From Haliotis asinina (lineage: Eukaryota > Mollusca > Gastropoda > Lepetellida > Haliotidae): a stretch of DNA of 64,000 nucleotides. A program made the position numbers and the translations under genes. Below, piece after piece: positions 1-64,000 of the stretch. Below the pieces are notes generated by a model. The model had not been told where the DNA came from, made no database searches, and saw nothing but the letters and a program-made list of their open reading frames with translations. Each line of letters starts with the position of its first letter. Within the stretch, counting starts at the first letter, position 1. Location: assembly GCF_037392515.1 (NCBI RefSeq), contig NC_090280.1, positions 75,504,504 to 75,568,503 on the forward strand, read 5' to 3'.

Positions 1-1560
1 CTTGTGACTTTACACTGAGAAGATTAACTCAGACACCCAAATAGTGGCAGAGGCGACTTTATCCTAATTTGTTGTCAAATTTATCTGTTCTATGAATTTA
101 AAAACCAGGTAACAATGACTCGACAATGTGGGCTCTTGTCACTGATAGACCACAAAACAAAGCTGTGTTCAAATCTGGGCCACTAAACAATCCATTCCAT
201 TTAAAGTAGCCATAGCTTCACGCCCAGTACTATGAAATCTGTCACTATTTGCCAACTGGTATCCATGGTAAAATATCAACAGGAAAGCATAAAAGTATGA
301 ATTATTAAAGTGTGTACTTGCCTTTACAGGTTGCTTAAAACTGAAGTGTTTTCCCACTAACTTCCACAGCAACATTATGTTTCATTGAAAAATATCCTTC
401 CTTAACAGGCTGTTAACATGTTGCTGAAAAGTTATCACCATATTTTAGCAGTATTTACGAAAATATTCCGCACAATAAGAATTAGTCATGGTACTTACTG
501 AGCTATTCACCAATATGGCCTGTCAGTTCACTGCTGCTGATCATGTTTTTATATAAGACGGCAGAAGAGAATCATGGCAGTACAAATAGGTGTTTCCTCA
601 CAATTTACTCTATCGCCATTTCAGAATTCCTTGTCTCATTTGTGAATTAATGTATGTTTGTATCATGATACAGTAACCTCTGATATTTGATTGTGTGACT
701 AGTTGATTGATTTTTGCGCAAGACTGATAGGGAATGGAGCAATTAATCACTTTTGTTAACATGCACTATTATGTATGATATAGATTGTTATTATATTGAT
801 TGTGATATTGCCCCGACTAAGGTGAAAACATTTATGCAGTTCATAACTGTTTCTTTAATTTTCCTCTTATGTTACATCCCACAAGATTCTTGAGCTGTCC
901 TCTAGTGTTGTGAAAAAACACTGCAAACAAAACAGAAATTGTTAATTCAATGCCCTGAACTGTGCACACTGATACTGATGTACTGGCGATAACTGTTAGG
1001 AAGCAATTACTATTTGACAGCCATATTGGCATGGAATGACCATCTCAATTTTGCTGTGTCCACTGTCAACAATGGTCACCCGAAGTTTCAATCTGAAACA
1101 CTCTAAACAACCTTGAACTTGGAGTCAAATCATGGATGGGTGGAGTCAATACAATGTGCACATTGTGGACCAAAAGAAATTTCAGTAAAGTTCAGTGTCT
1201 TTCATCTGATCTTTAATGAAAGCTATCACAAGTCACCCTGAAGAAATTGAGCCCAGACAGAACAGCCCATTTACACAAAACACTGTATTCTCCTCTTCCA
1301 TTATATGCCGGGAGGATAATAATGAATAACTTTTCTCTGATGATACATCTGTATATCCGAAATGGGATCCCAAACTTTCGACTCCAGAAAACCTTTAGCA
1401 AACCCCTCTCAAAACCATCAATTCGTCGAGCAAATGACGTTAGTGCCACATCAGGTTTTGCATGTGCAATCGTTCATGTGATCTTTGCATCGAAGTTTTC
1501 CTCATTTGCACATGTTTGCATTGGCCTCAAGAAGTGAAACAAGAGTCATCAGAAGATGAC
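1..1560. other. Non-genic stretch, nothing recognised
   Basis: AT-rich sequence with only short spurious open frames. I see no splice-bounded coding pattern, no RNA gene and no mobile-element protein on either strand. Confidence 0.5.
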
Positions 1561-1569
1561 ATATCCACC

Positions 1570-2100
1570 CGGCCCCCACATGTTTGAAAGGAAAAATAAT
1601 CTGAGAGTTACTCATTGTTTTCATAGACTAAGTTTGAATTGTTTCCATGGAAATCATGAAAATTATAAATGCCATAGATCTGTAACCAGCAAAGTCACAA
1701 TTTCAAGACATGTCTGATATATCTGCCAAGATCTGTTGAAAGATATGAAATGGTTTTCGGGTTGTGCCCTGGGAACAAAGCCCACCCCTCCATTTTGAGA
1801 GAAGTTTGAGAGTTCTGCTCTGGAAATAAAACACACCTTTCACTTTTCAGGCAAGGTCCAAAATGTTTCCATGATCACAAGATCCTATACATAGCAAAAG
1901 GCACCACTATAGGTTCTGATTGATATATCTACCAAGTTTTGCAGAAAAAACACTGAACGGTTTTTCAGTTCTGCTCCGGAAACGAATACCATCCCCCCAT
2001 TTTGAGACTAAGTCTGAAACGTTTCCATGGAAACCGAGAAAATAATACATCACAAGATCCTGTACATGGCAAAAGGCACCACTTCAGGTTCTGACTGAAA
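1570..2100. repeat. Old dispersed repeat, three imperfect units
   Basis: Imperfect units of roughly 150-200 bp follow one another. Each carries the shared words TTTCCATGGAAA, CACAAGATCCT, GGCAAAAGGCACCACT and a stretch like CAGTTCTGCTCCGGAAACGA. The best-matching pair covers about 1740-1930 and 1930-2100. No coding frame runs through them. I recognise the style as a dispersed abalone-type repeat but cannot name a family. Confidence 0.5.
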
Positions 2101-2650
2101 TATTGTGACGACACAAGCAGAAGACCGTTAGATCATCCTATGTCACCTACGTGACAGATTTCTGCTGGCTACACGAACCAGGGCTGAGATGTTAAGAGGT
2201 CGACTGTCCTCACGGACCATTTGAAATCATATGCGGGCAGCCAGTCTCCATTCTCAACCTCCATATTGTGACTTGACATTCTGTATACCCATGTTTTGGA
2301 AAGGAGGTGTAGCCTAATGGAACTGATTGTGGCACTGTCAGTGTATCGAGTACATCACTCAGTTCTCAGCAATGAAATAATAACAATTTAATCATCTTAC
2401 CATCTCTTGTTCTTTCATAGTGCCCTAAAGAAAGAATATTTCTTTTTTGACTCAGCATGCTTAAAAACTTCTCTCCACACATTCTGCAGAATTCATCAGA
2501 CTAGAAAAGAAGCAACTAAATATTAGATATTAGTTGTAATTACTGCATGGATACAAAATTTCAAGAACACAAAATTCTTACACAAAATCATCAAATCACA
2601 GATGTCAGATGATTCAGTCAGCACTGAAGGCTGTACACAATGCATTTCAA
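2100..2650. other. Non-genic stretch, nothing recognised
   Basis: Unique-looking sequence between the dispersed repeat and the 370-bp tandem array. No supported gene, RNA or element. Confidence 0.4.
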
Positions 2651-2654
2651 GAAT

Positions 2655-4120
2655 AGGCCCAGCAAAAAGAAGATGCGTTTCATTTCCTACCAGTCCAAGA
2701 GTTGCTTAGGGCTGGATGAAGCTCTTCTGGGGCTGCTGGCTGCAGGTTCAAGGTACGCTCTGACTGTCTGCCTGACATGCCAAGAAAGTGGCCAAAGTGG
2801 GCTGGGATGAGAGAGAAAATGAATGAAATGTTGAGTCAAGAGGGGATTGCACATGGTAAAAGGGATGCAGTGGGGTCTCTGCACAAGACAAAGCAACCAA
2901 GAGGGTACAGAGAGGGTCCTAAAGCGCTGAGAGTACGGAAAGTGGTGCCCGAAAAGAGAGAGAGAGTGAATGAAATATTTGGTCTAAAGAAGTCTGTACA
3001 GGCTCCAAGTGATCAGGGGAATGGTCTGCACCAGCCACAATCAACCATGAGGGGCCAGGTAGGGGGCAAGACTTCAACCGGGACTTAAGACCTTGTCGGA
3101 GCTTAAGACCTGGTAGACAAGGTCTTAAGCTCCGACAGGGTCTTAAGTTCCGACTGGTCCTTTTCTGAAATGGTAGGGCAACATGAAGATGCTTTTCATG
3201 TCCTACCAGTCTCTTGGGGTGCCTGGGGCTGGATGGATCTCCCCTGAGCAGCTGCCACAACCTGTCATCTACCCACTGACTGTTCGCCATGAAGCGCAGA
3301 GAGTGCGGAAAGTGGTGCCCGAAAAGAGAGAGAGAGTGAATGAAATATTTGGTCTAAAGAAGTCTGTACAGGCTCCAAGTGATCAGGGGAATGGTCTGCA
3401 CCAGCCACAATCAACCATGAGGGGCCAGGTAGGGGGCAAGACTTCAACCGGGACTTAAGACCTTGTCGGAGCTTAAGACCTGGTAGACAAGGTCTTAAGC
3501 TCCGACAGGGTCTTAAGTTCCGACTGGTCCTTTTCTGAAATGGTAGGGCAACATGAAGATGCTTTTCATGTCCTACCAGTCTCTTGGGGTGCCTGGGGCT
3601 GGATGGATCTCCCCTGAGCAGCTGCCACAACCTGTCATCTACCCACTGACTGTTCGCCATGAAGCGCAGAGAGTGCGGAAAGTGGTGACTGAAAAGAGAG
3701 AGAGAGTGAATGAAATATTTGGTCTAAAGAAGTCTGTACAGGCTCCAAGTGATCAGGGGAATGGTCTGCACCAGCCACAATCAACCATGAGGGGCCAGGT
3801 AGGGGGCAAGACTTCAACCGGGACTTAAGACCTTTTCAGACTTAAAATATTTAAATATTTAAACTCCAACAGGGTCTTAAGTTCCGACTGGTCCTTTTCT
3901 GAAAAGGTAGGGCAAAATGAAGATCCTTTTCATGTCCTACCAGTCTCTTAAGGTGCCTGGGGCTGGATGGAGCTCCCCTGAGCAGCTGCCACAATCTGTC
4001 ATCTGCCCACTGACTGTTCGCCATGAAGCGCCGAGAGTGCGGAAAGTGGTGACTGAAAAGAGAGAGAGAGTGAATGAAATATTTGGTCTACAGAAGGCTG
4101 TATAGGCTCCAAGTGATCAG
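2655..4120. repeat. 370-bp tandem repeat array
   Basis: The landmark GAGTGCGGAAAGTGGTG (one base different in the first) recurs at 2931, 3301, 3671 and 4035, giving spacings of 370, 370 and 364 bp. A more diverged partial unit covers about 2655-2930. The middle two units are almost identical over their whole length. Each complete unit has a GAGAGAGAGAGTGAATG tract and a long inverted repeat built from CTTAAGACC/GGTCTTAAG. Open frames of 60-131 codons occur on both strands but only because the period has few stops; none has a supported start or domain. Part of the same CTTAAGACC word reappears at about 5020-5045. Confidence 0.85.
3087..3144. repeat. Perfect-looking hairpin in the 370-bp unit
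   Basis: Two arms of about 28 nt (3087-3114 and 3117-3144) are inverted copies with about two mismatches and a 2-3 nt loop. The same hairpin is at 3457-3514. In the next unit (about 3827-3890) it has decayed. It would extrude as a cruciform or fold as RNA. Confidence 0.75.
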
Positions 4121-5046
4121 GGATTACCGAGATTGTCAAGAAGGGATAAAAATAATTCCATAAATACTACGAAATTGTTGATATTTAAGTGATTTCCAGT
4201 TATGAAAGAAATATAAATGACATTTAAGAGTCAATAAGTGTGCTGTCTTTAACAACAACCTCTACACAATGGTATTCTAGAGAGAACTGGCCTCTTGCAG
4301 ACATATTAACTGGTGAAGGTTTTGGCATACTGGTTATTTTTTATGCTTTATGTTTATATTGGCTTCATACCAGAAACTATTAAATTTACACTTTAAAAGA
4401 ATTTATTTGTCTACTTCAGATACAAGACCAAAACTGCAGAAGAATGAGTTGTCATTCTTGGAAAAAATGGGGACATATATATTTCTTTTTATTTTTCAAA
4501 ATGTGAACTAGCACAGAGCGTGACTAGCATTGCTTCGGCTTGGGTAACCTGCCTTACATCAGTGCACTATCAGAGTTGACCCACTTTTGACATGCGCGGA
4601 AATAGCCTAATTGGGTGTGGCAATATGCATCGCATAAGTATTACGTCGGCTGACAATATATTTTACTGTGTATGGAAGGACTGCAATGAAAAGTTAGGAC
4701 TGGGCTGAGACATGGCATAGTCGAATGTCAGCCAGTGGATGTTTTCGAGATGGCTTTGGAAATCGCTTCAACCCAGCCAATGCTACCTGTAGGAAGCTGC
4801 GTCTAAAAAAAAATAAAAAACACATTATATTGAATAAACGGCACATATACTAAATACTTACACATATCTCGTATGCATCTTGTGGTTGAGACATTGCATA
4901 ACGCAAAGAGGCCTGTCATTGAGACATGTATTCTATCCTTAGTTCAACAGAAACCATTGTTGCCCATATGTGACGTAGCACATAAGCCCCGCCCACTAAT
5001 GATTATTCATGTTCAATCGGGACTTAAGACCTGTCAGGGTTTAAGG
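4120..5046. other. Non-genic stretch before the gene array
   Basis: No gene, RNA or element supported. The homology shared by all gene-array units starts abruptly at about 5047, so this stretch is outside the duplicated unit. Confidence 0.45.
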
Positions 5047-5564
5047 GCCGCACAGACGTATATGACAACCCAATTAACACTTACCTTTGGCATAAACAAG
5101 AAACTAAACATGGCAACTGTTATCAGTGGGATAGCTATGGATGATTTATAATCAGTTGGACATAATCTCTCAAAGTGTTGAAAATGAACTTTTAATAAAA
5201 TGTTTAAACACAGTTAGTCTCTAATCTCTAAAAATTACAATAATTCTAATGCATGCAAGTACAGTAATCGAACTCCACAATAGCAAATGAACCTGCCAGT
5301 CTTACGCCTAACAAGTAAATCAGCCCTCCACATTTAATGCCAAAACCGAATGGGACGAACACGCCAGGGTATCGTTTACGCACCGTCTACGTACCCAAGA
5401 CTACTTCGTATTTCACGTGCACTCATACATATCTCCGGATGCATTCAAGTGACTCGACCAACATGCACTGGGTGCGTTTGGGCGAGCATTTTCAGTGGAA
5501 ACAACAAAAAACCTAAACTTTCTTCAGAACAGATGTAAAACGAAGGAATTTCGATTGAATATCT

Positions 5565-5880
5565 GTCGTTTTGTGACTTCCTCGGGTCTGAATTGGCAGC
5601 CTAAGTACGACTAAGGTGTACCCGATATTTGCTTTTATTGCGTATAATCTATTTATACGCACTTGAAATGTTCCACTTCCTTTACACGGGGCCTCTTATG
5701 TAGCATCTAATGATAGGTTTATGTATCACTGGATGGGATGAGACCTGGTGTCTCCGTTTTGGTGAGTGCTCCTTGGCAGCAGCATCAGTCATTGTTACCG
5801 TGGATTCCAACATGGCATGGAAACCAACAGGAGACGATGTCATGATAGCAAGAAACAAGTTCATTATGCATTCTATGATT
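5565..5880 (-). pseudogene. LINE RNase H relic in unit 1
   Basis: Read on the minus strand this resembles part of the RNase H domain of the complete LINE at 18295-23920: the stretch GGATTCCAACATGGCATGG...GAGACGATGTC matches the region encoding the CWFPSHVGISGN motif there. Other shared words occur up to the CTGAATTGGCAGCC segment. It is heavily decayed, with no usable frame. Relics of the same insertion lie before copy 2 (about 12290-12960), copy 3 (25700-26640) and copy 4 (35035-35582), so it predates the gene duplication. Confidence 0.6.
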
Positions 5881-5932
5881 TCGTTTAAAAAGGATACTCA
5901 CGTGCGACGTTATTTATAGTCCTATTCACTTT

Positions 5933-6045
5933 GCCTTTCACAAAGCAACCTTTACTAAGGTTAACCTTAACTCCCATTCTTTAACACTGCACTAAAGCTA
6001 CCTTAGTGACCTGTGATCACCTAAGTGCTTTGTGAAAGGAGGCCC
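5933..6045. mobile_element. MITE with CTTTCACAAAGC ends, unit 1
   Basis: The ends are inverted copies: GCCTTTCACAAAGCAACC at the left, and GCTTTGTGAAAGGAGGCC at the right read inward. The interior has TACTAAGGTTAACCTTAACTCCC. Orthologous copies sit at 12989-13101 and 26677-26789, and a sharper relative is at 32470-32576. It carries no coding sequence. Confidence 0.65.
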
Positions 6046-6383
6046 AAGGTCTTTACACCGATAACATCTTACAATGACTGCGCGTTTGTAACTTACAATG
6101 ACTGGGCGTTTGTAACTTACAGTCGATTAATCTGACTGTTTCTGTTTGAATCGTTGTGTTTCCAACATGTTTAAAATTTATGTTACAAACTGAAGTACAT
6201 TTGCAGCATACTTGCATACTGGCATGCTATGTCGTCTCTTTTGTCCTATGTGACAAACAGCCATTCTGTATTAATAACGTGGCTGGGATCCTCACTTGTG
6301 GCGTACGTTAGAGCGCGCAAAGGGAGTCGGGAACCAGCTTAGGTACGGATGAAACCAGTCGTTAACTTCACGTAATGCTATGA

Positions 6384-6444
6384 CGATCTCGCGAGATTTA
6401 TGACGTCGCTATGACGACAGTTTCATTCTGATACCGCCATTTTG
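6384..6444 (+). promoter_or_regulatory. Core promoter of gene copy 1
   Basis: Three recognisable animal promoter motifs are clustered 80-140 bp upstream of the ATG: the palindrome TCTCGCGAGA (6387-6396), a CRE-like TGACGTC (6401-6407) with a second TATGACGACAG just after it, and CCGCCATTTTG (6434-6444), which fits the YY1 site. No TATA box is seen. The cluster is kept at the same place in all four copies although surrounding sequence has drifted. The motif identities are knowledge of vertebrate/metazoan promoters; function here is inferred. Confidence 0.65.
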
Positions 6445-6524
6445 ACGCTATCTTACCTTTGCGATATAGCTGAATTTCTGTTGACATTTGCCTGACGATC
6501 TGTTCATCACCAGTTGTTTTCACT

Positions 6525-8377
6525 ATGAACTCCTACAAGCAAGGTATTTCTTTATTTCTACAATAGTTAATTGTTGCCAATTTTGCTTTCTTTTATGACT
6601 TTTTGACTTTACTCATCCTGACGTAGGGTAAACGGAGAAACTTCCTGAACATTTTGCCGGTTGCCATTGAAGATTCACTCGAGTTAAATTTATTTGGCGT
6701 TACTTACGGACTTTCAACCTTTCAAGTGGGTTTAAAAATAACAGTATACAACATCAATTTCACAGAGTTATATAATAGGAACGCGGTATGTGCTTATAAC
6801 TACTACTAGTGGCTATTTATGCAGCTTCATTTGTGCTCTCCACCATATCAGTTTGGTTTCTCGCAATGGTAAATACTAAACTGTTTTCAGAATAAGTACG
6901 TTATTGGTGTTTAGGATCACAGTATAGTACCCGAAGCCAGATTTATTAATATATAGTTCAGCCTAACTGTGTTCCAACCGAGCCATAAGCCAGTTCTTGT
7001 TCTCACAGTATAAATCAGGAATTGTTTTCAGAATATATTCAGTTACATTGTAAGGTCTGAATTTGCTGCCAGCTATAATTTTTAAGGTCTTCTGACCAGT
7101 AGTAGTGTTCCTTCTGTCCACATGCTACCATCACGATTCAGTACCAAAAGTTCGGTAACAACCGCTAATATCTAAACCGTATCATGGTGATTATACGAGT
7201 GCTCCGATAGCCAGGTTGGAAACACATGGGAACTAAGCCGGTTGAGTCGGAGTAATTGTACATTTGTACAATATTGCAACGTCATAGTTAAGAATGGGAA
7301 AGGGTGGTGAAGCCAATAATGTTCTGATACAATGATGCACGTTTGATGTCATGCGCGATTATTTGATGGGGGATTCTACAGTTGGCCCAAAATAATAAAT
7401 AAATTATTCAGGAAAACATGATTAATATCAACATAGACTCGACATGCTTGACCAAGACGTATTGTGATATATATATTGTATACAAAAGGGTCACTGGTAC
7501 TCACAAAGGTAAGTCACAAGTCGTCAAATATGGAACCCCCAAACCGACTGCAAGTATGTTATTTGTACAAACACAAGAGTTGTCTTGATGTGTATAAAAA
7601 TATCAATGGGGAAAGAGCACATGGTTTGGCCGATTAGCAGACAATATGTCCGGTATAAAAATGATATCCCATGTATGTTGTTATCTTAATTTTGTGTAAT
7701 ACCCTGCTATTCCAATTTTATTGTTGAAGGCCATTTGTTGTTGAAAGTTTGATACAGTCAGGCTCTGTTTGATGTTAGGGGTTATTTCTAAGACTTTCAT
7801 TCCTTCTTTCCTCACAGCCCTTGACCTCGTGATCAGGTTCCCTTTGAACTTTGACATCTGGGCCCCTCCTCGTCAAGTGGGTGTTTAAGGGATTCAGTAG
7901 CTTCATATTGTAAAACTGAATTTGTTTGCGTCTACTATTTGTGTATGGACCAATCCATTGTCTCAGTTACTGACACAAAGCCATGTCTTGACATTATTAT
8001 TGATTATTTATTTTGCAGTAAATATCCCAAATCTAAATCCCATTTTCCTTATACTGACCATGACTATATCAATCAGTCATGACCATCTACTCTTTCTCTA
8101 CTTTCCCCATCTGTCAATCTTTTCTTGCCCTTCTCTTCCTCCCTGTCAGCGTCCGACTGGGAGATACATGACCATCCTTGAACCCCTGTCTGAGCTGCCC
8201 ACCCCTCCCACCTCTCTCCCTGTCCCTCTGTCTACCCCCGTCCTCCGTGATGCCCCCCACTTCGTTGATATCAACCTTGATGACGACGACACCCCGACTC
8301 AATCCCCAGTTCGAGTCTTCCTGTCACGTGTGTCTGGATTCTTGAGGAGAGTGTTCCGTACCAAGATGGATGCCTAG
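6525..8377 (+). CDS. Array gene copy 1, unknown 101-aa protein
   Basis: I infer three exons: 6525-6543, 7818-7876 and 8150-8377. Exon 1 is ATG plus five codons (MNSYKQ) and one base, with donor AAG|GTATTT. Exon 2 follows TTTCCTCACAG and ends CAA|GTGGGT. Exon 3 follows CTCCCTGTCAG and ends in TAG. Phases join exactly (1, then 0) into 101 codons. The protein starts MNSYKQALDLVIRFPLNF, has the motif FDIWAPPRQ, a Pro/Leu-rich middle (EPLSELPTPPTSLP), an acidic patch (DINLDDDD) and a basic C-terminal segment FLSRVSGFLRRVFRTKMDA that could form an amphipathic helix. There is no signal peptide, transmembrane segment or family motif that I recognise, so no function is offered. The start is chosen because the ATG lies just below a conserved promoter and all four copies share it. 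Exon 2 is identical in all four copies, and changes in exon 3 are largely at third positions. Confidence 0.72.
6544..7817 (+). other. Intron 1 of copy 1
   Basis: 1274 bp between the exon 1 donor and the exon 2 acceptor. It is near-identical to intron 1 of copy 2 (14807-16042). I see no gene or mobile element inside. The last 60 bp before exon 2 (TTATTTCTAARACTTTCATT and the pyrimidine tract) are conserved in all four copies. Confidence 0.6.
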
Positions 8378-9180
8378 AGTGACATCGTGTAATTATTTGT
8401 ATTCTTGTGGAGTGTGTTTAAGATGGACGCTTAGAGTGACATCTTACAGATGTTTGGATTCTTGAGGAACGTGTTTAAGATGGACGCTTAGAGTGACATC
8501 TTGGAATTTTTTTTATTCTTGAGGAGCGTGTTTAAGATAGACACCTAAAGTGACATCTTGGAATTGTTTGGATTCTTGAGTGTGTTTAAGATCGACGCTT
8601 AGAGTGACATCTTGCAATTGTTTGGATTCTTGAGGAGTGTGTTTAAGATGGACACTTAGAGTGACATCTTGCAACTGATTCTTAGGGAGTGTGTTTAAGA
8701 TGGACACCTAAAGTGACGTCTTGCAATTGTTTGGATTCTTGAGGAGTGTGTTTAAGGTCGACGCTTGGAGTGACATCTTACAGTTGTTTGGATTCTTGAG
8801 GAGTGTGTTTAAGATGGACACCTAAAGTGACATCTTGCAATTATTGTTTGGATTCTTGAGGAGCGTGTTTAAGATGGACGCTTAGAGTGACATCTTGCAG
8901 TTGTTTGGATTCTTGAGGAGCGTGTTTAAGATGGACGCTTAGAGTGACATCTTGCAATTGTTTGGGTTCTTGAGGAGCGTGTTTAAGATGGACGCTTAGA
9001 GTGACATCTTACAGTTGTTTGGATTCTTGAGGAGCGTGTTAAAGATGGACGCTTAGAGTGACATCTTACAGTTGTTTGGATTCTTGAGGAGCGTGTTAAA
9101 GATGGACGCTTAGAGTGATATCTTACAGTTGTTTGGATTCTTGAGGAGTGTGTTTAAGATGGACCCTGAGAGTGATTTCT
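8378..9180 (+). repeat. 57-bp minisatellite, copy 1 (about 14 units)
   Basis: Starting at the stop codon of exon 3, units of 57 bp (some shortened) repeat about 14 times. The unit reads as GGATTCTTGAGGAGTGTG, TTTAAGATGGACGC, TTAGAGTGACATCTT, then a CAATTGTTT or CAGTTGTTT link. It is an amplified copy of the end of exon 3 (GGATTCTTGAGGAGAGTG ... AAGATGGATGCCTAG), lacking six bases present in the exon. The units lie after the stop, so they belong to the 3' UTR or downstream DNA. Confidence 0.9.
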
Positions 9181-9840
9181 TCCCGCCTTGTAAACTGTGC
9201 CATATGATAATTAACTGCATTGAATAATATATACAATATGTTTGGCGGCTCTATATTTTTGGACCTTTCGGACAATTTTCGGATGTTTTGGATTTTTATG
9301 GTTTTGGTTTATTCTATAACTCTTTGCTCTTTTTGGCTTTTTCGGACAAGATTTGACAACACTTCTTTAAGTATGAATTTGAAACATATCAGTTATAACT
9401 ATTAAATAGTGATTTTACTTTCTATGTGATTTGTTGAGTGTTTCTTGTTTTGTATTTGTGTAAGATACACGTGCTTTCTTAGATGTTCTGACACGAACAT
9501 TTTGGCGCGCCATGAGTGTTCTGCCTGCGTGTTAGTGAGTGAGAGTGGTTTATCTCCGCTTTGAGAGATATTGGTACCATACCAGGATAACGGAAACAAA
9601 TACAATACTGACAGTGGCCGATACTGTAGTTTCCATTGAATATGTATACGTTTATGAGTGTGAGTAAATATTTTTGAGTGACTATTGGACCAATGAAAAC
9701 AGTATTTACCTGCCTCAGCAACGACCGATCCTGTCCATGACGTCAGAGCAGGGTACCACGTGGCACATACCACACACCCATACAGTATATTAGTAGTGTC
9801 TGTCACCAAGGTTCTTATGTGTTTGTTTTTCTGCATGATT
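9181..9840 (+). other. Conserved 3' block, copy 1
   Basis: This block follows the minisatellite in every copy (9181-9840, 16946-17640, 30100-30790, 47925-48420) and is T-rich at first (TTCGGACAATTTTCGGATG, GGCTTTTTCGGACAAGATT). It contains a conserved GTTA|GTGAGT at 9531-9540, a plausible donor for an intron in the 3' UTR that would join the candidate terminal exon at 11617. No coding frame is conserved in it. Confidence 0.5.
9738..9762 (+). promoter_or_regulatory. Conserved CRE plus E-box downstream of copy 1
   Basis: A full palindromic CRE, TGACGTCA (9738-9745), is followed 11 bp later by an E-box CACGTG (9757-9762). The pair is at 17518-17542 in copy 2 and 30666-30690 in copy 3. In copy 4 the CRE remains (48341-48348) but the E-box has changed to CACATA. 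Conservation through otherwise drifting sequence suggests a real element; whether it is an enhancer or a second promoter is unknown. Confidence 0.5.
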
Positions 9841-10319
9841 CCATTTTGTTGAGGTAGTCGCGGAAGTTGAGACCACTTTTATCAAAACCTCCATGTCAAA
9901 AACGCGAATATCACATAAAAATGACAATATTCTGTCAAGTGATATATGTACCTTCATGCACTACACTATCTGCAAGTCAATAGTTATCTATACTGGGTTC
10001 TACACGTTTCCTGGTCAAAATATGCAATAAGTATGTAAACGTAATATTGTAGGTGAACTTTTTCAAGTATTTCCAGTTTCCGAAAGAGTAGTGTTTGTGG
10101 TACATTATAAGTTATACATTTATTGAAATTTCCACGCGAAAACCCCTAACATGATATACAATGTGGGCGTCGCGGGATACAAAAGTATATCAGTGTAATG
10201 TAAATATAGTGAGACGGTGAGAGGTGGAGAGTAGCCTTTCCATAGCGAGGGTAAGGGAGTGGCTGTGTCCACTCCTCAGAGAGAGAGAGAGAGCAAGGGG
10301 GCGGCCGTACCTGACCCCA

Positions 10320-10615
10320 AGTGTGCTTACAGAACCCATGCGCCCCAAGGAGGGGCACGAGCACCAGTCCCAAGCGTCCGTAGGAGGGACACACCACAAC
10401 CGGCCCCAGTGACCCAAGGAGGGACACCCCTACCGCTGCCAAGCGTCCCATGGAGGGAAACAAGGACCAGCATCATGCGTCCCTTGGAGGGACACCAGCA
10501 CCAGTCCCAAGCGTCCCATGAAGGGACACCTTCACCCACAACACCCAGTAGAGATAACACGACCCTGATCAAGTGTCCCAAGGTTGGACACCACTACCAC
10601 ACCAAAAGCTTCCCA
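10320..10615. repeat. GC-rich imperfect minisatellite, unit 1
   Basis: Irregular units of about 30-45 bp built on GCGTCCCATGGAGGGACACC, in which TCCC and GGGA arms make each unit a small inverted repeat. The same array exists in unit 2, where it was split by the LINE (18122-18294 and 23937-24140). The 200-aa and 84-aa open frames across it are by-products of the repeat. Confidence 0.7.
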
Positions 10616-11059
10616 AAGAGGTATTGGTCTTGCAACAAGCGATTGCGACCTCCAAAACATCGTAACACAACAACGGGATTCGTCAGTCGTCCGATACCCA
10701 CATCGGATAAGTTTTCCAACGACCGCGAGTCTTGTAGCAAGACCAACTTCTGTTTCCATGTATTGTTTGTTCTGGGGAAATGGTATTCATTTAGTGGTAG
10801 TTTGGGGAGGGAGAGAATGAGCACAGGAACAAATAGGTTTTGTTGTTATTTTCAGGAATAGGTATTAGGGGTGGACATAATCAAAAGTTACTGTATTCGA
10901 GTAAAATTTAGTTAGGCAAGAAAAGGCGAGAAATACCTACTGTCTAGGATTGTTTGTTTCTGAGTATTCGATTGGATCTAAGTATTGCTCTTTCAGTTGT
11001 GACTTGGAGCTGGATTGGAAAAACCTTACAGGAATCACCTTACAGAACCTGCAGACAAG

Positions 11060-11124
11060 TTTTATTGAAAATAAATAAATGAAAATAAATATGAATAAAT
11101 ATATAAGAAATAAATAATTAAAAA

Positions 11125-11156
<32 letters not shown>
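11060..11156. repeat. AAAT/AATA microsatellite, unit 1
   Basis: Degenerate then regular AAAT-type repeats. A shorter version is in unit 2 at about 24575-24632. Confidence 0.85.
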
Positions 11157-11616
11157 CAGAAAACACATTGCATATTATCTCGGTAGCCAACCAACACTAG
11201 TCACATATCCGCAGGAATCTGCTGTCACTGGGCGTCTGGTTTATTCATACCCGCGCTAGGCGCCAATTACAAAATTATCGCAATACTGAGATATGTACCT
11301 TCATGCACTACACTATCACCATGTCAGTAGTTTCATCTATATTGGATTATGCACCTTTCTTATTTCACACTGTGTGTTAAGTGTATAAATGTAATGATGT
11401 AGGTGATCTTTTTCAAACATTTCGACACTTTCCAAAGCGAAATCCCCGAAATAACAGTGTCCATGGTACTTTAAATATTATATATCGGATAAAGGGAGAT
11501 TATAGAAATCATATCTGGAGTAACAGTGATTCGTAGACACATATGGCATAAGTGGGGAACATGCAGTGGACCTGGCTTTGATCAGAGCTTTTTATGAGTG
11601 ACTTTTCTGTCCACAG

Positions 11617-11757
11617 GTTGAAGATAGGCGGCCCTCAAGTAACTTGAGACTTATCACAGAGCAGCCAGCGTCATACAAACCTCTCTAGTTGATATGTATC
11701 GCGTCTGTCGTGAACTCGTGTCACTGAAATGTAATAAAATATGTTGAAACGTAACTG
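11617..11757 (+). other. Candidate terminal non-coding exon, copy 1
   Basis: A good acceptor (TTTTCTGTCCACAG) precedes a block of about 140 bp ending with AATAAA (11733-11738). The same acceptor-plus-block occurs at 25027 (AATAAA 25146-25151), 31896 (AATACA 31988-31993) and 48808 (AATAAA 48900-48905). The block has no conserved reading frame, so I take it as a 3' UTR exon of each array gene. This would place the normal stop upstream of an exon junction. It could equally be the end of a separate non-coding transcript. Confidence 0.45.
11733..11738 (+). terminator. Poly(A) signal, copy 1
   Basis: AATAAA followed by a GT-rich stretch (ATATGTTG ... TGATGTGTTT). It is kept in copies 2 and 4 and altered to AATACA in copy 3. 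Confidence 0.5.
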
Positions 11758-11962
11758 ATGTGTTTCTTTATGGCTCAGTATAAACTTCTTGGGTGTAGCT
11801 ACCACTTGTGTGAGAGTGAATGTGGTCGAAGCCCCTTTTGTCTGTGTGTCGGTTTGTCAGCACCGTGTGGGAGGAAATCTGCAGTATATCAGCCCTTAAC
11901 ACGTACGTGTATGTACTGTCACTCCTTTAGTGTGGGGAGCGAAAGGATCATGGACACGTGTG

Positions 11963-12117
11963 CAGTCTGTAAATAATCGTTTTAGATCAGACAATCCAGT
12001 GATCAACAGCATGGTCATCGATCTTCGCAATTGAGAACCGATGACGTGTTAACCAAGTCAGGGGGCCTGACCACCCCTTATGACACGCATGGATTACTAA
12101 AGGCCAATAATCTAGTG
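11963..12117 (+). mobile_element. Partial SINE, unit 1 tail
   Basis: It matches the inner part of the abalone-type SINE seen whole at 50255-50530: TCTGTAAATAATCG, AGACAATCCAGTGATCAACA, GCGCAATTG-like and CCAAGTCAGGGGGCCTGACC. Its orthologue in unit 2 is at 25370-25524, so it inserted before the duplication. Confidence 0.75.
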
Positions 12118-12169
12118 GCTGTGTCCACGACAATAAATTAAGTAAAGCCAAAGGTGACAAATATTTGTC

Positions 12170-12590
12170 ACGAAGAACACTAAAACATATCACAGAACTG
12201 AGTCTAAAAACTAATCATTTCTAACTCTGAAGTACACTACTCAACACTAATCGACATGGCATATAGGTGGCATTAAAACACGATCTCTTGACCACCAGTG
12301 ACCAACCTGGGCCACTCTGCTGGAGATCATGGGGACTTACAATGCTTCAGCTTCCTGGATAAATCCTCAGAATTAAACCATCACAGTTAAACCATTACAG
12401 TCACTTGACTAACTACTGAAGCAATAAAACTCCTGCAACCACCAGTGGACAATCTTTTCAATCGCAGTACTTCAACTCCAATAAAACATCTATGGCGCAA
12501 GTCAAGCAAAACGGGCATGGCCGCACTTGTCTCGTATGATGGGATGCTGTTGAGCAGTGGAAATAAACATGTGCAGAGATCTCTAACAGA
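12170..12590 (-). pseudogene. Decayed LINE 3' region between units 1 and 2
   Basis: From about 12290 the sequence tracks the minus-strand 3' UTR and RNase H end of the LINE at 18295-23920 (shared words TGGGGACTTACA, CTTCCTG, CAGTACTTCAAC, AAGTCAAGCA). It is strongly decayed. The same relic is at about 25700-25990. 12170-12290 shows nothing I recognise. Confidence 0.5.
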
Positions 12591-12988
12591 CGTATCTGAC
12601 AACCCAATTAACACTTACCTTTGGCCAAAACAAAGAAACTAAACATGGCAACTCTTATCAGTGGGATAGCTATGGATGATTTATAATCAGTTGGACATAA
12701 TCTCTCAAAGTGTAGAAAATGAACTTTTAATAAAATGTCTAAATACAGTTAGTCTCTAATCTCTAAACATTACAATAATTCTAATGCATGCAAGTACAGT
12801 AATCGAACTCCACAATAACAAATGAACCTGTCAGTCTTACGCCTAACAAGGAAATCAGCCCTCGAAATGGCATAGAAACCAAAAGGAGACGATGTCATGA
12901 TAGCAAGAAAGAAGTTCACTGTGCATTCAATGATTTCGTTTGAAAATGGATACCCACGTGCGACGTTATTTATGGTCCTCTTCACTTT

Positions 12989-13101
12989 GCCTTTCACAAA
13001 GCAACCTTTACTAAGGTTAACCTTAACTCCCATTCTTTAACACTGCACTAAGGCTACCTTAGTGACTTGCGATCACCTATGTACTTTGTGAAAGGAGGTC
13101 C
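12989..13101. mobile_element. MITE with CTTTCACAAAGC ends, unit 2
   Basis: Orthologue of the element at 5933-6045, same TIRs and interior. It was duplicated with the unit and did not insert independently. Confidence 0.6.
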
Positions 13102-13444
13102 AAGTCTTAACACCGATAGCAACTTACAATGACAGGACGTTTGTAACTTACAGTCGATTAATCAGAATGTTTCTATTTGAATCGTTGTGTTTCCATCATT
13201 TTAAAAATCTATGCTATGTACTGAAGTATATTTGCAGCATACTTGCATACTTGCATGCTATGTCGTCTCTGGTGTCATATGTGACAAACAGCCATTCTGT
13301 ATTAATAACGTGGCTGGGAAGGGTTCGGTTGTAAGCATATCGCAATATACTAGCTTTGGCGAACATTAGAGCGCGCAAAGGGAGTCGGGAACCAGCTTAG
13401 GTACGGATGAAACCGGTCGTTAACTTCACGTAATGCTATGACGA

Positions 13445-13502
13445 TCTCGCGAGATTTATGACGTCGCTATGACGACAGTTTCATTCTGATACCGCCATTT
13501 TG
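13445..13502 (+). promoter_or_regulatory. Ancestral promoter of copy 2, now displaced
   Basis: TCTCGCGAGA (13445-13454), TGACGTC (13459-13465) and CCGCCATTTTG (13492-13502) are intact. They now lie about 1.29 kb upstream of the ATG instead of about 80 bp, because an element inserted eight bases after the YY1-like site. Confidence 0.6.
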
Positions 13503-13510
13503 ACGCTATC

Positions 13511-14708
13511 TGGGACACCTGCAGTTTACGGGTCCCTGCCTTCGGCAGTCACCCGGAAGTAGAATGTATTCTATAGTAACGTGTACGCGCCTTCGGCGCG
13601 AGCTTACTGCCTTTCATATATATAAGAAAAGCCCGCGAGAGCGGGCTGATCTCCGTTAGGAGGCATTTTAGACGAATTTAGAGGTCATTTTCGTGTTTAC
13701 TGGCAAAAGTTTAGTTTAAAACTTCGTCTGAAAGACGAAAGACGAAAGTTTTAAACACGAATTTTAGTAATACTCCAAAACATTAATCCAGTCGTTAGTA
13801 ATCAAAGGGAAATCCTCATGACGTTCCTTTTCTCTGATTGGTCAAATGTGGACGCACGTGTCGAATGTTCCAAATAAGGTAGTGGGTTACTAGGAATGCC
13901 ACAACTTGAATGAGATGAGATATGTGCATGCGACAGTAAATCATAGTAGGGAATTTGTGAATGCAGAGAATGGTGTGTGCACAAATAAAACTGAGAGTAC
14001 GTCTAAAGTGGTGAAAGCGTCCCTGCCCAGGTATGGAACTGCGAAAGGATTGTTTGATAGTTCATCGTGAGGTAAAAATATTTACGTTGTTTTGATGATC
14101 CTTTTGTAACATTTCTTGCGTTTATCCGCCGTGCGTTTGACCCCCCAAAAAACCATGCATACTTTAATGATTTAAATTGAAAATAAAGAAAATGGTGTTC
14201 AGGATTCGGATAAATTTAATGCAAGCGGAGGTTTGTTCTTGTAATGTAAGTGAAGCGTTTTGATATTAGACATCAAATAAACTTACCTCTTTTTGTTTAT
14301 TAGGAATAGAAAAGAAATGATAAGTAATATGTAAAAATAATCTAGGGGGGCACCTGCCCCCCTAAAACCCCCCATTCTGTTGAAATATGAGATTGCAAAA
14401 AAATCATACATTCGGTTAGCACTGGGAAATTGTATCGTTATCTTAAAAAATGAATAAACACTGCAATTGGCAATACCATGACATAATACTGACCCTAAAA
14501 TAATGTTGAGGAATGAAGGTCTTGAGCTGATTCTCGATTATAACCCAAAGGTAATTTAATAGGTCAAACAAGGCCATAAAACAGCGGCAGTTACTCGCCG
14601 GAGTAAACAAAAAATGGCGTCAGCGTTAGTGCTCGCTTCGATGTAAATATGGCTTCTGCGCATGTCTGTCACGTACACTTCCGGGGACCCGTAAAGTGCA
14701 GTTTACCC
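13511..14708. mobile_element. 1.2-kb TIR element in the copy 2 promoter
   Basis: Comparison with unit 1 gives exact limits. The insertion is flanked by a 7-bp repeat CGCTATC (13504-13510 and 14709-14715), and unit 1 has this sequence once. The ends are inverted copies sharing CTGCA.TTTACGGGTCCC and, further in, CCGGAAGT. No transposase frame is visible, so it is non-autonomous; I do not recognise the superfamily. It holds at least five perfect or near-perfect hairpins (13536-13548, 13586-13600, 13631-13646, 13714-13755, 14345-14362). Its right end carries promoter-like motifs: AAAATGGCG (14611-14619), TGCGCATG (14657-14664) and CACTTCCGG (14676-14684). Confidence 0.8.
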
Positions 14709-14787
14709 CGCTATCTTACCTCTGCGATATTGCTAAATTTCTGTTGACATTTGCCTGACGATCTGTTCATCACCAGTTGTTTTCACT

Positions 14788-16616
14788 ATGAACTCCTACA
14801 AGCAAGGTATTTCTTTATTTCTACAATAGTTAATTGTTGCCAATTTTGCTTTCTTTTATGACTTATTTACTTTACTCATCCTGGCGTAGGGTAAACGGAG
14901 AAACTTCCTGAACATTTTGCCGGTTGACGTTGAAGATTGACACGAGTTAAATTTATTTGGCGTTACTTACGGACTTTCAACCTTTCAAGTGGGTTTAAAA
15001 ATAACAGTATACAACATCAATTTCACAGAGTCATATAATAGATACGCGGTATGTGCTTATAACTACTAGTAGTGGTTATTTGTGCCCTCCACCTTATCAA
15101 TTTTGTTTCTCGCAATGGTAAATACTAAACTGTTTTCAGAATAAGTACGTTATTGGTGTTTAGGATCACAGCATAGTACCGAAGCCAGATTTATTAATTA
15201 TATAGTTCAGCCTAACTGTGTTCCAACCGAGCCATAAGCCAGTTCTTGTTCAGTATAAATCAGGAATTGTTTTCAGAATATATTGAGCGACATTGTAAGG
15301 TCTGAAATTGCTGCTAGCTATAATTTTTAAGGTCTTCTGACCAGTAGTAGTGTTCCTCTGTCCACATGCTACCATCAGCACCAAAAGTTCGGCAACAACT
15401 GCTAATATCTAAACCGTATCATGGTGATTATACGAGTGCTCCGATAGCCAGGTTGGAAACACATGGGAACTAAGCCGGTTGAGTCGGAGTAATTGTACAT
15501 TTGTACAATATTGCAACGTCATAGTTAAGAATGGGAAAGGGTGGTGAAGCCAATAATGTTCTGATACAATGATGCACGTTTGATGTCATGCACGATTATT
15601 TGATGGGGGATCCTAAATAGGCCCAAAATAATAAATAAATTATTCAGGAAAAAATGATTAATATCAACATAGACTCGACGTACTTGACCAAGTCGTATTG
15701 TGATATATATTGTATACAAAAGGGTCACTGGTACTCACAAAGGTAAGTCACAAGTCGTCAAGTATGGAACCCCCCAAACCGACTGCAAATATGTTATTTG
15801 TACAAACACAAGAGTTGTCCTCTGATGTGTATAAAAATATCAGTGGGGAAAGAGCAAATGGTTTGGCCGATTAGCAGACAATATGTCCGGTATAAAAATG
15901 ATATCCCATGTATGTTGTTATCTTAATTTTGTGCTATTGCAGTTTTATTGTTGAAGGCCATTTGTTGTTGGAGGTTTGATACAGTCAGGCTGTGTTTGAT
16001 TTTTGGTTATTTCTAAGACTTTCATTCCTTCTTTCCTCACAGCCCTTGACCTCGTGATCAGGTTCCCTTTGAACTTTGACATCTGGGCCCCTCCTCGTCA
16101 AGTGGGTGTTTAAGGGAATCAGTAGCTTCATATTGTAAAACTGAATTTGTCTGCGTCTACTATTTGTGTATGGACCAATCCATTGTCTCAGTTACTGACG
16201 CAAAGCCATGTCTTGACATTATTATTGATTATTTATTTTGCAGTAAATATCCCAAATCTAAATCCCATTTTCCTTATACTGACCATGACTATATCAATCA
16301 ATCACCATCTACTCTTTTTCTCTACTTTCACCATCTGTCAATCTCTTCTTGCCCTTCTCTTCCTCCCTGTCAGCGTCCTACTGGGAGATACATGACCATC
16401 CTTGAACCCCTGTCTGAGCTGCCCACCCCTCCCACCTCTCTCCCTGCCCCTCTCTCTACCCCCGTCCTCCGTGATGCCCCCCACTTCGTTGATATCAACC
16501 TTGATGATGACGACACCCCGCCTCAATCCCCAGTTCGAGTCTTCCTGTCACGTGTGTCTGGATTCTTGAGGAGAGTGTTCCGTGCCAAGATGGATGCCAA
16601 GAGTGACATCGTGTAA
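14788..16616 (+). CDS. Array gene copy 2, unknown 106-aa protein
   Basis: Exons are 14788-14806, 16043-16101 and 16374-16616, with the same junctions and phases as copy 1. Exons 1 and 2 are identical to copy 1. Exon 3 differs at a few codons (VPLST to APLST, TPTQS to TPPQS, FRTK to FRAK). The usual TAG stop is AAG here, so the protein gains KSDIV and ends at a TAA that also exists downstream of the stop in copy 1. Apart from this the gene looks whole. Its core promoter has been moved 1.2 kb away by the TIR element, and only motifs inside that element lie close to exon 1. Function unknown; same acidic and basic C-terminal features as copy 1. Confidence 0.7.
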
Positions 16617-16945
16617 TTATTTGTATTCTTGTGGAGTGTGTTTAAGATGGACACCTAAAGTGACATCTTGCAATTGTTTGGATTGTTGAGGAGTGTGTTT
16701 AAGATAGACACCTAAAGTGACATCTTGCAATTGTTTGGATCCTTGAGTGTGTTTAAGATGGACGCTTAGAGTGACATCTTACAGTTGTTTGGAGTCTTGA
16801 GGAGTGTGTTTAAGATGGACGCTTAGAGTGACATCTTACAGATGTTTGGATACTTGAGGAGTGTGTTTAAGATGGACGCTTAGAGTGACATCTTACAGTT
16901 GTTTGGATTCTTGAAGAGCGTGTTTAAGATGGAGGCTGAGAGTGA
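16617..16945 (+). repeat. 57-bp minisatellite, copy 2 (about 6 units)
   Basis: Same unit as in copy 1. Two early units carry GACACCTAAAGTGACATC in place of GACGCTTAGAGTGACATC, so the stop slot is TAA there. Confidence 0.9.
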
Positions 16946-17640
16946 TATCTTCCCACCTTGTAAACTGTGCCATATGATAATTAACTGCATTGAATAATAT
17001 ATACAATATGTTTGGCGACTATCTACATTTTTGGACCTTTCGGACAATTTTCGGATGTTTTGGATTTTTATGATTTTGGTTTATTCTGTGAATCCTTGCT
17101 CTTTTTGGCTTTTTCGGACACGATTTGACAACACTTCTTTAAGTATAAATTTGAAACATATCAGTTATAACTATTAAATAGTGATTTTACTTTCTATGTG
17201 ATTTGTTGGGTGTTTCTTGTTTTGTATTTGTGTAAGATACACTTGCTTTTAGATGATCTGTAACTAGGAGACACGAACATTTTGGCGCGCCATGAGTGTT
17301 CTGCCTGCGTGTTAGTGAGTGAGAGTGGTTTATCTCCGCTTTGAGAGATATTGATAACACACCAGGATAACGCGAACAAATACAATACTGACAGTGGCCG
17401 ATACTGTAGTTTCCATTGAATATGTATACGTTTATGAGTGTGAGTATATATTTTTGAGTGATTATTGGACCATTGAAAACAGTATTTACCTGCCTCAGCA
17501 ACGACCGATCCTGGCTATGACGTCAGAGCAGGGTACCACGTGGCACATACCACACACCCATACAGTATATTAGTAGTGTCTGTCACCAAGGTTCTTATGT
17601 GTTTGTTTTTCTGCACGATTCCATTTTGTTGAGGTAGTCG
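16946..17640 (+). other. Conserved 3' block, copy 2
   Basis: Orthologous to 9181-9840, including the GTTA|GTGAGT candidate donor (17311-17320) and the CRE/E-box pair at 17518-17542. Confidence 0.5.
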
Positions 17641-18066
17641 CGGAAGTTGAGACCACTTTTATCAAAACCTCCATGTCAAAAACGCGAATATCATATAAAA
17701 ATGACAATATTCTGTCAACTGAGATATGTACCTTCATGCACTACACTATCAGCAAGTCAGAAGTTGTATCTATCCTGGGTTCTACACGTTTCCTGGTCAA
17801 AATATGCATTAAGTATGTAAACGTAATATTGTAGGTGAACTTTTTCAAGTATTTCCAGTTTCCGAAAGAGTTTGTTTGTGGTACATTATAAGTTATACAT
17901 TTACTGAAATTTCCACGCGAAAACCCCTAACATGATTTACAATGTGGGCGTCGCGGGATGTGAAAGTAAATCAGTGTAATGTAAATATAGTGAGACGGTG
18001 AGAGGTGGAGAGTAGCCTTGTCCACTACCCATAGCGAGGGTAAGGGAGTGGCTGTGTCCACTCCTC

Positions 18067-18112
<46 letters not shown>

Positions 18113-18122
18113 GGGGGGGGGC
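18067..18122. repeat. GA and poly-G simple repeat
   Basis: A run of GA dinucleotides passes into an uninterrupted G tract of about 19 bases. Unit 1 has only a short GA tract here (10279-10292). The length of the G run may be unreliable in the assembly. Confidence 0.9.
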
Positions 18123-18929
18123 AAGGAGGGGCACCAGCCCCAGTCCCAAGCGTCTGTAGGAGAGACACACCACAACTGGCCCCAGCGTCCCAAGGAGGGA
18201 CACCCCTACCCGAACCAAGCGTTCGAAGCGCTCCAAGGAGGGAAACAAGGACCAGCCCCATGCGCCCCAAGGAGGGGCACCAGCACAAGTCCCAGTGAGT
18301 GAGTTAGTGAGTGAGTTAGTGAGTTAATATTTATCGTCACATCGGCAATATTGCAGCCATAGCGTGACGAGAATGATTACTTATAAAAATACAAATGAAT
18401 TGATGCATTGTAAAACCCTGTCAACGAAGGACAGTGAAACTAACTAGAATATCACAGAGTAGAAGGTAAAACTAGTGAAGAGACCTAAAACAATGTATCT
18501 ATAGAGGACTGTACAATATAAAAATGAGCTATAGGTTGCCAACAACTGAGGGTAGATCACCATACTAAGGACAATGGGGACTTACAGTGCATTTGCTTCC
18601 TGCATGGACCCTTGCTGGATTTACATCATTCCTTCAGCTGTTAGCAATTTAGACAAATCTAGCCATACAGTAAAAACACACTTATTCTACGATTAAAAAG
18701 CTGGAAAACTGAAATTTACTTCAAATGTTTTTGGACTTAAGTACCCTCTCAGGAGGACAATTATTTTACGGTACTTCAACCCCCTGTGAGGGTACAGCCA
18801 CTAAAGATTTGAGTTACTATTTTAATCTTCCAATTTTAAAATATTCATCTATTTACAGTTCAGTTAACACATCTAATTCCTTTAAAAATGCAATTATTAA
18901 ATGAGGACTAATATTGCTAAAAAGATCCT

Positions 18930-21900
18930 TCATAGATTGTGAATTAAAATACTGATCCCTTGTGATGGAATACTCAACACAGTCAAGCAAGATATGCTTT
19001 CATCACAAGGGATGCAGAACGGAGGATCCTCACCTTTCAAAAGGTATTCATGAGTATATCTCGTATGGCCAATACGACATCGCCGCAAAATGACCTCCTC
19101 AAATCTGGACTGACAACCCAAGTGGGTATAACCAATATAAGGTTTTATTGCATGTAATTTATTGATACCCACCTGGGTGTCCCACTTCTTCTGCATCAGA
19201 TCATGGATATAAGATCTTATTATAGCTTTATAATCAGAGTATGGAATAAGAAATGGAGTCACAGATTTGTTTAGTACTGCCTTAGCAGCAAGATCGGCCA
19301 TTGTGTTGCCAGAAATGCCTACATGGCTTGGAAACCAACAAAAGACGATGTCGTATTGGCCAGTAGCAAGATTATTATATAATTCAATTATTGCTATTAA
19401 AAGTGGATGTTTACACGACAGGTTTTTAATTGCCTGGAGGCATGAAACAGAATCGGAGTAGATAATATACTGTTTATGTATAGGATGTCCATCAATATAT
19501 TTAAGAGCCGTTAGTATAGAGTTTGCTTCCGCTGTGAAAATAGAACTATTATCCGGTAATCTGAAAGATATTGTTCTGGATCCAATGACACTGGCACAAG
19601 CCACTGCGCCACCGTCCTTGGACCCATCTGTAAATAAGGATTTATAAGTCCTATATTTATGTTTCAGTTGATTATATTCTTGTTTATACTGTAATTCATT
19701 CGTTTCTGATTTTTTAAATGTACTTAATGTTAGGTCAACTTGTGGCCTAGCCAACTGTCAAGGAGGAGAAGAAAGAAGTCGGAAAGGAGCTATATTTTCC
19801 AACTCAATGCCAGCAAGAAATGGCTTAATTCTGAGACCAAGAGGCGGAACAAGAGAAGACTTTTTGTTATACAAAACCTCATAAAGAGGATTAAAGACAG
19901 AATTAAATGCGGGATTAGACTCATTGGAAGCTAATTTTGTGATGTATTGTAAAGATAGTTTTATACGGCGTTGGTTGAGAGTAGGCTCATCAGCTTCGAC
20001 ATAAAGACTGTCGATAGGAGTGGTTCTAAAAGAACCAAGACAAAGTCTTAGGCCTTGTTGATAGACAGAATCAAGTATTTTTAGGTTGCTTTGACAGGCT
20101 CCACCATATATGATGGAACCATAATCAAGTTTTGATCGTACGAGTGATCTATATAAGTGGAGGAGGGTACGCTGATTTCCTCCCCATTTTGAATTAGACA
20201 CAACCTTTAATAAATCAAGAGCCTTCTAGCATTTGGCTTTTAGGGATTTAATATGGAGCAAAAAGGTCAAATGTGAATCAAAAACAAGTCCCAAGAACTT
20301 AGCCTCCTTGACAACTTTGATAGGGGTGCTACTGAGAAATAGTTCTAGGTCTTTATGGGGTTGATATTTACGGCAGAAGTGTATACAACTGGCTTTTGAT
20401 TTAGAAAGTTTGAAGCCATTTTCGAGACACCATTGATCTATTTTGTTTAAACACAGCTGCAGTTGCCGTTCAATAGTATGCATATTTTTCCCACGACAAG
20501 AAATATTAAAATCATCCACAACTAGCGAACCATCTATTGAATCGTTTAAAACTTTAGATAAACTGTTGATCCTGATGCTAAAAAGAGTGACAGACAAAAT
20601 ACTGCCTTGTGGAACACCCTGATCCTGATTGTAATGATCAGACAGGGTAGAACCCACGCGGACTTGAAATTGTATGTTACTTAAAAAGTTGGCTATGAAT
20701 TACTGCCCTGTAGCAGTATCGTAAGCTTGATCAAGAGCAGTATGAAGCTCATGAATAGAAAATAGTTCGTTATAGTCTTCCCCGTTATCTGAATGGAAAT
20801 TAATAGTTTTCTTTTCTTGTTGTCTTTGATACGGTTGGAATTTCGGCATATAGTCAGAAGAGGAAGAATGTTTAGCATGCGTTTCACCCAGTTTATTTGC
20901 AATATCTGATTTATCAGTAAGTAATTGATTTCCATGTTTAAGATGATGGACATTAGATTTTGTACCCTTACCTTTAATTTTCTTTACCATGTTCCACACT
21001 TTAGACATGGGCGTTCGAGAATTTATTTTGGAGACATAATTTTTCCAAGATTGACGTTTAGTCATTTTAAAGGTACGCCGCACTTTAGCATTTAAAATTT
21101 TAAATTTATTTAAATTATGGACCATAGGATGGCGACGGAAATACTGTTCTGCTTTCTTCCGTGCCTTCCTAGCTTGTTTGCAGTCATCAGTAAACCATGG
21201 TTTACCTATGTGTGGGTTTGAAGAGGACTTCGGAACACATTCATCAGCTATTTTACGAAGTTCGGTAGAGAAAGAATCTATAGGATCAGGAACGTCAAGA
21301 AAACACATCAGGTGTTAGTTTATTAGAACAAAGAATTTCATACCAAGCCCAGTTAGCTATAGCAAGGTTCCATCGTGATGATAGAGAGATATCCGATGGT
21401 GTCACAGATTTATAAAGTGGGAAAATGATCACTTCCACAGAGGTCATCGTGAATTGACCATTCGAACTCACTTAGCAGATGAGAATCAACAACAGCTAAA
21501 TCAAGCCACGAATACGTTCCAGTTCCTGGATGCAAATATGTAGAAGAACCATCATTGTATATGCATTGTCATTGTTTAAGAAAAAATCCTCCAAAACTTT
21601 ACCTTTCGTATTGCTGTCAATCCTACCCCAAAGTGGGTTATGGCCATTTAAATCTCCCATGATTATACAGGGTTTCGGGAGTTGGTCATAAAGTGACTGA
21701 AGATCATATTGTTGAAGACAATATGACGGTGGGATGTATAAAGAACATAAAGTGAACACGACATTCAATGTCACACGAACTGCAACAGCCTGGAGAGGGG
21801 TACGAAGAGGGACAGGGCTATGAATGACACCCTGCCTCACCAAAACAGAAGATCCCCTAGTTGCTTTATCGCCTTGGGGAGAAAAGTGATGATATGAGTC

Positions 21901-22077
21901 ATATTGTCTTAAATCAATTTTATCTGTGTTTTTGAGGAATGTTTCTTGTAAACAAAGAGCAGAAGGTTTTAAATCTTGGATGAATAGCTGAAGATCAGAT
22001 AAATTATTCCGAAGACCTCTACAATTCCACTGTAATAAACTGTCAGGGCGGTTCATGGGGGCATAATAGGAGATCAT
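18930..22077 (-). pseudogene. LINE ORF2 (EN, RT, RNase H), broken
   Basis: Endonuclease (22077-21370): QWNCRGLRNN, LCLQET, IIMGDLNGHNPLWG and GSDHFP motifs are visible, with a frameshift near 21550 and further frame changes to about 21310. RT: the text runs from ALDQAYDTATG straight to FIANFLSNIQ at about 20700. A TATGPD-to-motif-A stretch of roughly 150 residues normally lies there, so the fingers and first catalytic Asp are deleted. GVPQGSILS and LVVDDFNISC follow; the usual aromatic before the DD is Val here. Stops lie near 20700, 20226 and 19757. RNase H (about 19640-19250) keeps FTDGS, AEAN, YSDS and HVGISGNTMAD, all catalytic positions. It is a dead copy. Confidence 0.8.
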
Positions 22078-23310
22078 GAATAAGGAGGACCTTTATGCTG
22101 CAATGGCAGCGATGGAGAGACCTCCATATCTAGAGATTCGAAGGTATTATGAACTTCCAGAGGAACAGTCAAGGGTAAAGGCACCTCAATATGTTTGAGG
22201 CCCTTTGATTCTTTTTTCTTAGGCTTTTGTTTTTCTTTCTTAGTGAGCAAAGTAGTTCGTTTTATCTCCTGTTCAGGCTGACTTTCACTTTCTGGTATTG
22301 TTTCAGCAGACACAGTCGTTTGTGAGGATGATGTGGAACGGGAAGGTGTGACTTCAGCATCTATTTCATAAAGACCCGTCTGCACATCAGATATCCAGTT
22401 AATTGACGTTTGACATCCTTGATCAACCTTTGGAAGTGAGGAAGAAACTACAGCAGAGTAAGACACTGCAGAAGTGGAAGAAGAGGACTCCTTTTCGGCT
22501 ATTTTTTTGGCCTCAGAGAAAGAAACATCTTTAGAATATTTTATGGTGAGAATTTTATTTTGTTGTACGTAGCATGGGCATGATTTTGAGAAATTACATG
22601 TGGTCGCCACTGCAGTTTGCACACTTGATTACATCTGTGCAGTCTGTACTGTCATGTTTCCCACTGCAGCGGGAGCAAACTTTAGAGTTACGGCAAAATT
22701 TTGCACCATGTCCAAATTGTTGACATCTGAAACACCGGAGAGGATTTGGGATATATACTTCAACTCCAATGTTGAAATACCCGGCTTTGATTGATGAAGG
22801 TATTTTTGATAGTGCAAACGTGAAAAGGTAAGTGTTTGTTTTGATAACTCTCTCACCATCTTTCCTACTGAACCGCCTCACATGCGTAACGCCTTAACTC
22901 TGCAGCTCTGCTGTAATCTCATCCTCCGACATGTCTCAGAGGCACTTTGCACGGTCACGGACAATACCTCTAAATGAATTTTTGTGTACTGAGACAACAA
23001 TCTCAGTATTTGCAAAACGCTGGGCTTTGAGGAGATTCACAGACTGTTGTCTCCGAGCACATTCCACAAGCAATCAACCAGAGCGGAGATGGGTAACATT
23101 CTTTACGTTGCCACATATGCCCTCAATTGACTTCGAAATTACAAAAGGATTGATTTTGAGGGGTTCACCATCAACACCTGCTACGACTAAAAATCGTGGC
23201 CAGTAATCAGTATTGTGTACAGATTCCTCATCCGAAGAAGTAGCAATATCTGCATCAACGTGTCTTCTCTTAGTTTTTGACTAAGAACCAGTTAGTTGTG
23301 GGGTAGCCAT
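22074..23310 (-). pseudogene. LINE ORF1 (gag-like, zinc knuckles), broken
   Basis: Starts at ATG 23310 (MATPQLTGS, then an early stop TAG). It continues in one frame through an RRM/esterase-free N-terminal region to RCFRCQQFGHGAKFCR and VCSRCSGKH, then CANCSGDH, three CCHC-type knuckles at about 22620-22760. A Ser/Lys-rich tail (KKEKQKPKKKESKGLKHI) follows. I count at least three in-frame stops: near the start, near 23074, and near 22883. Its final TGA overlaps the ORF2 ATG as ATGA (22074-22077), the arrangement used by some LINEs for termination-reinitiation. Confidence 0.8.
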
Positions 23311-25026
23311 AATGAAGGAAATATATTCAACAGCCCTGCTCACCACCCACCATGGAGTGTCAACGCGGACGATGTTGTAGTGGAAGCCAACTACAGACAC
23401 CGGGGTTACAGGGATGCTATACACCAGCAAAATGGACACGGGTAGCTATTTTTGCCAAATAGAGTATAAGTCGGACTGGTTCTGCCCTAGATAGATCCCT
23501 GAAGACAAACAGAAGATTGCCAGATTGGCCCAAGATTGGCCACCGCCTTCTGGCATAGGTCTCTAGGCAAGTTATTATACATATAATTTTGCATGGAAAA
23601 TGTCCAAGACCCAGTAACAGAAATGTGCACAAAATAATCACCATGCACAGGGCTTCGAGTGACCAGCCGATTGATAGAACCGGGCCAGTTCTACCACCCG
23701 TCTAGGTGAAGTCAGGGCCAAAGTGGTGTGTTGAGCAACAGGAACACGGTTCCAGGCCCCTGTTGCCCTCAACCACCAGGATCAACCCCTCCACCGACAC
23801 AGGGCCGCAACCCACAGCAAACGGGTTGGGGGACCAAATATGCCCCCGGATCCACACGGGGTATTGGCGAGCACTTAGCGTTACCCCGCACCCACCAAGA
23901 GGAGGTGGCTCGCCACGGGTACCAGCACAAAACCCAAGCGTCCGTAGGAGGGACACACCACAACTGGCCCCAGCATCCCATGGAGGGACACGCCACCCCA
24001 ACCAAGCGTCCCATGGAGGGAAACAAGGACCAGTCTCATGCGTCCCTTGGAGGGACAGCTTCACCCACAACACCCAGTAGAGGCAACACGACCCAGAACA
24101 AGCGCCCCAAGGTTGGACACCACTACCACACCAAAGCTTCCCAAAGAGGGATTGGTCTTGCAACAAGCGAAGGCGACCTCCAAAACATTGTAACACAACA
24201 ACGGGATTCGTCAGTCGTCCGATACCCACATCGGGTAGGTTTTCTTGTAGCAAGACCAACTTCTGTTTCCATGTATTGTTTGTTCTGGGGAAATGGTATT
24301 CATTTAGTGGTAGTTTGGGGAGGGGGAGAATTAGCACAGGAATAAAGAGGTTTTTTTTGTTATTTTCTGGAATAGGTATTAGGGGTGGACATAATCAAAA
24401 GTTACTGTATTCGAGTAGAATTTAGTTAGGCAAGAAAAGGCGAGAAATACTTACTGTCTAGGATTGTTTCTGAGTATTCGATTGAATCTAACTATTACTC
24501 TTTCAGTTGTGACTTGGAGCAGGATTGGAAAAACGTTAAAGGAGTCACCTTACAGAACCTGCAGATAAGTTTTATTGAAAAAAAATAAACATAAATAAAA
24601 ATAAATAATAAATAAACAAATAAATAAATAACGGTAGCCAACCAACACTAGTCACATATCCGCAGGGCTCTGCTGTCACTGGGCGTCTGTTTTATATGAG
24701 ATATGTACCTTCATGCACTACATTATCACCATATCAGTAGTTTCATGTATATTGGATTATGCACCTTTCCTATTTCAAACTGTGTGCTAAGTGTATAAAT
24801 GTAATGATGTAGGTGATCTTTTTCAAACATTTTGACACTTTCCAAAGAGAAATCCCCAAAATATCAGTGTCCACGATACTTTGAATATTATATATCGGAT
24901 AAAGGGAGATTATAGAAATCATATCTGGAGTGACAGTGATTCATAGACACATATGGCATAAGTGGGGAACATGCAGTGGACCTTGCTTTGATCAGAGATT
25001 TTTATGAGTGACTTTTCTGTCCACAG

Positions 25027-25170
25027 GTTGAAGATGGGCGGCCCTCAAGTAACTAGAGACTTATCACAGAGCAGCCAGCGTCATACCAAACCTCTCTAGT
25101 TGATATATGTATCGCGTCTGTCGTGAACTCGTGTCACTGAAACGTAATAAAATATGTTGAAACGTAACTG
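25027..25170 (+). other. Candidate terminal non-coding exon, copy 2
   Basis: Acceptor TTTTCTGTCCACAG, block near-identical to 11617-11757, AATAAA at 25146-25151. If spliced from copy 2 exon 3, the intron now contains the LINE. Confidence 0.4.
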
Positions 25171-25369
25171 ATGTGTTTCTTTATGGCTCAGTATAAACTG
25201 TTTAGGTGTAGCTACCACTTGTGTGAGTGAGTGAATGTGGTCTGTGTCTGTGTGTCGGTTTGTCAGCACCGTGTGGGAGGAAATCTGCAGTAAAGCAGTC
25301 CTTAACGCGTACGGGTATGTACTGTCACTTCTTTAGTGTGGGGAGCGAAAGGATCATGGACACGTGTGC

Positions 25370-25524
25370 GGTCTGTAAATAATCGATTTTGGATCAGACA
25401 ATTCAGTGATCAACAGCATGGTCATCGATCTGCGCAATTGAGAACCAATGACTTTTTAACCAAGACAGCGAACCTGACCATTTCTTATGTCACGCATGGA
25501 TTACTAAAGGCCAATAATCTAGTG
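25370..25524 (+). mobile_element. Partial SINE, unit 2 tail
   Basis: Orthologue of 11963-12117, duplicated with the unit. Confidence 0.7.
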
Positions 25525-25699
25525 GCTGTGTCCACGACAATAAATTAAGTAAAGCCTAAGGTGATAAATATTTGTCACGAAGAACACTAAAACATATCAC
25601 AGAACTGAGTCTAAAAACTAATCATTTCTAACTCTGAAGTACACTACTCAACACTAATCGACATGGCATATAGGTAGCATTAAAACACGATCTCTTAAA

Positions 25700-26640
25700 A
25701 CACGACCACCACTGACCAAGCTGGGTCACCTTACTGGAGATCAAGGGGACTTACAATGCTTCAGCTTCCTGGATAAATCCTCAGATTTAAACCATCACAG
25801 TTAAACCATTACAGCCACTTGACTAACTACTGAAGCAATAAAACTCATGCAACCATCAGTGGACAATCTTTTCAATCCCAGTACTTCAACTCCAATAAAA
25901 TATCGATGTCATGAGTCAAGCAAAACGGGCATGGCCGCACTTGTCTCATAACATGGGATGCTGTTGAGCAGTGGAAATAAACATGTGCAGAGATCTCTAA
26001 CAGACGTATATGACAACCCAATTAACACTTACCTTTGGTTAAAACAAGAAAATAAACATGGCAACTCTTATCAGTGGGATAGCTATGGATGATTTATAAT
26101 CAGTTGGTCATAATCTCTCAAAGTGTAGAAAATGAACTTTTAATAAAATGTCTAAACACAGTTAGTCTCTAATCTCTAAACATTACAATAATTCTAATGC
26201 ATGCAAGTACACTAATCGAACTCCACACTAGCAAATGAACCTGTAAGTCTTACGCCTAACAAGGAAATCAGCCCTCCAAATCTAATACCAAAACCGAATG
26301 GGACGAAGACGCCAGGGTATCGTCTACGCACAACAACAAACCCTAAACTGTCCTCAGAACAGATGCAAAACGAAGAATTTTCGATTGAATATCTGTCGTC
26401 TTGTGACAAACTTCCTTTACAGGGGGCCTCTTATGTAGCATCTAATGATAGGTTTATGTATCACACCTGCTCCTGATGGGATCAGATCTGGTGTCTCCGT
26501 TTTGGTGAGTGCTCCTTGGCAGCAGCATCAGTCATTGTTACCGTGGATTCCAACATGGCATAGAAACCAACAGGAGACGATGTCATGATAGCAAGAAACA
26601 AGTTCACTATGCATTCAATGATTTCGTTTGAAAATGGATA
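25700..26640 (-). pseudogene. LINE relic between copies 2 and 3
   Basis: Same decayed minus-strand LINE 3'/RNase H sequence as before copies 1, 2 and 4 (TGGGGACTTACA-like words at 25750, the HVGI-coding region around 26545). No usable frame. Confidence 0.5.
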
Positions 26641-26676
26641 CCCACGTGCGACGTTATTTATAGTCCTCTTCACTTT

Positions 26677-26789
26677 GCCTTTCACAAAGCAAACTTTACT
26701 AAGGTTAACCTTAATTCCCATTCTTTAACACTGCACTAAGGCTACCTTAGTGACCTGTGATCACCTAAGTGCTTTGTGAAAGGAGGCCC
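26677..26789. mobile_element. MITE with CTTTCACAAAGC ends, unit 3
   Basis: Orthologue of 5933-6045 and 12989-13101, in the head of unit 3. Confidence 0.6.
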
Positions 26790-27152
26790 AAGGTCTTTAC
26801 ACCGATAACATCTTACAATGACTGCGCGTTTGTAACTTAAAATGACTGGGCGTTTTTTAACTTACAGTCGATTAATCAGAATGTTTCTATTTGAATCGTT
26901 GTGTTTCCAACATATTTAAAATATATACTATATACTGAAGTATATTTGTGGCATACTTGCATACTGGCATGCTATGTCGTCTCTTTTGTCCTATACACAT
27001 TCTGTATTAATGACGTGGCTGGGATCCTCACTTGTGAAGGGTACGGTTGCAAGCATACTAGCTTTGGCGAACATTAGAGCGCGCAAAGGGAATCGGGAAC
27101 CAGCTTAGGTACGGATGAAACCAGTCGTTAACTTCACGTAATGCTATGACGA

Positions 27153-27211
27153 TCTCGCGAGATTTATGACGTCGCTATGACGACAGTTTCACTTTTGATG
27201 CCGCCATTTTG
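27153..27211 (+). promoter_or_regulatory. Core promoter of gene copy 3
   Basis: TCTCGCGAGA (27153-27162), TGACGTC (27167-27173) and CCGCCATTTTG (27201-27211), 81 bp before the ATG. Confidence 0.62.
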
Positions 27212-27291
27212 ACGCTATCATACCTCTGTGATATTGCTGAATTTCTGTTGACGTTTGCCTCACGGTCTGCTCATCACCAGTTATTGTCACT

Positions 27292-29810
<2,519 letters not shown>

Positions 29811-30098
29811 AGTGACATCTTGAAATTGTTTGGATTCTTCAGGACTGTGTTTAAGATGGACGCTTAGAGTGATATCTTACAGTTGTTTGGATTCTTGAGG
29901 AGTGTTCTTAAGATGGACGCTTAGAGTGACATCTTGAAATTGTTTGGATTCTTCAGGACTGTGTTTCAGATGGACGCTTAGAGTGACATCTTGCAATTGT
30001 TTGGATTCTTGAGGAGTGTGTTGAAGATGGACGCTTTGAGTGACATCTTACATTTGTTTGGACTCTTGAGGAATGTTTAAGGTGGACGGCCAGAGTGA
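29811..30098 (+). repeat. 57-bp minisatellite, copy 3 (about 5 units)
   Basis: Same unit as in the other copies. The first unit after the stop has TTGAAATTGTTTGG and CTTCAGGACTGTG variants that are shared with the start of the copy 4 array. Confidence 0.9.
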
Positions 30099-30099
30099 T

Positions 30100-30790
30100 A
30101 TCTTGCCATCTTGTAAACTGTGCCATATGATAATTAACTGTGTTGAATCATAAATATAATATGTTTGGCGACTCTATGTTTTTGGACCTTTCGGACATTT
30201 TTTCGGATGTTTTGGATTTTTGTGTTTTTGGTTTATTCTATAAATATTTAATCTTTTTGGCTTTTTCGGACAAGATTTGACAACAAGTATACATTTGAAA
30301 CACATCAATTATAACTATTAAATATTACTTTTACTTTCCAGTTGTTTTGCTGGGTTTTTGTTGTTTTGTTTTTGTGTTAGATACACTTGCTTCCCTAGAC
30401 GTGCTGTAACTAGGACTCACGAACACTTTGGCGCGCCATCATCGTACTGCCTGCGTGTTAGTGAGTGAGTGTGGTTTATCTCCGCTTTGAGAGAAACTGG
30501 TACCACACCAGGATGGTGCGGATACAAATGCAATACTGACAGTGGTCGATACTTTAGTTTCCATTGAATATGTATACATCTATGAGTGTGAGTAAATATT
30601 TTTCAGTGATTATTGGACCAATGAAAACAGTGTTTACCTGCCTCAGCAACGACCCATCCTGGCCATGACGTCAGAGCAGGGTACCACGTGGCAGACACCC
30701 ATACAGCATATTAGTAGTGTCTGTCACCAGGGTTCTTATGTGTCTTTTTTTCTTTACTGCACGATTCCATTTTGTTGAGGTAGTCACGGA
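30100..30790 (+). other. Conserved 3' block, copy 3
   Basis: Orthologous to 9181-9840, with GTTA|GTGAGT at 30457-30466, CRE 30666-30673 and E-box 30685-30690. Confidence 0.5.
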
Positions 30791-31050
30791 ACCAAAACCG
30801 CAAAGATCATTTGAAAATGACAGCATTCTGTCGACTGGGATATGTACCCTTCATGCACTACACCATGAGCATGTCAGTAGTTGTGTCTATATTGGGTTCT
30901 ACACGTTTCCTGGCTGAACATGTGCATGAAGTGTATCAAAGTAATATTGTAGGTTAACTTTTTTTTAAATATTTCGACAGTTTCCAGTTACCAAAAGAGC
31001 AGTGTTTGTGGTACATTAAATGTTCTATGACGAATAAAACAAGCCTCTAG

Positions 31051-31776
31051 AGTGAGTGAGTGAGTTTATAGTCAGTTTGCCATGAAAATGTACCGATGAA
31101 TTTCACTTTAAACAAAAAGTAAATCAAATAAAGTGAAATTAAAATTGCGAATCTTCATATTTTGACCTTACCAATCTCAGAAGTTTAGTGACTCTTGTTC
31201 AAGAAAGGATCATAGTGTTACAAGGGCAGTGTTAGATCTGGGTGAAATTTTGAGTGGGTCCAAATAATAATGTTTCTGGACCCCCTCCAATGCTAAATAG
31301 ATGGGCAGATGTAAAATAGAGGGGTCCTCACTGAATTTGATGAGTCAAAACACTCCTCTCTTGAGCCAACACTGCAAGGGGGTAAGTTCAGTAGTTGGAA
31401 CAATGAAACAAGAGCACGTGCTGTAGGTAATGAGCCTTAACTTAGACAAACCCAGCTTGTTGTCGGGGTGTCTTTAATGTGCATGCCCCCATGTAATACA
31501 AACAAATAAAGCGATTTGAAACTATGATCGTCCCTTAAACAACTTTTATCTCAAGATAAATAAAATTCAAAGATTCAAATGCTCACTTAACAAGGTAAAA
31601 TCACGAGGATTGGCAATTTTAATTTCACTTTATTTGATTTACTTTTTAGGTTAAAGTGAAATTCATCGGTACGTTTTCACTACACACTGACTATAGTGTA
31701 TACCACAGTATTCCATCTGCATGGCGGCGGTCTGTAAATAGTCATGTCTGGACAAGACATTCCTGTGATCAACTCG
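31051..31776 (+). mobile_element. SINE split by a TIR element
   Basis: AGTGAGTGAGTGAGTTTA (31051-31068) is the left end. From 31696 the body continues as CACAGTATTCCATCTGCATG, GCGGCGGTCTGTAAATAGTC and TGTGATCAAC. The TIR element at 31067-31695 separates the two parts. Confidence 0.65.
31067..31695. mobile_element. 629-bp non-autonomous TIR element
   Basis: Terminal inverted repeats of about 85 bp, starting TATAGTCAG: left arm about 31067-31152, right arm about 31610-31695, with few differences. The long interior block AGTAAATCAAATAAAGTG is exact in both arms. The interior has no open frame. It inserted in the SINE at a TA-type target. Confidence 0.8.
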
Positions 31777-31895
31777 AGACTATAGAAAGCATGTATCTCG
31801 AGTGACCATGATTCATAGACACTTGCCTGTGATATAGACGTGTATGTTGCTGTGATCAGAGATTTAATTTTTTTGTTTTGGCTTTCTGTCCACAG

Positions 31896-32020
31896 ATTGA
31901 AGATATATCACCGACCAGTCAACACTAAAGTCGATCTCTCTGAATGATGTGTATCGCGCCTGACATGAAGATGTATCACTGGACTTTAATACATTCTTCT
32001 AAACGTACCGGCTGTTTTCT
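31896..32020 (+). other. Candidate terminal non-coding exon, copy 3
   Basis: Acceptor CTTTCTGTCCACAG, then ATTGAAGATATATCACCGAC and a short tail with AATACA (31988-31993) where the other copies have AATAAA. Confidence 0.38.
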
Positions 32021-32139
32021 TTTCTTTAGCTCATTTTAAAATGTTGTGTAAATTCCATTTGTTTGAGTGAGTGAATGTAGTCGAACTCCCTTTTGCCCGT
32101 GTGTCGGTTTGTCGGTATCGTTTGGGAGGAAATCCCGAA

Positions 32140-32340
32140 GTGATGTAGCTATTGACACCTACGGATATGGTGTTGTCACCCCTTCAGTGTGGGGAGCTCA
32201 AGTATCAGTCACTGACACGTACGGGTATGTTACTGTCACCCCCTCAGCGTTTAAAGCTAAAGCATCAGTCATTGACACGTACGGGGATGGTACTGTCACC
32301 TCTTCTGCGTTAGAAGACACAACATTCACTCCTTGACACT
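32140..32340 (+). repeat. 60-bp repeat downstream of copy 3 (3 units)
   Basis: Units contain ATTGACACGTACGGGTATG, a TACTGTCACCCCTTCAGCG stretch and GGAGCTAAAGTATCAGTC. The equivalent site behind copies 1 and 2 has only one unit (11900-11962, 25306-25368), and behind copy 4 there are three (49345-49515). Confidence 0.75.
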
Positions 32341-32469
32341 GTTGTGGAAACACTGAGAATTCCGAGATTTGATCGTTCCCGGTCTAGTGAAGACTGGATG
32401 ATCGATCACAATTAATGTCTTCGTGTTAAGATCTGTCGAAACGTAACTGCTATGTTCCCGAATAGCTCA

Positions 32470-32576
32470 GGGGTCCTTTCACGAAGCAACCTTCACTAAG
32501 GTTAACCTCAACTCCCATTCTTTAACACGAAGGTTAAGGGTAACCTTAGTAAAGGTTGCTTCGTGAAAGGAGCCCC
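32470..32576. mobile_element. Foldback MITE, 107 bp
   Basis: Ends GGGGTCCTTTCACGAAGCAA and TTGCTTCGTGAAAGGAGCCCC are inverted copies, and the inverted match runs about 45 bp into each side, leaving almost no loop. It is the best-preserved member of the family at 5933-6045. Confidence 0.8.
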
Positions 32577-32863
32577 GGTTCAATACCTTTCACCTGTGTA
32601 CTTCTCACTTGTATGAGAGAGTAATTTTAATCGAACCCATTTTGACCGCGTGTAAGTTTGTCAGGTCCGGATGGGAGAAAATCATGAAGCGATACAGTCG
32701 CTGTGTGATGCACGTGTATAGGAGTCAAAACATTCACTTCTAGACATTGTCCCGGAAACGTCCAGTGACACCAAGAGTCGCTTCGAAATTTTGAATTTGC
32801 GCATTCATATTTAATTATGATAAAGAAACAGTTACAAAATTGCTGTCATAATTTCTGTCAATA

Positions 32864-32864
32864 A

Positions 32865-32936
<72 letters not shown>

Positions 32937-32954
32937 TGTGTGTGTGTGTGTGTG
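32864..32954. repeat. TG microsatellite
   Basis: About 90 bp of GT dinucleotides with one interruption (GTGGTG). Confidence 0.95.
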
Positions 32955-33198
32955 ATGGAATACTTTTGTGTTTCACTTGGCGTTTAACAAATCATCGAAT
33001 TCAATTATCATCATAAACTAAGCCATCCCGAGTTATATCCCTTTATGACCGGTTGATAAATACCTGCCACGGTAAATACCTGCCACTATAAATACATGCC
33101 ATGAAGAAAGTAAACCATATCCTAGAATTTGAGACAAAAAAACTAATCATTTCTAACTCTGAAGTACACTAATCAACACAAATCGACATGACATATAG

Positions 33199-33370
33199 TA
33201 GTGAGTGATTTAAAATATAACGTCATTTTGGCAATATATCAGCCATATCGTGACTAAAACAATGTATAGATTAACAATTATAGATTATACAATCCTGTCA
33301 ACAAAGGACAGTACAATAACTAGAATATCAGAGGTATACATGTGAACCTAGTAATTCTAAAATATTTAGC
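33199..33370 (-). mobile_element. LINE 3' tail fragment
   Basis: Minus-strand tail of the 18295-23920 family: GTGAGTGATTTAAAATATAACGTC at the 3' end, then ATCAGCCATATCGTGAC, TCCTGTCAACAAAGGACAGT and AACTAGAATATCA. It is 5'-truncated. Confidence 0.65.
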
Positions 33371-33371
33371 T

Positions 33372-33700
33372 ATAGCTCTTCCAACAGGACAACGCCAGGC
33401 GCCACACAGTACGTGCCACCGTGGACTACCTGGCCAATAACAAAACCAATACCCTCCTCTCGCCCTCCAGATCCCCGGGTATAAACCCAATCGAACACCT
33501 TTGAGATCAGATCGATAGACGGGTACGTCGACGTCGTAATGCACCACAGAATCTTCAACAGTTCTTCCACATGCTGTAGGGGGAATGGAGCAGGACACAA
33601 CAAACACCCAACAACTGATTCCTGTACCCAGGAAGTGTCGGGCAGTGATAGCAGCTGTAGGTGGTCATACGAGGTACTGGCTTCAATACCACCTGGTGGA
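33372..33700 (+). pseudogene. Tc1-like transposase C-terminal fragment
   Basis: Conceptual translation gives LFQQDNARRHTVRATVDYL, SRSPGINPIEHL, DRRVRRR, then (after a frame change near 33600) RKCRAVIAAVGGHTRYW. These are the second catalytic Asp region and the C-terminus of Tc1/mariner DDE transposases. The expected Trp after EHL is a TGA stop, the Gln before GEW is TAG, and another TGA follows. The N-terminal part is absent. A dead fragment. Confidence 0.85.
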
Positions 33701-33772
33701 CAGCAGTAATGACTGTTGTTCTCATATAATATGGACAGGATCGCAATACATTGCTCCACACAATTTCATTCA

Positions 33773-33906
33773 TGTATAAGAATGAAGATTTTATGGATAT
33801 CAACTTCTTTATATGAGAACACCTGATGAAGGAGTAAGCATTAACTCCGAAACGTTGTGTTCTCATATATAGAAGTTGATATCCATAAAATCTTCATTCT
33901 TATGCA
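33773..33906. repeat. 50-bp inverted arms around a hammerhead-like core
   Basis: Arms 33773-33822 and 33857-33906 are inverted copies with about two mismatches. The 34-nt centre is CTGATGA (33823-33829), an A, GGAGT (33831-33835), an 8-nt loop, ACTCC (33844-33848), GAAA (33849-33852) and CGTT. This has the order CUGAUGA, stem II, GAAA of a hammerhead ribozyme. The extra A before stem II and the lack of a clear stem III and cleavage site are against an active molecule. Confidence 0.55.
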
Positions 33907-34007
33907 TTTCACTTCTAAATGCCCTTCAAAGACTTCATTCATGTACCTTTGTTTCCGCTGATCTACACGTCCTTGAATAACACCAAATGTTCATTGATAT
34001 TTGCCGA

Positions 34008-34141
34008 TGACACGGGTTCGATTCCATATATGGGGGAAAGTGTGTGAAGCCCATTTCTGGTGTACCCCGCGGGGGCATTGCTGAAATAAAATCACTCAAA
34101 ATATTTTGTTGGAATATTGCTAAAACCAAAACTCACTCACA
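34008..34141 (+). mobile_element. tRNA-derived SINE, 5'-truncated
   Basis: GGTTCGATTCC (34015-34025) is an exact pol III B-box. It is followed by GTGTGAAGCCCATTTCTGGT and the tail GGAATATTGCTAAAACC, AAAACTCACTCAC. The A-box end is not visible. This fits a tRNA-derived abalone-type SINE. Confidence 0.7.
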
Positions 34142-34204
34142 ATTCATAGTTGTAAGGGGACATTTTCTGGACCATGTTTGGTCCCGTGTCACCAAGAGCC
34201 AGCG

Positions 34205-34455
34205 CCATGGTGGCGGCCTGTCAGTAATGACACTAATAATCCGAACCTGGCTAGCTGTTCTCGAAACGTTCGTAGCCCTACGAACTTCTTGACACATTGG
34301 CTACGATCAAAGTTAAGAATTCTTAGGGCTACGAATGTTTCGAGAATAAGGGCCCAGGAATCTACTATGACGAGTCTAGACGCTACCACGTCAGTGGGCC
34401 TGACCACCCGATCCCGTTATAGTCGCCTCTCACAACAAGCATGGGTCGCTGAAGA
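34205..34455 (+). mobile_element. SINE body interrupted by a MITE
   Basis: CATGGTGGCGGCCTGTCAGT before, and GTCAGTGGGCCTGACCACCC, GATCCCGTTATAGTCGCCTC, CAAGCATGGGTCGCTGAAG after a 105-bp foldback at 34250-34354. It matches the family seen at 50255-50530. Confidence 0.65.
34250..34354. mobile_element. Foldback MITE (TCTCGAAAC ends)
   Basis: TTCTCGAAACGTTCGTAGCC at the left and GGCTACGAATGTTTCGAGAA at the right form inverted ends, with AAGAATTCTTAGGGC inside. Non-coding. Confidence 0.75.
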
Positions 34456-35034
34456 TCAATAGTTTGTCAAAAAAAAACGTGGAACACGTCGTATCTTCAC
34501 GGTGTAATATCCTGAAACAAACCATTCCGTTGTACACAGCGATCCTAACGCTATTTAAGGGGATCTTAACTGGTCAATATCCAAAGCATACCAATCCATG
34601 TGGGCAGATTTGCCATAAACCATACTACCCGTCCAATCTGTCACGTGACACACAACACGGGCCACACGAATGACCATGACCTTAGATGGAATGTGGCTGC
34701 CAAACCGCTTCTTTGAGAGGCATGCTGATCGCTTCGAAATTCTAGAGTTGGCATACTCTATTAGGAATATAAATAGAGCAGTTAAATTGTTGCCATAATT
34801 TCTTATCTGTTTGCATCAATAATTATATCCATAAAATCAAAAATCTTTCCGTGTTTCACTTGGTGTTAAAAAACGTCAAATTCGATTATTTTCTTATCAT
34901 AAACTAAGCCATCACGAGTTATCTCCCTTCATGGCCGATCCGGGATAAGTTAGGGTAAAGAGTTTTGCGTCGGATTCTGCGGAAGGTTGAATGTTGTTGT
35001 TTAAAGATAACCATCCAAACTACAACCAGCCAAA

Positions 35035-35582
35035 GCCTGGTCACCTTACTGGGGATTAATGGGACTTACACTGCTTCAGCTTCCGGAATGAATTCCTAGT
35101 AGGATTTAAACAATCACTTTACTCTTGGTTGTACACAGTGCTTGCCATATATTAAAACAATGCCTAATTATTGAAGAGATAAAGACCCGGTAATGTACCG
35201 TGATGCCGTTATTACTAACATGCAGATCCAGATCCTTTCAACCTGAAACTTCGTAATGATTCAGAGAAATTCTGCATCGGGTTGTCTCATTACAAGGGAT
35301 AAAAACTGAGGATCTTCTCCTTTCCTCAGGTCTGGACTGGCAACCTAAGTATGACTAAGGTGTACCCGATATTTGCTTTTCTTGCACATAATCTATTTAT
35401 ACCCACTTGAAATGTCCCTGTTGTTTCATATGGAGTCTCTTATGTAGCAACTAATGATAGGTTTTTATATCACTGGATGGGATCAGAACTGTTGTCTCAG
35501 TGTTGTTGAGTGTCTCTTTGACAGCAGTATCAACCACCGATTCCAACATGGCTTGAAAACCAACTGAAGACGATGTCTTCTA
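35035..35582 (-). pseudogene. LINE relic before copy 4
   Basis: Decayed minus-strand LINE: GGGACTTACACTGCTTCAGC, then CATTACAAGGGATAAAAACTG matching the CATCACAAGGGATGCAGAAC segment of the complete element, and AACATGGCTTGAAAACCAAC near the end. Same relic as at 5565-5880. Confidence 0.6.
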
Positions 35583-35659
35583 TAATAACGTGACGGGGAT
35601 CCTGACTTGCGCAGGGTACGAATGAAACCAGTCTTTAACTTTGCGTAATGTTATGACGA

Positions 35660-35717
35660 TCTCGCGAGATTTATGACGTCGCTATGACGACAGTTTCACT
35701 TCTGATACGCCATTTTG
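35660..35717 (+). promoter_or_regulatory. Core promoter of gene copy 4
   Basis: TCTCGCGAGA (35660-35669), TGACGTC (35674-35680) and ACGCCATTTTG (35707-35717). The YY1-like site has lost one base relative to the other copies. Confidence 0.6.
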
Positions 35718-35797
35718 ACGCTATCATACTTTTGCGATATTGCTGAATTTCTGCTGACATTTACCTCACGATCTGCTCATCGCCAGTTATTGTCACT

Positions 35798-38561
35798 ATG
35801 AACTCCTACACCCAAGGTATTTCTCTATTTCCACTATAGTAAATTGTTGCCTTTTTTAGCTTTTGTCTATGACTTATTTACTTTATTACCGATCCTATGT
35901 AGGGAAACGAAGGAACTTTCCAGTACGTCTTGTCGGCTGCCAAGGAAGACTGAACAGTGTTAAATTTGTTTTTGCGTTACTTTTTGCCTTTTAACCTTTC
36001 AGTATGTTGTTGAACAACAGAATACAACATCCATTTCACACAATTATATATGAGCAGGATAAGCTCATACCCAGTAGTTATGCAGATTCTGTTGTGCCCT
36101 TCCGCAGTGGTAAAATACACTAAACTGTCTCCAGAATCAGTATGATATTGGTATTTAGGATCCAGAATTCTGAAACCAAACTTACTAACATATGATTCAA
36201 ACTAGTTCCAACCAAGCCCAGCGGCTGAAGGGATGGTGTGTATCCATCTAGGGTCCATGCAGGTAGTGAAGGTACTGTAAGTCCCCATGGACCCTAGTAT
36301 GGTGATCTTCAGCTGTAGCCGATCTATAGCCTATTTTAATAGTTTATTGTCCAAATAGTGATATTAGTTTTACCTTTACACGCTAGTTTTAATGCTGATT
36401 GTGATATTCTAATTGTTTTACTGTCCCTTGTTCATATATATTCCATTTTAGTGTTAAATGTTCTCGTCACGATGTGGCTGCAATATTGCAATATTGCCGA
36501 TGTGACGTTAAATATTAACTCACTCACTCCAGCCGAGCCATAAACCAGTTTAAGTTCCTGCAGTAAAAGTCAGAAAACAAAAAGTTTTCAGAATATGCTG
36601 TTTATACACACTGATGATGATTTAGGTTCTCGTTCACCTTGAGCTGTAAAACTGCTACCAAATTTGTAGGTCGTACAAGTCGGTAGTATGCCTTTCCCCA
36701 ATTTGTACCAAAACGTTGGCAACAACCACCAGTATCTGAACACTATTATGGTGATTGTACAAGTGCTTCTAATAGTCCATGGGAACATAGACCAGGGAGT
36801 AATACAACAATACTGCTATATCATAGTTAAGAATGGGAACGGGTGGAGAAGTCAAAGATGCTCTGAAACGAAAAAAAATACAGATATGAAATAGAAATAG
36901 AAATTTCTTCAAAAAAGACAGAAAAAAAAATACAAATTGAAATGTCATAAAAACATTACTATTGTCAACATTCTTCACCAAGTCATATTGTGATATATAT
37001 ATTGTATTCAATAGGGTCTTTGTCTCACAGAGGGAAGTCACATTTTTTTTTTTTTTGCACATTTTTTCTGGACACAGGTCACATGTTATATGTTGTTATT
37101 GACAAAAACAGAAGAGTATACAGGGCTGGATTCAAATATTGCTATCCTGCTTGCACAAGGTGGGTGTAGCCTATGACAAGATCTCAGCCTTGTGCAGGTT
37201 AGATTCATAAGTAGGTTCATTAGGTAAAATTAGTGCCAGTGCAAGCAACAAAGCAATAAATCCAGCCCTGATATGTATTCACAGATATGTGATGGTGTTA
37301 ATGTCATAAACCTACAAGTATATTGCTTAAGTTCAGTGTTAGATATGGACTATATCAAAGCAGGTAGTACATTACTAGGCAAATACAGTATGTAGTGATG
37401 ACAAAAATTTTGTAAACTTATCATATGAACAAGTTGTAAATGCTATACATTTTGAAACATAATAGTACTGGCAGCAGATTCTAAAGATATTCTTTCGGTC
37501 TGGTATTATTCCATATTTTCGGTTGCGAAAGATTGTTTGTTTAGTAGGAAGCAAAATTATATTCAATGGATCATTTCGATTTTCCTATAATCCAAATAGT
37601 ATGGTTTGTGGGGTGAGTTTAATTCTTATTCCAGCATCAGACATGAGCCACTCTTCAATTTTCTTCCAAAGTCTATTTATCACATTGCATTCCCCAAAAA
37701 GGTGTAAAATAGTTTCATTGGAAATTTTACAATAGCTACACAGGGAGTAGGGAAGTCAATTTGTCAAAGAACTAACCCCCAAATCGACAACATATAAGCT
37801 ATCTGTGTAAACATTGTGTCTGTTCACTGGCAATGGTGTACAAAAATATCCCAGGTAATTTTGTTGTCTCAATTTTGGTCAATACACTGCCACCACCATT
37901 TTATTGTTGAAGGCCATTTTTGTTGAAGATTTGATACAGTCAGGCTCTGTTTGATGTTTGGTTATTTCTAAAACTTTCATTCCTTTCTTTTTCCACAGCC
38001 CTTGACCTCGTGATCAGGTTCCCTTTGAACTTTGACATCTGGGCCCCTCCTCGTCAAGTGGGTACCTTAGGGAATCAGTTACTTCATATTGAAAAACTGA
38101 ATGTGTGTTCGTGTGCGTGCGTACGTGCTTGTGTGCGTGCTTGTGTGCGTGCATGTGTGCCGAACTAAAACAGATTTGGTCACCATTCTCCCTTTTGTGC
38201 AGTAAGTAACCAATATTTAATTCACATTTACCATATTTTATGATCATGACTACCAATCAATTTTGAACTCATTTACCCTTTTCCCCACTTCCACCTTCTG
38301 TCACTCTACTTTTCCTTCTCTTCCACCCCCTAGCATCCTACTGGGAGATTCATGACCATCCTTGAACCCTTGTCTGAGCTGCCCACCTCTTCCAGCTCTC
38401 TCCCTGCCCCACTCTCTAACCCCATTCTCTGTGATGCCCCCCACTTCGTTGACATCAACCTTGACGATGACGACAGCCCAACCCAGTCCCCAGTTCGAGT
38501 CTTCCTTTCACGTGTGTCTGTATTCTTGAGGAGAGTGTTCCATGTCAAGTTGGACGCTTAG
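35798..38561 (+). CDS. Array gene copy 4, unknown 101-aa protein
   Basis: Exons are 35798-35816 (MNSYTQ), 37999-38057 (identical to the other copies) and 38334-38561, joined in the same phases. Exon 3 follows CCACCCCCTAG and begins HPTGRFMT where the others have RPTGRYMT. It keeps EPLSELPT, APHFVDINLDDDD, TQSPVRVFLSRVS and ends FLRRVFHVKLDA with TAG. It is the most diverged copy but has no break. Intron 1 contains an L1/Tx1-like LINE fragment (37375-37745) and a Nimb-type LINE tail (36219-36528). Its 3' side carries the huge minisatellite. Function unknown. Confidence 0.68.
36219..36528 (+). mobile_element. LINE 3' tail fragment in intron 1 of copy 4
   Basis: Plus-strand 3' end of the 18295-23920 family, ending GATGTGACGTTAAATATTAA then CTCACTCACT. 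It is flanked by CCAACCAAGCC (36208-36218) and CCAGCCGAGCC (36529-36539), a likely 11-bp target duplication; the other copies have the site once (CCAACCGAGCC at 27714 in copy 3). Confidence 0.8.
37375..37745 (-). pseudogene. L1/Tx1-like LINE C-terminal fragment
   Basis: The minus-strand translation begins CSYCKISNETILHLFGEC, a C-x2-C...H-x4-C zinc finger of the type found after the RT of L1/Tx1-like LINEs. WKKIEEWL and the C-terminal tail TKQTIFRNRKYG follow. One in-frame TAG lies near 37590. Only the last 120 codons or so remain. Confidence 0.6.
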
Positions 38562-41500
38562 AGTGACATCTTGAAATTGTTTGGATTCTCGGGGAGTGTG
38601 TTTCTGATGGACGCTTGGAGTGACATCTTAGAATTGTTTGGATTCTTGAGGAGTGTGTTTGAGATGGACGCTTAGAGTGACATCTTGCAATTGTTTGGGT
38701 TCTTGAGGAGTGTGTTCAAGATGGACGTTTAGAGTGACATCTTAGAATTGTTTGGATTCTTGAGGAGTGTGTTTGAGATGGACGCTTAGAGTGACATCTT
38801 GCAATTGTTTGGGTTCTTGAGGAGTGTGTTCAAGATGGATGTTTAGAGTGACATCTTGCAATTGTTTGGGTTCTTGAGGAGTGTGTTTAAGATGGACGCT
38901 TGGAGTGACATCTTGCAATTGTTTGGGTTCTTGAGGAGTGTGTTTAAGATGGACGCTTGGAGTGACATCTTGCAATTGTTTGGGTTCTTGAGGAGTGTGT
39001 TTAAGATGGACGCTTAGAGTGACATCTTAGAATTGTTTGGATTCTTCAGGACTGTGTTTAAGATGGACGCTTAGAGTGATATCTTACAGTTGTTTGGATT
39101 CTTGAGGAGTGTTCTTAAGATGGACGCTTAGAGTGACATCTTGAAATTGTTTGGATTCTTCAGGACTGTGTTTCAGATGGACGCTTAGAGTGACATCTTG
39201 CAATTGTTTGGGTTCTTGAGGAGTGTGTTTAAGATGGACGCTTAGAGTGACATCTTAGAATTGTTTGGATTCTTCAGGACTGTGTTTAAGATGGACGCTT
39301 AGAGTGATATCTTACAGTTGTTTGGATTCTTGAGGAGTGTTCTTAAGATGGACGCTTAGAGTGACATCTTAGAATTGTTTGGATTCTTCAGGACTGTGTT
39401 TCAGATGGACGCTTAGAGTGACATCTTGCAATTGTTTGGGTTCTTGAGGAGTGTGTTTAAGATGGACGCTTGGAGTGACATCTTGCAATTGTTTGGGTTC
39501 TTGAGGAGTGTGTTTAAGATGGACGCTTAGAGTGACATCTTAGAATTGTTTGGATTGTTGAGAAGTGTGTTGAAGATGGACGCTTAGAGTGACATCTTAC
39601 AGGTGTTTGGATTGTTGAGGAGTGTGTTGAAGATGGACGCTTAGAGTGACATCTTGCAATTGTTTGGGTTCTTCAGGAATGTGTTCAAGATGGACGCTTA
39701 GAGTGACATCTTGCAATTGTTTGGGTTCTTCAGGAATGTGTTCAAGATGGACGCTTAGAGTGATATCTTACAATTGTTTGGGTTCTTCAGGAATGTGTTC
39801 AAGATGGACGCTTAGAGTGACATCTTGCAATTGTTTGGGTTCTTCAGGAATGTGTTCAAGATGGACGCTTAGAGTGACATCTTGCAATTGTTTGGGTTCT
39901 TCAGGAATGTGTTCAAGATGGACGCTTAGAGTGACATCTTGCAATTGTTTGGGTTCTTCAGGAATGTGTTCAAGATGGACGCTTAGAGTGACATCTTGCA
40001 ATTGTTTGGGTTCTTCAGGAATGTGTTCAAGATGGACGCTTAGAGTGACATCTTGCAATTGTTTGGGTTCTTCAGGAATGTGTTCAAGATGGACGCTTAG
40101 AGTGACATCTTGCAATTGTTTGGGTTCTTCAGGAATGTGTTCAAGATGGACGCTTAGAGTGACATCTTGCAATTGTTTGGGTTCTTGAGGAATGTGTTTA
40201 AGATGGACGCTTAGAGTGACATCTTGCAATTGTTTGGGTTCTTGAGGAATGTGTTTAAGATGGACGCTTAGAGTGACATCTTGCAATTGTTTGGGTTCTT
40301 GAGGAATGTGTTTAAGATGGACGCTTAGAGTGACATCTTGCAATTGTTTGGGTTCTTCAGGAATGTGTTCAAGATGGACGCTTAGAGTGACATCTTGCAA
40401 TTGTTTGGGTTCTTCAGGAATGTGTTCAAGATGGACGCTTAGAGTGACATCTTGCAATTGTTTGGGTTCTTCAGGAATGTGTTCAAGATGGACGCTTAGA
40501 GTGACATCTTGCAATTGTTTGGGTTCTTGAGGAATGTGTTTAAGATGGACGCTTAGAGTGACATCTTGCAATTGTTTGGGTTCTTGAGGAATGTGTTTAA
40601 GATGGACGCTTAGAGTGACATCTTGCAATTGTTTGGGTTCTTGAGGAATGTGTTTAAGATGGACGCTTAGAGTGACATCTTGCAATTGTTTGGGTTCTTC
40701 AGGAATGTGTTCAAGATGGACGCTTAGAGTGACATCTTGCAATTGTTTGGGTTCTTCAGGAATGTGTTCAAGATGGACGCTTAGAGTGACATCTTGCAAT
40801 TGTTTGGGTTGTTGAGGAGTGTGTTCAAGATGGACGCTTAGAGTGACATCTTGCAATTGTTTGGGTTCTTCAGGAATGTGTTCAAGATGGACGCTTAGAG
40901 TGACATCTTGCAATTGTTTGGGTTCTTCAGGAATGTGTTCAAGATGGACGCTTAGAGTGACATCTTGCAATTGTTTGGGTTGTTGAGGAGTGTGTTCAAG
41001 ATGGACGCTTGGAGTGACATCTTGCAATTGTTTGGGTTCTTCAGGAATGTGTTCAAGATGGACGCTTAGAGTGACATCTTGCAATTGTTTGGGTTCTTGA
41101 GGAATGTGTTTAAGATGGACGCTTAGAGTGACATCTTGCAATTGTTTGGGTTCTTCAGGAATGTGTTCAAGATGGACGCTTAGAGTGACATCTTGCAATT
41201 GTTTGGGTTCTTCAGGAATGTGTTCAAGATGGACGCTTAGAGTAACATCTTGCAATTGTTTGGGTTCTTGAGGAATGTGTTTAAGATGGACGCTTAGAGT
41301 GACATCTTGCAATTGTTTGGGTTCTTCAGGAATGTGTTCAAGATGGACGCTTAGAGTGACATCTTGCAATTGTTTGGGTTCTTCAGGAATGTGTTCAAGA
41401 TGGACGCTTAGAGTGACATCTTGCAATTGTTTGGGTTGTTGAGGAGTGTGTTCAAGATGGACGCTTAGAGTGACATCTTGCAATTGTTTGGGTTCTTCAG

Positions 41501-44500
41501 GAATGTGTTCAAGATGGACGCTTAGAGTGACATCTTGCAATTGTTTGGGTTCTTCAGGAATGTGTTCAAGATGGACGCTTAGAGTGACATCTTGCAATTG
41601 TTTGGGTTGTTGAGGAGTGTGTTCAAGATGGACGCTTGGAGTGACATCTTGCAATTGTTTGGGTTCTTCAGGAATGTGTTCAAGATGGACGCTTAGAGTG
41701 ACATCTTGCAATTGTTTGGGTTGTTGAGGAGTGTGTTCAAGATGGACGCTTAGAGTGACATCTTGCAATTGTTTGGGTTGTTGAGGAGTGTGTTCAAGAT
41801 GGACGCTTAGAGTGACATCTTGCAATTGTTTGGATTGTTGAGGAGTGTGTTCAAGATGGACGCTTAGAGTGACATCTTGCAATTGTTTGGGTTGTTGAGG
41901 AGTGTGTTCAAGATGGACGCTTGGAGTGACATCTTGCAATTGTTTGGGTTCTTCAGGACTGTGTTCAAGATGGACGCTTAGAGTGACATCTTGCAATTGT
42001 TTGGGTTCTTCAGGAGTGTGTTCAAGATGGACGCTTAGAGTGACATCTTGCAATTGTTTGGGTTGTTGAGGAGTGTGTTCAAGATGGACGCTTAGAGTGA
42101 CATCTTGCAATTGTTTGGATTGTTGAGGAGTGTGTTCAAGATGGACGCTTGGAGTGACATCTTGCAATTGTTTGGATTGTTGAGGAGTGTGTTCAAGATG
42201 GACGCTTAGAGTGACATCTTGCAATTGTTTGGGTTCTTCAGGAGTGTGTTCAAGATGGACGCTTAGAGTGACATCTTGCAATTGTTTGGGTTGTTGAGGA
42301 GTGTGTTCAAGATGGACGCTTGGAGTGACATCTTGCAATTTTTTGGGTTCTTCAGGACTGTGTTCAAGATGGACGCTTAGAGTGACATCTTGCAATTGTT
42401 TGGGTTCTTCAGGAGTGTGTTCAAGATGGACGCTTAGAGTGACATCTTGCAATTGTTTGGGTTGTTGAGGAGTGTGTTCAAGATGGACGCTTAGAGTGAC
42501 ATCTTGCAATTGTTTGGATTGTTGAGGAGTGTGTTCAAGATGGACGCTTGGAGTGACATCTTGCAATTGTTTGGATTGTTGAGGAGTGTGTTCAAGATGG
42601 ACGCTTAGAGTGACATCTTGCAATTGTTTGGGTTCTTCAGGAGTGTGTTCAAGATGGACGCTTAGAGTGACATCTTGCAATTGTTTGGGTTCTTCAGGAG
42701 TGTGTTCAAGATGGACGCTTAGAGTGACATCTTGCAATTGTTTGGGTTCTTCAGGAGTGTGTTCAAGATGGACGCTTAGAGTGACATCTTGCAATTGTTT
42801 GGGTTCTTCAGGAGTGTGTTCAAGATGGACGCTTAGAGTGACATCTTGCAATTGTTTGGGTTCTTCAGGAATGTGTTCAAGATGGACACCTAAAGTGACA
42901 TCTTGCAATTGTTTGGGTTCTTCAGGAGTGTGTTCAAGATGGACGCTTAGAGTGACATCTTGCAATTGTTTGGGTTCTTCAGGAATGTGTTCAAGATGGA
43001 CACCTAAAGTGACATCTTGCAATTGTTTGGGTTCTTCAGGAGTGTGTTCAAGATGGACGCTTAGAGTGACATCTTACAGGTGTTTGGGTTCTTCAGGAAT
43101 GTGTTCAAGATGGACGCTTAGAGTGACATCTTGCAATTGTTTGGGTTCTTCAGGAATGTGTTCAAGATGGACACCTAAAGTGACATCTTGCAATTGTTTG
43201 GGTTCTTCAGGAATGTGTTCAAGATGGACGCTTAGAGTGACATCTTGCAATTGTTTGGGTTCTTCAGGAATGTGTTCAAGATGGACACCTAAAGTGACAT
43301 CTTGCAATTGTTTGGGTTCTTCAGGAATGTGTTCAAGATGGACGCTTAGAGTGACATCTTGCAATTGTTTGGGTTCTTCAGGAATGTGTTCAAGATGGAC
43401 GCTTAGAGTGACATCTTGCAATTGTTTGGGTTCTTCAGGAATGTGTTCAAGATGGACGCTTAGAGTGACATCTTGCAATTGTTTGGGTTCTTCAGGAATG
43501 TGTTCAAGATGGACGCTTAGAGTGACATCTTGCAATTGTTTGGGTTCTTCAGGAATGTGTTCAAGATGGACGCTTAGAGTGACATCTTGCAATTGTTTGG
43601 GTTCTTCAGGAATGTGTTCAAGATGGACGCTTGGAGTGACATCTTGCAATTGTTTGGGTTCTTCAGGAGTGTGTTCAAGATGGACGCTTAGAGTGACATC
43701 TTGCAATTGTTTGGGTTCTTCAGGAATGTGTTTAAGATGGACGCTTGGAGTGACATCTTGCAATTGTTTGGGTTCTTCAGGAATGTGTTCAAGATGGACG
43801 CTTAGAGTGACATCTTGCAATTGTTTGGGTTCTTCAGGAATGTGTTTAAGATGGACGCTTAGAGTGACATCTTGCAATTGTTTGGGTTCTTCAGGAATGT
43901 GTTCAAGATGGACGCTTAGAGTGACATCTTGCAATTGTTTGGGTTCTTCAGGAATGTGTTTAAGATGGACGCTTGGAGTGACATCTTGCAATTGTTTGGG
44001 TTCTTCAGGAATGTGTTCAAGATGGACGCTTGGAGTGACATCTTGCAATTGTTTGGGTTCTTCAGGAATGTGTTCAAGATGGACGCTTGGAGTGACATCT
44101 TGCAATTGTTTGGGTTCTTCAGGAATGTGTTCAAGATGGACGCTTAGAGTGACATCTTGCAATTGTTTGGGTTCTTCAGGAATGTGTTCAAGATGGACGC
44201 TTAGAGTGACATCTTACAATTGTTTGGGTTCTTCAGGAATGTGTTTAAGATGGACGCTTGGAGTGACATCTTGCAATTGTTTGGGTTCTTCAGGAATGTG
44301 TTCAAGATGGACGCTTAGAGTGACATCTTGCAATTGTTTGGGTTCTTCAGGAATGTGTTCAAGATGGACGCTTAGAGTGACATCTTGCAATTGTTTGGGT
44401 TCTTCAGGAATGTGTTCAAGATGGACGCTTAGAGTGACATCTTGCAATTGTTTGGGTTCTTCAGGAATGTGTTCAAGATGGACGCTTAGAGTGACATCTT

Positions 44501-47500
44501 ACAATTGTTTGGGTTCTTCAGGAATGTGTTTAAGATGGACGCTTGGAGTGACATCTTGCAATTGTTTGGGTTCTTCAGGAATGTGTTCAAGATGGACGCT
44601 TGGAGTGACATCTTGCAATTGTTTGGGTTCTTCAGGAATGTGTTCAAGATGGACGCTTAGAGTGACATCTTGCAATTGTTTGGGTTCTTCAGGAATGTGT
44701 TCAAGATGGACGCTTAGAGTGACATCTTGCAATTGTTTGGGTTCTTCAGGAATGTGTTCAAGATGGACGCTTGGAGTGACATCTTGCAATTGTTTGGGTT
44801 CTTCAGGAATGTGTTCAAGATGGACGCTTAGAGTGACATCTTGCAATTGTTTGGGTTCTTCAGGAATGTGTTCAAGATGGACGCTTAGAGTGACATCTTG
44901 CAATTGTTTGGGTTCTTCAGGAATGTGTTCAAGATGGACGCTTGGAGTGACATCTTGCAATTGTTTGGGTTCTTCAGGAATGTGTTCAAGATGGACGCTT
45001 GGAGTGACATCTTGCAATTGTTTGGGTTCTTCAGGAATGTGTTCAAGATGGACGCTTGGAGTGACATCTTGCAATTGTTTGGGTTCTTCAGGAATGTGTT
45101 CAAGATGGACGCTTAGAGTGACATCTTGCAATTGTTTGGGTTCTTCAGGAATGTGTTCAAGATGGACGCTTAGAGTGACATCTTGCAATTGTTTGGGTTC
45201 TTCAGGAATGTGTTCAAGATGGACGCTTGGAGTGACATCTTGCAATTGTTTGGGTTCTTCAGGAATGTGTTCAAGATGGACGCTTAGAGTGACATCTTGC
45301 AATTGTTTGGGTTCTTCAGGAATGTGTTCAAGATGGACGCTTAGAGTGACATCTTGCAATTGTTTGGGTTCTTCAGGAATGTGTTCAAGATGGACGCTTG
45401 GAGTGACATCTTGCAATTGTTTGGGTTCTTCAGGAATGTGTTCAAGATGGACGCTTAGAGTGACATCTTGCAATTGTTTGGGTTCTTCAGGAATGTGTTC
45501 AAGATGGACGCTTAGAGTGACATCTTGCAATTGTTTGGGTTCTTCAGGAATGTGTTCAAGATGGACGCTTGGAGTGACATCTTGCAATTGTTTGGGTTCT
45601 TCAGGAATGTGTTCAAGATGGACGCTTAGAGTGACATCTTGCAATTGTTTGGGTTCTTCAGGAATGTGTTCAAGATGGACGCTTAGAGTGACATCTTGCA
45701 ATTGTTTGGGTTCTTCAGGAATGTGTTCAAGATGGACGCTTGGAGTGACATCTTGCAATTGTTTGGGTTCTTCAGGAATGTGTTCAAGATGGACGCTTAG
45801 AGTGACATCTTGCAATTGTTTGGGTTCTTCAGGAATGTGTTCAAGATGGACGCTTAGAGTGACATCTTGCAATTGTTTGGGTTCTTCAGGAATGTGTTCA
45901 AGATGGACGCTTGGAGTGACATCTTGCAATTGTTTGGGTTCTTCAGGAATGTGTTCAAGATGGACGCTTAGAGTGACATCTTGCAATTGTTTGGGTTCTT
46001 CAGGAATGTGTTCAAGATGGACGCTTAGAGTGACATCTTGCAATTGTTTGGGTTCTTCAGGAATGTGTTCAAGATGGACGCTTAGAGTGACATCTTGCAA
46101 TTGTTTGGGTTCTTCAGGAATGTGTTCAAGATGGACGCTTAGAGTGACATCTTGCAATTGTTTGGGTTCTTCAGGAATGTGTTCAAGATGGACGCTTAGA
46201 GTGACATCTTGCAATTGTTTGGGTTCTTCAGGAATGTGTTCAAGATGGACGCTTAGAGTGACATCTTGCAATTGTTTGGGTTCTTCAGGAATGTGTTCAA
46301 GATGGACGCTTAGAGTGACATCTTGCAATTGTTTGGGTTCTTCAGGAATGTGTTCAAGATGGACGCTTAGAGTGACATCTTGCAATTGTTTGGGTTCTTC
46401 AGGAATGTGTTCAAGATGGACGCTTAGAGTGACATCTTGCAATTGTTTGGGTTCTTCAGGAATGTGTTCAAGATGGACGCTTAGAGTGACATCTTGCAAT
46501 TGTTTGGGTTCTTCAGGAATGTGTTCAAGATGGACGCTTAGAGTGACATCTTGCAATTGTTTGGGTTCTTGAGGAATGTGTTTAAGATGGACGCTTAGAG
46601 TGACATCTTACAATTGTTTGGGTTCTTCAGGAATGTGTTCAAGATGGACGCTTAGAGTGACATCTTGCAATTGTTTGGGTTCTTCAGGAATGTGTTCAAG
46701 ATGGACGCTTAGAGTGACATCTTGCAATTGTTTGGGTTCTTCAGGAATGTGTTCAAGATGGACGCTTAGAGTGACATCTTGCAATTGTTTGGGTTCTTCA
46801 GGAATGTGTTCAAGATGGACGCTTAGAGTGACATCTTGCAATTGTTTGGGTTCTTCAGGAATGTGTTCAAGATGGACGCTTAGAGTGACATCTTGCAATT
46901 GTTTGGGTTCTTCAGGAATGTGTTCAAGATGGACGCTTAGAGTGACATCTTGCAATTGTTTGGGTTCTTCAGGAATGTGTTCAAGATGGACGCTTAGAGT
47001 GACATCTTGCAATTGTTTGGGTTCTTGAGGAATGTGTTTAAGATGGACGCTTAGAGTGACATCTTACAATTGTTTGGGTTCTTCAGGAATGTGTTCAAGA
47101 TGGACGCTTAGAGTGACATCTTGCAATTGTTTGGGTTCTTCAGGAATGTGTTCAAGATGGACGCTTAGAGTGACATCTTGCAATTGTTTGGGTTCTTCAG
47201 GAATGTGTTCAAGATGGACGCTTAGAGTGACATCTTGCAATTGTTTGGGTTCTTCAGGAATGTGTTCAAGATGGACGCTTAGAGTGACATCTTGCAATTG
47301 TTTGGGTTCTTCAGGAATGTGTTCAAGATGGACGCTTAGAGTGACATCTTGCAATTGTTTGGGTTCTTCAGGAATGTGTTCAAGATGGACGCTTAGAGTG
47401 ACATCTTACAATTGTTTGGGTTCTTCAGGAATGTGTTCAAGATGGACGCTTAGAGTGACATCTTGCAATTGTTTGGGTTCTTCAGGAATGTGTTCAAGAT

Positions 47501-47917
47501 GGACGCTTAGAGTGACATCTTGCAATTGTTTGGGTTCTTCAGGAATGTGTTCAAGATGGACGCTTAGAGTGACATCTTGCAATTGTTTGGGTTCTTCAGG
47601 AATGTGTTCAAGATGGACGCTTAGAGTGACATCTTGCAATTGTTTGGGTTCTTCAGGAATGTGTTCAAGATGGACGCTTAGAGTGACATCTTACAATTGT
47701 TTGGATTGTTGAGGAATGTGTTCAAGATGGACGCTTGGAGTGACATCTTAGAATTGTTTGGATTGTTGAGGAATGTGTTCAAGATGGACGCTTGGAGTGA
47801 CATCTTACAGGTGTTTGGGTTCTTCAGGACTGTGTTCAAGATGGACGCTTGGAGTGACATCTTGCAATTGTTTGGGTTCTTCAGGAATGTGTTCAAGATG
47901 GACGCTTGGAGTGACAT
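38562..47917 (+). repeat. 57-bp minisatellite, copy 4 (about 164 units)
   Basis: 9356 bp divided by the 57-bp period gives about 164 units, directly after the stop of copy 4. The main unit reads TTGCAATTGTTTGGGTTCTT, CAGGAATGTGTTCAAGATGG, ACGCTTAGAGTGACATC. Units differ at a few linked sites: TAG, TAA or TGG at the stop slot; TTCAGGAATG, TTGAGGAGTG or TTCAGGACTG in the middle; TTTAAG or TTCAAG; TTGCAA, TTACAA or TTAGAA at the start. Variants fall in larger periods: 171 bp at 45055-46000, 399 bp at 41950-42590 and 456 bp at 46568-47024. The outer 1-1.5 kb at the left is more diverse than the core, as expected for unequal exchange. The period is 19 codons, so several long open frames run through it on both strands; none is a gene. 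Confidence 0.97.
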
Positions 47918-48420
47918 TTTTACATCTTGGACATTATAAATCTTTGCTGATTTTGACTTTTTCGGACAAGATTTGACAACACTTTTTCAAATATACATTT
48001 GACTCATAACAGCTATAACTATTAAATATTTACGTTCTAGGTGATTTGTTTGTTCTCTTGATTTGTTTTTCTGTTAGATACACTTACCTTCTTATACGTG
48101 TTGTAACTGAGACACACGAACACTTTGTCCTGCCAGCGTCGTTCAGCGTGTTAGTGAGTGAGAGCGGTTTATGTCCTCTTTTAGAGATATAGAGCATGGC
48201 TACGAATGCAATACTGACAGTGTTCGACACTGTAGTCTCCCTTTAATATGCTGACAATTGTGTGTGGGTAAATTTTTAAATCAATGACAGGACCAGTGAA
48301 AACATGATTTGCCTGCCTCAGGAACGATCCATCAAGGCCATGACGTCAGAGCAGGGTACCACATAGCAGGTCCATTTAACAGTATTTTAGTAGTGTCTGT
48401 CACCAGGGACACATGCGAAA
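47918..48420 (+). other. Conserved 3' block, copy 4
   Basis: Shorter orthologue of 9181-9840 with GACAAGATTTGACAACACTT, GTTA|GTGAGT at 48150-48159 and a CRE at 48341-48348. The first part of the block (the TTCGGATG segment) is missing. Confidence 0.5.
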
Positions 48421-48807
48421 ACCCCAAACATGTAAGAAAGTCTCAATGTTCTGTCATCTGAGATATGTACCTTCATGCACTACACAATCTCAGTAGTTGT
48501 ATCTGTATTGGATAAAGCACTTTTTTTTATGTCAAAATGTGTGTTAAGTGTACACATAAACGTAATAATGAAGGTCATATTTTTCAAATATTTCCTGTTT
48601 TCAAAGAGAGATATGTGAAAGAGCATTGTCTATGGTACTTTCAATTACATATGACAGATAATTTAAAGCGAGAGTCCAAAAATCATATATCTCGAATGAC
48701 GGTGCTCCACAGGCACTGGCCTAGGCTATAGACGGGAACCAGTAACAGTGCTGTGATTATAGATTTGGAATATTGCAATATTAATTGTTTTTGCTCTCTG
48801 TCCACAG

Positions 48808-48930
48808 GTTGAAGTGGTATCACCGATCAGCCATCGTCAAAGCAAACATTTCCATCTTATGTCTATCGCGCCAGTTGTTAACACGTGTCACTGAAATGTA
48901 ATAAAATGTGTTGAAACGAAACTGATATTT
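48808..48930 (+). other. Candidate terminal non-coding exon, copy 4
   Basis: Acceptor GCTCTCTGTCCACAG, then GTTGAAGTGGTATCACCGAT and AATAAA at 48900-48905. Confidence 0.4.
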
Positions 48931-49344
48931 TTTCTCTTTAGCTCATTAAAAAAAAATAATGCAAACAAAAAGTCTGGGAACACCCTAAAATTGTATGGTC
49001 ATGTATACACTTAAACGTGGTGACGTCATTTATACGCTAAGGTAAACTTTTTGTGTGCTTTAAACAACACGTTAGAACACGCATTGAAGCGATAGGATTA
49101 CTGTTGGTTGAGTTAGACTGAAATGAAACATTGTCAAAAAACACTGAAAAAGCACTGACCAGCACTATGTTTGATTCAAACGCAAAGACAGTTGAAGTAT
49201 GACAATGTGACTAAATGTTTGAGTGTTCCCATACGTTTTGTTTGTAGTATATTTTGGTGTACTTTCCACACGTGTGAGTGAGTGAACCGAGTCGAACCGT
49301 CTTATTGTGTGTGTGTCGGTTTGTCAACACTCCTGAAGTGATGA

Positions 49345-49515
49345 AGTCATTGACAGGTACGGGTATGGTACTGTCATCCCTTCGGTATGAAGAACTAAAG
49401 TGTCAGTCATTGACACATACGGGTATGCTATTCACACCCCTTCAGCGTGGGGAGCCAAAATATCATTCATTGACACATACGGGTATGGTACTGTCACTCC
49501 TTCATTGTGGGAAGC
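49345..49515 (+). repeat. 60-bp repeat downstream of copy 4 (3 units)
   Basis: Units begin CATTGACACATACGGGTATG and continue with a TACTGTCAC, CCTTCAGCGTGGGGAGC segment, as behind copy 3 (32140-32340). This marks the right-hand limit of recognisable array sequence. Confidence 0.75.
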
Positions 49516-49539
49516 TAATTTGAGTGCATGATTTTTCTC

Positions 49540-50254
49540 GAATTTCTACAGAACAGGTTTCTGAGATTTAGAAACTTGAAATCCACTCATAAATGGTGAT
49601 ATCTGGTGAGAACTGAATGTATTCAGAAGAATGTTTATTTCCTTATAGGTGAGTCTGAAGTGTAAGATAAGTAATTTTTTTATCGATATGTATTCCTGTG
49701 GCTATATAACAATTAGTGGAATGCAGTTGTTATCGATACACTGTCAGCTTAGGTAAGATCCTATTCAAAAATATTTATTGCGACCGAATTCAGTCCTTCT
49801 GACGTTGGTTTTCTGTATTTTCCATGTCATGTCCTTTTCACTGATTTTCTGGTGCCTTTTAGCATAACTAATCATAGAAAATGATTTTCACTCATCGCCC
49901 ACTACATGCGCAGCTAAGTTTGGAGTGTATCTCCAAGTGTATATATATATTCTTTTATAAAACATAAAATGACTTATTCTTTATCATTATTATCGGTTAT
50001 CTAAGAAACAAAATATCTACTTTTTTATATCAGATATGCAGATGAGTGGGACAAAGGAGATGATTTCAACTTTCCAACAGTCAACATTTCTGTCTTGTAC
50101 ATTTGCATACATGTCAAGCAACAATCCCACAGTTCCAACCTTTGGTATTTACATTTCGCAGCATATGGGGTATATGCTCCGTTTACCAAGATTTCAAGGA
50201 ACGCCTCTTTCCTCTGAACGTGGAAAGGGTTTTGTTGCTTCTATTTTCCCAAAT
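49540..50254. other. Non-genic stretch, nothing recognised
   Basis: AT-rich unique sequence right of the array. Short open frames only, without splice or domain support. Confidence 0.45.
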
Positions 50255-50530
50255 TAGTGAGTGGGTGAGTGACTTTAGTTTTACGCCGCACTCAGAAATA
50301 TTCCAGTTACATGGCGGCGGTCTATAAATAGTCGAGTCTGGACCAGACAATCCAGTGAGCAACAGCACGAGAATCGATCTGCGCAACTGGGAACCGATGA
50401 CATGTGTCAACCAAGTCAGGGAGCGTGACCACCCGATTCCGTTAGTCGCGTCTTACGACAAGCATAGTCGCCTTATATTGCAAGCACGGGTTGCTGAAGG
50501 CCTTCTCTACTCCGGACCTTCATCGGTCTC
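50255..50530 (+). mobile_element. SINE, nearly full-length
   Basis: Starts TAGTGAGTGGGTGAGTGACT, has TTTTACGCCGCACTCAG, GGCGGCGGTCTATAAATAG, AACTGGGAACCGATGACATG and ends near GGGTTGCTGAAGGCCTTC, TCCGGACCTTC. This is the reference member of the family in this window. Confidence 0.85.
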
Positions 50531-53313
50531 CATTTTTCCAAATGTATCTCTGCTAATAACTCTTGGCAGCTCTTGAACAGTTCATGGACATACATGTTAC
50601 AGTGATATTATTGACATTTAAAGCCTTAGAACGATATTGAGTATCAAACTGTGTTCTTCTCGCGTGTTATTCATACTGAGCTTCGAAAATGAAGTCTCCC
50701 GGTGTGGTATCATGTTACCGAGTGGAGGCGATCATACACATTGTGTAAAACATATTTTTATAATATTTTATTTCCAGTGACGTTAAAATACTAAAAAATA
50801 GAACTAAAATAGGTAATGGCCTTACATGTTACATATTTATCATCAGTAGGATTAAATCTTTTCAGATGGTGCATGGCATGTAGTTGCAGTAATGTTTTAC
50901 AAGATGATATTTTCCTTGATAAACATAGGTTTCATAAATAATTTCAGAGTCTCTTGGAACTGAATGTCTGGTTGACTTGGGTTGAATGAGTTAACACTGT
51001 CCTGTGTGCATCAGTACATGAACGATGAGTCAGTAAACAGGAAGTAATGAGTCAAGAAGAGATTACGCAACGACCTTGACCCACGATTTATAGATACCGA
51101 TTTTCGATATCTATAATTTAAACAATGATTACAAGCACAGGATGCAACATTGCAATATTCCTCAATGTGCGTTTGACAAGTACTGACAAATCATGTACAA
51201 GTACTAGTAACAAAACTATGATTTCGTCCAGTCAAAGATAGATTCACGTTCGGCAGTCAAACTGGCGGTTGGTGACGTAATCCACTGCCTCGTTAGGTGT
51301 GAAGCCCTTCTCCAGCCGCGGTCTTGTCGCATACATAAATATCTCTACGAATGGGCTAATTTGTATGAGCCATAAAATGTCTTCTAGCACGAGCGCAAAA
51401 AAAAAAAAAAAAAAAAAAAAGATAAAGAAAAAAGGTGAAATTCATCAAGGTCATCTTTAGAGTAGTCGGCGCGTAATGAGGCTCGTGTGAGCTTAATTTT
51501 GTCATTTTTTTCATCAGTCACAGCTATATGAGACTAGTTTCAACTTAATTTTGTAATATTTCATTGAAAATCTCACTCAGTTTGCTTTTACCTTATATTC
51601 CTGTCCTCTTGATGATATCATGTGTGAAGTTATATTTTACTTGTCTCAAGTACCACCGCTGGTGGGTTCTTCTGAGAATAAACAACCTGTCAAAGCTGAT
51701 AATATATATGAACAAATGCAGCTGTCTTATGTGAACGATTTATTCATAAATGTCTCCAACAATCTACATGTAGCAGGGCGTGGAGCCATCCCACAGATGA
51801 CACACTTAACTTGTCACCTCTATGGTCATGTGGACATGACGTCCGGATTCCAGTAGAAGGGCTGTGGAATCGAACATTTTATGGTCGCATCATGCACATA
51901 ATTACATCTCGCCATTCTCAGAATGTTAAATAGTGAATCCCACAGTAATTTCTAGGTTATCAGTTTAAACTTAAGACGAACAAATAGTTGTTCTAGTCGC
52001 ACTTTGTGTTTTCACTGGAAAGTCAAGTCATTAGGATCCGCTGGTATTGACTACGTGAAGGATGCAATCAAAGGCAAGTTTGTTTTGAAGGTTTATAATT
52101 GTGTAAACGTCAGTCTCCACATTCGAATAAATATCAGGACATACCTACGGCCTATGCTGGAAACTAGATAATTATTTTCAATGTCAATGACAGTACAATG
52201 AAGGTACGGTGAAAGATCATTTATTGACCACTCAAAGGAAACTACAGCATTTCAAGGAGTTATGTTAAGAATAGCATGACGTGCCTCTTAGACCTAACAT
52301 AATTAGCATAATTATATATTCATATATAATTATATAATTATATACTAACATAATTATATATTAACGCCGCCCCATAATATACGTGAGGATTCACAATTAT
52401 GCACAGTGTTGTAGATATATATAACAAGTTATATCTGGTTAATCTTGGATATCAACAATCTATTTTCGTGGCTAGTTGGTACAAGCAGGGAAATGCAGTG
52501 CAAGCTGTCGTAACCGGCATCTGTCTAATTCAGCAAAATCCAAGTCCCTTCCGTGGCTTGTACATTTATCATCAGCTCTGCAATCCGTCACGTTGTGTAA
52601 AACGGATTATTTCCCCAGTCCCAATGCGCCTCGGATTAGACAGCTTCCACTGTAGTGGGAGCTACAAAAACTTTTATGAATAAAATAATGTTTCCTAACT
52701 GCAGCCATAGCCGTAAGGTCTATGGTGCATCATTTGGCAATTCGTACTCGTCCTTTATCATTATTTCATCCTTTATCATTGTCACAGTTAATTTTTAGTC
52801 ACCTAATATGGTAGGTGTCTTTAGATTAAAATCGGTTACTCATCTCCATGACTACTTGGTAATTACTCTATAAAAGCGTAATTATTCTTTGCCTGATAAT
52901 ACACTGAACTGTAAACTAACCCGCAATTTAGAAAAGCAAAAAGTGAAATCTCATTAAAGTAAATGTTCATGAATATGTCTTCTGTTGCAAAACATGGCAA
53001 GAAAGAGTTTCGTTTCTTTGCTGTTCAGTAAATATACGCGTTCTGATGATCAAATATCTGAGAGCTGCTGTGACGTCGTGCATGGTTTGTTGTGTTTGTT
53101 GTCATGGTTCAAACAAGATATTGGCTGAAATGGTACCTAAGTGATATATGAAGCCACAATTTAGATTTCATTTGCTGAGCTCATGTCCTTTTAAAGACCT
53201 CGATTGAATGCCCAGGACAAAACTGAGAAGCGAAGGAGCTGAGCGCTTACTTCTTTGATGCAGTTACTTCTGAATTATTATTCTGATGTGTTATGGTAAT
53301 GTCTTATCCCCTG
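50531..53313. other. Gene-poor stretch
   Basis: Contains an A tract at about 51396-51420 and a very AT-rich palindromic stretch at 52300-52370 (ATAATTATATA words). Open frames at 51620-51856 (78 aa) and 52399-52683 (94 aa) have no recognisable domain, signal peptide or splice context, and I do not call them genes. Confidence 0.45.
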
Positions 53314-53584
53314 AGACTCGTGAAGGTCCGGGATAGAATAGGCCTTCAGCAACCCATGCTTGCCATGAAAGGCGACTATGCTTGTCGTAAGAGGCGACTA
53401 ACGGGATCGGGTGGACAGGCTCGCTGACTTGGTTGGCACATGTCATCGGTTCCCATCTGCGCGGATCGATGCTCATGTTGTTGATCACTGGATTGTCTGA
53501 TCCAGACTCGATTATTTACAGTCCGCCACCATATAGCTGGAATATTTCTGAGTGCGGCGTGAAACTAAACTGACTCACTCACTC
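53314..53584 (-). mobile_element. SINE, nearly full-length, minus strand
   Basis: Reverse-strand copy of the 50255-50530 family: GAAGGTCCGGGATAGAATAG, CAACCCATGCTTGCCATG ... ends with GAGTGCGGCGTGAAACTAAA and CTGACTCACTCACTC. Confidence 0.85.
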
Positions 53585-55530
53585 TTACCCCTTGACACAT
53601 AGCACCCAATCTGCGGTTCACGTTTTAGTTTTATCAGCTGCGCACTGTGAGCGCCAAAGGGCAGTAAGACTTCATATGTTACGGCCATTTCAATCTGACA
53701 TAGCGTCAGTTATCCGAATTATTGTTGAAAATGCCATTTTTTCTTTGTTTCACCAACGCTTTCCCTCGCTTATTCGTACCACGTAACGTGACCGCCAGAC
53801 TCGGTTATCAAATAGCTAAGAAAACAGTTAAGAAATTTCTGGGCAAACACAATGCAAAGTACTGTTATTGCTAAAAAAAACCCAAATGTAAACTTGTTTT
53901 TCACTCCTCCGATACCACACGTCCAGCACTTGCTTACCTCCTCACTGGCATGCGTCTCTTCTCTCTGGTAAAACGTTCACTCAGTGCTCCAGCTTGGCTG
54001 TATACCGAAACATGAGCCTCATTGACCTATTCAGACAATGACCTACTTTTTCAGCCGATACAAATTTTCTCGAGTCAAAGTAAATATAGACACAGCTAAC
54101 AACTCTGGTTACACTTAACTCCATTTCCTTGTTTCACAAGTAAATGATATGTACAAATGAATTTTAATTTTAAACTTTAATAACACCGCATTTCTATATT
54201 TTATGTCGATTTACGCAGTATAACTTAACGAAGACGACACAGACTGTCCGTTTGAGGAGTTATAAAATCATTCACAATGCATCTGGCCCACTGGTTACAC
54301 ATGTTTTGAGTCTGTTGTGCGTAGTTCTGTAACGCACAGTGAGGTTGATATAATATCAGTTCCGTATCAAACAGCCAAACTTTTCTACCGGCGGAGCCTC
54401 GTTTTGAGAATTCCACGTTTCCAGCTTTCCGTTTGTCAGAACTCATTGAACGAGACAGCAGGCTGTACGACGTGTTTGCAAGGATTTGAAAGAACGGAGT
54501 GTTGCAATATAAATTTACAACTGCGTAGACGGATCAGATAATACTGATTAATAATTATGACTGTACAAAGTTAAATGAATTAGTCTAAACATCTGGACTG
54601 GTTATTGCACTAAGTTGTGCAATGGGACGGAGCCCAGTAAACAGGAAACGAGACCGTTCTGTGATCAATGTTTTCACTTGTTGTTCATGAACGGGACCCC
54701 TGAACAACCTCAACTTTCCTTTCCACTCTCATGGGTTGTTGATGCTGAATTCAGGCTGTCCGATATTGCTCACTTGCGAAACCGTAACACTTAGTAAACG
54801 TCGAGTACAATATTTATGTGTTATTATTGGGTTGCATGAAATGAAGCTCGGGAAATACTAACTCAGAAAATATATCTATTTGATGTTTGAAATTTATAAC
54901 TTGGGTGCCAGTGTTGACATGTCCCTGAATTTCTTCACAATCAGTTCAGAACAAATAGATTTAGGTGTTTTAAGGTATGTGTGCTGAATCGCAAATATTT
55001 TTCTAATATGTTCTTTTTTCAAGCAACAATGATTATGTAAAATAATATTTATTGTTGTGGTCGGGCTTTCCTGTTTTTGAAAGTATAGGTCACGTCACTG
55101 AAAACTCCTTAAAATCAGATATGTAACGCACATACATAGATCTCTCGCCGCAAGCATATTCATTACAGGGAAAACAACGTTTTGTTCATTTATACTCATG
55201 AAGTCCTTCGTTATTTTTCAGACGTGCGTGTTTTAGCTATAAAGAATGATGTTACTGTCGTCACTACACTCAAGAATATATTTTTTCATATACAGACAAC
55301 CCCTTTTAGTACCTGTATAAAATATAGTCATGACCATGATGACCAGTGTACAGGGAAACACCGCGGTGTAGATCCTTACATAGACTATTTACACACCCAT
55401 CACAAGTAACATTCATCAAATTCATGAAATACATGGCGCCCTTAAATACACACAAACACACACGGCATACGTAACCATAAAATTGACTATGTTTCTTTAA
55501 TAGTGTAAATATGGCCTCTCTTCTTCGGAA
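53585..55530. other. Non-genic stretch, nothing recognised
   Basis: No supported gene or repeat. The 74-aa frame at 54317-54541 has several cysteines but no family match I can defend. Confidence 0.4.
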
Positions 55531-55788
55531 TCCCTGAAGATTCGGGGTAGGACAGGTCTTCATAAACCCATGCTTGCAATAAATGGCGACTATGCTTGTT
55601 GAAAGAGGAATCCGGGTGGTCAGGCTCGCTGACTTGGTTGAAACATGTCATTGGTTCCCAGTTACGCAGATCGATGCTCATGCATTTGATCACTGGATTG
55701 TCTGATCCAGACTCGATTATTTACAGTCCGCCATCATATTGCTGGAATATTGCTGAGTGCGGTGTAAAATTAAGCCCACTCACTCACT
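55531..55788 (-). mobile_element. SINE, minus strand
   Basis: Same family as 53314-53584: GGGTAGGACAGGTCTTC, GGTCAGGCTCGCTGACTTGG, TTGATCACTGGATTGTCTG and the CCCACTCACTCAC end. Confidence 0.82.
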
Positions 55789-56315
55789 TTTAAGTCGAAC
55801 TTATTGTTTTTGATACGAAAAATGTATGTGTACGCTGAAGGCTGATAAGCCGAAAGTCGAGTTGTTGGTGTGAAAATAGTATGTAGTGATATTGGTTTGC
55901 TCAAGTATTGTGAAAATATCGAGTCATGATTTCGAGAGTTTTGCCCCTTTTGCTTCTCAGATTATAGTGTCCTACTGACAACAACTCTGAAGGGCTTGAA
56001 GTAAGCTCTTCACGTTTCGGTTCCAGGTGAACAAAAACGAAAATATACAAAGCGTTTTGTTTTGAGATTTATTGACTTGTTTGAGTAATTGTTACGGGTA
56101 ACAGTAAGTTATTGATTGTTATTTCTTGTTTGGAAAACCAATCGAATGAGCTTGCTTTCTTTGTCAGTTTCTTATCTTGTGGATATCAGCATTCGCCTGA
56201 AATGGAATGCAAGTATATAAGAAAAGAATATATAACAATCACTCTTATATCCACACGTAAAGGAAACACATCAATGCTTCAATCCAAATTGCACGAACAG
56301 ACATATCTTTCTCAA

Positions 56316-56370
56316 TTAGTGAGTGAGTTTCGTTTTACGCCGGACTTATTCCAGCTATATGACGGCGGTT
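56316..56370 (+). mobile_element. Short SINE fragment
   Basis: TTAGTGAGTGAGTTTCG, TTTTACGCCGGACTTATTCC, AGCTATATGACGGCGG only. Both the fragment and the bases after it are preceded or followed by TCTCAATTAG (about 56311 and 56371), a possible target-site duplication. Confidence 0.65.
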
Positions 56371-57866
56371 CTCAATTAGAAAGAGACTACATGTAAGACT
56401 TACTTTACTACTTTCTCTGTGTGGGGAGATTTCTCCACGTCTGAAGGCGAAGACGAAACCAGCGGATGATATCTCGTGCACTTTTAGGGCGACAGAACCC
56501 AAATCGGGCTAGGGTGACATCTCTAAAACGACCAAAATAGCAAATAAATTTGAAGCTAAAGGCGCGTTGCAGCATATACGTGAATATACGCAACATTCAT
56601 TATAAAGTGTGTGTACACACTGTCGTTATTTCAACGTAAGAAAGAAATTGGGAATATTAATTGTGATTATTAATTAATCAATTAGTCCTTAATTAATTAA
56701 TTAATTAATTAATTAATTAATAAATAATGTGTATTTATGAAGCGCTGTATCCATCAAGCGAATTAAAAAATAATAGTATGAAAACAACCCGGAAAGATAA
56801 TAGCGACTGGAGAAAATGTTTATGAATTATAGTTCATGAATGATAGGATGAAAAAAAGTCTATGAATAACAGCCTGAAAATAGTCTCGAGGTTTGATTTG
56901 AATACAGTTAGTAATGATGAACGTTTGATGTGCAGAGAATGTTTGTTCCATAGCTGCGTGACTGAAGGACTTCTGCCCCTAGCTGATTACAGTAAGATTA
57001 TACTTTGGTATGTTCAGAAGATTCAGATTTTGAGATCGAAGAGTCTTTATATGGATGTAGTCTTACTAGCATATTTGAAAGATATGGTGGGAACATATCA
57101 TTTTGACATTTGTACGTCATTCATAGAATTTAAAGTTTATCATTTTGATAACAGTTCAGTATATTACTTTAGCTGAGGGATAAAAGACTTATTCAAATGA
57201 TTACGTTTAAGGCTGATTATTTCAACAAGACTCGTTATAAATATACACACCCTTAACATACCAGCAAAACTAGCATACAAATATTTATCATAGGCATGGT
57301 AAAGAAGGGAGCATTATTTTTTAAAAAAAACAACTGAAGGCTTTATGTGGTAATGAATGAAAAAAATGACTCACTGAAAGTGTCGTTGTCATCAAGTGTT
57401 TCCTTACTGAACACAGACCCCAAAGTATAAAGTAATATCTGACGATAAGTTACGCCAGTATCTGGTAACAGATATACATACAACCCACTGAATCAGTTTT
57501 TGTTAAGTGTTTTGAGTTTGAACAACACTCATCCCAAATGTACACATCCTTGACACTTCAGCTAACAGCTGGTTGGCTGAGTGCACATCTAAATGAGGAA
57601 TCAACGAGATTGAATTATAATACTTCTTTCATTACAGCTACAGTCTCAAAACCCCTTGTTTTGTGCTTTGTTTCACATAAAGCAAACGAAACGTGCCTCC
57701 TAACAATATTCATTCATCATATAGTAAAAGTGAAAAGGGAAAGGTTATCTGATGATGATTCATGAATCTACCTGATAACGTGTGTATATGTAAACCATTG
57801 AAATAAATGTATATTTCAGTCTTTGTGTTTCTAATCTGAAGGATACGACATGCCAACTTTCCATAC
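56371..57866. other. Gene-poor stretch downstream of the Kazal gene
   Basis: Includes an AATT simple repeat at about 56690-56720. At about 57535-57575 a decayed copy of a Kazal exon end (CCAAATGTACACATCCTTGACAC) can be seen. Near 57365-57400 there is a decayed copy of the intron end that precedes Kazal exons. The true last Kazal exon may lie here or beyond the left, but I could not identify it. Confidence 0.4.
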
Positions 57867-57986
57867 CCTTCACATTTCAGCAGGCAAAGGTTGTCATAAG
57901 TCACGCCATCACTGCCGCAGACAGGTAAAAGGAAAGATGGACAGGCACAAACCTTGGAACATTCTCCGTCGGATACTTTCGTCGCA
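57867..57986 (-). CDS. Kazal exon 11 (last found)
   Basis: 120 nt. Encodes [27 protein letters not shown] and NLCLLKCEG. Expected P1 is Ser. It has the best donor of the series (GG|GTATGG), so another exon should follow. More diverged than the other exons (NLCLLKC against NECLMEC). Confidence 0.8.
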
Positions 57987-60900
57987 CTATTGAAACACAA
58001 CAATAAAGTGTCATTGTCAAGTTTTCATTCAAATAGTACTAACTGCTACAAGTCTCTCATCGTTTTCCACATCTAATCACTTGAAAGCGTTCTAATTATC
58101 TCCAAAAATGACAAGTGTATACCTCGCTGGTGATTCAGAGATAGGTTATTGTCCTAATTATACTCATAAACCCCTTGTTTTGTTCTTTTGTGGCCCGACA
58201 GGAAACCAACACCCATTCCTAATGAACAAACATTTGTTGGCATTGATATGGTGCAGGTACAGAAGCAAGGGTTATTTTATTATACCTTTAGACATTCCCC
58301 GGTAATGTTAAAGACACCCCAAATGTACACACCCTTGGCACTCCATCAAGCATTCGTTGTCATAAGTCACGCCATCATTGCCGCAGACAGGGGAAAGTAT
58401 GAGTGGACAGGCACACTGTTTGGGACATTCTCCGTCGGTTACCTTCGTCGCCCTATTGAAACACAACAGTAAAGTTTCATTGTGGGAAGTTATCATTCAA
58501 AGAATATTAACTGCAACACGTCTCGCATCGTTTCCCATATATAGTCCCCTGAAAGCGTCTTGATTCAAAACTAACTAACACATACCTTGATGATGATTTG
58601 GAAATCTGTATTGTAACAGGTGCCTCATTATACTCATCAAACCCCTTGGTTTGTTCTTTTTGGTTGTCAGGAAATACATACTACCCCCGTCCTAATGAAA
58701 GACATTCGTTGGTATAGGTATAATACAGGTACAGAAGCAAGGACTATTTGATTGTACCTTTAGACATTCCCCTGTACTGTTAAAGACACACATCCCAAAT
58801 GTACACACCCTTGGCACTCCATCAAGCATTCGTTGTCATAAGTCACGCCATCATTGCCGCAGACAGGGGAAAATATAAATGGACAGGCACAAATGTTTTG
58901 ACATTCTCCGTCAGATGCCTTCGTCGCCCTATTGAAACACAACAATAACGTGTCATTGTCGGATTGGAAAGGAGCATTATCACCTACAGGCCTGACATCG
59001 TTTTCTCTATATGCCTGACATTGTGTATTCGTACTTGTCATCTCCAAAACTGAGTGCACATCTTAATGAGAAATCAAAGAGGTTGAATTATTAGTAACGG
59101 CTTTTTCATTACAGTTGTTCTTTGTTGGAGACAGAGCAACCTAAACGTGCCTCCAAACAACATTCATCGGCATCGATATAGTAAAAGTGAAAATGGAAAA
59201 GTTATTTGATGATGACGTAAGAAACTAACTGATAATGGGTGTACATGTAAACCATTGAAATAAATTGTATATATCAGTTTTTGTAAGGTGTTTTTAATGT
59301 GCAGAATACGACATGCCAACTTTACACACCCTTGACACTCCATCAAGCATTCGTTGTCATAAGTCACGCCATCATTGCCGCAGACAGGTAAAAGGAGAAA
59401 TGGACAGGCACAAACGCTGGGGCATGCTCCGTCGGATTTCTTCGTGGCACTATTGAAACACATCAGTGTCATTGTCGGAAGTTTTCATTCAAGTAATATT
59501 AATTGTTACAAGTGTGACAGCGTTTTCCATATATAATTGCTCGAAAGCGTGATACCTTTGAGTAAACCTCGATGAAAGCGTATACCTCGATGGTAATTCA
59601 GAGATAGATTATTGTAACAACTTCCTAAATATACTCATAAACCCCTTGTTTTGTTCTTTTTCGGCCCGACAGGAAACCAACACCCATTCCTATAAAAGCA
59701 CTTTGCTGGCGTTGATATGGTACAGATACAGAAGCAAGGGATATTTTATTATACCTTTAGACATTCCCCGGTAATGTTAAAGACACACATCCCAAATGTA
59801 CACACCCTTTACACTCCATCTGGCATTCGTTGTCATAAGTCACGCCATCATTGCCGCAGACAGGGGAAAGTATGAGTGGACAGGCACACTGTTTGGGACA
59901 TTCTCCGTCGGATACCTTCGTCGCCCTATTGAAACACAACAGTAAAGTTCAACGTCGCGAGTTTTCAAGGAATATTAACTGCTACAAGTGTGGCATAGTG
60001 TTCCCAATGTCATTACCTGTAAGCATACTAATCATCTTCATAACTAACTAGCATATACCTTGATGATGATTTGGAGATTTATATTGTAACAGGTGCCTCA
60101 TTATACTCATCAAACCCCTTGGTTTGTTCTTTTTGGTTGTCAGGAAGAAAATACTACCCCCGTCCTAGACATTCGTTGGTATAGATGTAATACAGGTACA
60201 GAAGCAAGGACTATTTGATTGTACCTTTAGACATTCTCCTGTAATGTTAAAGACACACATCCCAAATGTACACACCCTTTACACTCCATCAAGCATTCGT
60301 TGTCATAAGTCACGCCATCATTGCCGCAGACAGGGGAAAGTATGAGTTGACAGACACACTGTTTGGGACATTCTCCGTCGGATACCTTCGTCGCCCTATT
60401 GAAACACAACAGTAAAGTTCAACGTCGCGAGTTTTCAAGGAATATTAACTGCTACAAGTGTGGCATAGTGTTCCCAATGTCATTACCTGTAAGCATACTA
60501 ATCATCTTCATAACTAACTAGCATATACCTTGATGATGATTTGGAGATTTATATTGTAACAGGTGCCTCATTATACTCATCAAACCCCTTGGTTTGTTCT
60601 TTTTGGTTGTCAGGAAGAAAAAACTACCCCCGCCCTAGACATTCGTTGGTATAGATGTAATACAGGTACAGAAGCAAGGACTATTTGATTGTACCTTTAG
60701 ACATTCTCCTGTAATGTTAAAGACACACATCCCAAATGTACACACCCTTTACACTCCATCAAGCATTCGTTGTCATAAGTCACGCCATCATTGCCGCAGA
60801 CAGGGGAAAGTATGAGTTGACAGACACACTGTTTGGGACATTCTCCGTCGGATACCTTCGTCGCCCTATTGAAACACAACAGTAAAGTTCAACGTCGCGA

Positions 60901-63166
60901 GTTTTCAAGGAATATTAACTGCTACAAGTGTGACATAGTGTTCCCAATGTCATTACCTGTAAGCATACTAATCATCTTCATAACTAACTAGCATATACCT
61001 TGATGATGATTTGGAGATTTATATTGTAACAGGTGCCTCATTATACTCATCAAACCCCTTGGTTTGTTCTTTTTGGTTGTCAGGAAGAAAATACTACCCC
61101 CGTCCTAGACATTCGTTGGTATAGATGTAATACAGGTACAGAAGCAAGGACTATTTGATTGTACCTTTAGACATTCTCCTGTAATGTTAAAGACACACAT
61201 CCCAAATGTACACACCCTTGGCACTCCATCAAGCATTCGTTGTCATAAGTCACGCCATCACTGCCGCAGACACGGGCGAGGAGACGTGGACAGGCACAAA
61301 GTTTGGGACATTCTCCGTCGGATACCTTCGTCGCCCTATTGAAACACAACAGTATAATACAGATACAGAAGCAAGGGATATTTTATTATACCTTTAGACA
61401 TTCCCCGGTAATGTTAAAGACACACATTCCAAATGTACACACCCTTCGCACTCCATCTGGCATTCGTTGCCATAAGTCACGCCATCACTGCCGCAGACAG
61501 GGGAGAAGAGAAGTTGACAGGCACAAAGTTTGGGACATTCTCCGTCGGATTTCTTCGTCGCCCTATTGAAACACAACAGTTTTATAGTCGGAAACTTTCA
61601 AGGAGAAAGCTTTCATCCGCACGTCTCACATCGTTTTCCCTATATATTTATGAAAGGAAACTAATCATATTGAGAACTGACAAGTGTATACCTTGATGAT
61701 GCATGAGAGATATATTGTGTAACAGGAAAGTATAAAAAAAATAACATGTCGTTGAGGTTTGACATAATTTCGTTTAAGGCGTATTAACCATCTCGATAAC
61801 TATATTAGAAAAGCTCTTTTTTCCGCCAACTACAGTCGAATATTCTAATTATGATTTTGCAAAATTTTCCATACTGTTTAAAGATACTGTTTACACATGA
61901 AGTGATGTATTATAAAACAAATTCGTAATGCTGAAAGGATTATTGTACTGATGTTGATTCTCAGTGAAAACTGGCGAGTTCTTGTCAGAACGTTATCCCA
62001 GAACGCAGCTGTTCTCATGCACGATATTCGTACATGCTTTTTAGCACTTTGATGCATGATCCTCATCGGTATAACGTTTGCAGTTGGCTCCCACAAGTTA
62101 CTGGAGTAATTCATCCTCGATCTAACCATATATATAAAGATAACATTAGTGAATGCTTTAAGTGAGTCATAGCATATAATGTAAATGAAGCATAACCAGA
62201 CACGCTGTAGGCCTACCCGGCACAGGAGAGGAAACATTCATTGGTGTAGGTGTTGCCGTCGTCGCCACAGACAGGGTTGTTGGTGTCCTCACAGGAACAG
62301 TCTTCACCTCGACAGATGCTGATCAAAACTAGGTAAAACCAGAGATTGACGTAAGATATCGAGAAGGTATCGAGGAACACATGTACTCACTGTGATTCGG
62401 CTGCCATTAGCCCTTTGTTAAAATCATACTTAAAATAGACAATATTTACAGTCAACTTAACTGTCATCACAAAAATTGCAAAGATACTGGCAAAAACGAC
62501 GGCCAGGGAACAGCCTGTCATGAAATAGTTGTTCTTTGTTTCTCTCGAAAACAGCATGCAGGGCTATTATAGTGCCTAATTATATGCATTTGGGCAGTAA
62601 AAATATATCACACGGGGTGAAACTATGATATTATAGAACAACGCCTCACTATATGCATGTAGTACTATCATGTATTACTCTGTGGATAACAGCATGATTT
62701 AACATGTCCAAGACCCGCGAAGGTCCCGGGGTAGAATAGACTCGTGAAGGTCCCGGGGTAGAACAGGCCTTCAGCAACCCATGCTTGCCATTAAAGACGA
62801 CTATGCTTGTTATAAGAGACCACTAAAGGGATCGGGTGGTCAGGCTCGATAATTTGGTTAACACATATCATCGGTTCCCAATTGCGCAGATCGATGCGCA
62901 TGTTGTTGATCACTGGATTGTCTGGTTCAGACTCTATTATTTACAGACCGCCACCATATAACTGGAATATTGCTGAGTGCGGCGTAACTGTAAACTCACT
63001 CACTCATTAACATGAGAATGACGGTGGAGTGAATTACATGCATGTAGCATTAAGACAATACATACCAACCAATCATGACAATGGAACTATGCTTTACATG
63101 TAAATGTTGTTATAGGAAATATGACATACCCGCCAGCACAGTGATATACTTCATCCAGCCACCCAT
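57867..63166 (-). CDS. Multi-domain Kazal serine protease inhibitor
   Basis: Minus-strand gene. Exon 1 (63166-63130) encodes [12 protein letters not shown]; exon 2 (62328-62217) continues [13 protein letters not shown], so a signal peptide runs across the first junction and the product is probably secreted. Nine further exons follow, each exactly 120 nt and phase 2 at both ends, each after a GTGTTTCAATAG acceptor and before a GG|GTGTGT or GG|GTATGG donor. Every repeat has PVCG[SN]DGVTY.N.C and six cysteines. With the spacing C-x-C-x7-C-x10-C-x3-C-x10-C, the sixth cysteine of each domain comes from the start of the next exon. The expected P1 residues differ (Asp, Leu, Arg, Leu, Leu, Leu, Phe, Phe, Leu, Ser in transcript order), suggesting mixed chymotrypsin/elastase/subtilisin- and trypsin-like targets. 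Ten domains are visible. The last exon, which should supply the final cysteine and stop, was not found, so the model is incomplete at its 3' end. Multi-Kazal inhibitors are typical of mollusc defence and mucus. Confidence 0.85.
58333..58452 (-). CDS. Kazal exon 10
   Basis: 120 nt. [38 protein letters not shown]. Expected P1 is Leu. Confidence 0.82.
58809..58928 (-). CDS. Kazal exon 9
   Basis: 120 nt. [27 protein letters not shown]. Expected P1 is Phe. Confidence 0.82.
59330..59449 (-). CDS. Kazal exon 8
   Basis: 120 nt. [27 protein letters not shown]. Expected P1 is Phe. The first base after the acceptor is T where most have G; the codon still gives Gly. Confidence 0.82.
59806..59925 (-). 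CDS. Kazal exon 7
   Basis: 120 nt. [36 protein letters not shown]. Expected P1 is Leu. First of four exons spaced exactly 470 bp apart. Confidence 0.84.
60276..60395 (-). CDS. Kazal exon 6
   Basis: 120 nt. [16 protein letters not shown]: the residue between the first two cysteines of the CxC is Val, not Ala. Identical in protein to exon 5; expected P1 Leu. Confidence 0.84.
60746..60865 (-). CDS. Kazal exon 5
   Basis: 120 nt, protein identical to exon 6 and flanked by near-identical introns: a very recent tandem duplicate. Confidence 0.84.
61216..61335 (-). CDS. Kazal exon 4, trypsin-type P1
   Basis: 120 nt. [20 protein letters not shown]. Expected P1 is Arg, the only basic one in the gene, and PVCG has become RVCG. 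Confidence 0.83.
61443..61562 (-). CDS. Kazal exon 3
   Basis: 120 nt. [38 protein letters not shown]. Expected P1 is Leu. Its spacing to exon 4 is only 227 bp, because most of the intron present in the 470-bp units is missing. Confidence 0.83.
62217..62328 (-). CDS. Kazal exon 2 with first domain
   Basis: 112 nt, phase 1 in and phase 2 out. Encodes the rest of the signal peptide (VLISIC) and [29 protein letters not shown]. Expected P1 is Asp. Acceptor TTTTACCTAG, donor GG|GTAGGC. It lacks the ATK.SDGEC lead of the other exons, consistent with being the first domain. Confidence 0.8.
62711..63006 (-). mobile_element. SINE in intron 1 of the Kazal gene
   Basis: Same orientation as the gene. 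The GAAGGTCCCGGGGTAGAA end is present twice in tandem (62717 and 62744). The body TTGATCACTGGATTGTCTGG and the GCGGCGTAACTGTAAACTCA, CTCACTCATT end are intact. Confidence 0.83.
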
Positions 63167-63210
63167 GTTGTCAGTTAGGCGAATGTGTCAAGGTTCCAGA
63201 GCCCACCTCA

Positions 63211-63217
63211 ATATATA
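63211..63217 (-). promoter_or_regulatory. TATA box of the Kazal gene
   Basis: TATATAT on the minus strand, 45-50 bp upstream of the ATG at 63166, leaving room for a short 5' UTR beginning near 63182. An inverted CCAAT is 10 bp further up (63226-63230). Confidence 0.5.
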
Positions 63218-63299
63218 CAGGGGATCCAATGGCAATAATTGTTTCATGGCCAGCGTGATTGACATGAACCAACATTCACAAATATATATTGCCACTTGA

Positions 63300-63720
63300 T
63301 TGTGTTGTTTATGGGCTTAACACCACATAACAACGGCTTCATGAATTAGAAAACAATCAAACCGCATGTTGGTTGCGAAACAGTTGTCTGTGGTTGTGTA
63401 GTAAAGGTAACGGAGACGCTGGTCAAATCGCACCCGTCTATCATTTCTGTTTGTGTTTTGAGATTTCACAATTTCACATATTCACATATTTCGTTGAATC
63501 ATTTCGTGGGATTGTGTTGTAATGGTTTGGACACAGTTTTCATCAAGTGACATTCATCTGAAATGAAATGAAACGCTGACAGACATGTGCACTAAACGCA
63601 AAACAAACCCGCCCCTCCCCCACCCCACCCCCCCAAAAAGACCCAAAAAAACCCAAAAAACAAAAAAAAAACGAAACAAAACAAAAAACCCGTTACCTTC
63701 TTTCCGCAATGAAGGAGGTA
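63300..63720. other. Intergenic spacer with C- and A-rich tracts
   Basis: Between the two promoters. CCCGCCCCTCCCCCACCCCA followed by AAAAAC-type tracts at about 63608-63690. No gene seen. Confidence 0.5.
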
Positions 63721-63780
63721 TAGATCTATCTTCGGCTATCCTTCTGATTCGTTAACGTCCACTTCTTGGTCTGTCTACGA

Positions 63781-63852
63781 TGACGTCATTTTGTCTGTAG
63801 CGCCCAATCAGTCTTATAACGGTGATACGGCGTAAAGAGAGGGCATTATATA
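63781..63852 (+). promoter_or_regulatory. Candidate promoter at right edge, plus strand
   Basis: TGACGTCA (63781-63788), CCAAT (63804-63808) and TATATA (63847-63852) are in promoter order and spacing, predicting transcription from about 63877 rightward. No coding exon is visible before the window ends. Confidence 0.45.
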
Positions 63853-64000
63853 CATCACTGGATGTAGAATCCATCTGCACCACCCCAAAGGTTCTTCCTC
63901 TCTCTTCAGCTGTTGATCTTGCCTTATTTCTCGTACCTGTGTATTACATCATGCATACACGTGAAATGGATAAAATACTGCTTAAATATTACTTCATTTT

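Follow-up and report, generated by a model that had tools for sequence, protein, structure and literature searches.

The question of where a tandem repeat originated is often a difficult one, as the seed sequence no longer exists. The stretch of Haliotis asinina DNA analyzed here (64,000 nucleotides of contig NC_090280.1; hereafter the window) raises this question in a concrete form. It carries four copies of a small three-exon gene, each followed at its coding end by an array of 57-bp units that resemble that very end. Did the array grow out of the end of the gene, or did the gene capture a repeat that already existed?

The exons and splice sites of the gene were assigned by inspection, and its predicted product of 101 amino acids matched no family in Pfam and no entry in a PDB sequence search. 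TRF places the 57-bp arrays at 8363-9175, 16587-16951, 29796-30106 and 38545-47917, and cutting in register after the coding end yields 14, 6, 5 and 164 units for copies 1 to 4, with all 164 units of the last being exactly 57 bp long. Both the array behind every copy and the roughly 164 units behind copy 4 had been claimed in the original prediction, and both are borne out by these two methods. The features, all on the forward strand, are as follows.

6525..6543, +, copy 1 exon 1 (MNSYKQ), ending in phase 1, splice sites by inspection
7818..7876, +, copy 1 exon 2 (ALDLVIRFPLNFDIWAPPRQ)
8150..8377, +, copy 1 exon 3 coding part, stop TAG at 8375-8377
8336..8377, +, copy 1 coding end, 42 nt, homologous to the repeat unit by alignment
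8378..9175, +, copy 1 array, 14 units, by TRF and register cutting
16043..16101, +, copy 2 exon 2
16374..16616, +, coding part of copy 2 exon 3; AAG stands at the usual stop position, and the frame runs to TAA at 16614-16616
16560..16601, +, copy 2 coding end, by alignment to the unit
16587..16951, +, copy 2 array, 6 units (TRF span, starting within the coding end)
29192..29250, +, copy 3 exon 2
29583..29810, +, copy 3 exon 3 coding part with TAG
29769..29810, +, copy 3 coding end, by alignment to the unit
29796..30106, +, copy 3 array, 5 units (TRF span, starting within the coding end)
37999..38057, +, copy 4 exon 2
38334..38561, +, copy 4 exon 3 coding part with TAG
38520..38561, +, copy 4 coding end, by alignment to the unit
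38545..47917, +, copy 4 array, 164 units (TRF span), 33 of them distinct, the commonest kind present 74 times

In copy 2, the AAG at the stop position adds five codons that run into the first unit (16599-16616, KSDIV and a stop). Aligning the unit with the exon 3 ends, which the original prediction had proposed as its own check, gave scores of 39, 36, 49 and 40 for copies 1 to 4, all above the best of 1000 shuffles (22, 30, 22 and 24, respectively); the weakest match is that of copy 2, at 36 against 30.

Copies of the gene occur well beyond the window. Searching the window's own assembly (1143 Mb, 159 contigs) with exon 3 returned 52 matches on contigs C1, C5, C9, C15 and C16, 49 of which were placed, leaving aside an internal piece within a C5 array and two short partial matches. 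Exon 2 returned 50 matches (E up to 1), situated a few hundred bases 5' of most exon 3 copies, including the array-free relative L058, where the donor after CAA fits too; a lone exon 2 (L075, C9:35.01 Mb) has no exon 3 discernible by eye in the 1.35 kb downstream. Codons and substitution rates were counted in a set of 45 full exon 3 copies, without L062, L073, L074 and L072. All are free of internal stops; immediately behind the last aligned residue stands TAG in 40, TAA in two, TGA in one, AAG in one (window copy 2) and ACA in one (L066), whose alignment ends one residue early and whose following codon is TAA. Counting L066 by that next codon, a stop precedes the array in 44 of the 45, the exception being window copy 2. 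Exon 3 dN/dS, drawn from pairs that are not independent, is 0.15-0.40 in comparisons involving C1, 0.62-0.65 between C9 and C15, and within C15 0.50 for upstream codons and 0.95 for the last 14. Such values point to a gene under purifying selection overall.

TRF detects an array of 57-65 bp period behind 43 of the 49 placed copies and none behind the other six. The period is 57 in 34 copies, all on C1 or C5, and on C9 or C15 it is 63 in seven, 65 in one and 60 in one, the last reading also as a 123-bp dimer. By comparison with exon 3, the unit is the last 13 codons plus the stop (42 nt, minus 6 in the 57-bp form). The 6-bp piece had been thought to occur only at the true coding end, a claim that falls with the longer C9 and C15 units (mostly 63 bp), which retain it; since they do, the 57-bp form seems to have arisen later, by deletion. 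In an array cluster at C1:73.84-73.89 Mb, GAG replaces the TAG of the unit in 22 of 25 (L040), 16 of 22 (L049) and 16 of 22 (L054) units counted.

Beyond its coding part, the unit probably also holds about 21 nt of 3'UTR. The 63-bp unit reads AGTGACATC and then TTGCAACGTTTT, and the sequence behind the last unit resembles TTGCAACGTTTT in several copies: the best array tail, that of L046, matches this part at 19 of 21 positions, and those of window copies 1-3 at 14, 16 and 16. Over the last 12 of the 21 nt, 10 are matched in L046, L063, L070 and L071, and 7 or 8 in window copies 1-3; random flank 12-mers reached 10 of 12 in 5 of 9600 cases and 8 or more in 58 of 9600, in a crude control whose flank pool includes some array DNA. 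The tail search gave no hit for 12 of the 49 copies, and several of its 37 hits look false. None of the C15 array tails was recovered; the case for a 3'UTR part draws on C1, C5 and C9, and this part is less certain than the coding one. Probably, then, the first unit joined the 42-nt coding end, stop included, to some 21 nt of 3'UTR. An earlier description of the unit as some 13 codons, the stop and 12 further bases stands for the coding part and gives way in its extent, where tail resemblance suggests about 21 bases.

Sequence identity between gene end and unit is by itself symmetrical, and an array trails 43 of the 49 placed copies; both are compatible with a pre-existing minisatellite that the gene captured and that supplied its last 13 codons and stop. 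Direction was read from relatives, and the outgroups used here are paralogs from the same single assembly. Array-free L058 (C1:93.76 Mb; 51-58% identical to window copy 1 across two comparisons) ends in FFSSVFRVRKMDA-TGA (KMDA and a stop). With L058 as query, more distant relatives were sought genome-wide, giving the weak matches L076 (C15:43.62 Mb, 46% to L058, E 2.4e-4) and L077 (C1:79.61 Mb, 38% to L058, E 0.025); these are the ones that were read, one of four weak matches at C15:43.6 Mb and one of eleven at C1:79.6 Mb. L076 ends in FFRRVKNVFKKKDL-TGA and L077 in RVFTSNKNDL-TAA; both preserve the C-terminal pattern in similar form, and behind the stop of L077 comes AGTGACATTTTG, as it does in the unit (AGTGACATCTTG). 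Neither has an array within the 630 bases fetched. The eleven distant relatives listed at C1:79610003-79650535, many of them 3.5 kb apart, are 38% identical to L058 at E 0.025-0.21.

The same kind of C-terminus is thus present once, and free of any array, in the paralogs L058, L076 and L077, and the unit matches listed in the genome lie at gene loci; both observations speak against a captured repeat, which we consider very hard to credit. Rooted on L076 and L077, which were added to it, a protein tree of 47 rows (without L062, L073, L074 and L072) places the 43 rows with arrays or decayed units, plus L060, on one side of a branch supported at 96/86. Because L058, L076 and L077 hold a similar end once without an array, and because the arrayed copies form one clade, the coding end appears to be older than the array. 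The proposal that the array came from the stop-codon end of exon 3 is upheld by these array-free ends and by this branch, and so is the accompanying claim that the array predates the gene duplication, in that it would have begun before the four window copies separated.

These trees, it should be said, are built on 75 codons, include the columns of the unit itself and leave many forks unresolved. Within the arrayed clade of the protein tree, support for how C9, C15 and C1/C5 branched is weak (78/49, 58/0). In a DNA tree of 46 rows (without L062, L073 and L074), neither the 57-bp nor the 63-bp class forms one clade, each requiring 2 changes, and L059, with its decayed units, is placed inside the 57-bp group. 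L060 is array-free yet lies within the 44-row clade, as protein-tree sister of the C15 63-bp copies (98/90), and in its 3' flank a unit start is, by eye, joined to the downstream 3'UTR. Given that position and the flank resembling a unit start, we read L060 as a probable array loss. We considered L060 as the seed state and set it aside on the same two grounds; the DNA tree does not fix its place. A single gain of the array would accordingly need either a loss at L060 or a different placing of it.

We therefore favor, with a probability of roughly 0.87, a history in which a gene-end duplication was followed by array growth, carriage with gene copies, a 6-bp deletion and separate later fates as a neutral passenger. 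In a single ancestral gene, a segment of about 63 bp (the last 13 codons, the stop and roughly 21 nt of 3'UTR) would have been duplicated in tandem, so that its copy came to lie behind the original stop; the coding part of this segment follows from the comparisons above, and the 3'UTR part is probable. Homology at the junction is 2 bp (TG), as judged by eye only. Since the first stop stayed in place, the protein would have been unchanged, and the extra copies would have lain behind it, presumably in the 3'UTR. The array would then have grown by slippage or unequal exchange, as suggested by the unit blocks common to copies 3 and 4, the homogeneous interior and the more diverged gene-proximal end of the copy 4 array. 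As the gene duplicated within and between contigs, the array would have been carried along, and a 6-bp deletion arising within a unit in the lineage ancestral to the C1 and C5 copies would have spread to give the 57-bp form. Arrays would later have grown, decayed or been lost separately, the extremes being the 164 units behind window copy 4 and none behind L060, where they were probably lost.

Turnover is visible at several loci. Copy 3 units recur in copy 4 in nearly the same order, by eye, and mean differences from the consensus (of 57 sites) in copy 4 are 5.7 in the first ten units, 1.3 in the middle and 1.7 in the last ten. TRF copy numbers run from 2.9 to 26.5 in 42 arrays and to 164.4 with copy 4, although the arrays of L040 and L064 continue to the end of the fetched piece. 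The C9 copies L059 and L066 keep only a few decayed units, and their coding ends persist. At one C5 copy (24851285), 205 nt comprising 148 nt of exon 3 with its stop and the first unit occur again inside the array, 202 of 205 identical:

C5:24851788-24851931, exon 3 piece re-duplicated into the array of its own gene

This would be a recent second, larger duplication across the same stop codon, one that put exon 3 sequence back inside the array. Could the array itself help the gene family to multiply, its dozens of similar stop-fixed stretches offering homology for unequal exchange so that repeat and gene amplification feed each other? We regard this as improbable; if it is true, the C5 re-duplication would offer a glimpse of the co-amplification of repeat and gene.

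The length of the copy 4 array calls for some caution, as 74 of its 164 units are identical and such arrays are hard to assemble. An assembly artefact nevertheless seems unlikely, given 33 distinct units, a diverged gene-proximal end and a position inside one contig; nor does any higher-order period dominate, identity staying at 0.96-0.97 from lag 1 to lag 15. In any case, the argument about origin is independent of the copy 4 unit count. The locus had also been described as a repeat caught at birth, which we do not sustain: the duplication is older than the spread over contigs C1, C5, C9 and C15, and only the 164-unit burst looks young.

Is the array translated? Unit lengths of 57 and 63 are multiples of three, the last unit of copy 2 reads on in frame, and many units of the C1:73.8 Mb cluster have GAG for TAG. 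One might therefore suppose that the units once encoded, or still encode, a protein repeat of 19 or 21 codons that a stop has cut off, with the old C-terminus ESDIFPPCKLCHMIINCIE and its stop after the array. Mutations within the 57-mers, to which our counts are limited (several C9 and C15 arrays being poorly cut), bear on this supposition. Singletons among distinct 57-mers comprise 66 nonsynonymous, 15 synonymous and 5 stop changes, close to the 67.6, 15.3 and 3.1 expected without coding selection. When changes are counted by cluster, column and base, codon positions 1 to 3 receive 84, 55 and 95, with position 2 low (p 0.004), as a coding repeat might predict; by singletons the figures are 34, 21 and 34, which is not significant (p 0.15). 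The deficit at position 2 is not fully explained, and common ancestry of the units may be its cause. Moreover, L058, L076 and L077 read a stop at the corresponding place, a stop follows the last aligned residue in 43 of 45 copies, and L066 has its TAA one codon on. A protein repeat is thus most improbable, and the notion of a severed C-terminus lying behind the array was rejected once the three outgroup ends had been read. With a stop before the array in nearly all full copies and singletons as expected, the array does not behave as a coding VNTR of translated, constrained units.

Retention for a 3'UTR role, such as a factor bound once per unit or the tuning of mRNA stability, would fit the fact that 43 of the 49 placed copies, spread over four contigs, are trailed by an array. 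Common descent alone gives retention too, however, and copy numbers spanning 2.9 to 164.4, together with coding ends that persist at L060 without an array and at L059 and L066 with few decayed units, make such a role improbable in our judgment. Because singleton mutations look neutral, the array, presumably inside the 3'UTR, is best read as untranslated and is most likely a neutral passenger of gene-end origin.

How should such a repeat be classed? Satellite DNA forms very long arrays, mainly heterochromatic and independent of a source gene. Minisatellites are recognized in part by length polymorphism between individuals; here, array lengths differ between paralogous copies in one assembly, and the arrays consist of 57-65 bp units, all but one of them in the modest copy numbers given above. 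Searches of the window's own genome with unit DNA gave 385 and 483 matches, about 150 of each listed and in gene clusters, and a 27-base core with up to 2 mismatches gave 437, against none for a reversed-pattern control; every one of the 100 core matches listed is exact and lies in a gene cluster on C1, C5 or C15. The unit was not seen apart from the gene among these listed matches (about 150 of 385, about 150 of 483 and 100 of 437), which agrees with the predicted gene origin; among them there is no sign of the independent spread that the label of satellite would imply. Viral contigs returned 35 pattern hits, none of them confirmed. One review, which notes that the term has no agreed definition, takes a minisatellite to be a tandem array of up to about 100 units (PMC6947457). 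The 42 arrays of 2.9 to 26.5 copies fall within this range, and the 164 units of copy 4 exceed it.

The mechanism has precedent. In the model of Haber and Louis (1998), as relayed by that review (PMC6947457), minisatellites are born by duplication between short flanking repeats of 5-10 bp. The present case is alike in that a short unique segment is duplicated and then subject to slippage, conversion or unequal crossing-over; it differs from the model, as the review presents it, in its flanking homology of about 2 bp (TG, by eye), in a source that is a coding exon end with its stop, and in the array-free relatives in the same genome. The same review tabulates minisatellites derived from transposable elements, with Alu, B1 and LTR examples (PMC6947457). 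Their units are likewise traceable to a known source sequence, although the source here is a gene under apparent purifying selection and not a transposable element. Among the papers listed by our literature searches we saw no minisatellite of stop-codon-end origin, although this does not prove that none has been described. The human SLC6A3 (DAT1) and CEL VNTRs are repeats of variable number in a 3'UTR and at a coding end, respectively, and resemble the present arrays in lying at the 3' end of a gene and varying in number. To our knowledge, their units hold no stop codon and do not trail most paralogs, unlike the unit here, which holds a stop and trails 43 of 49.

While the mechanism is known, a polarized series together with its source gene is unusual, and what sets this case apart is that the unit comes from a coding end together with its stop, that array-free relatives survive and that most gene copies are trailed by the array. 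One genome appears to hold array-free relatives, a 63-bp form, a 57-bp form and decayed and lost arrays, along with a recent burst to 164 units and a further duplication spanning the same stop codon. A unit that contains a stop is placed such that it can grow without changing the protein: the first stop stays, and additions fall only behind it.

Several further observations concern the window as a whole. Because 57 is a multiple of three, long open frames are possible inside the copy 4 array, where they occur at 42586-46572 (+, 1328 aa; no Pfam match at E 0.01) and 39768-43022 (-, 1084 aa); they are an annotation trap. Downstream of copy 2, at about 18300-23900 on the reverse strand, lie broken remnants of a non-LTR retrotransposon, with RNase H in 18930-19754 and endonuclease in 21496-22077. 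TRF also finds a tandem repeat of about 370 bp period at 2922-4122 (3.3 copies) and another of about 470 bp period at 57890-61580.
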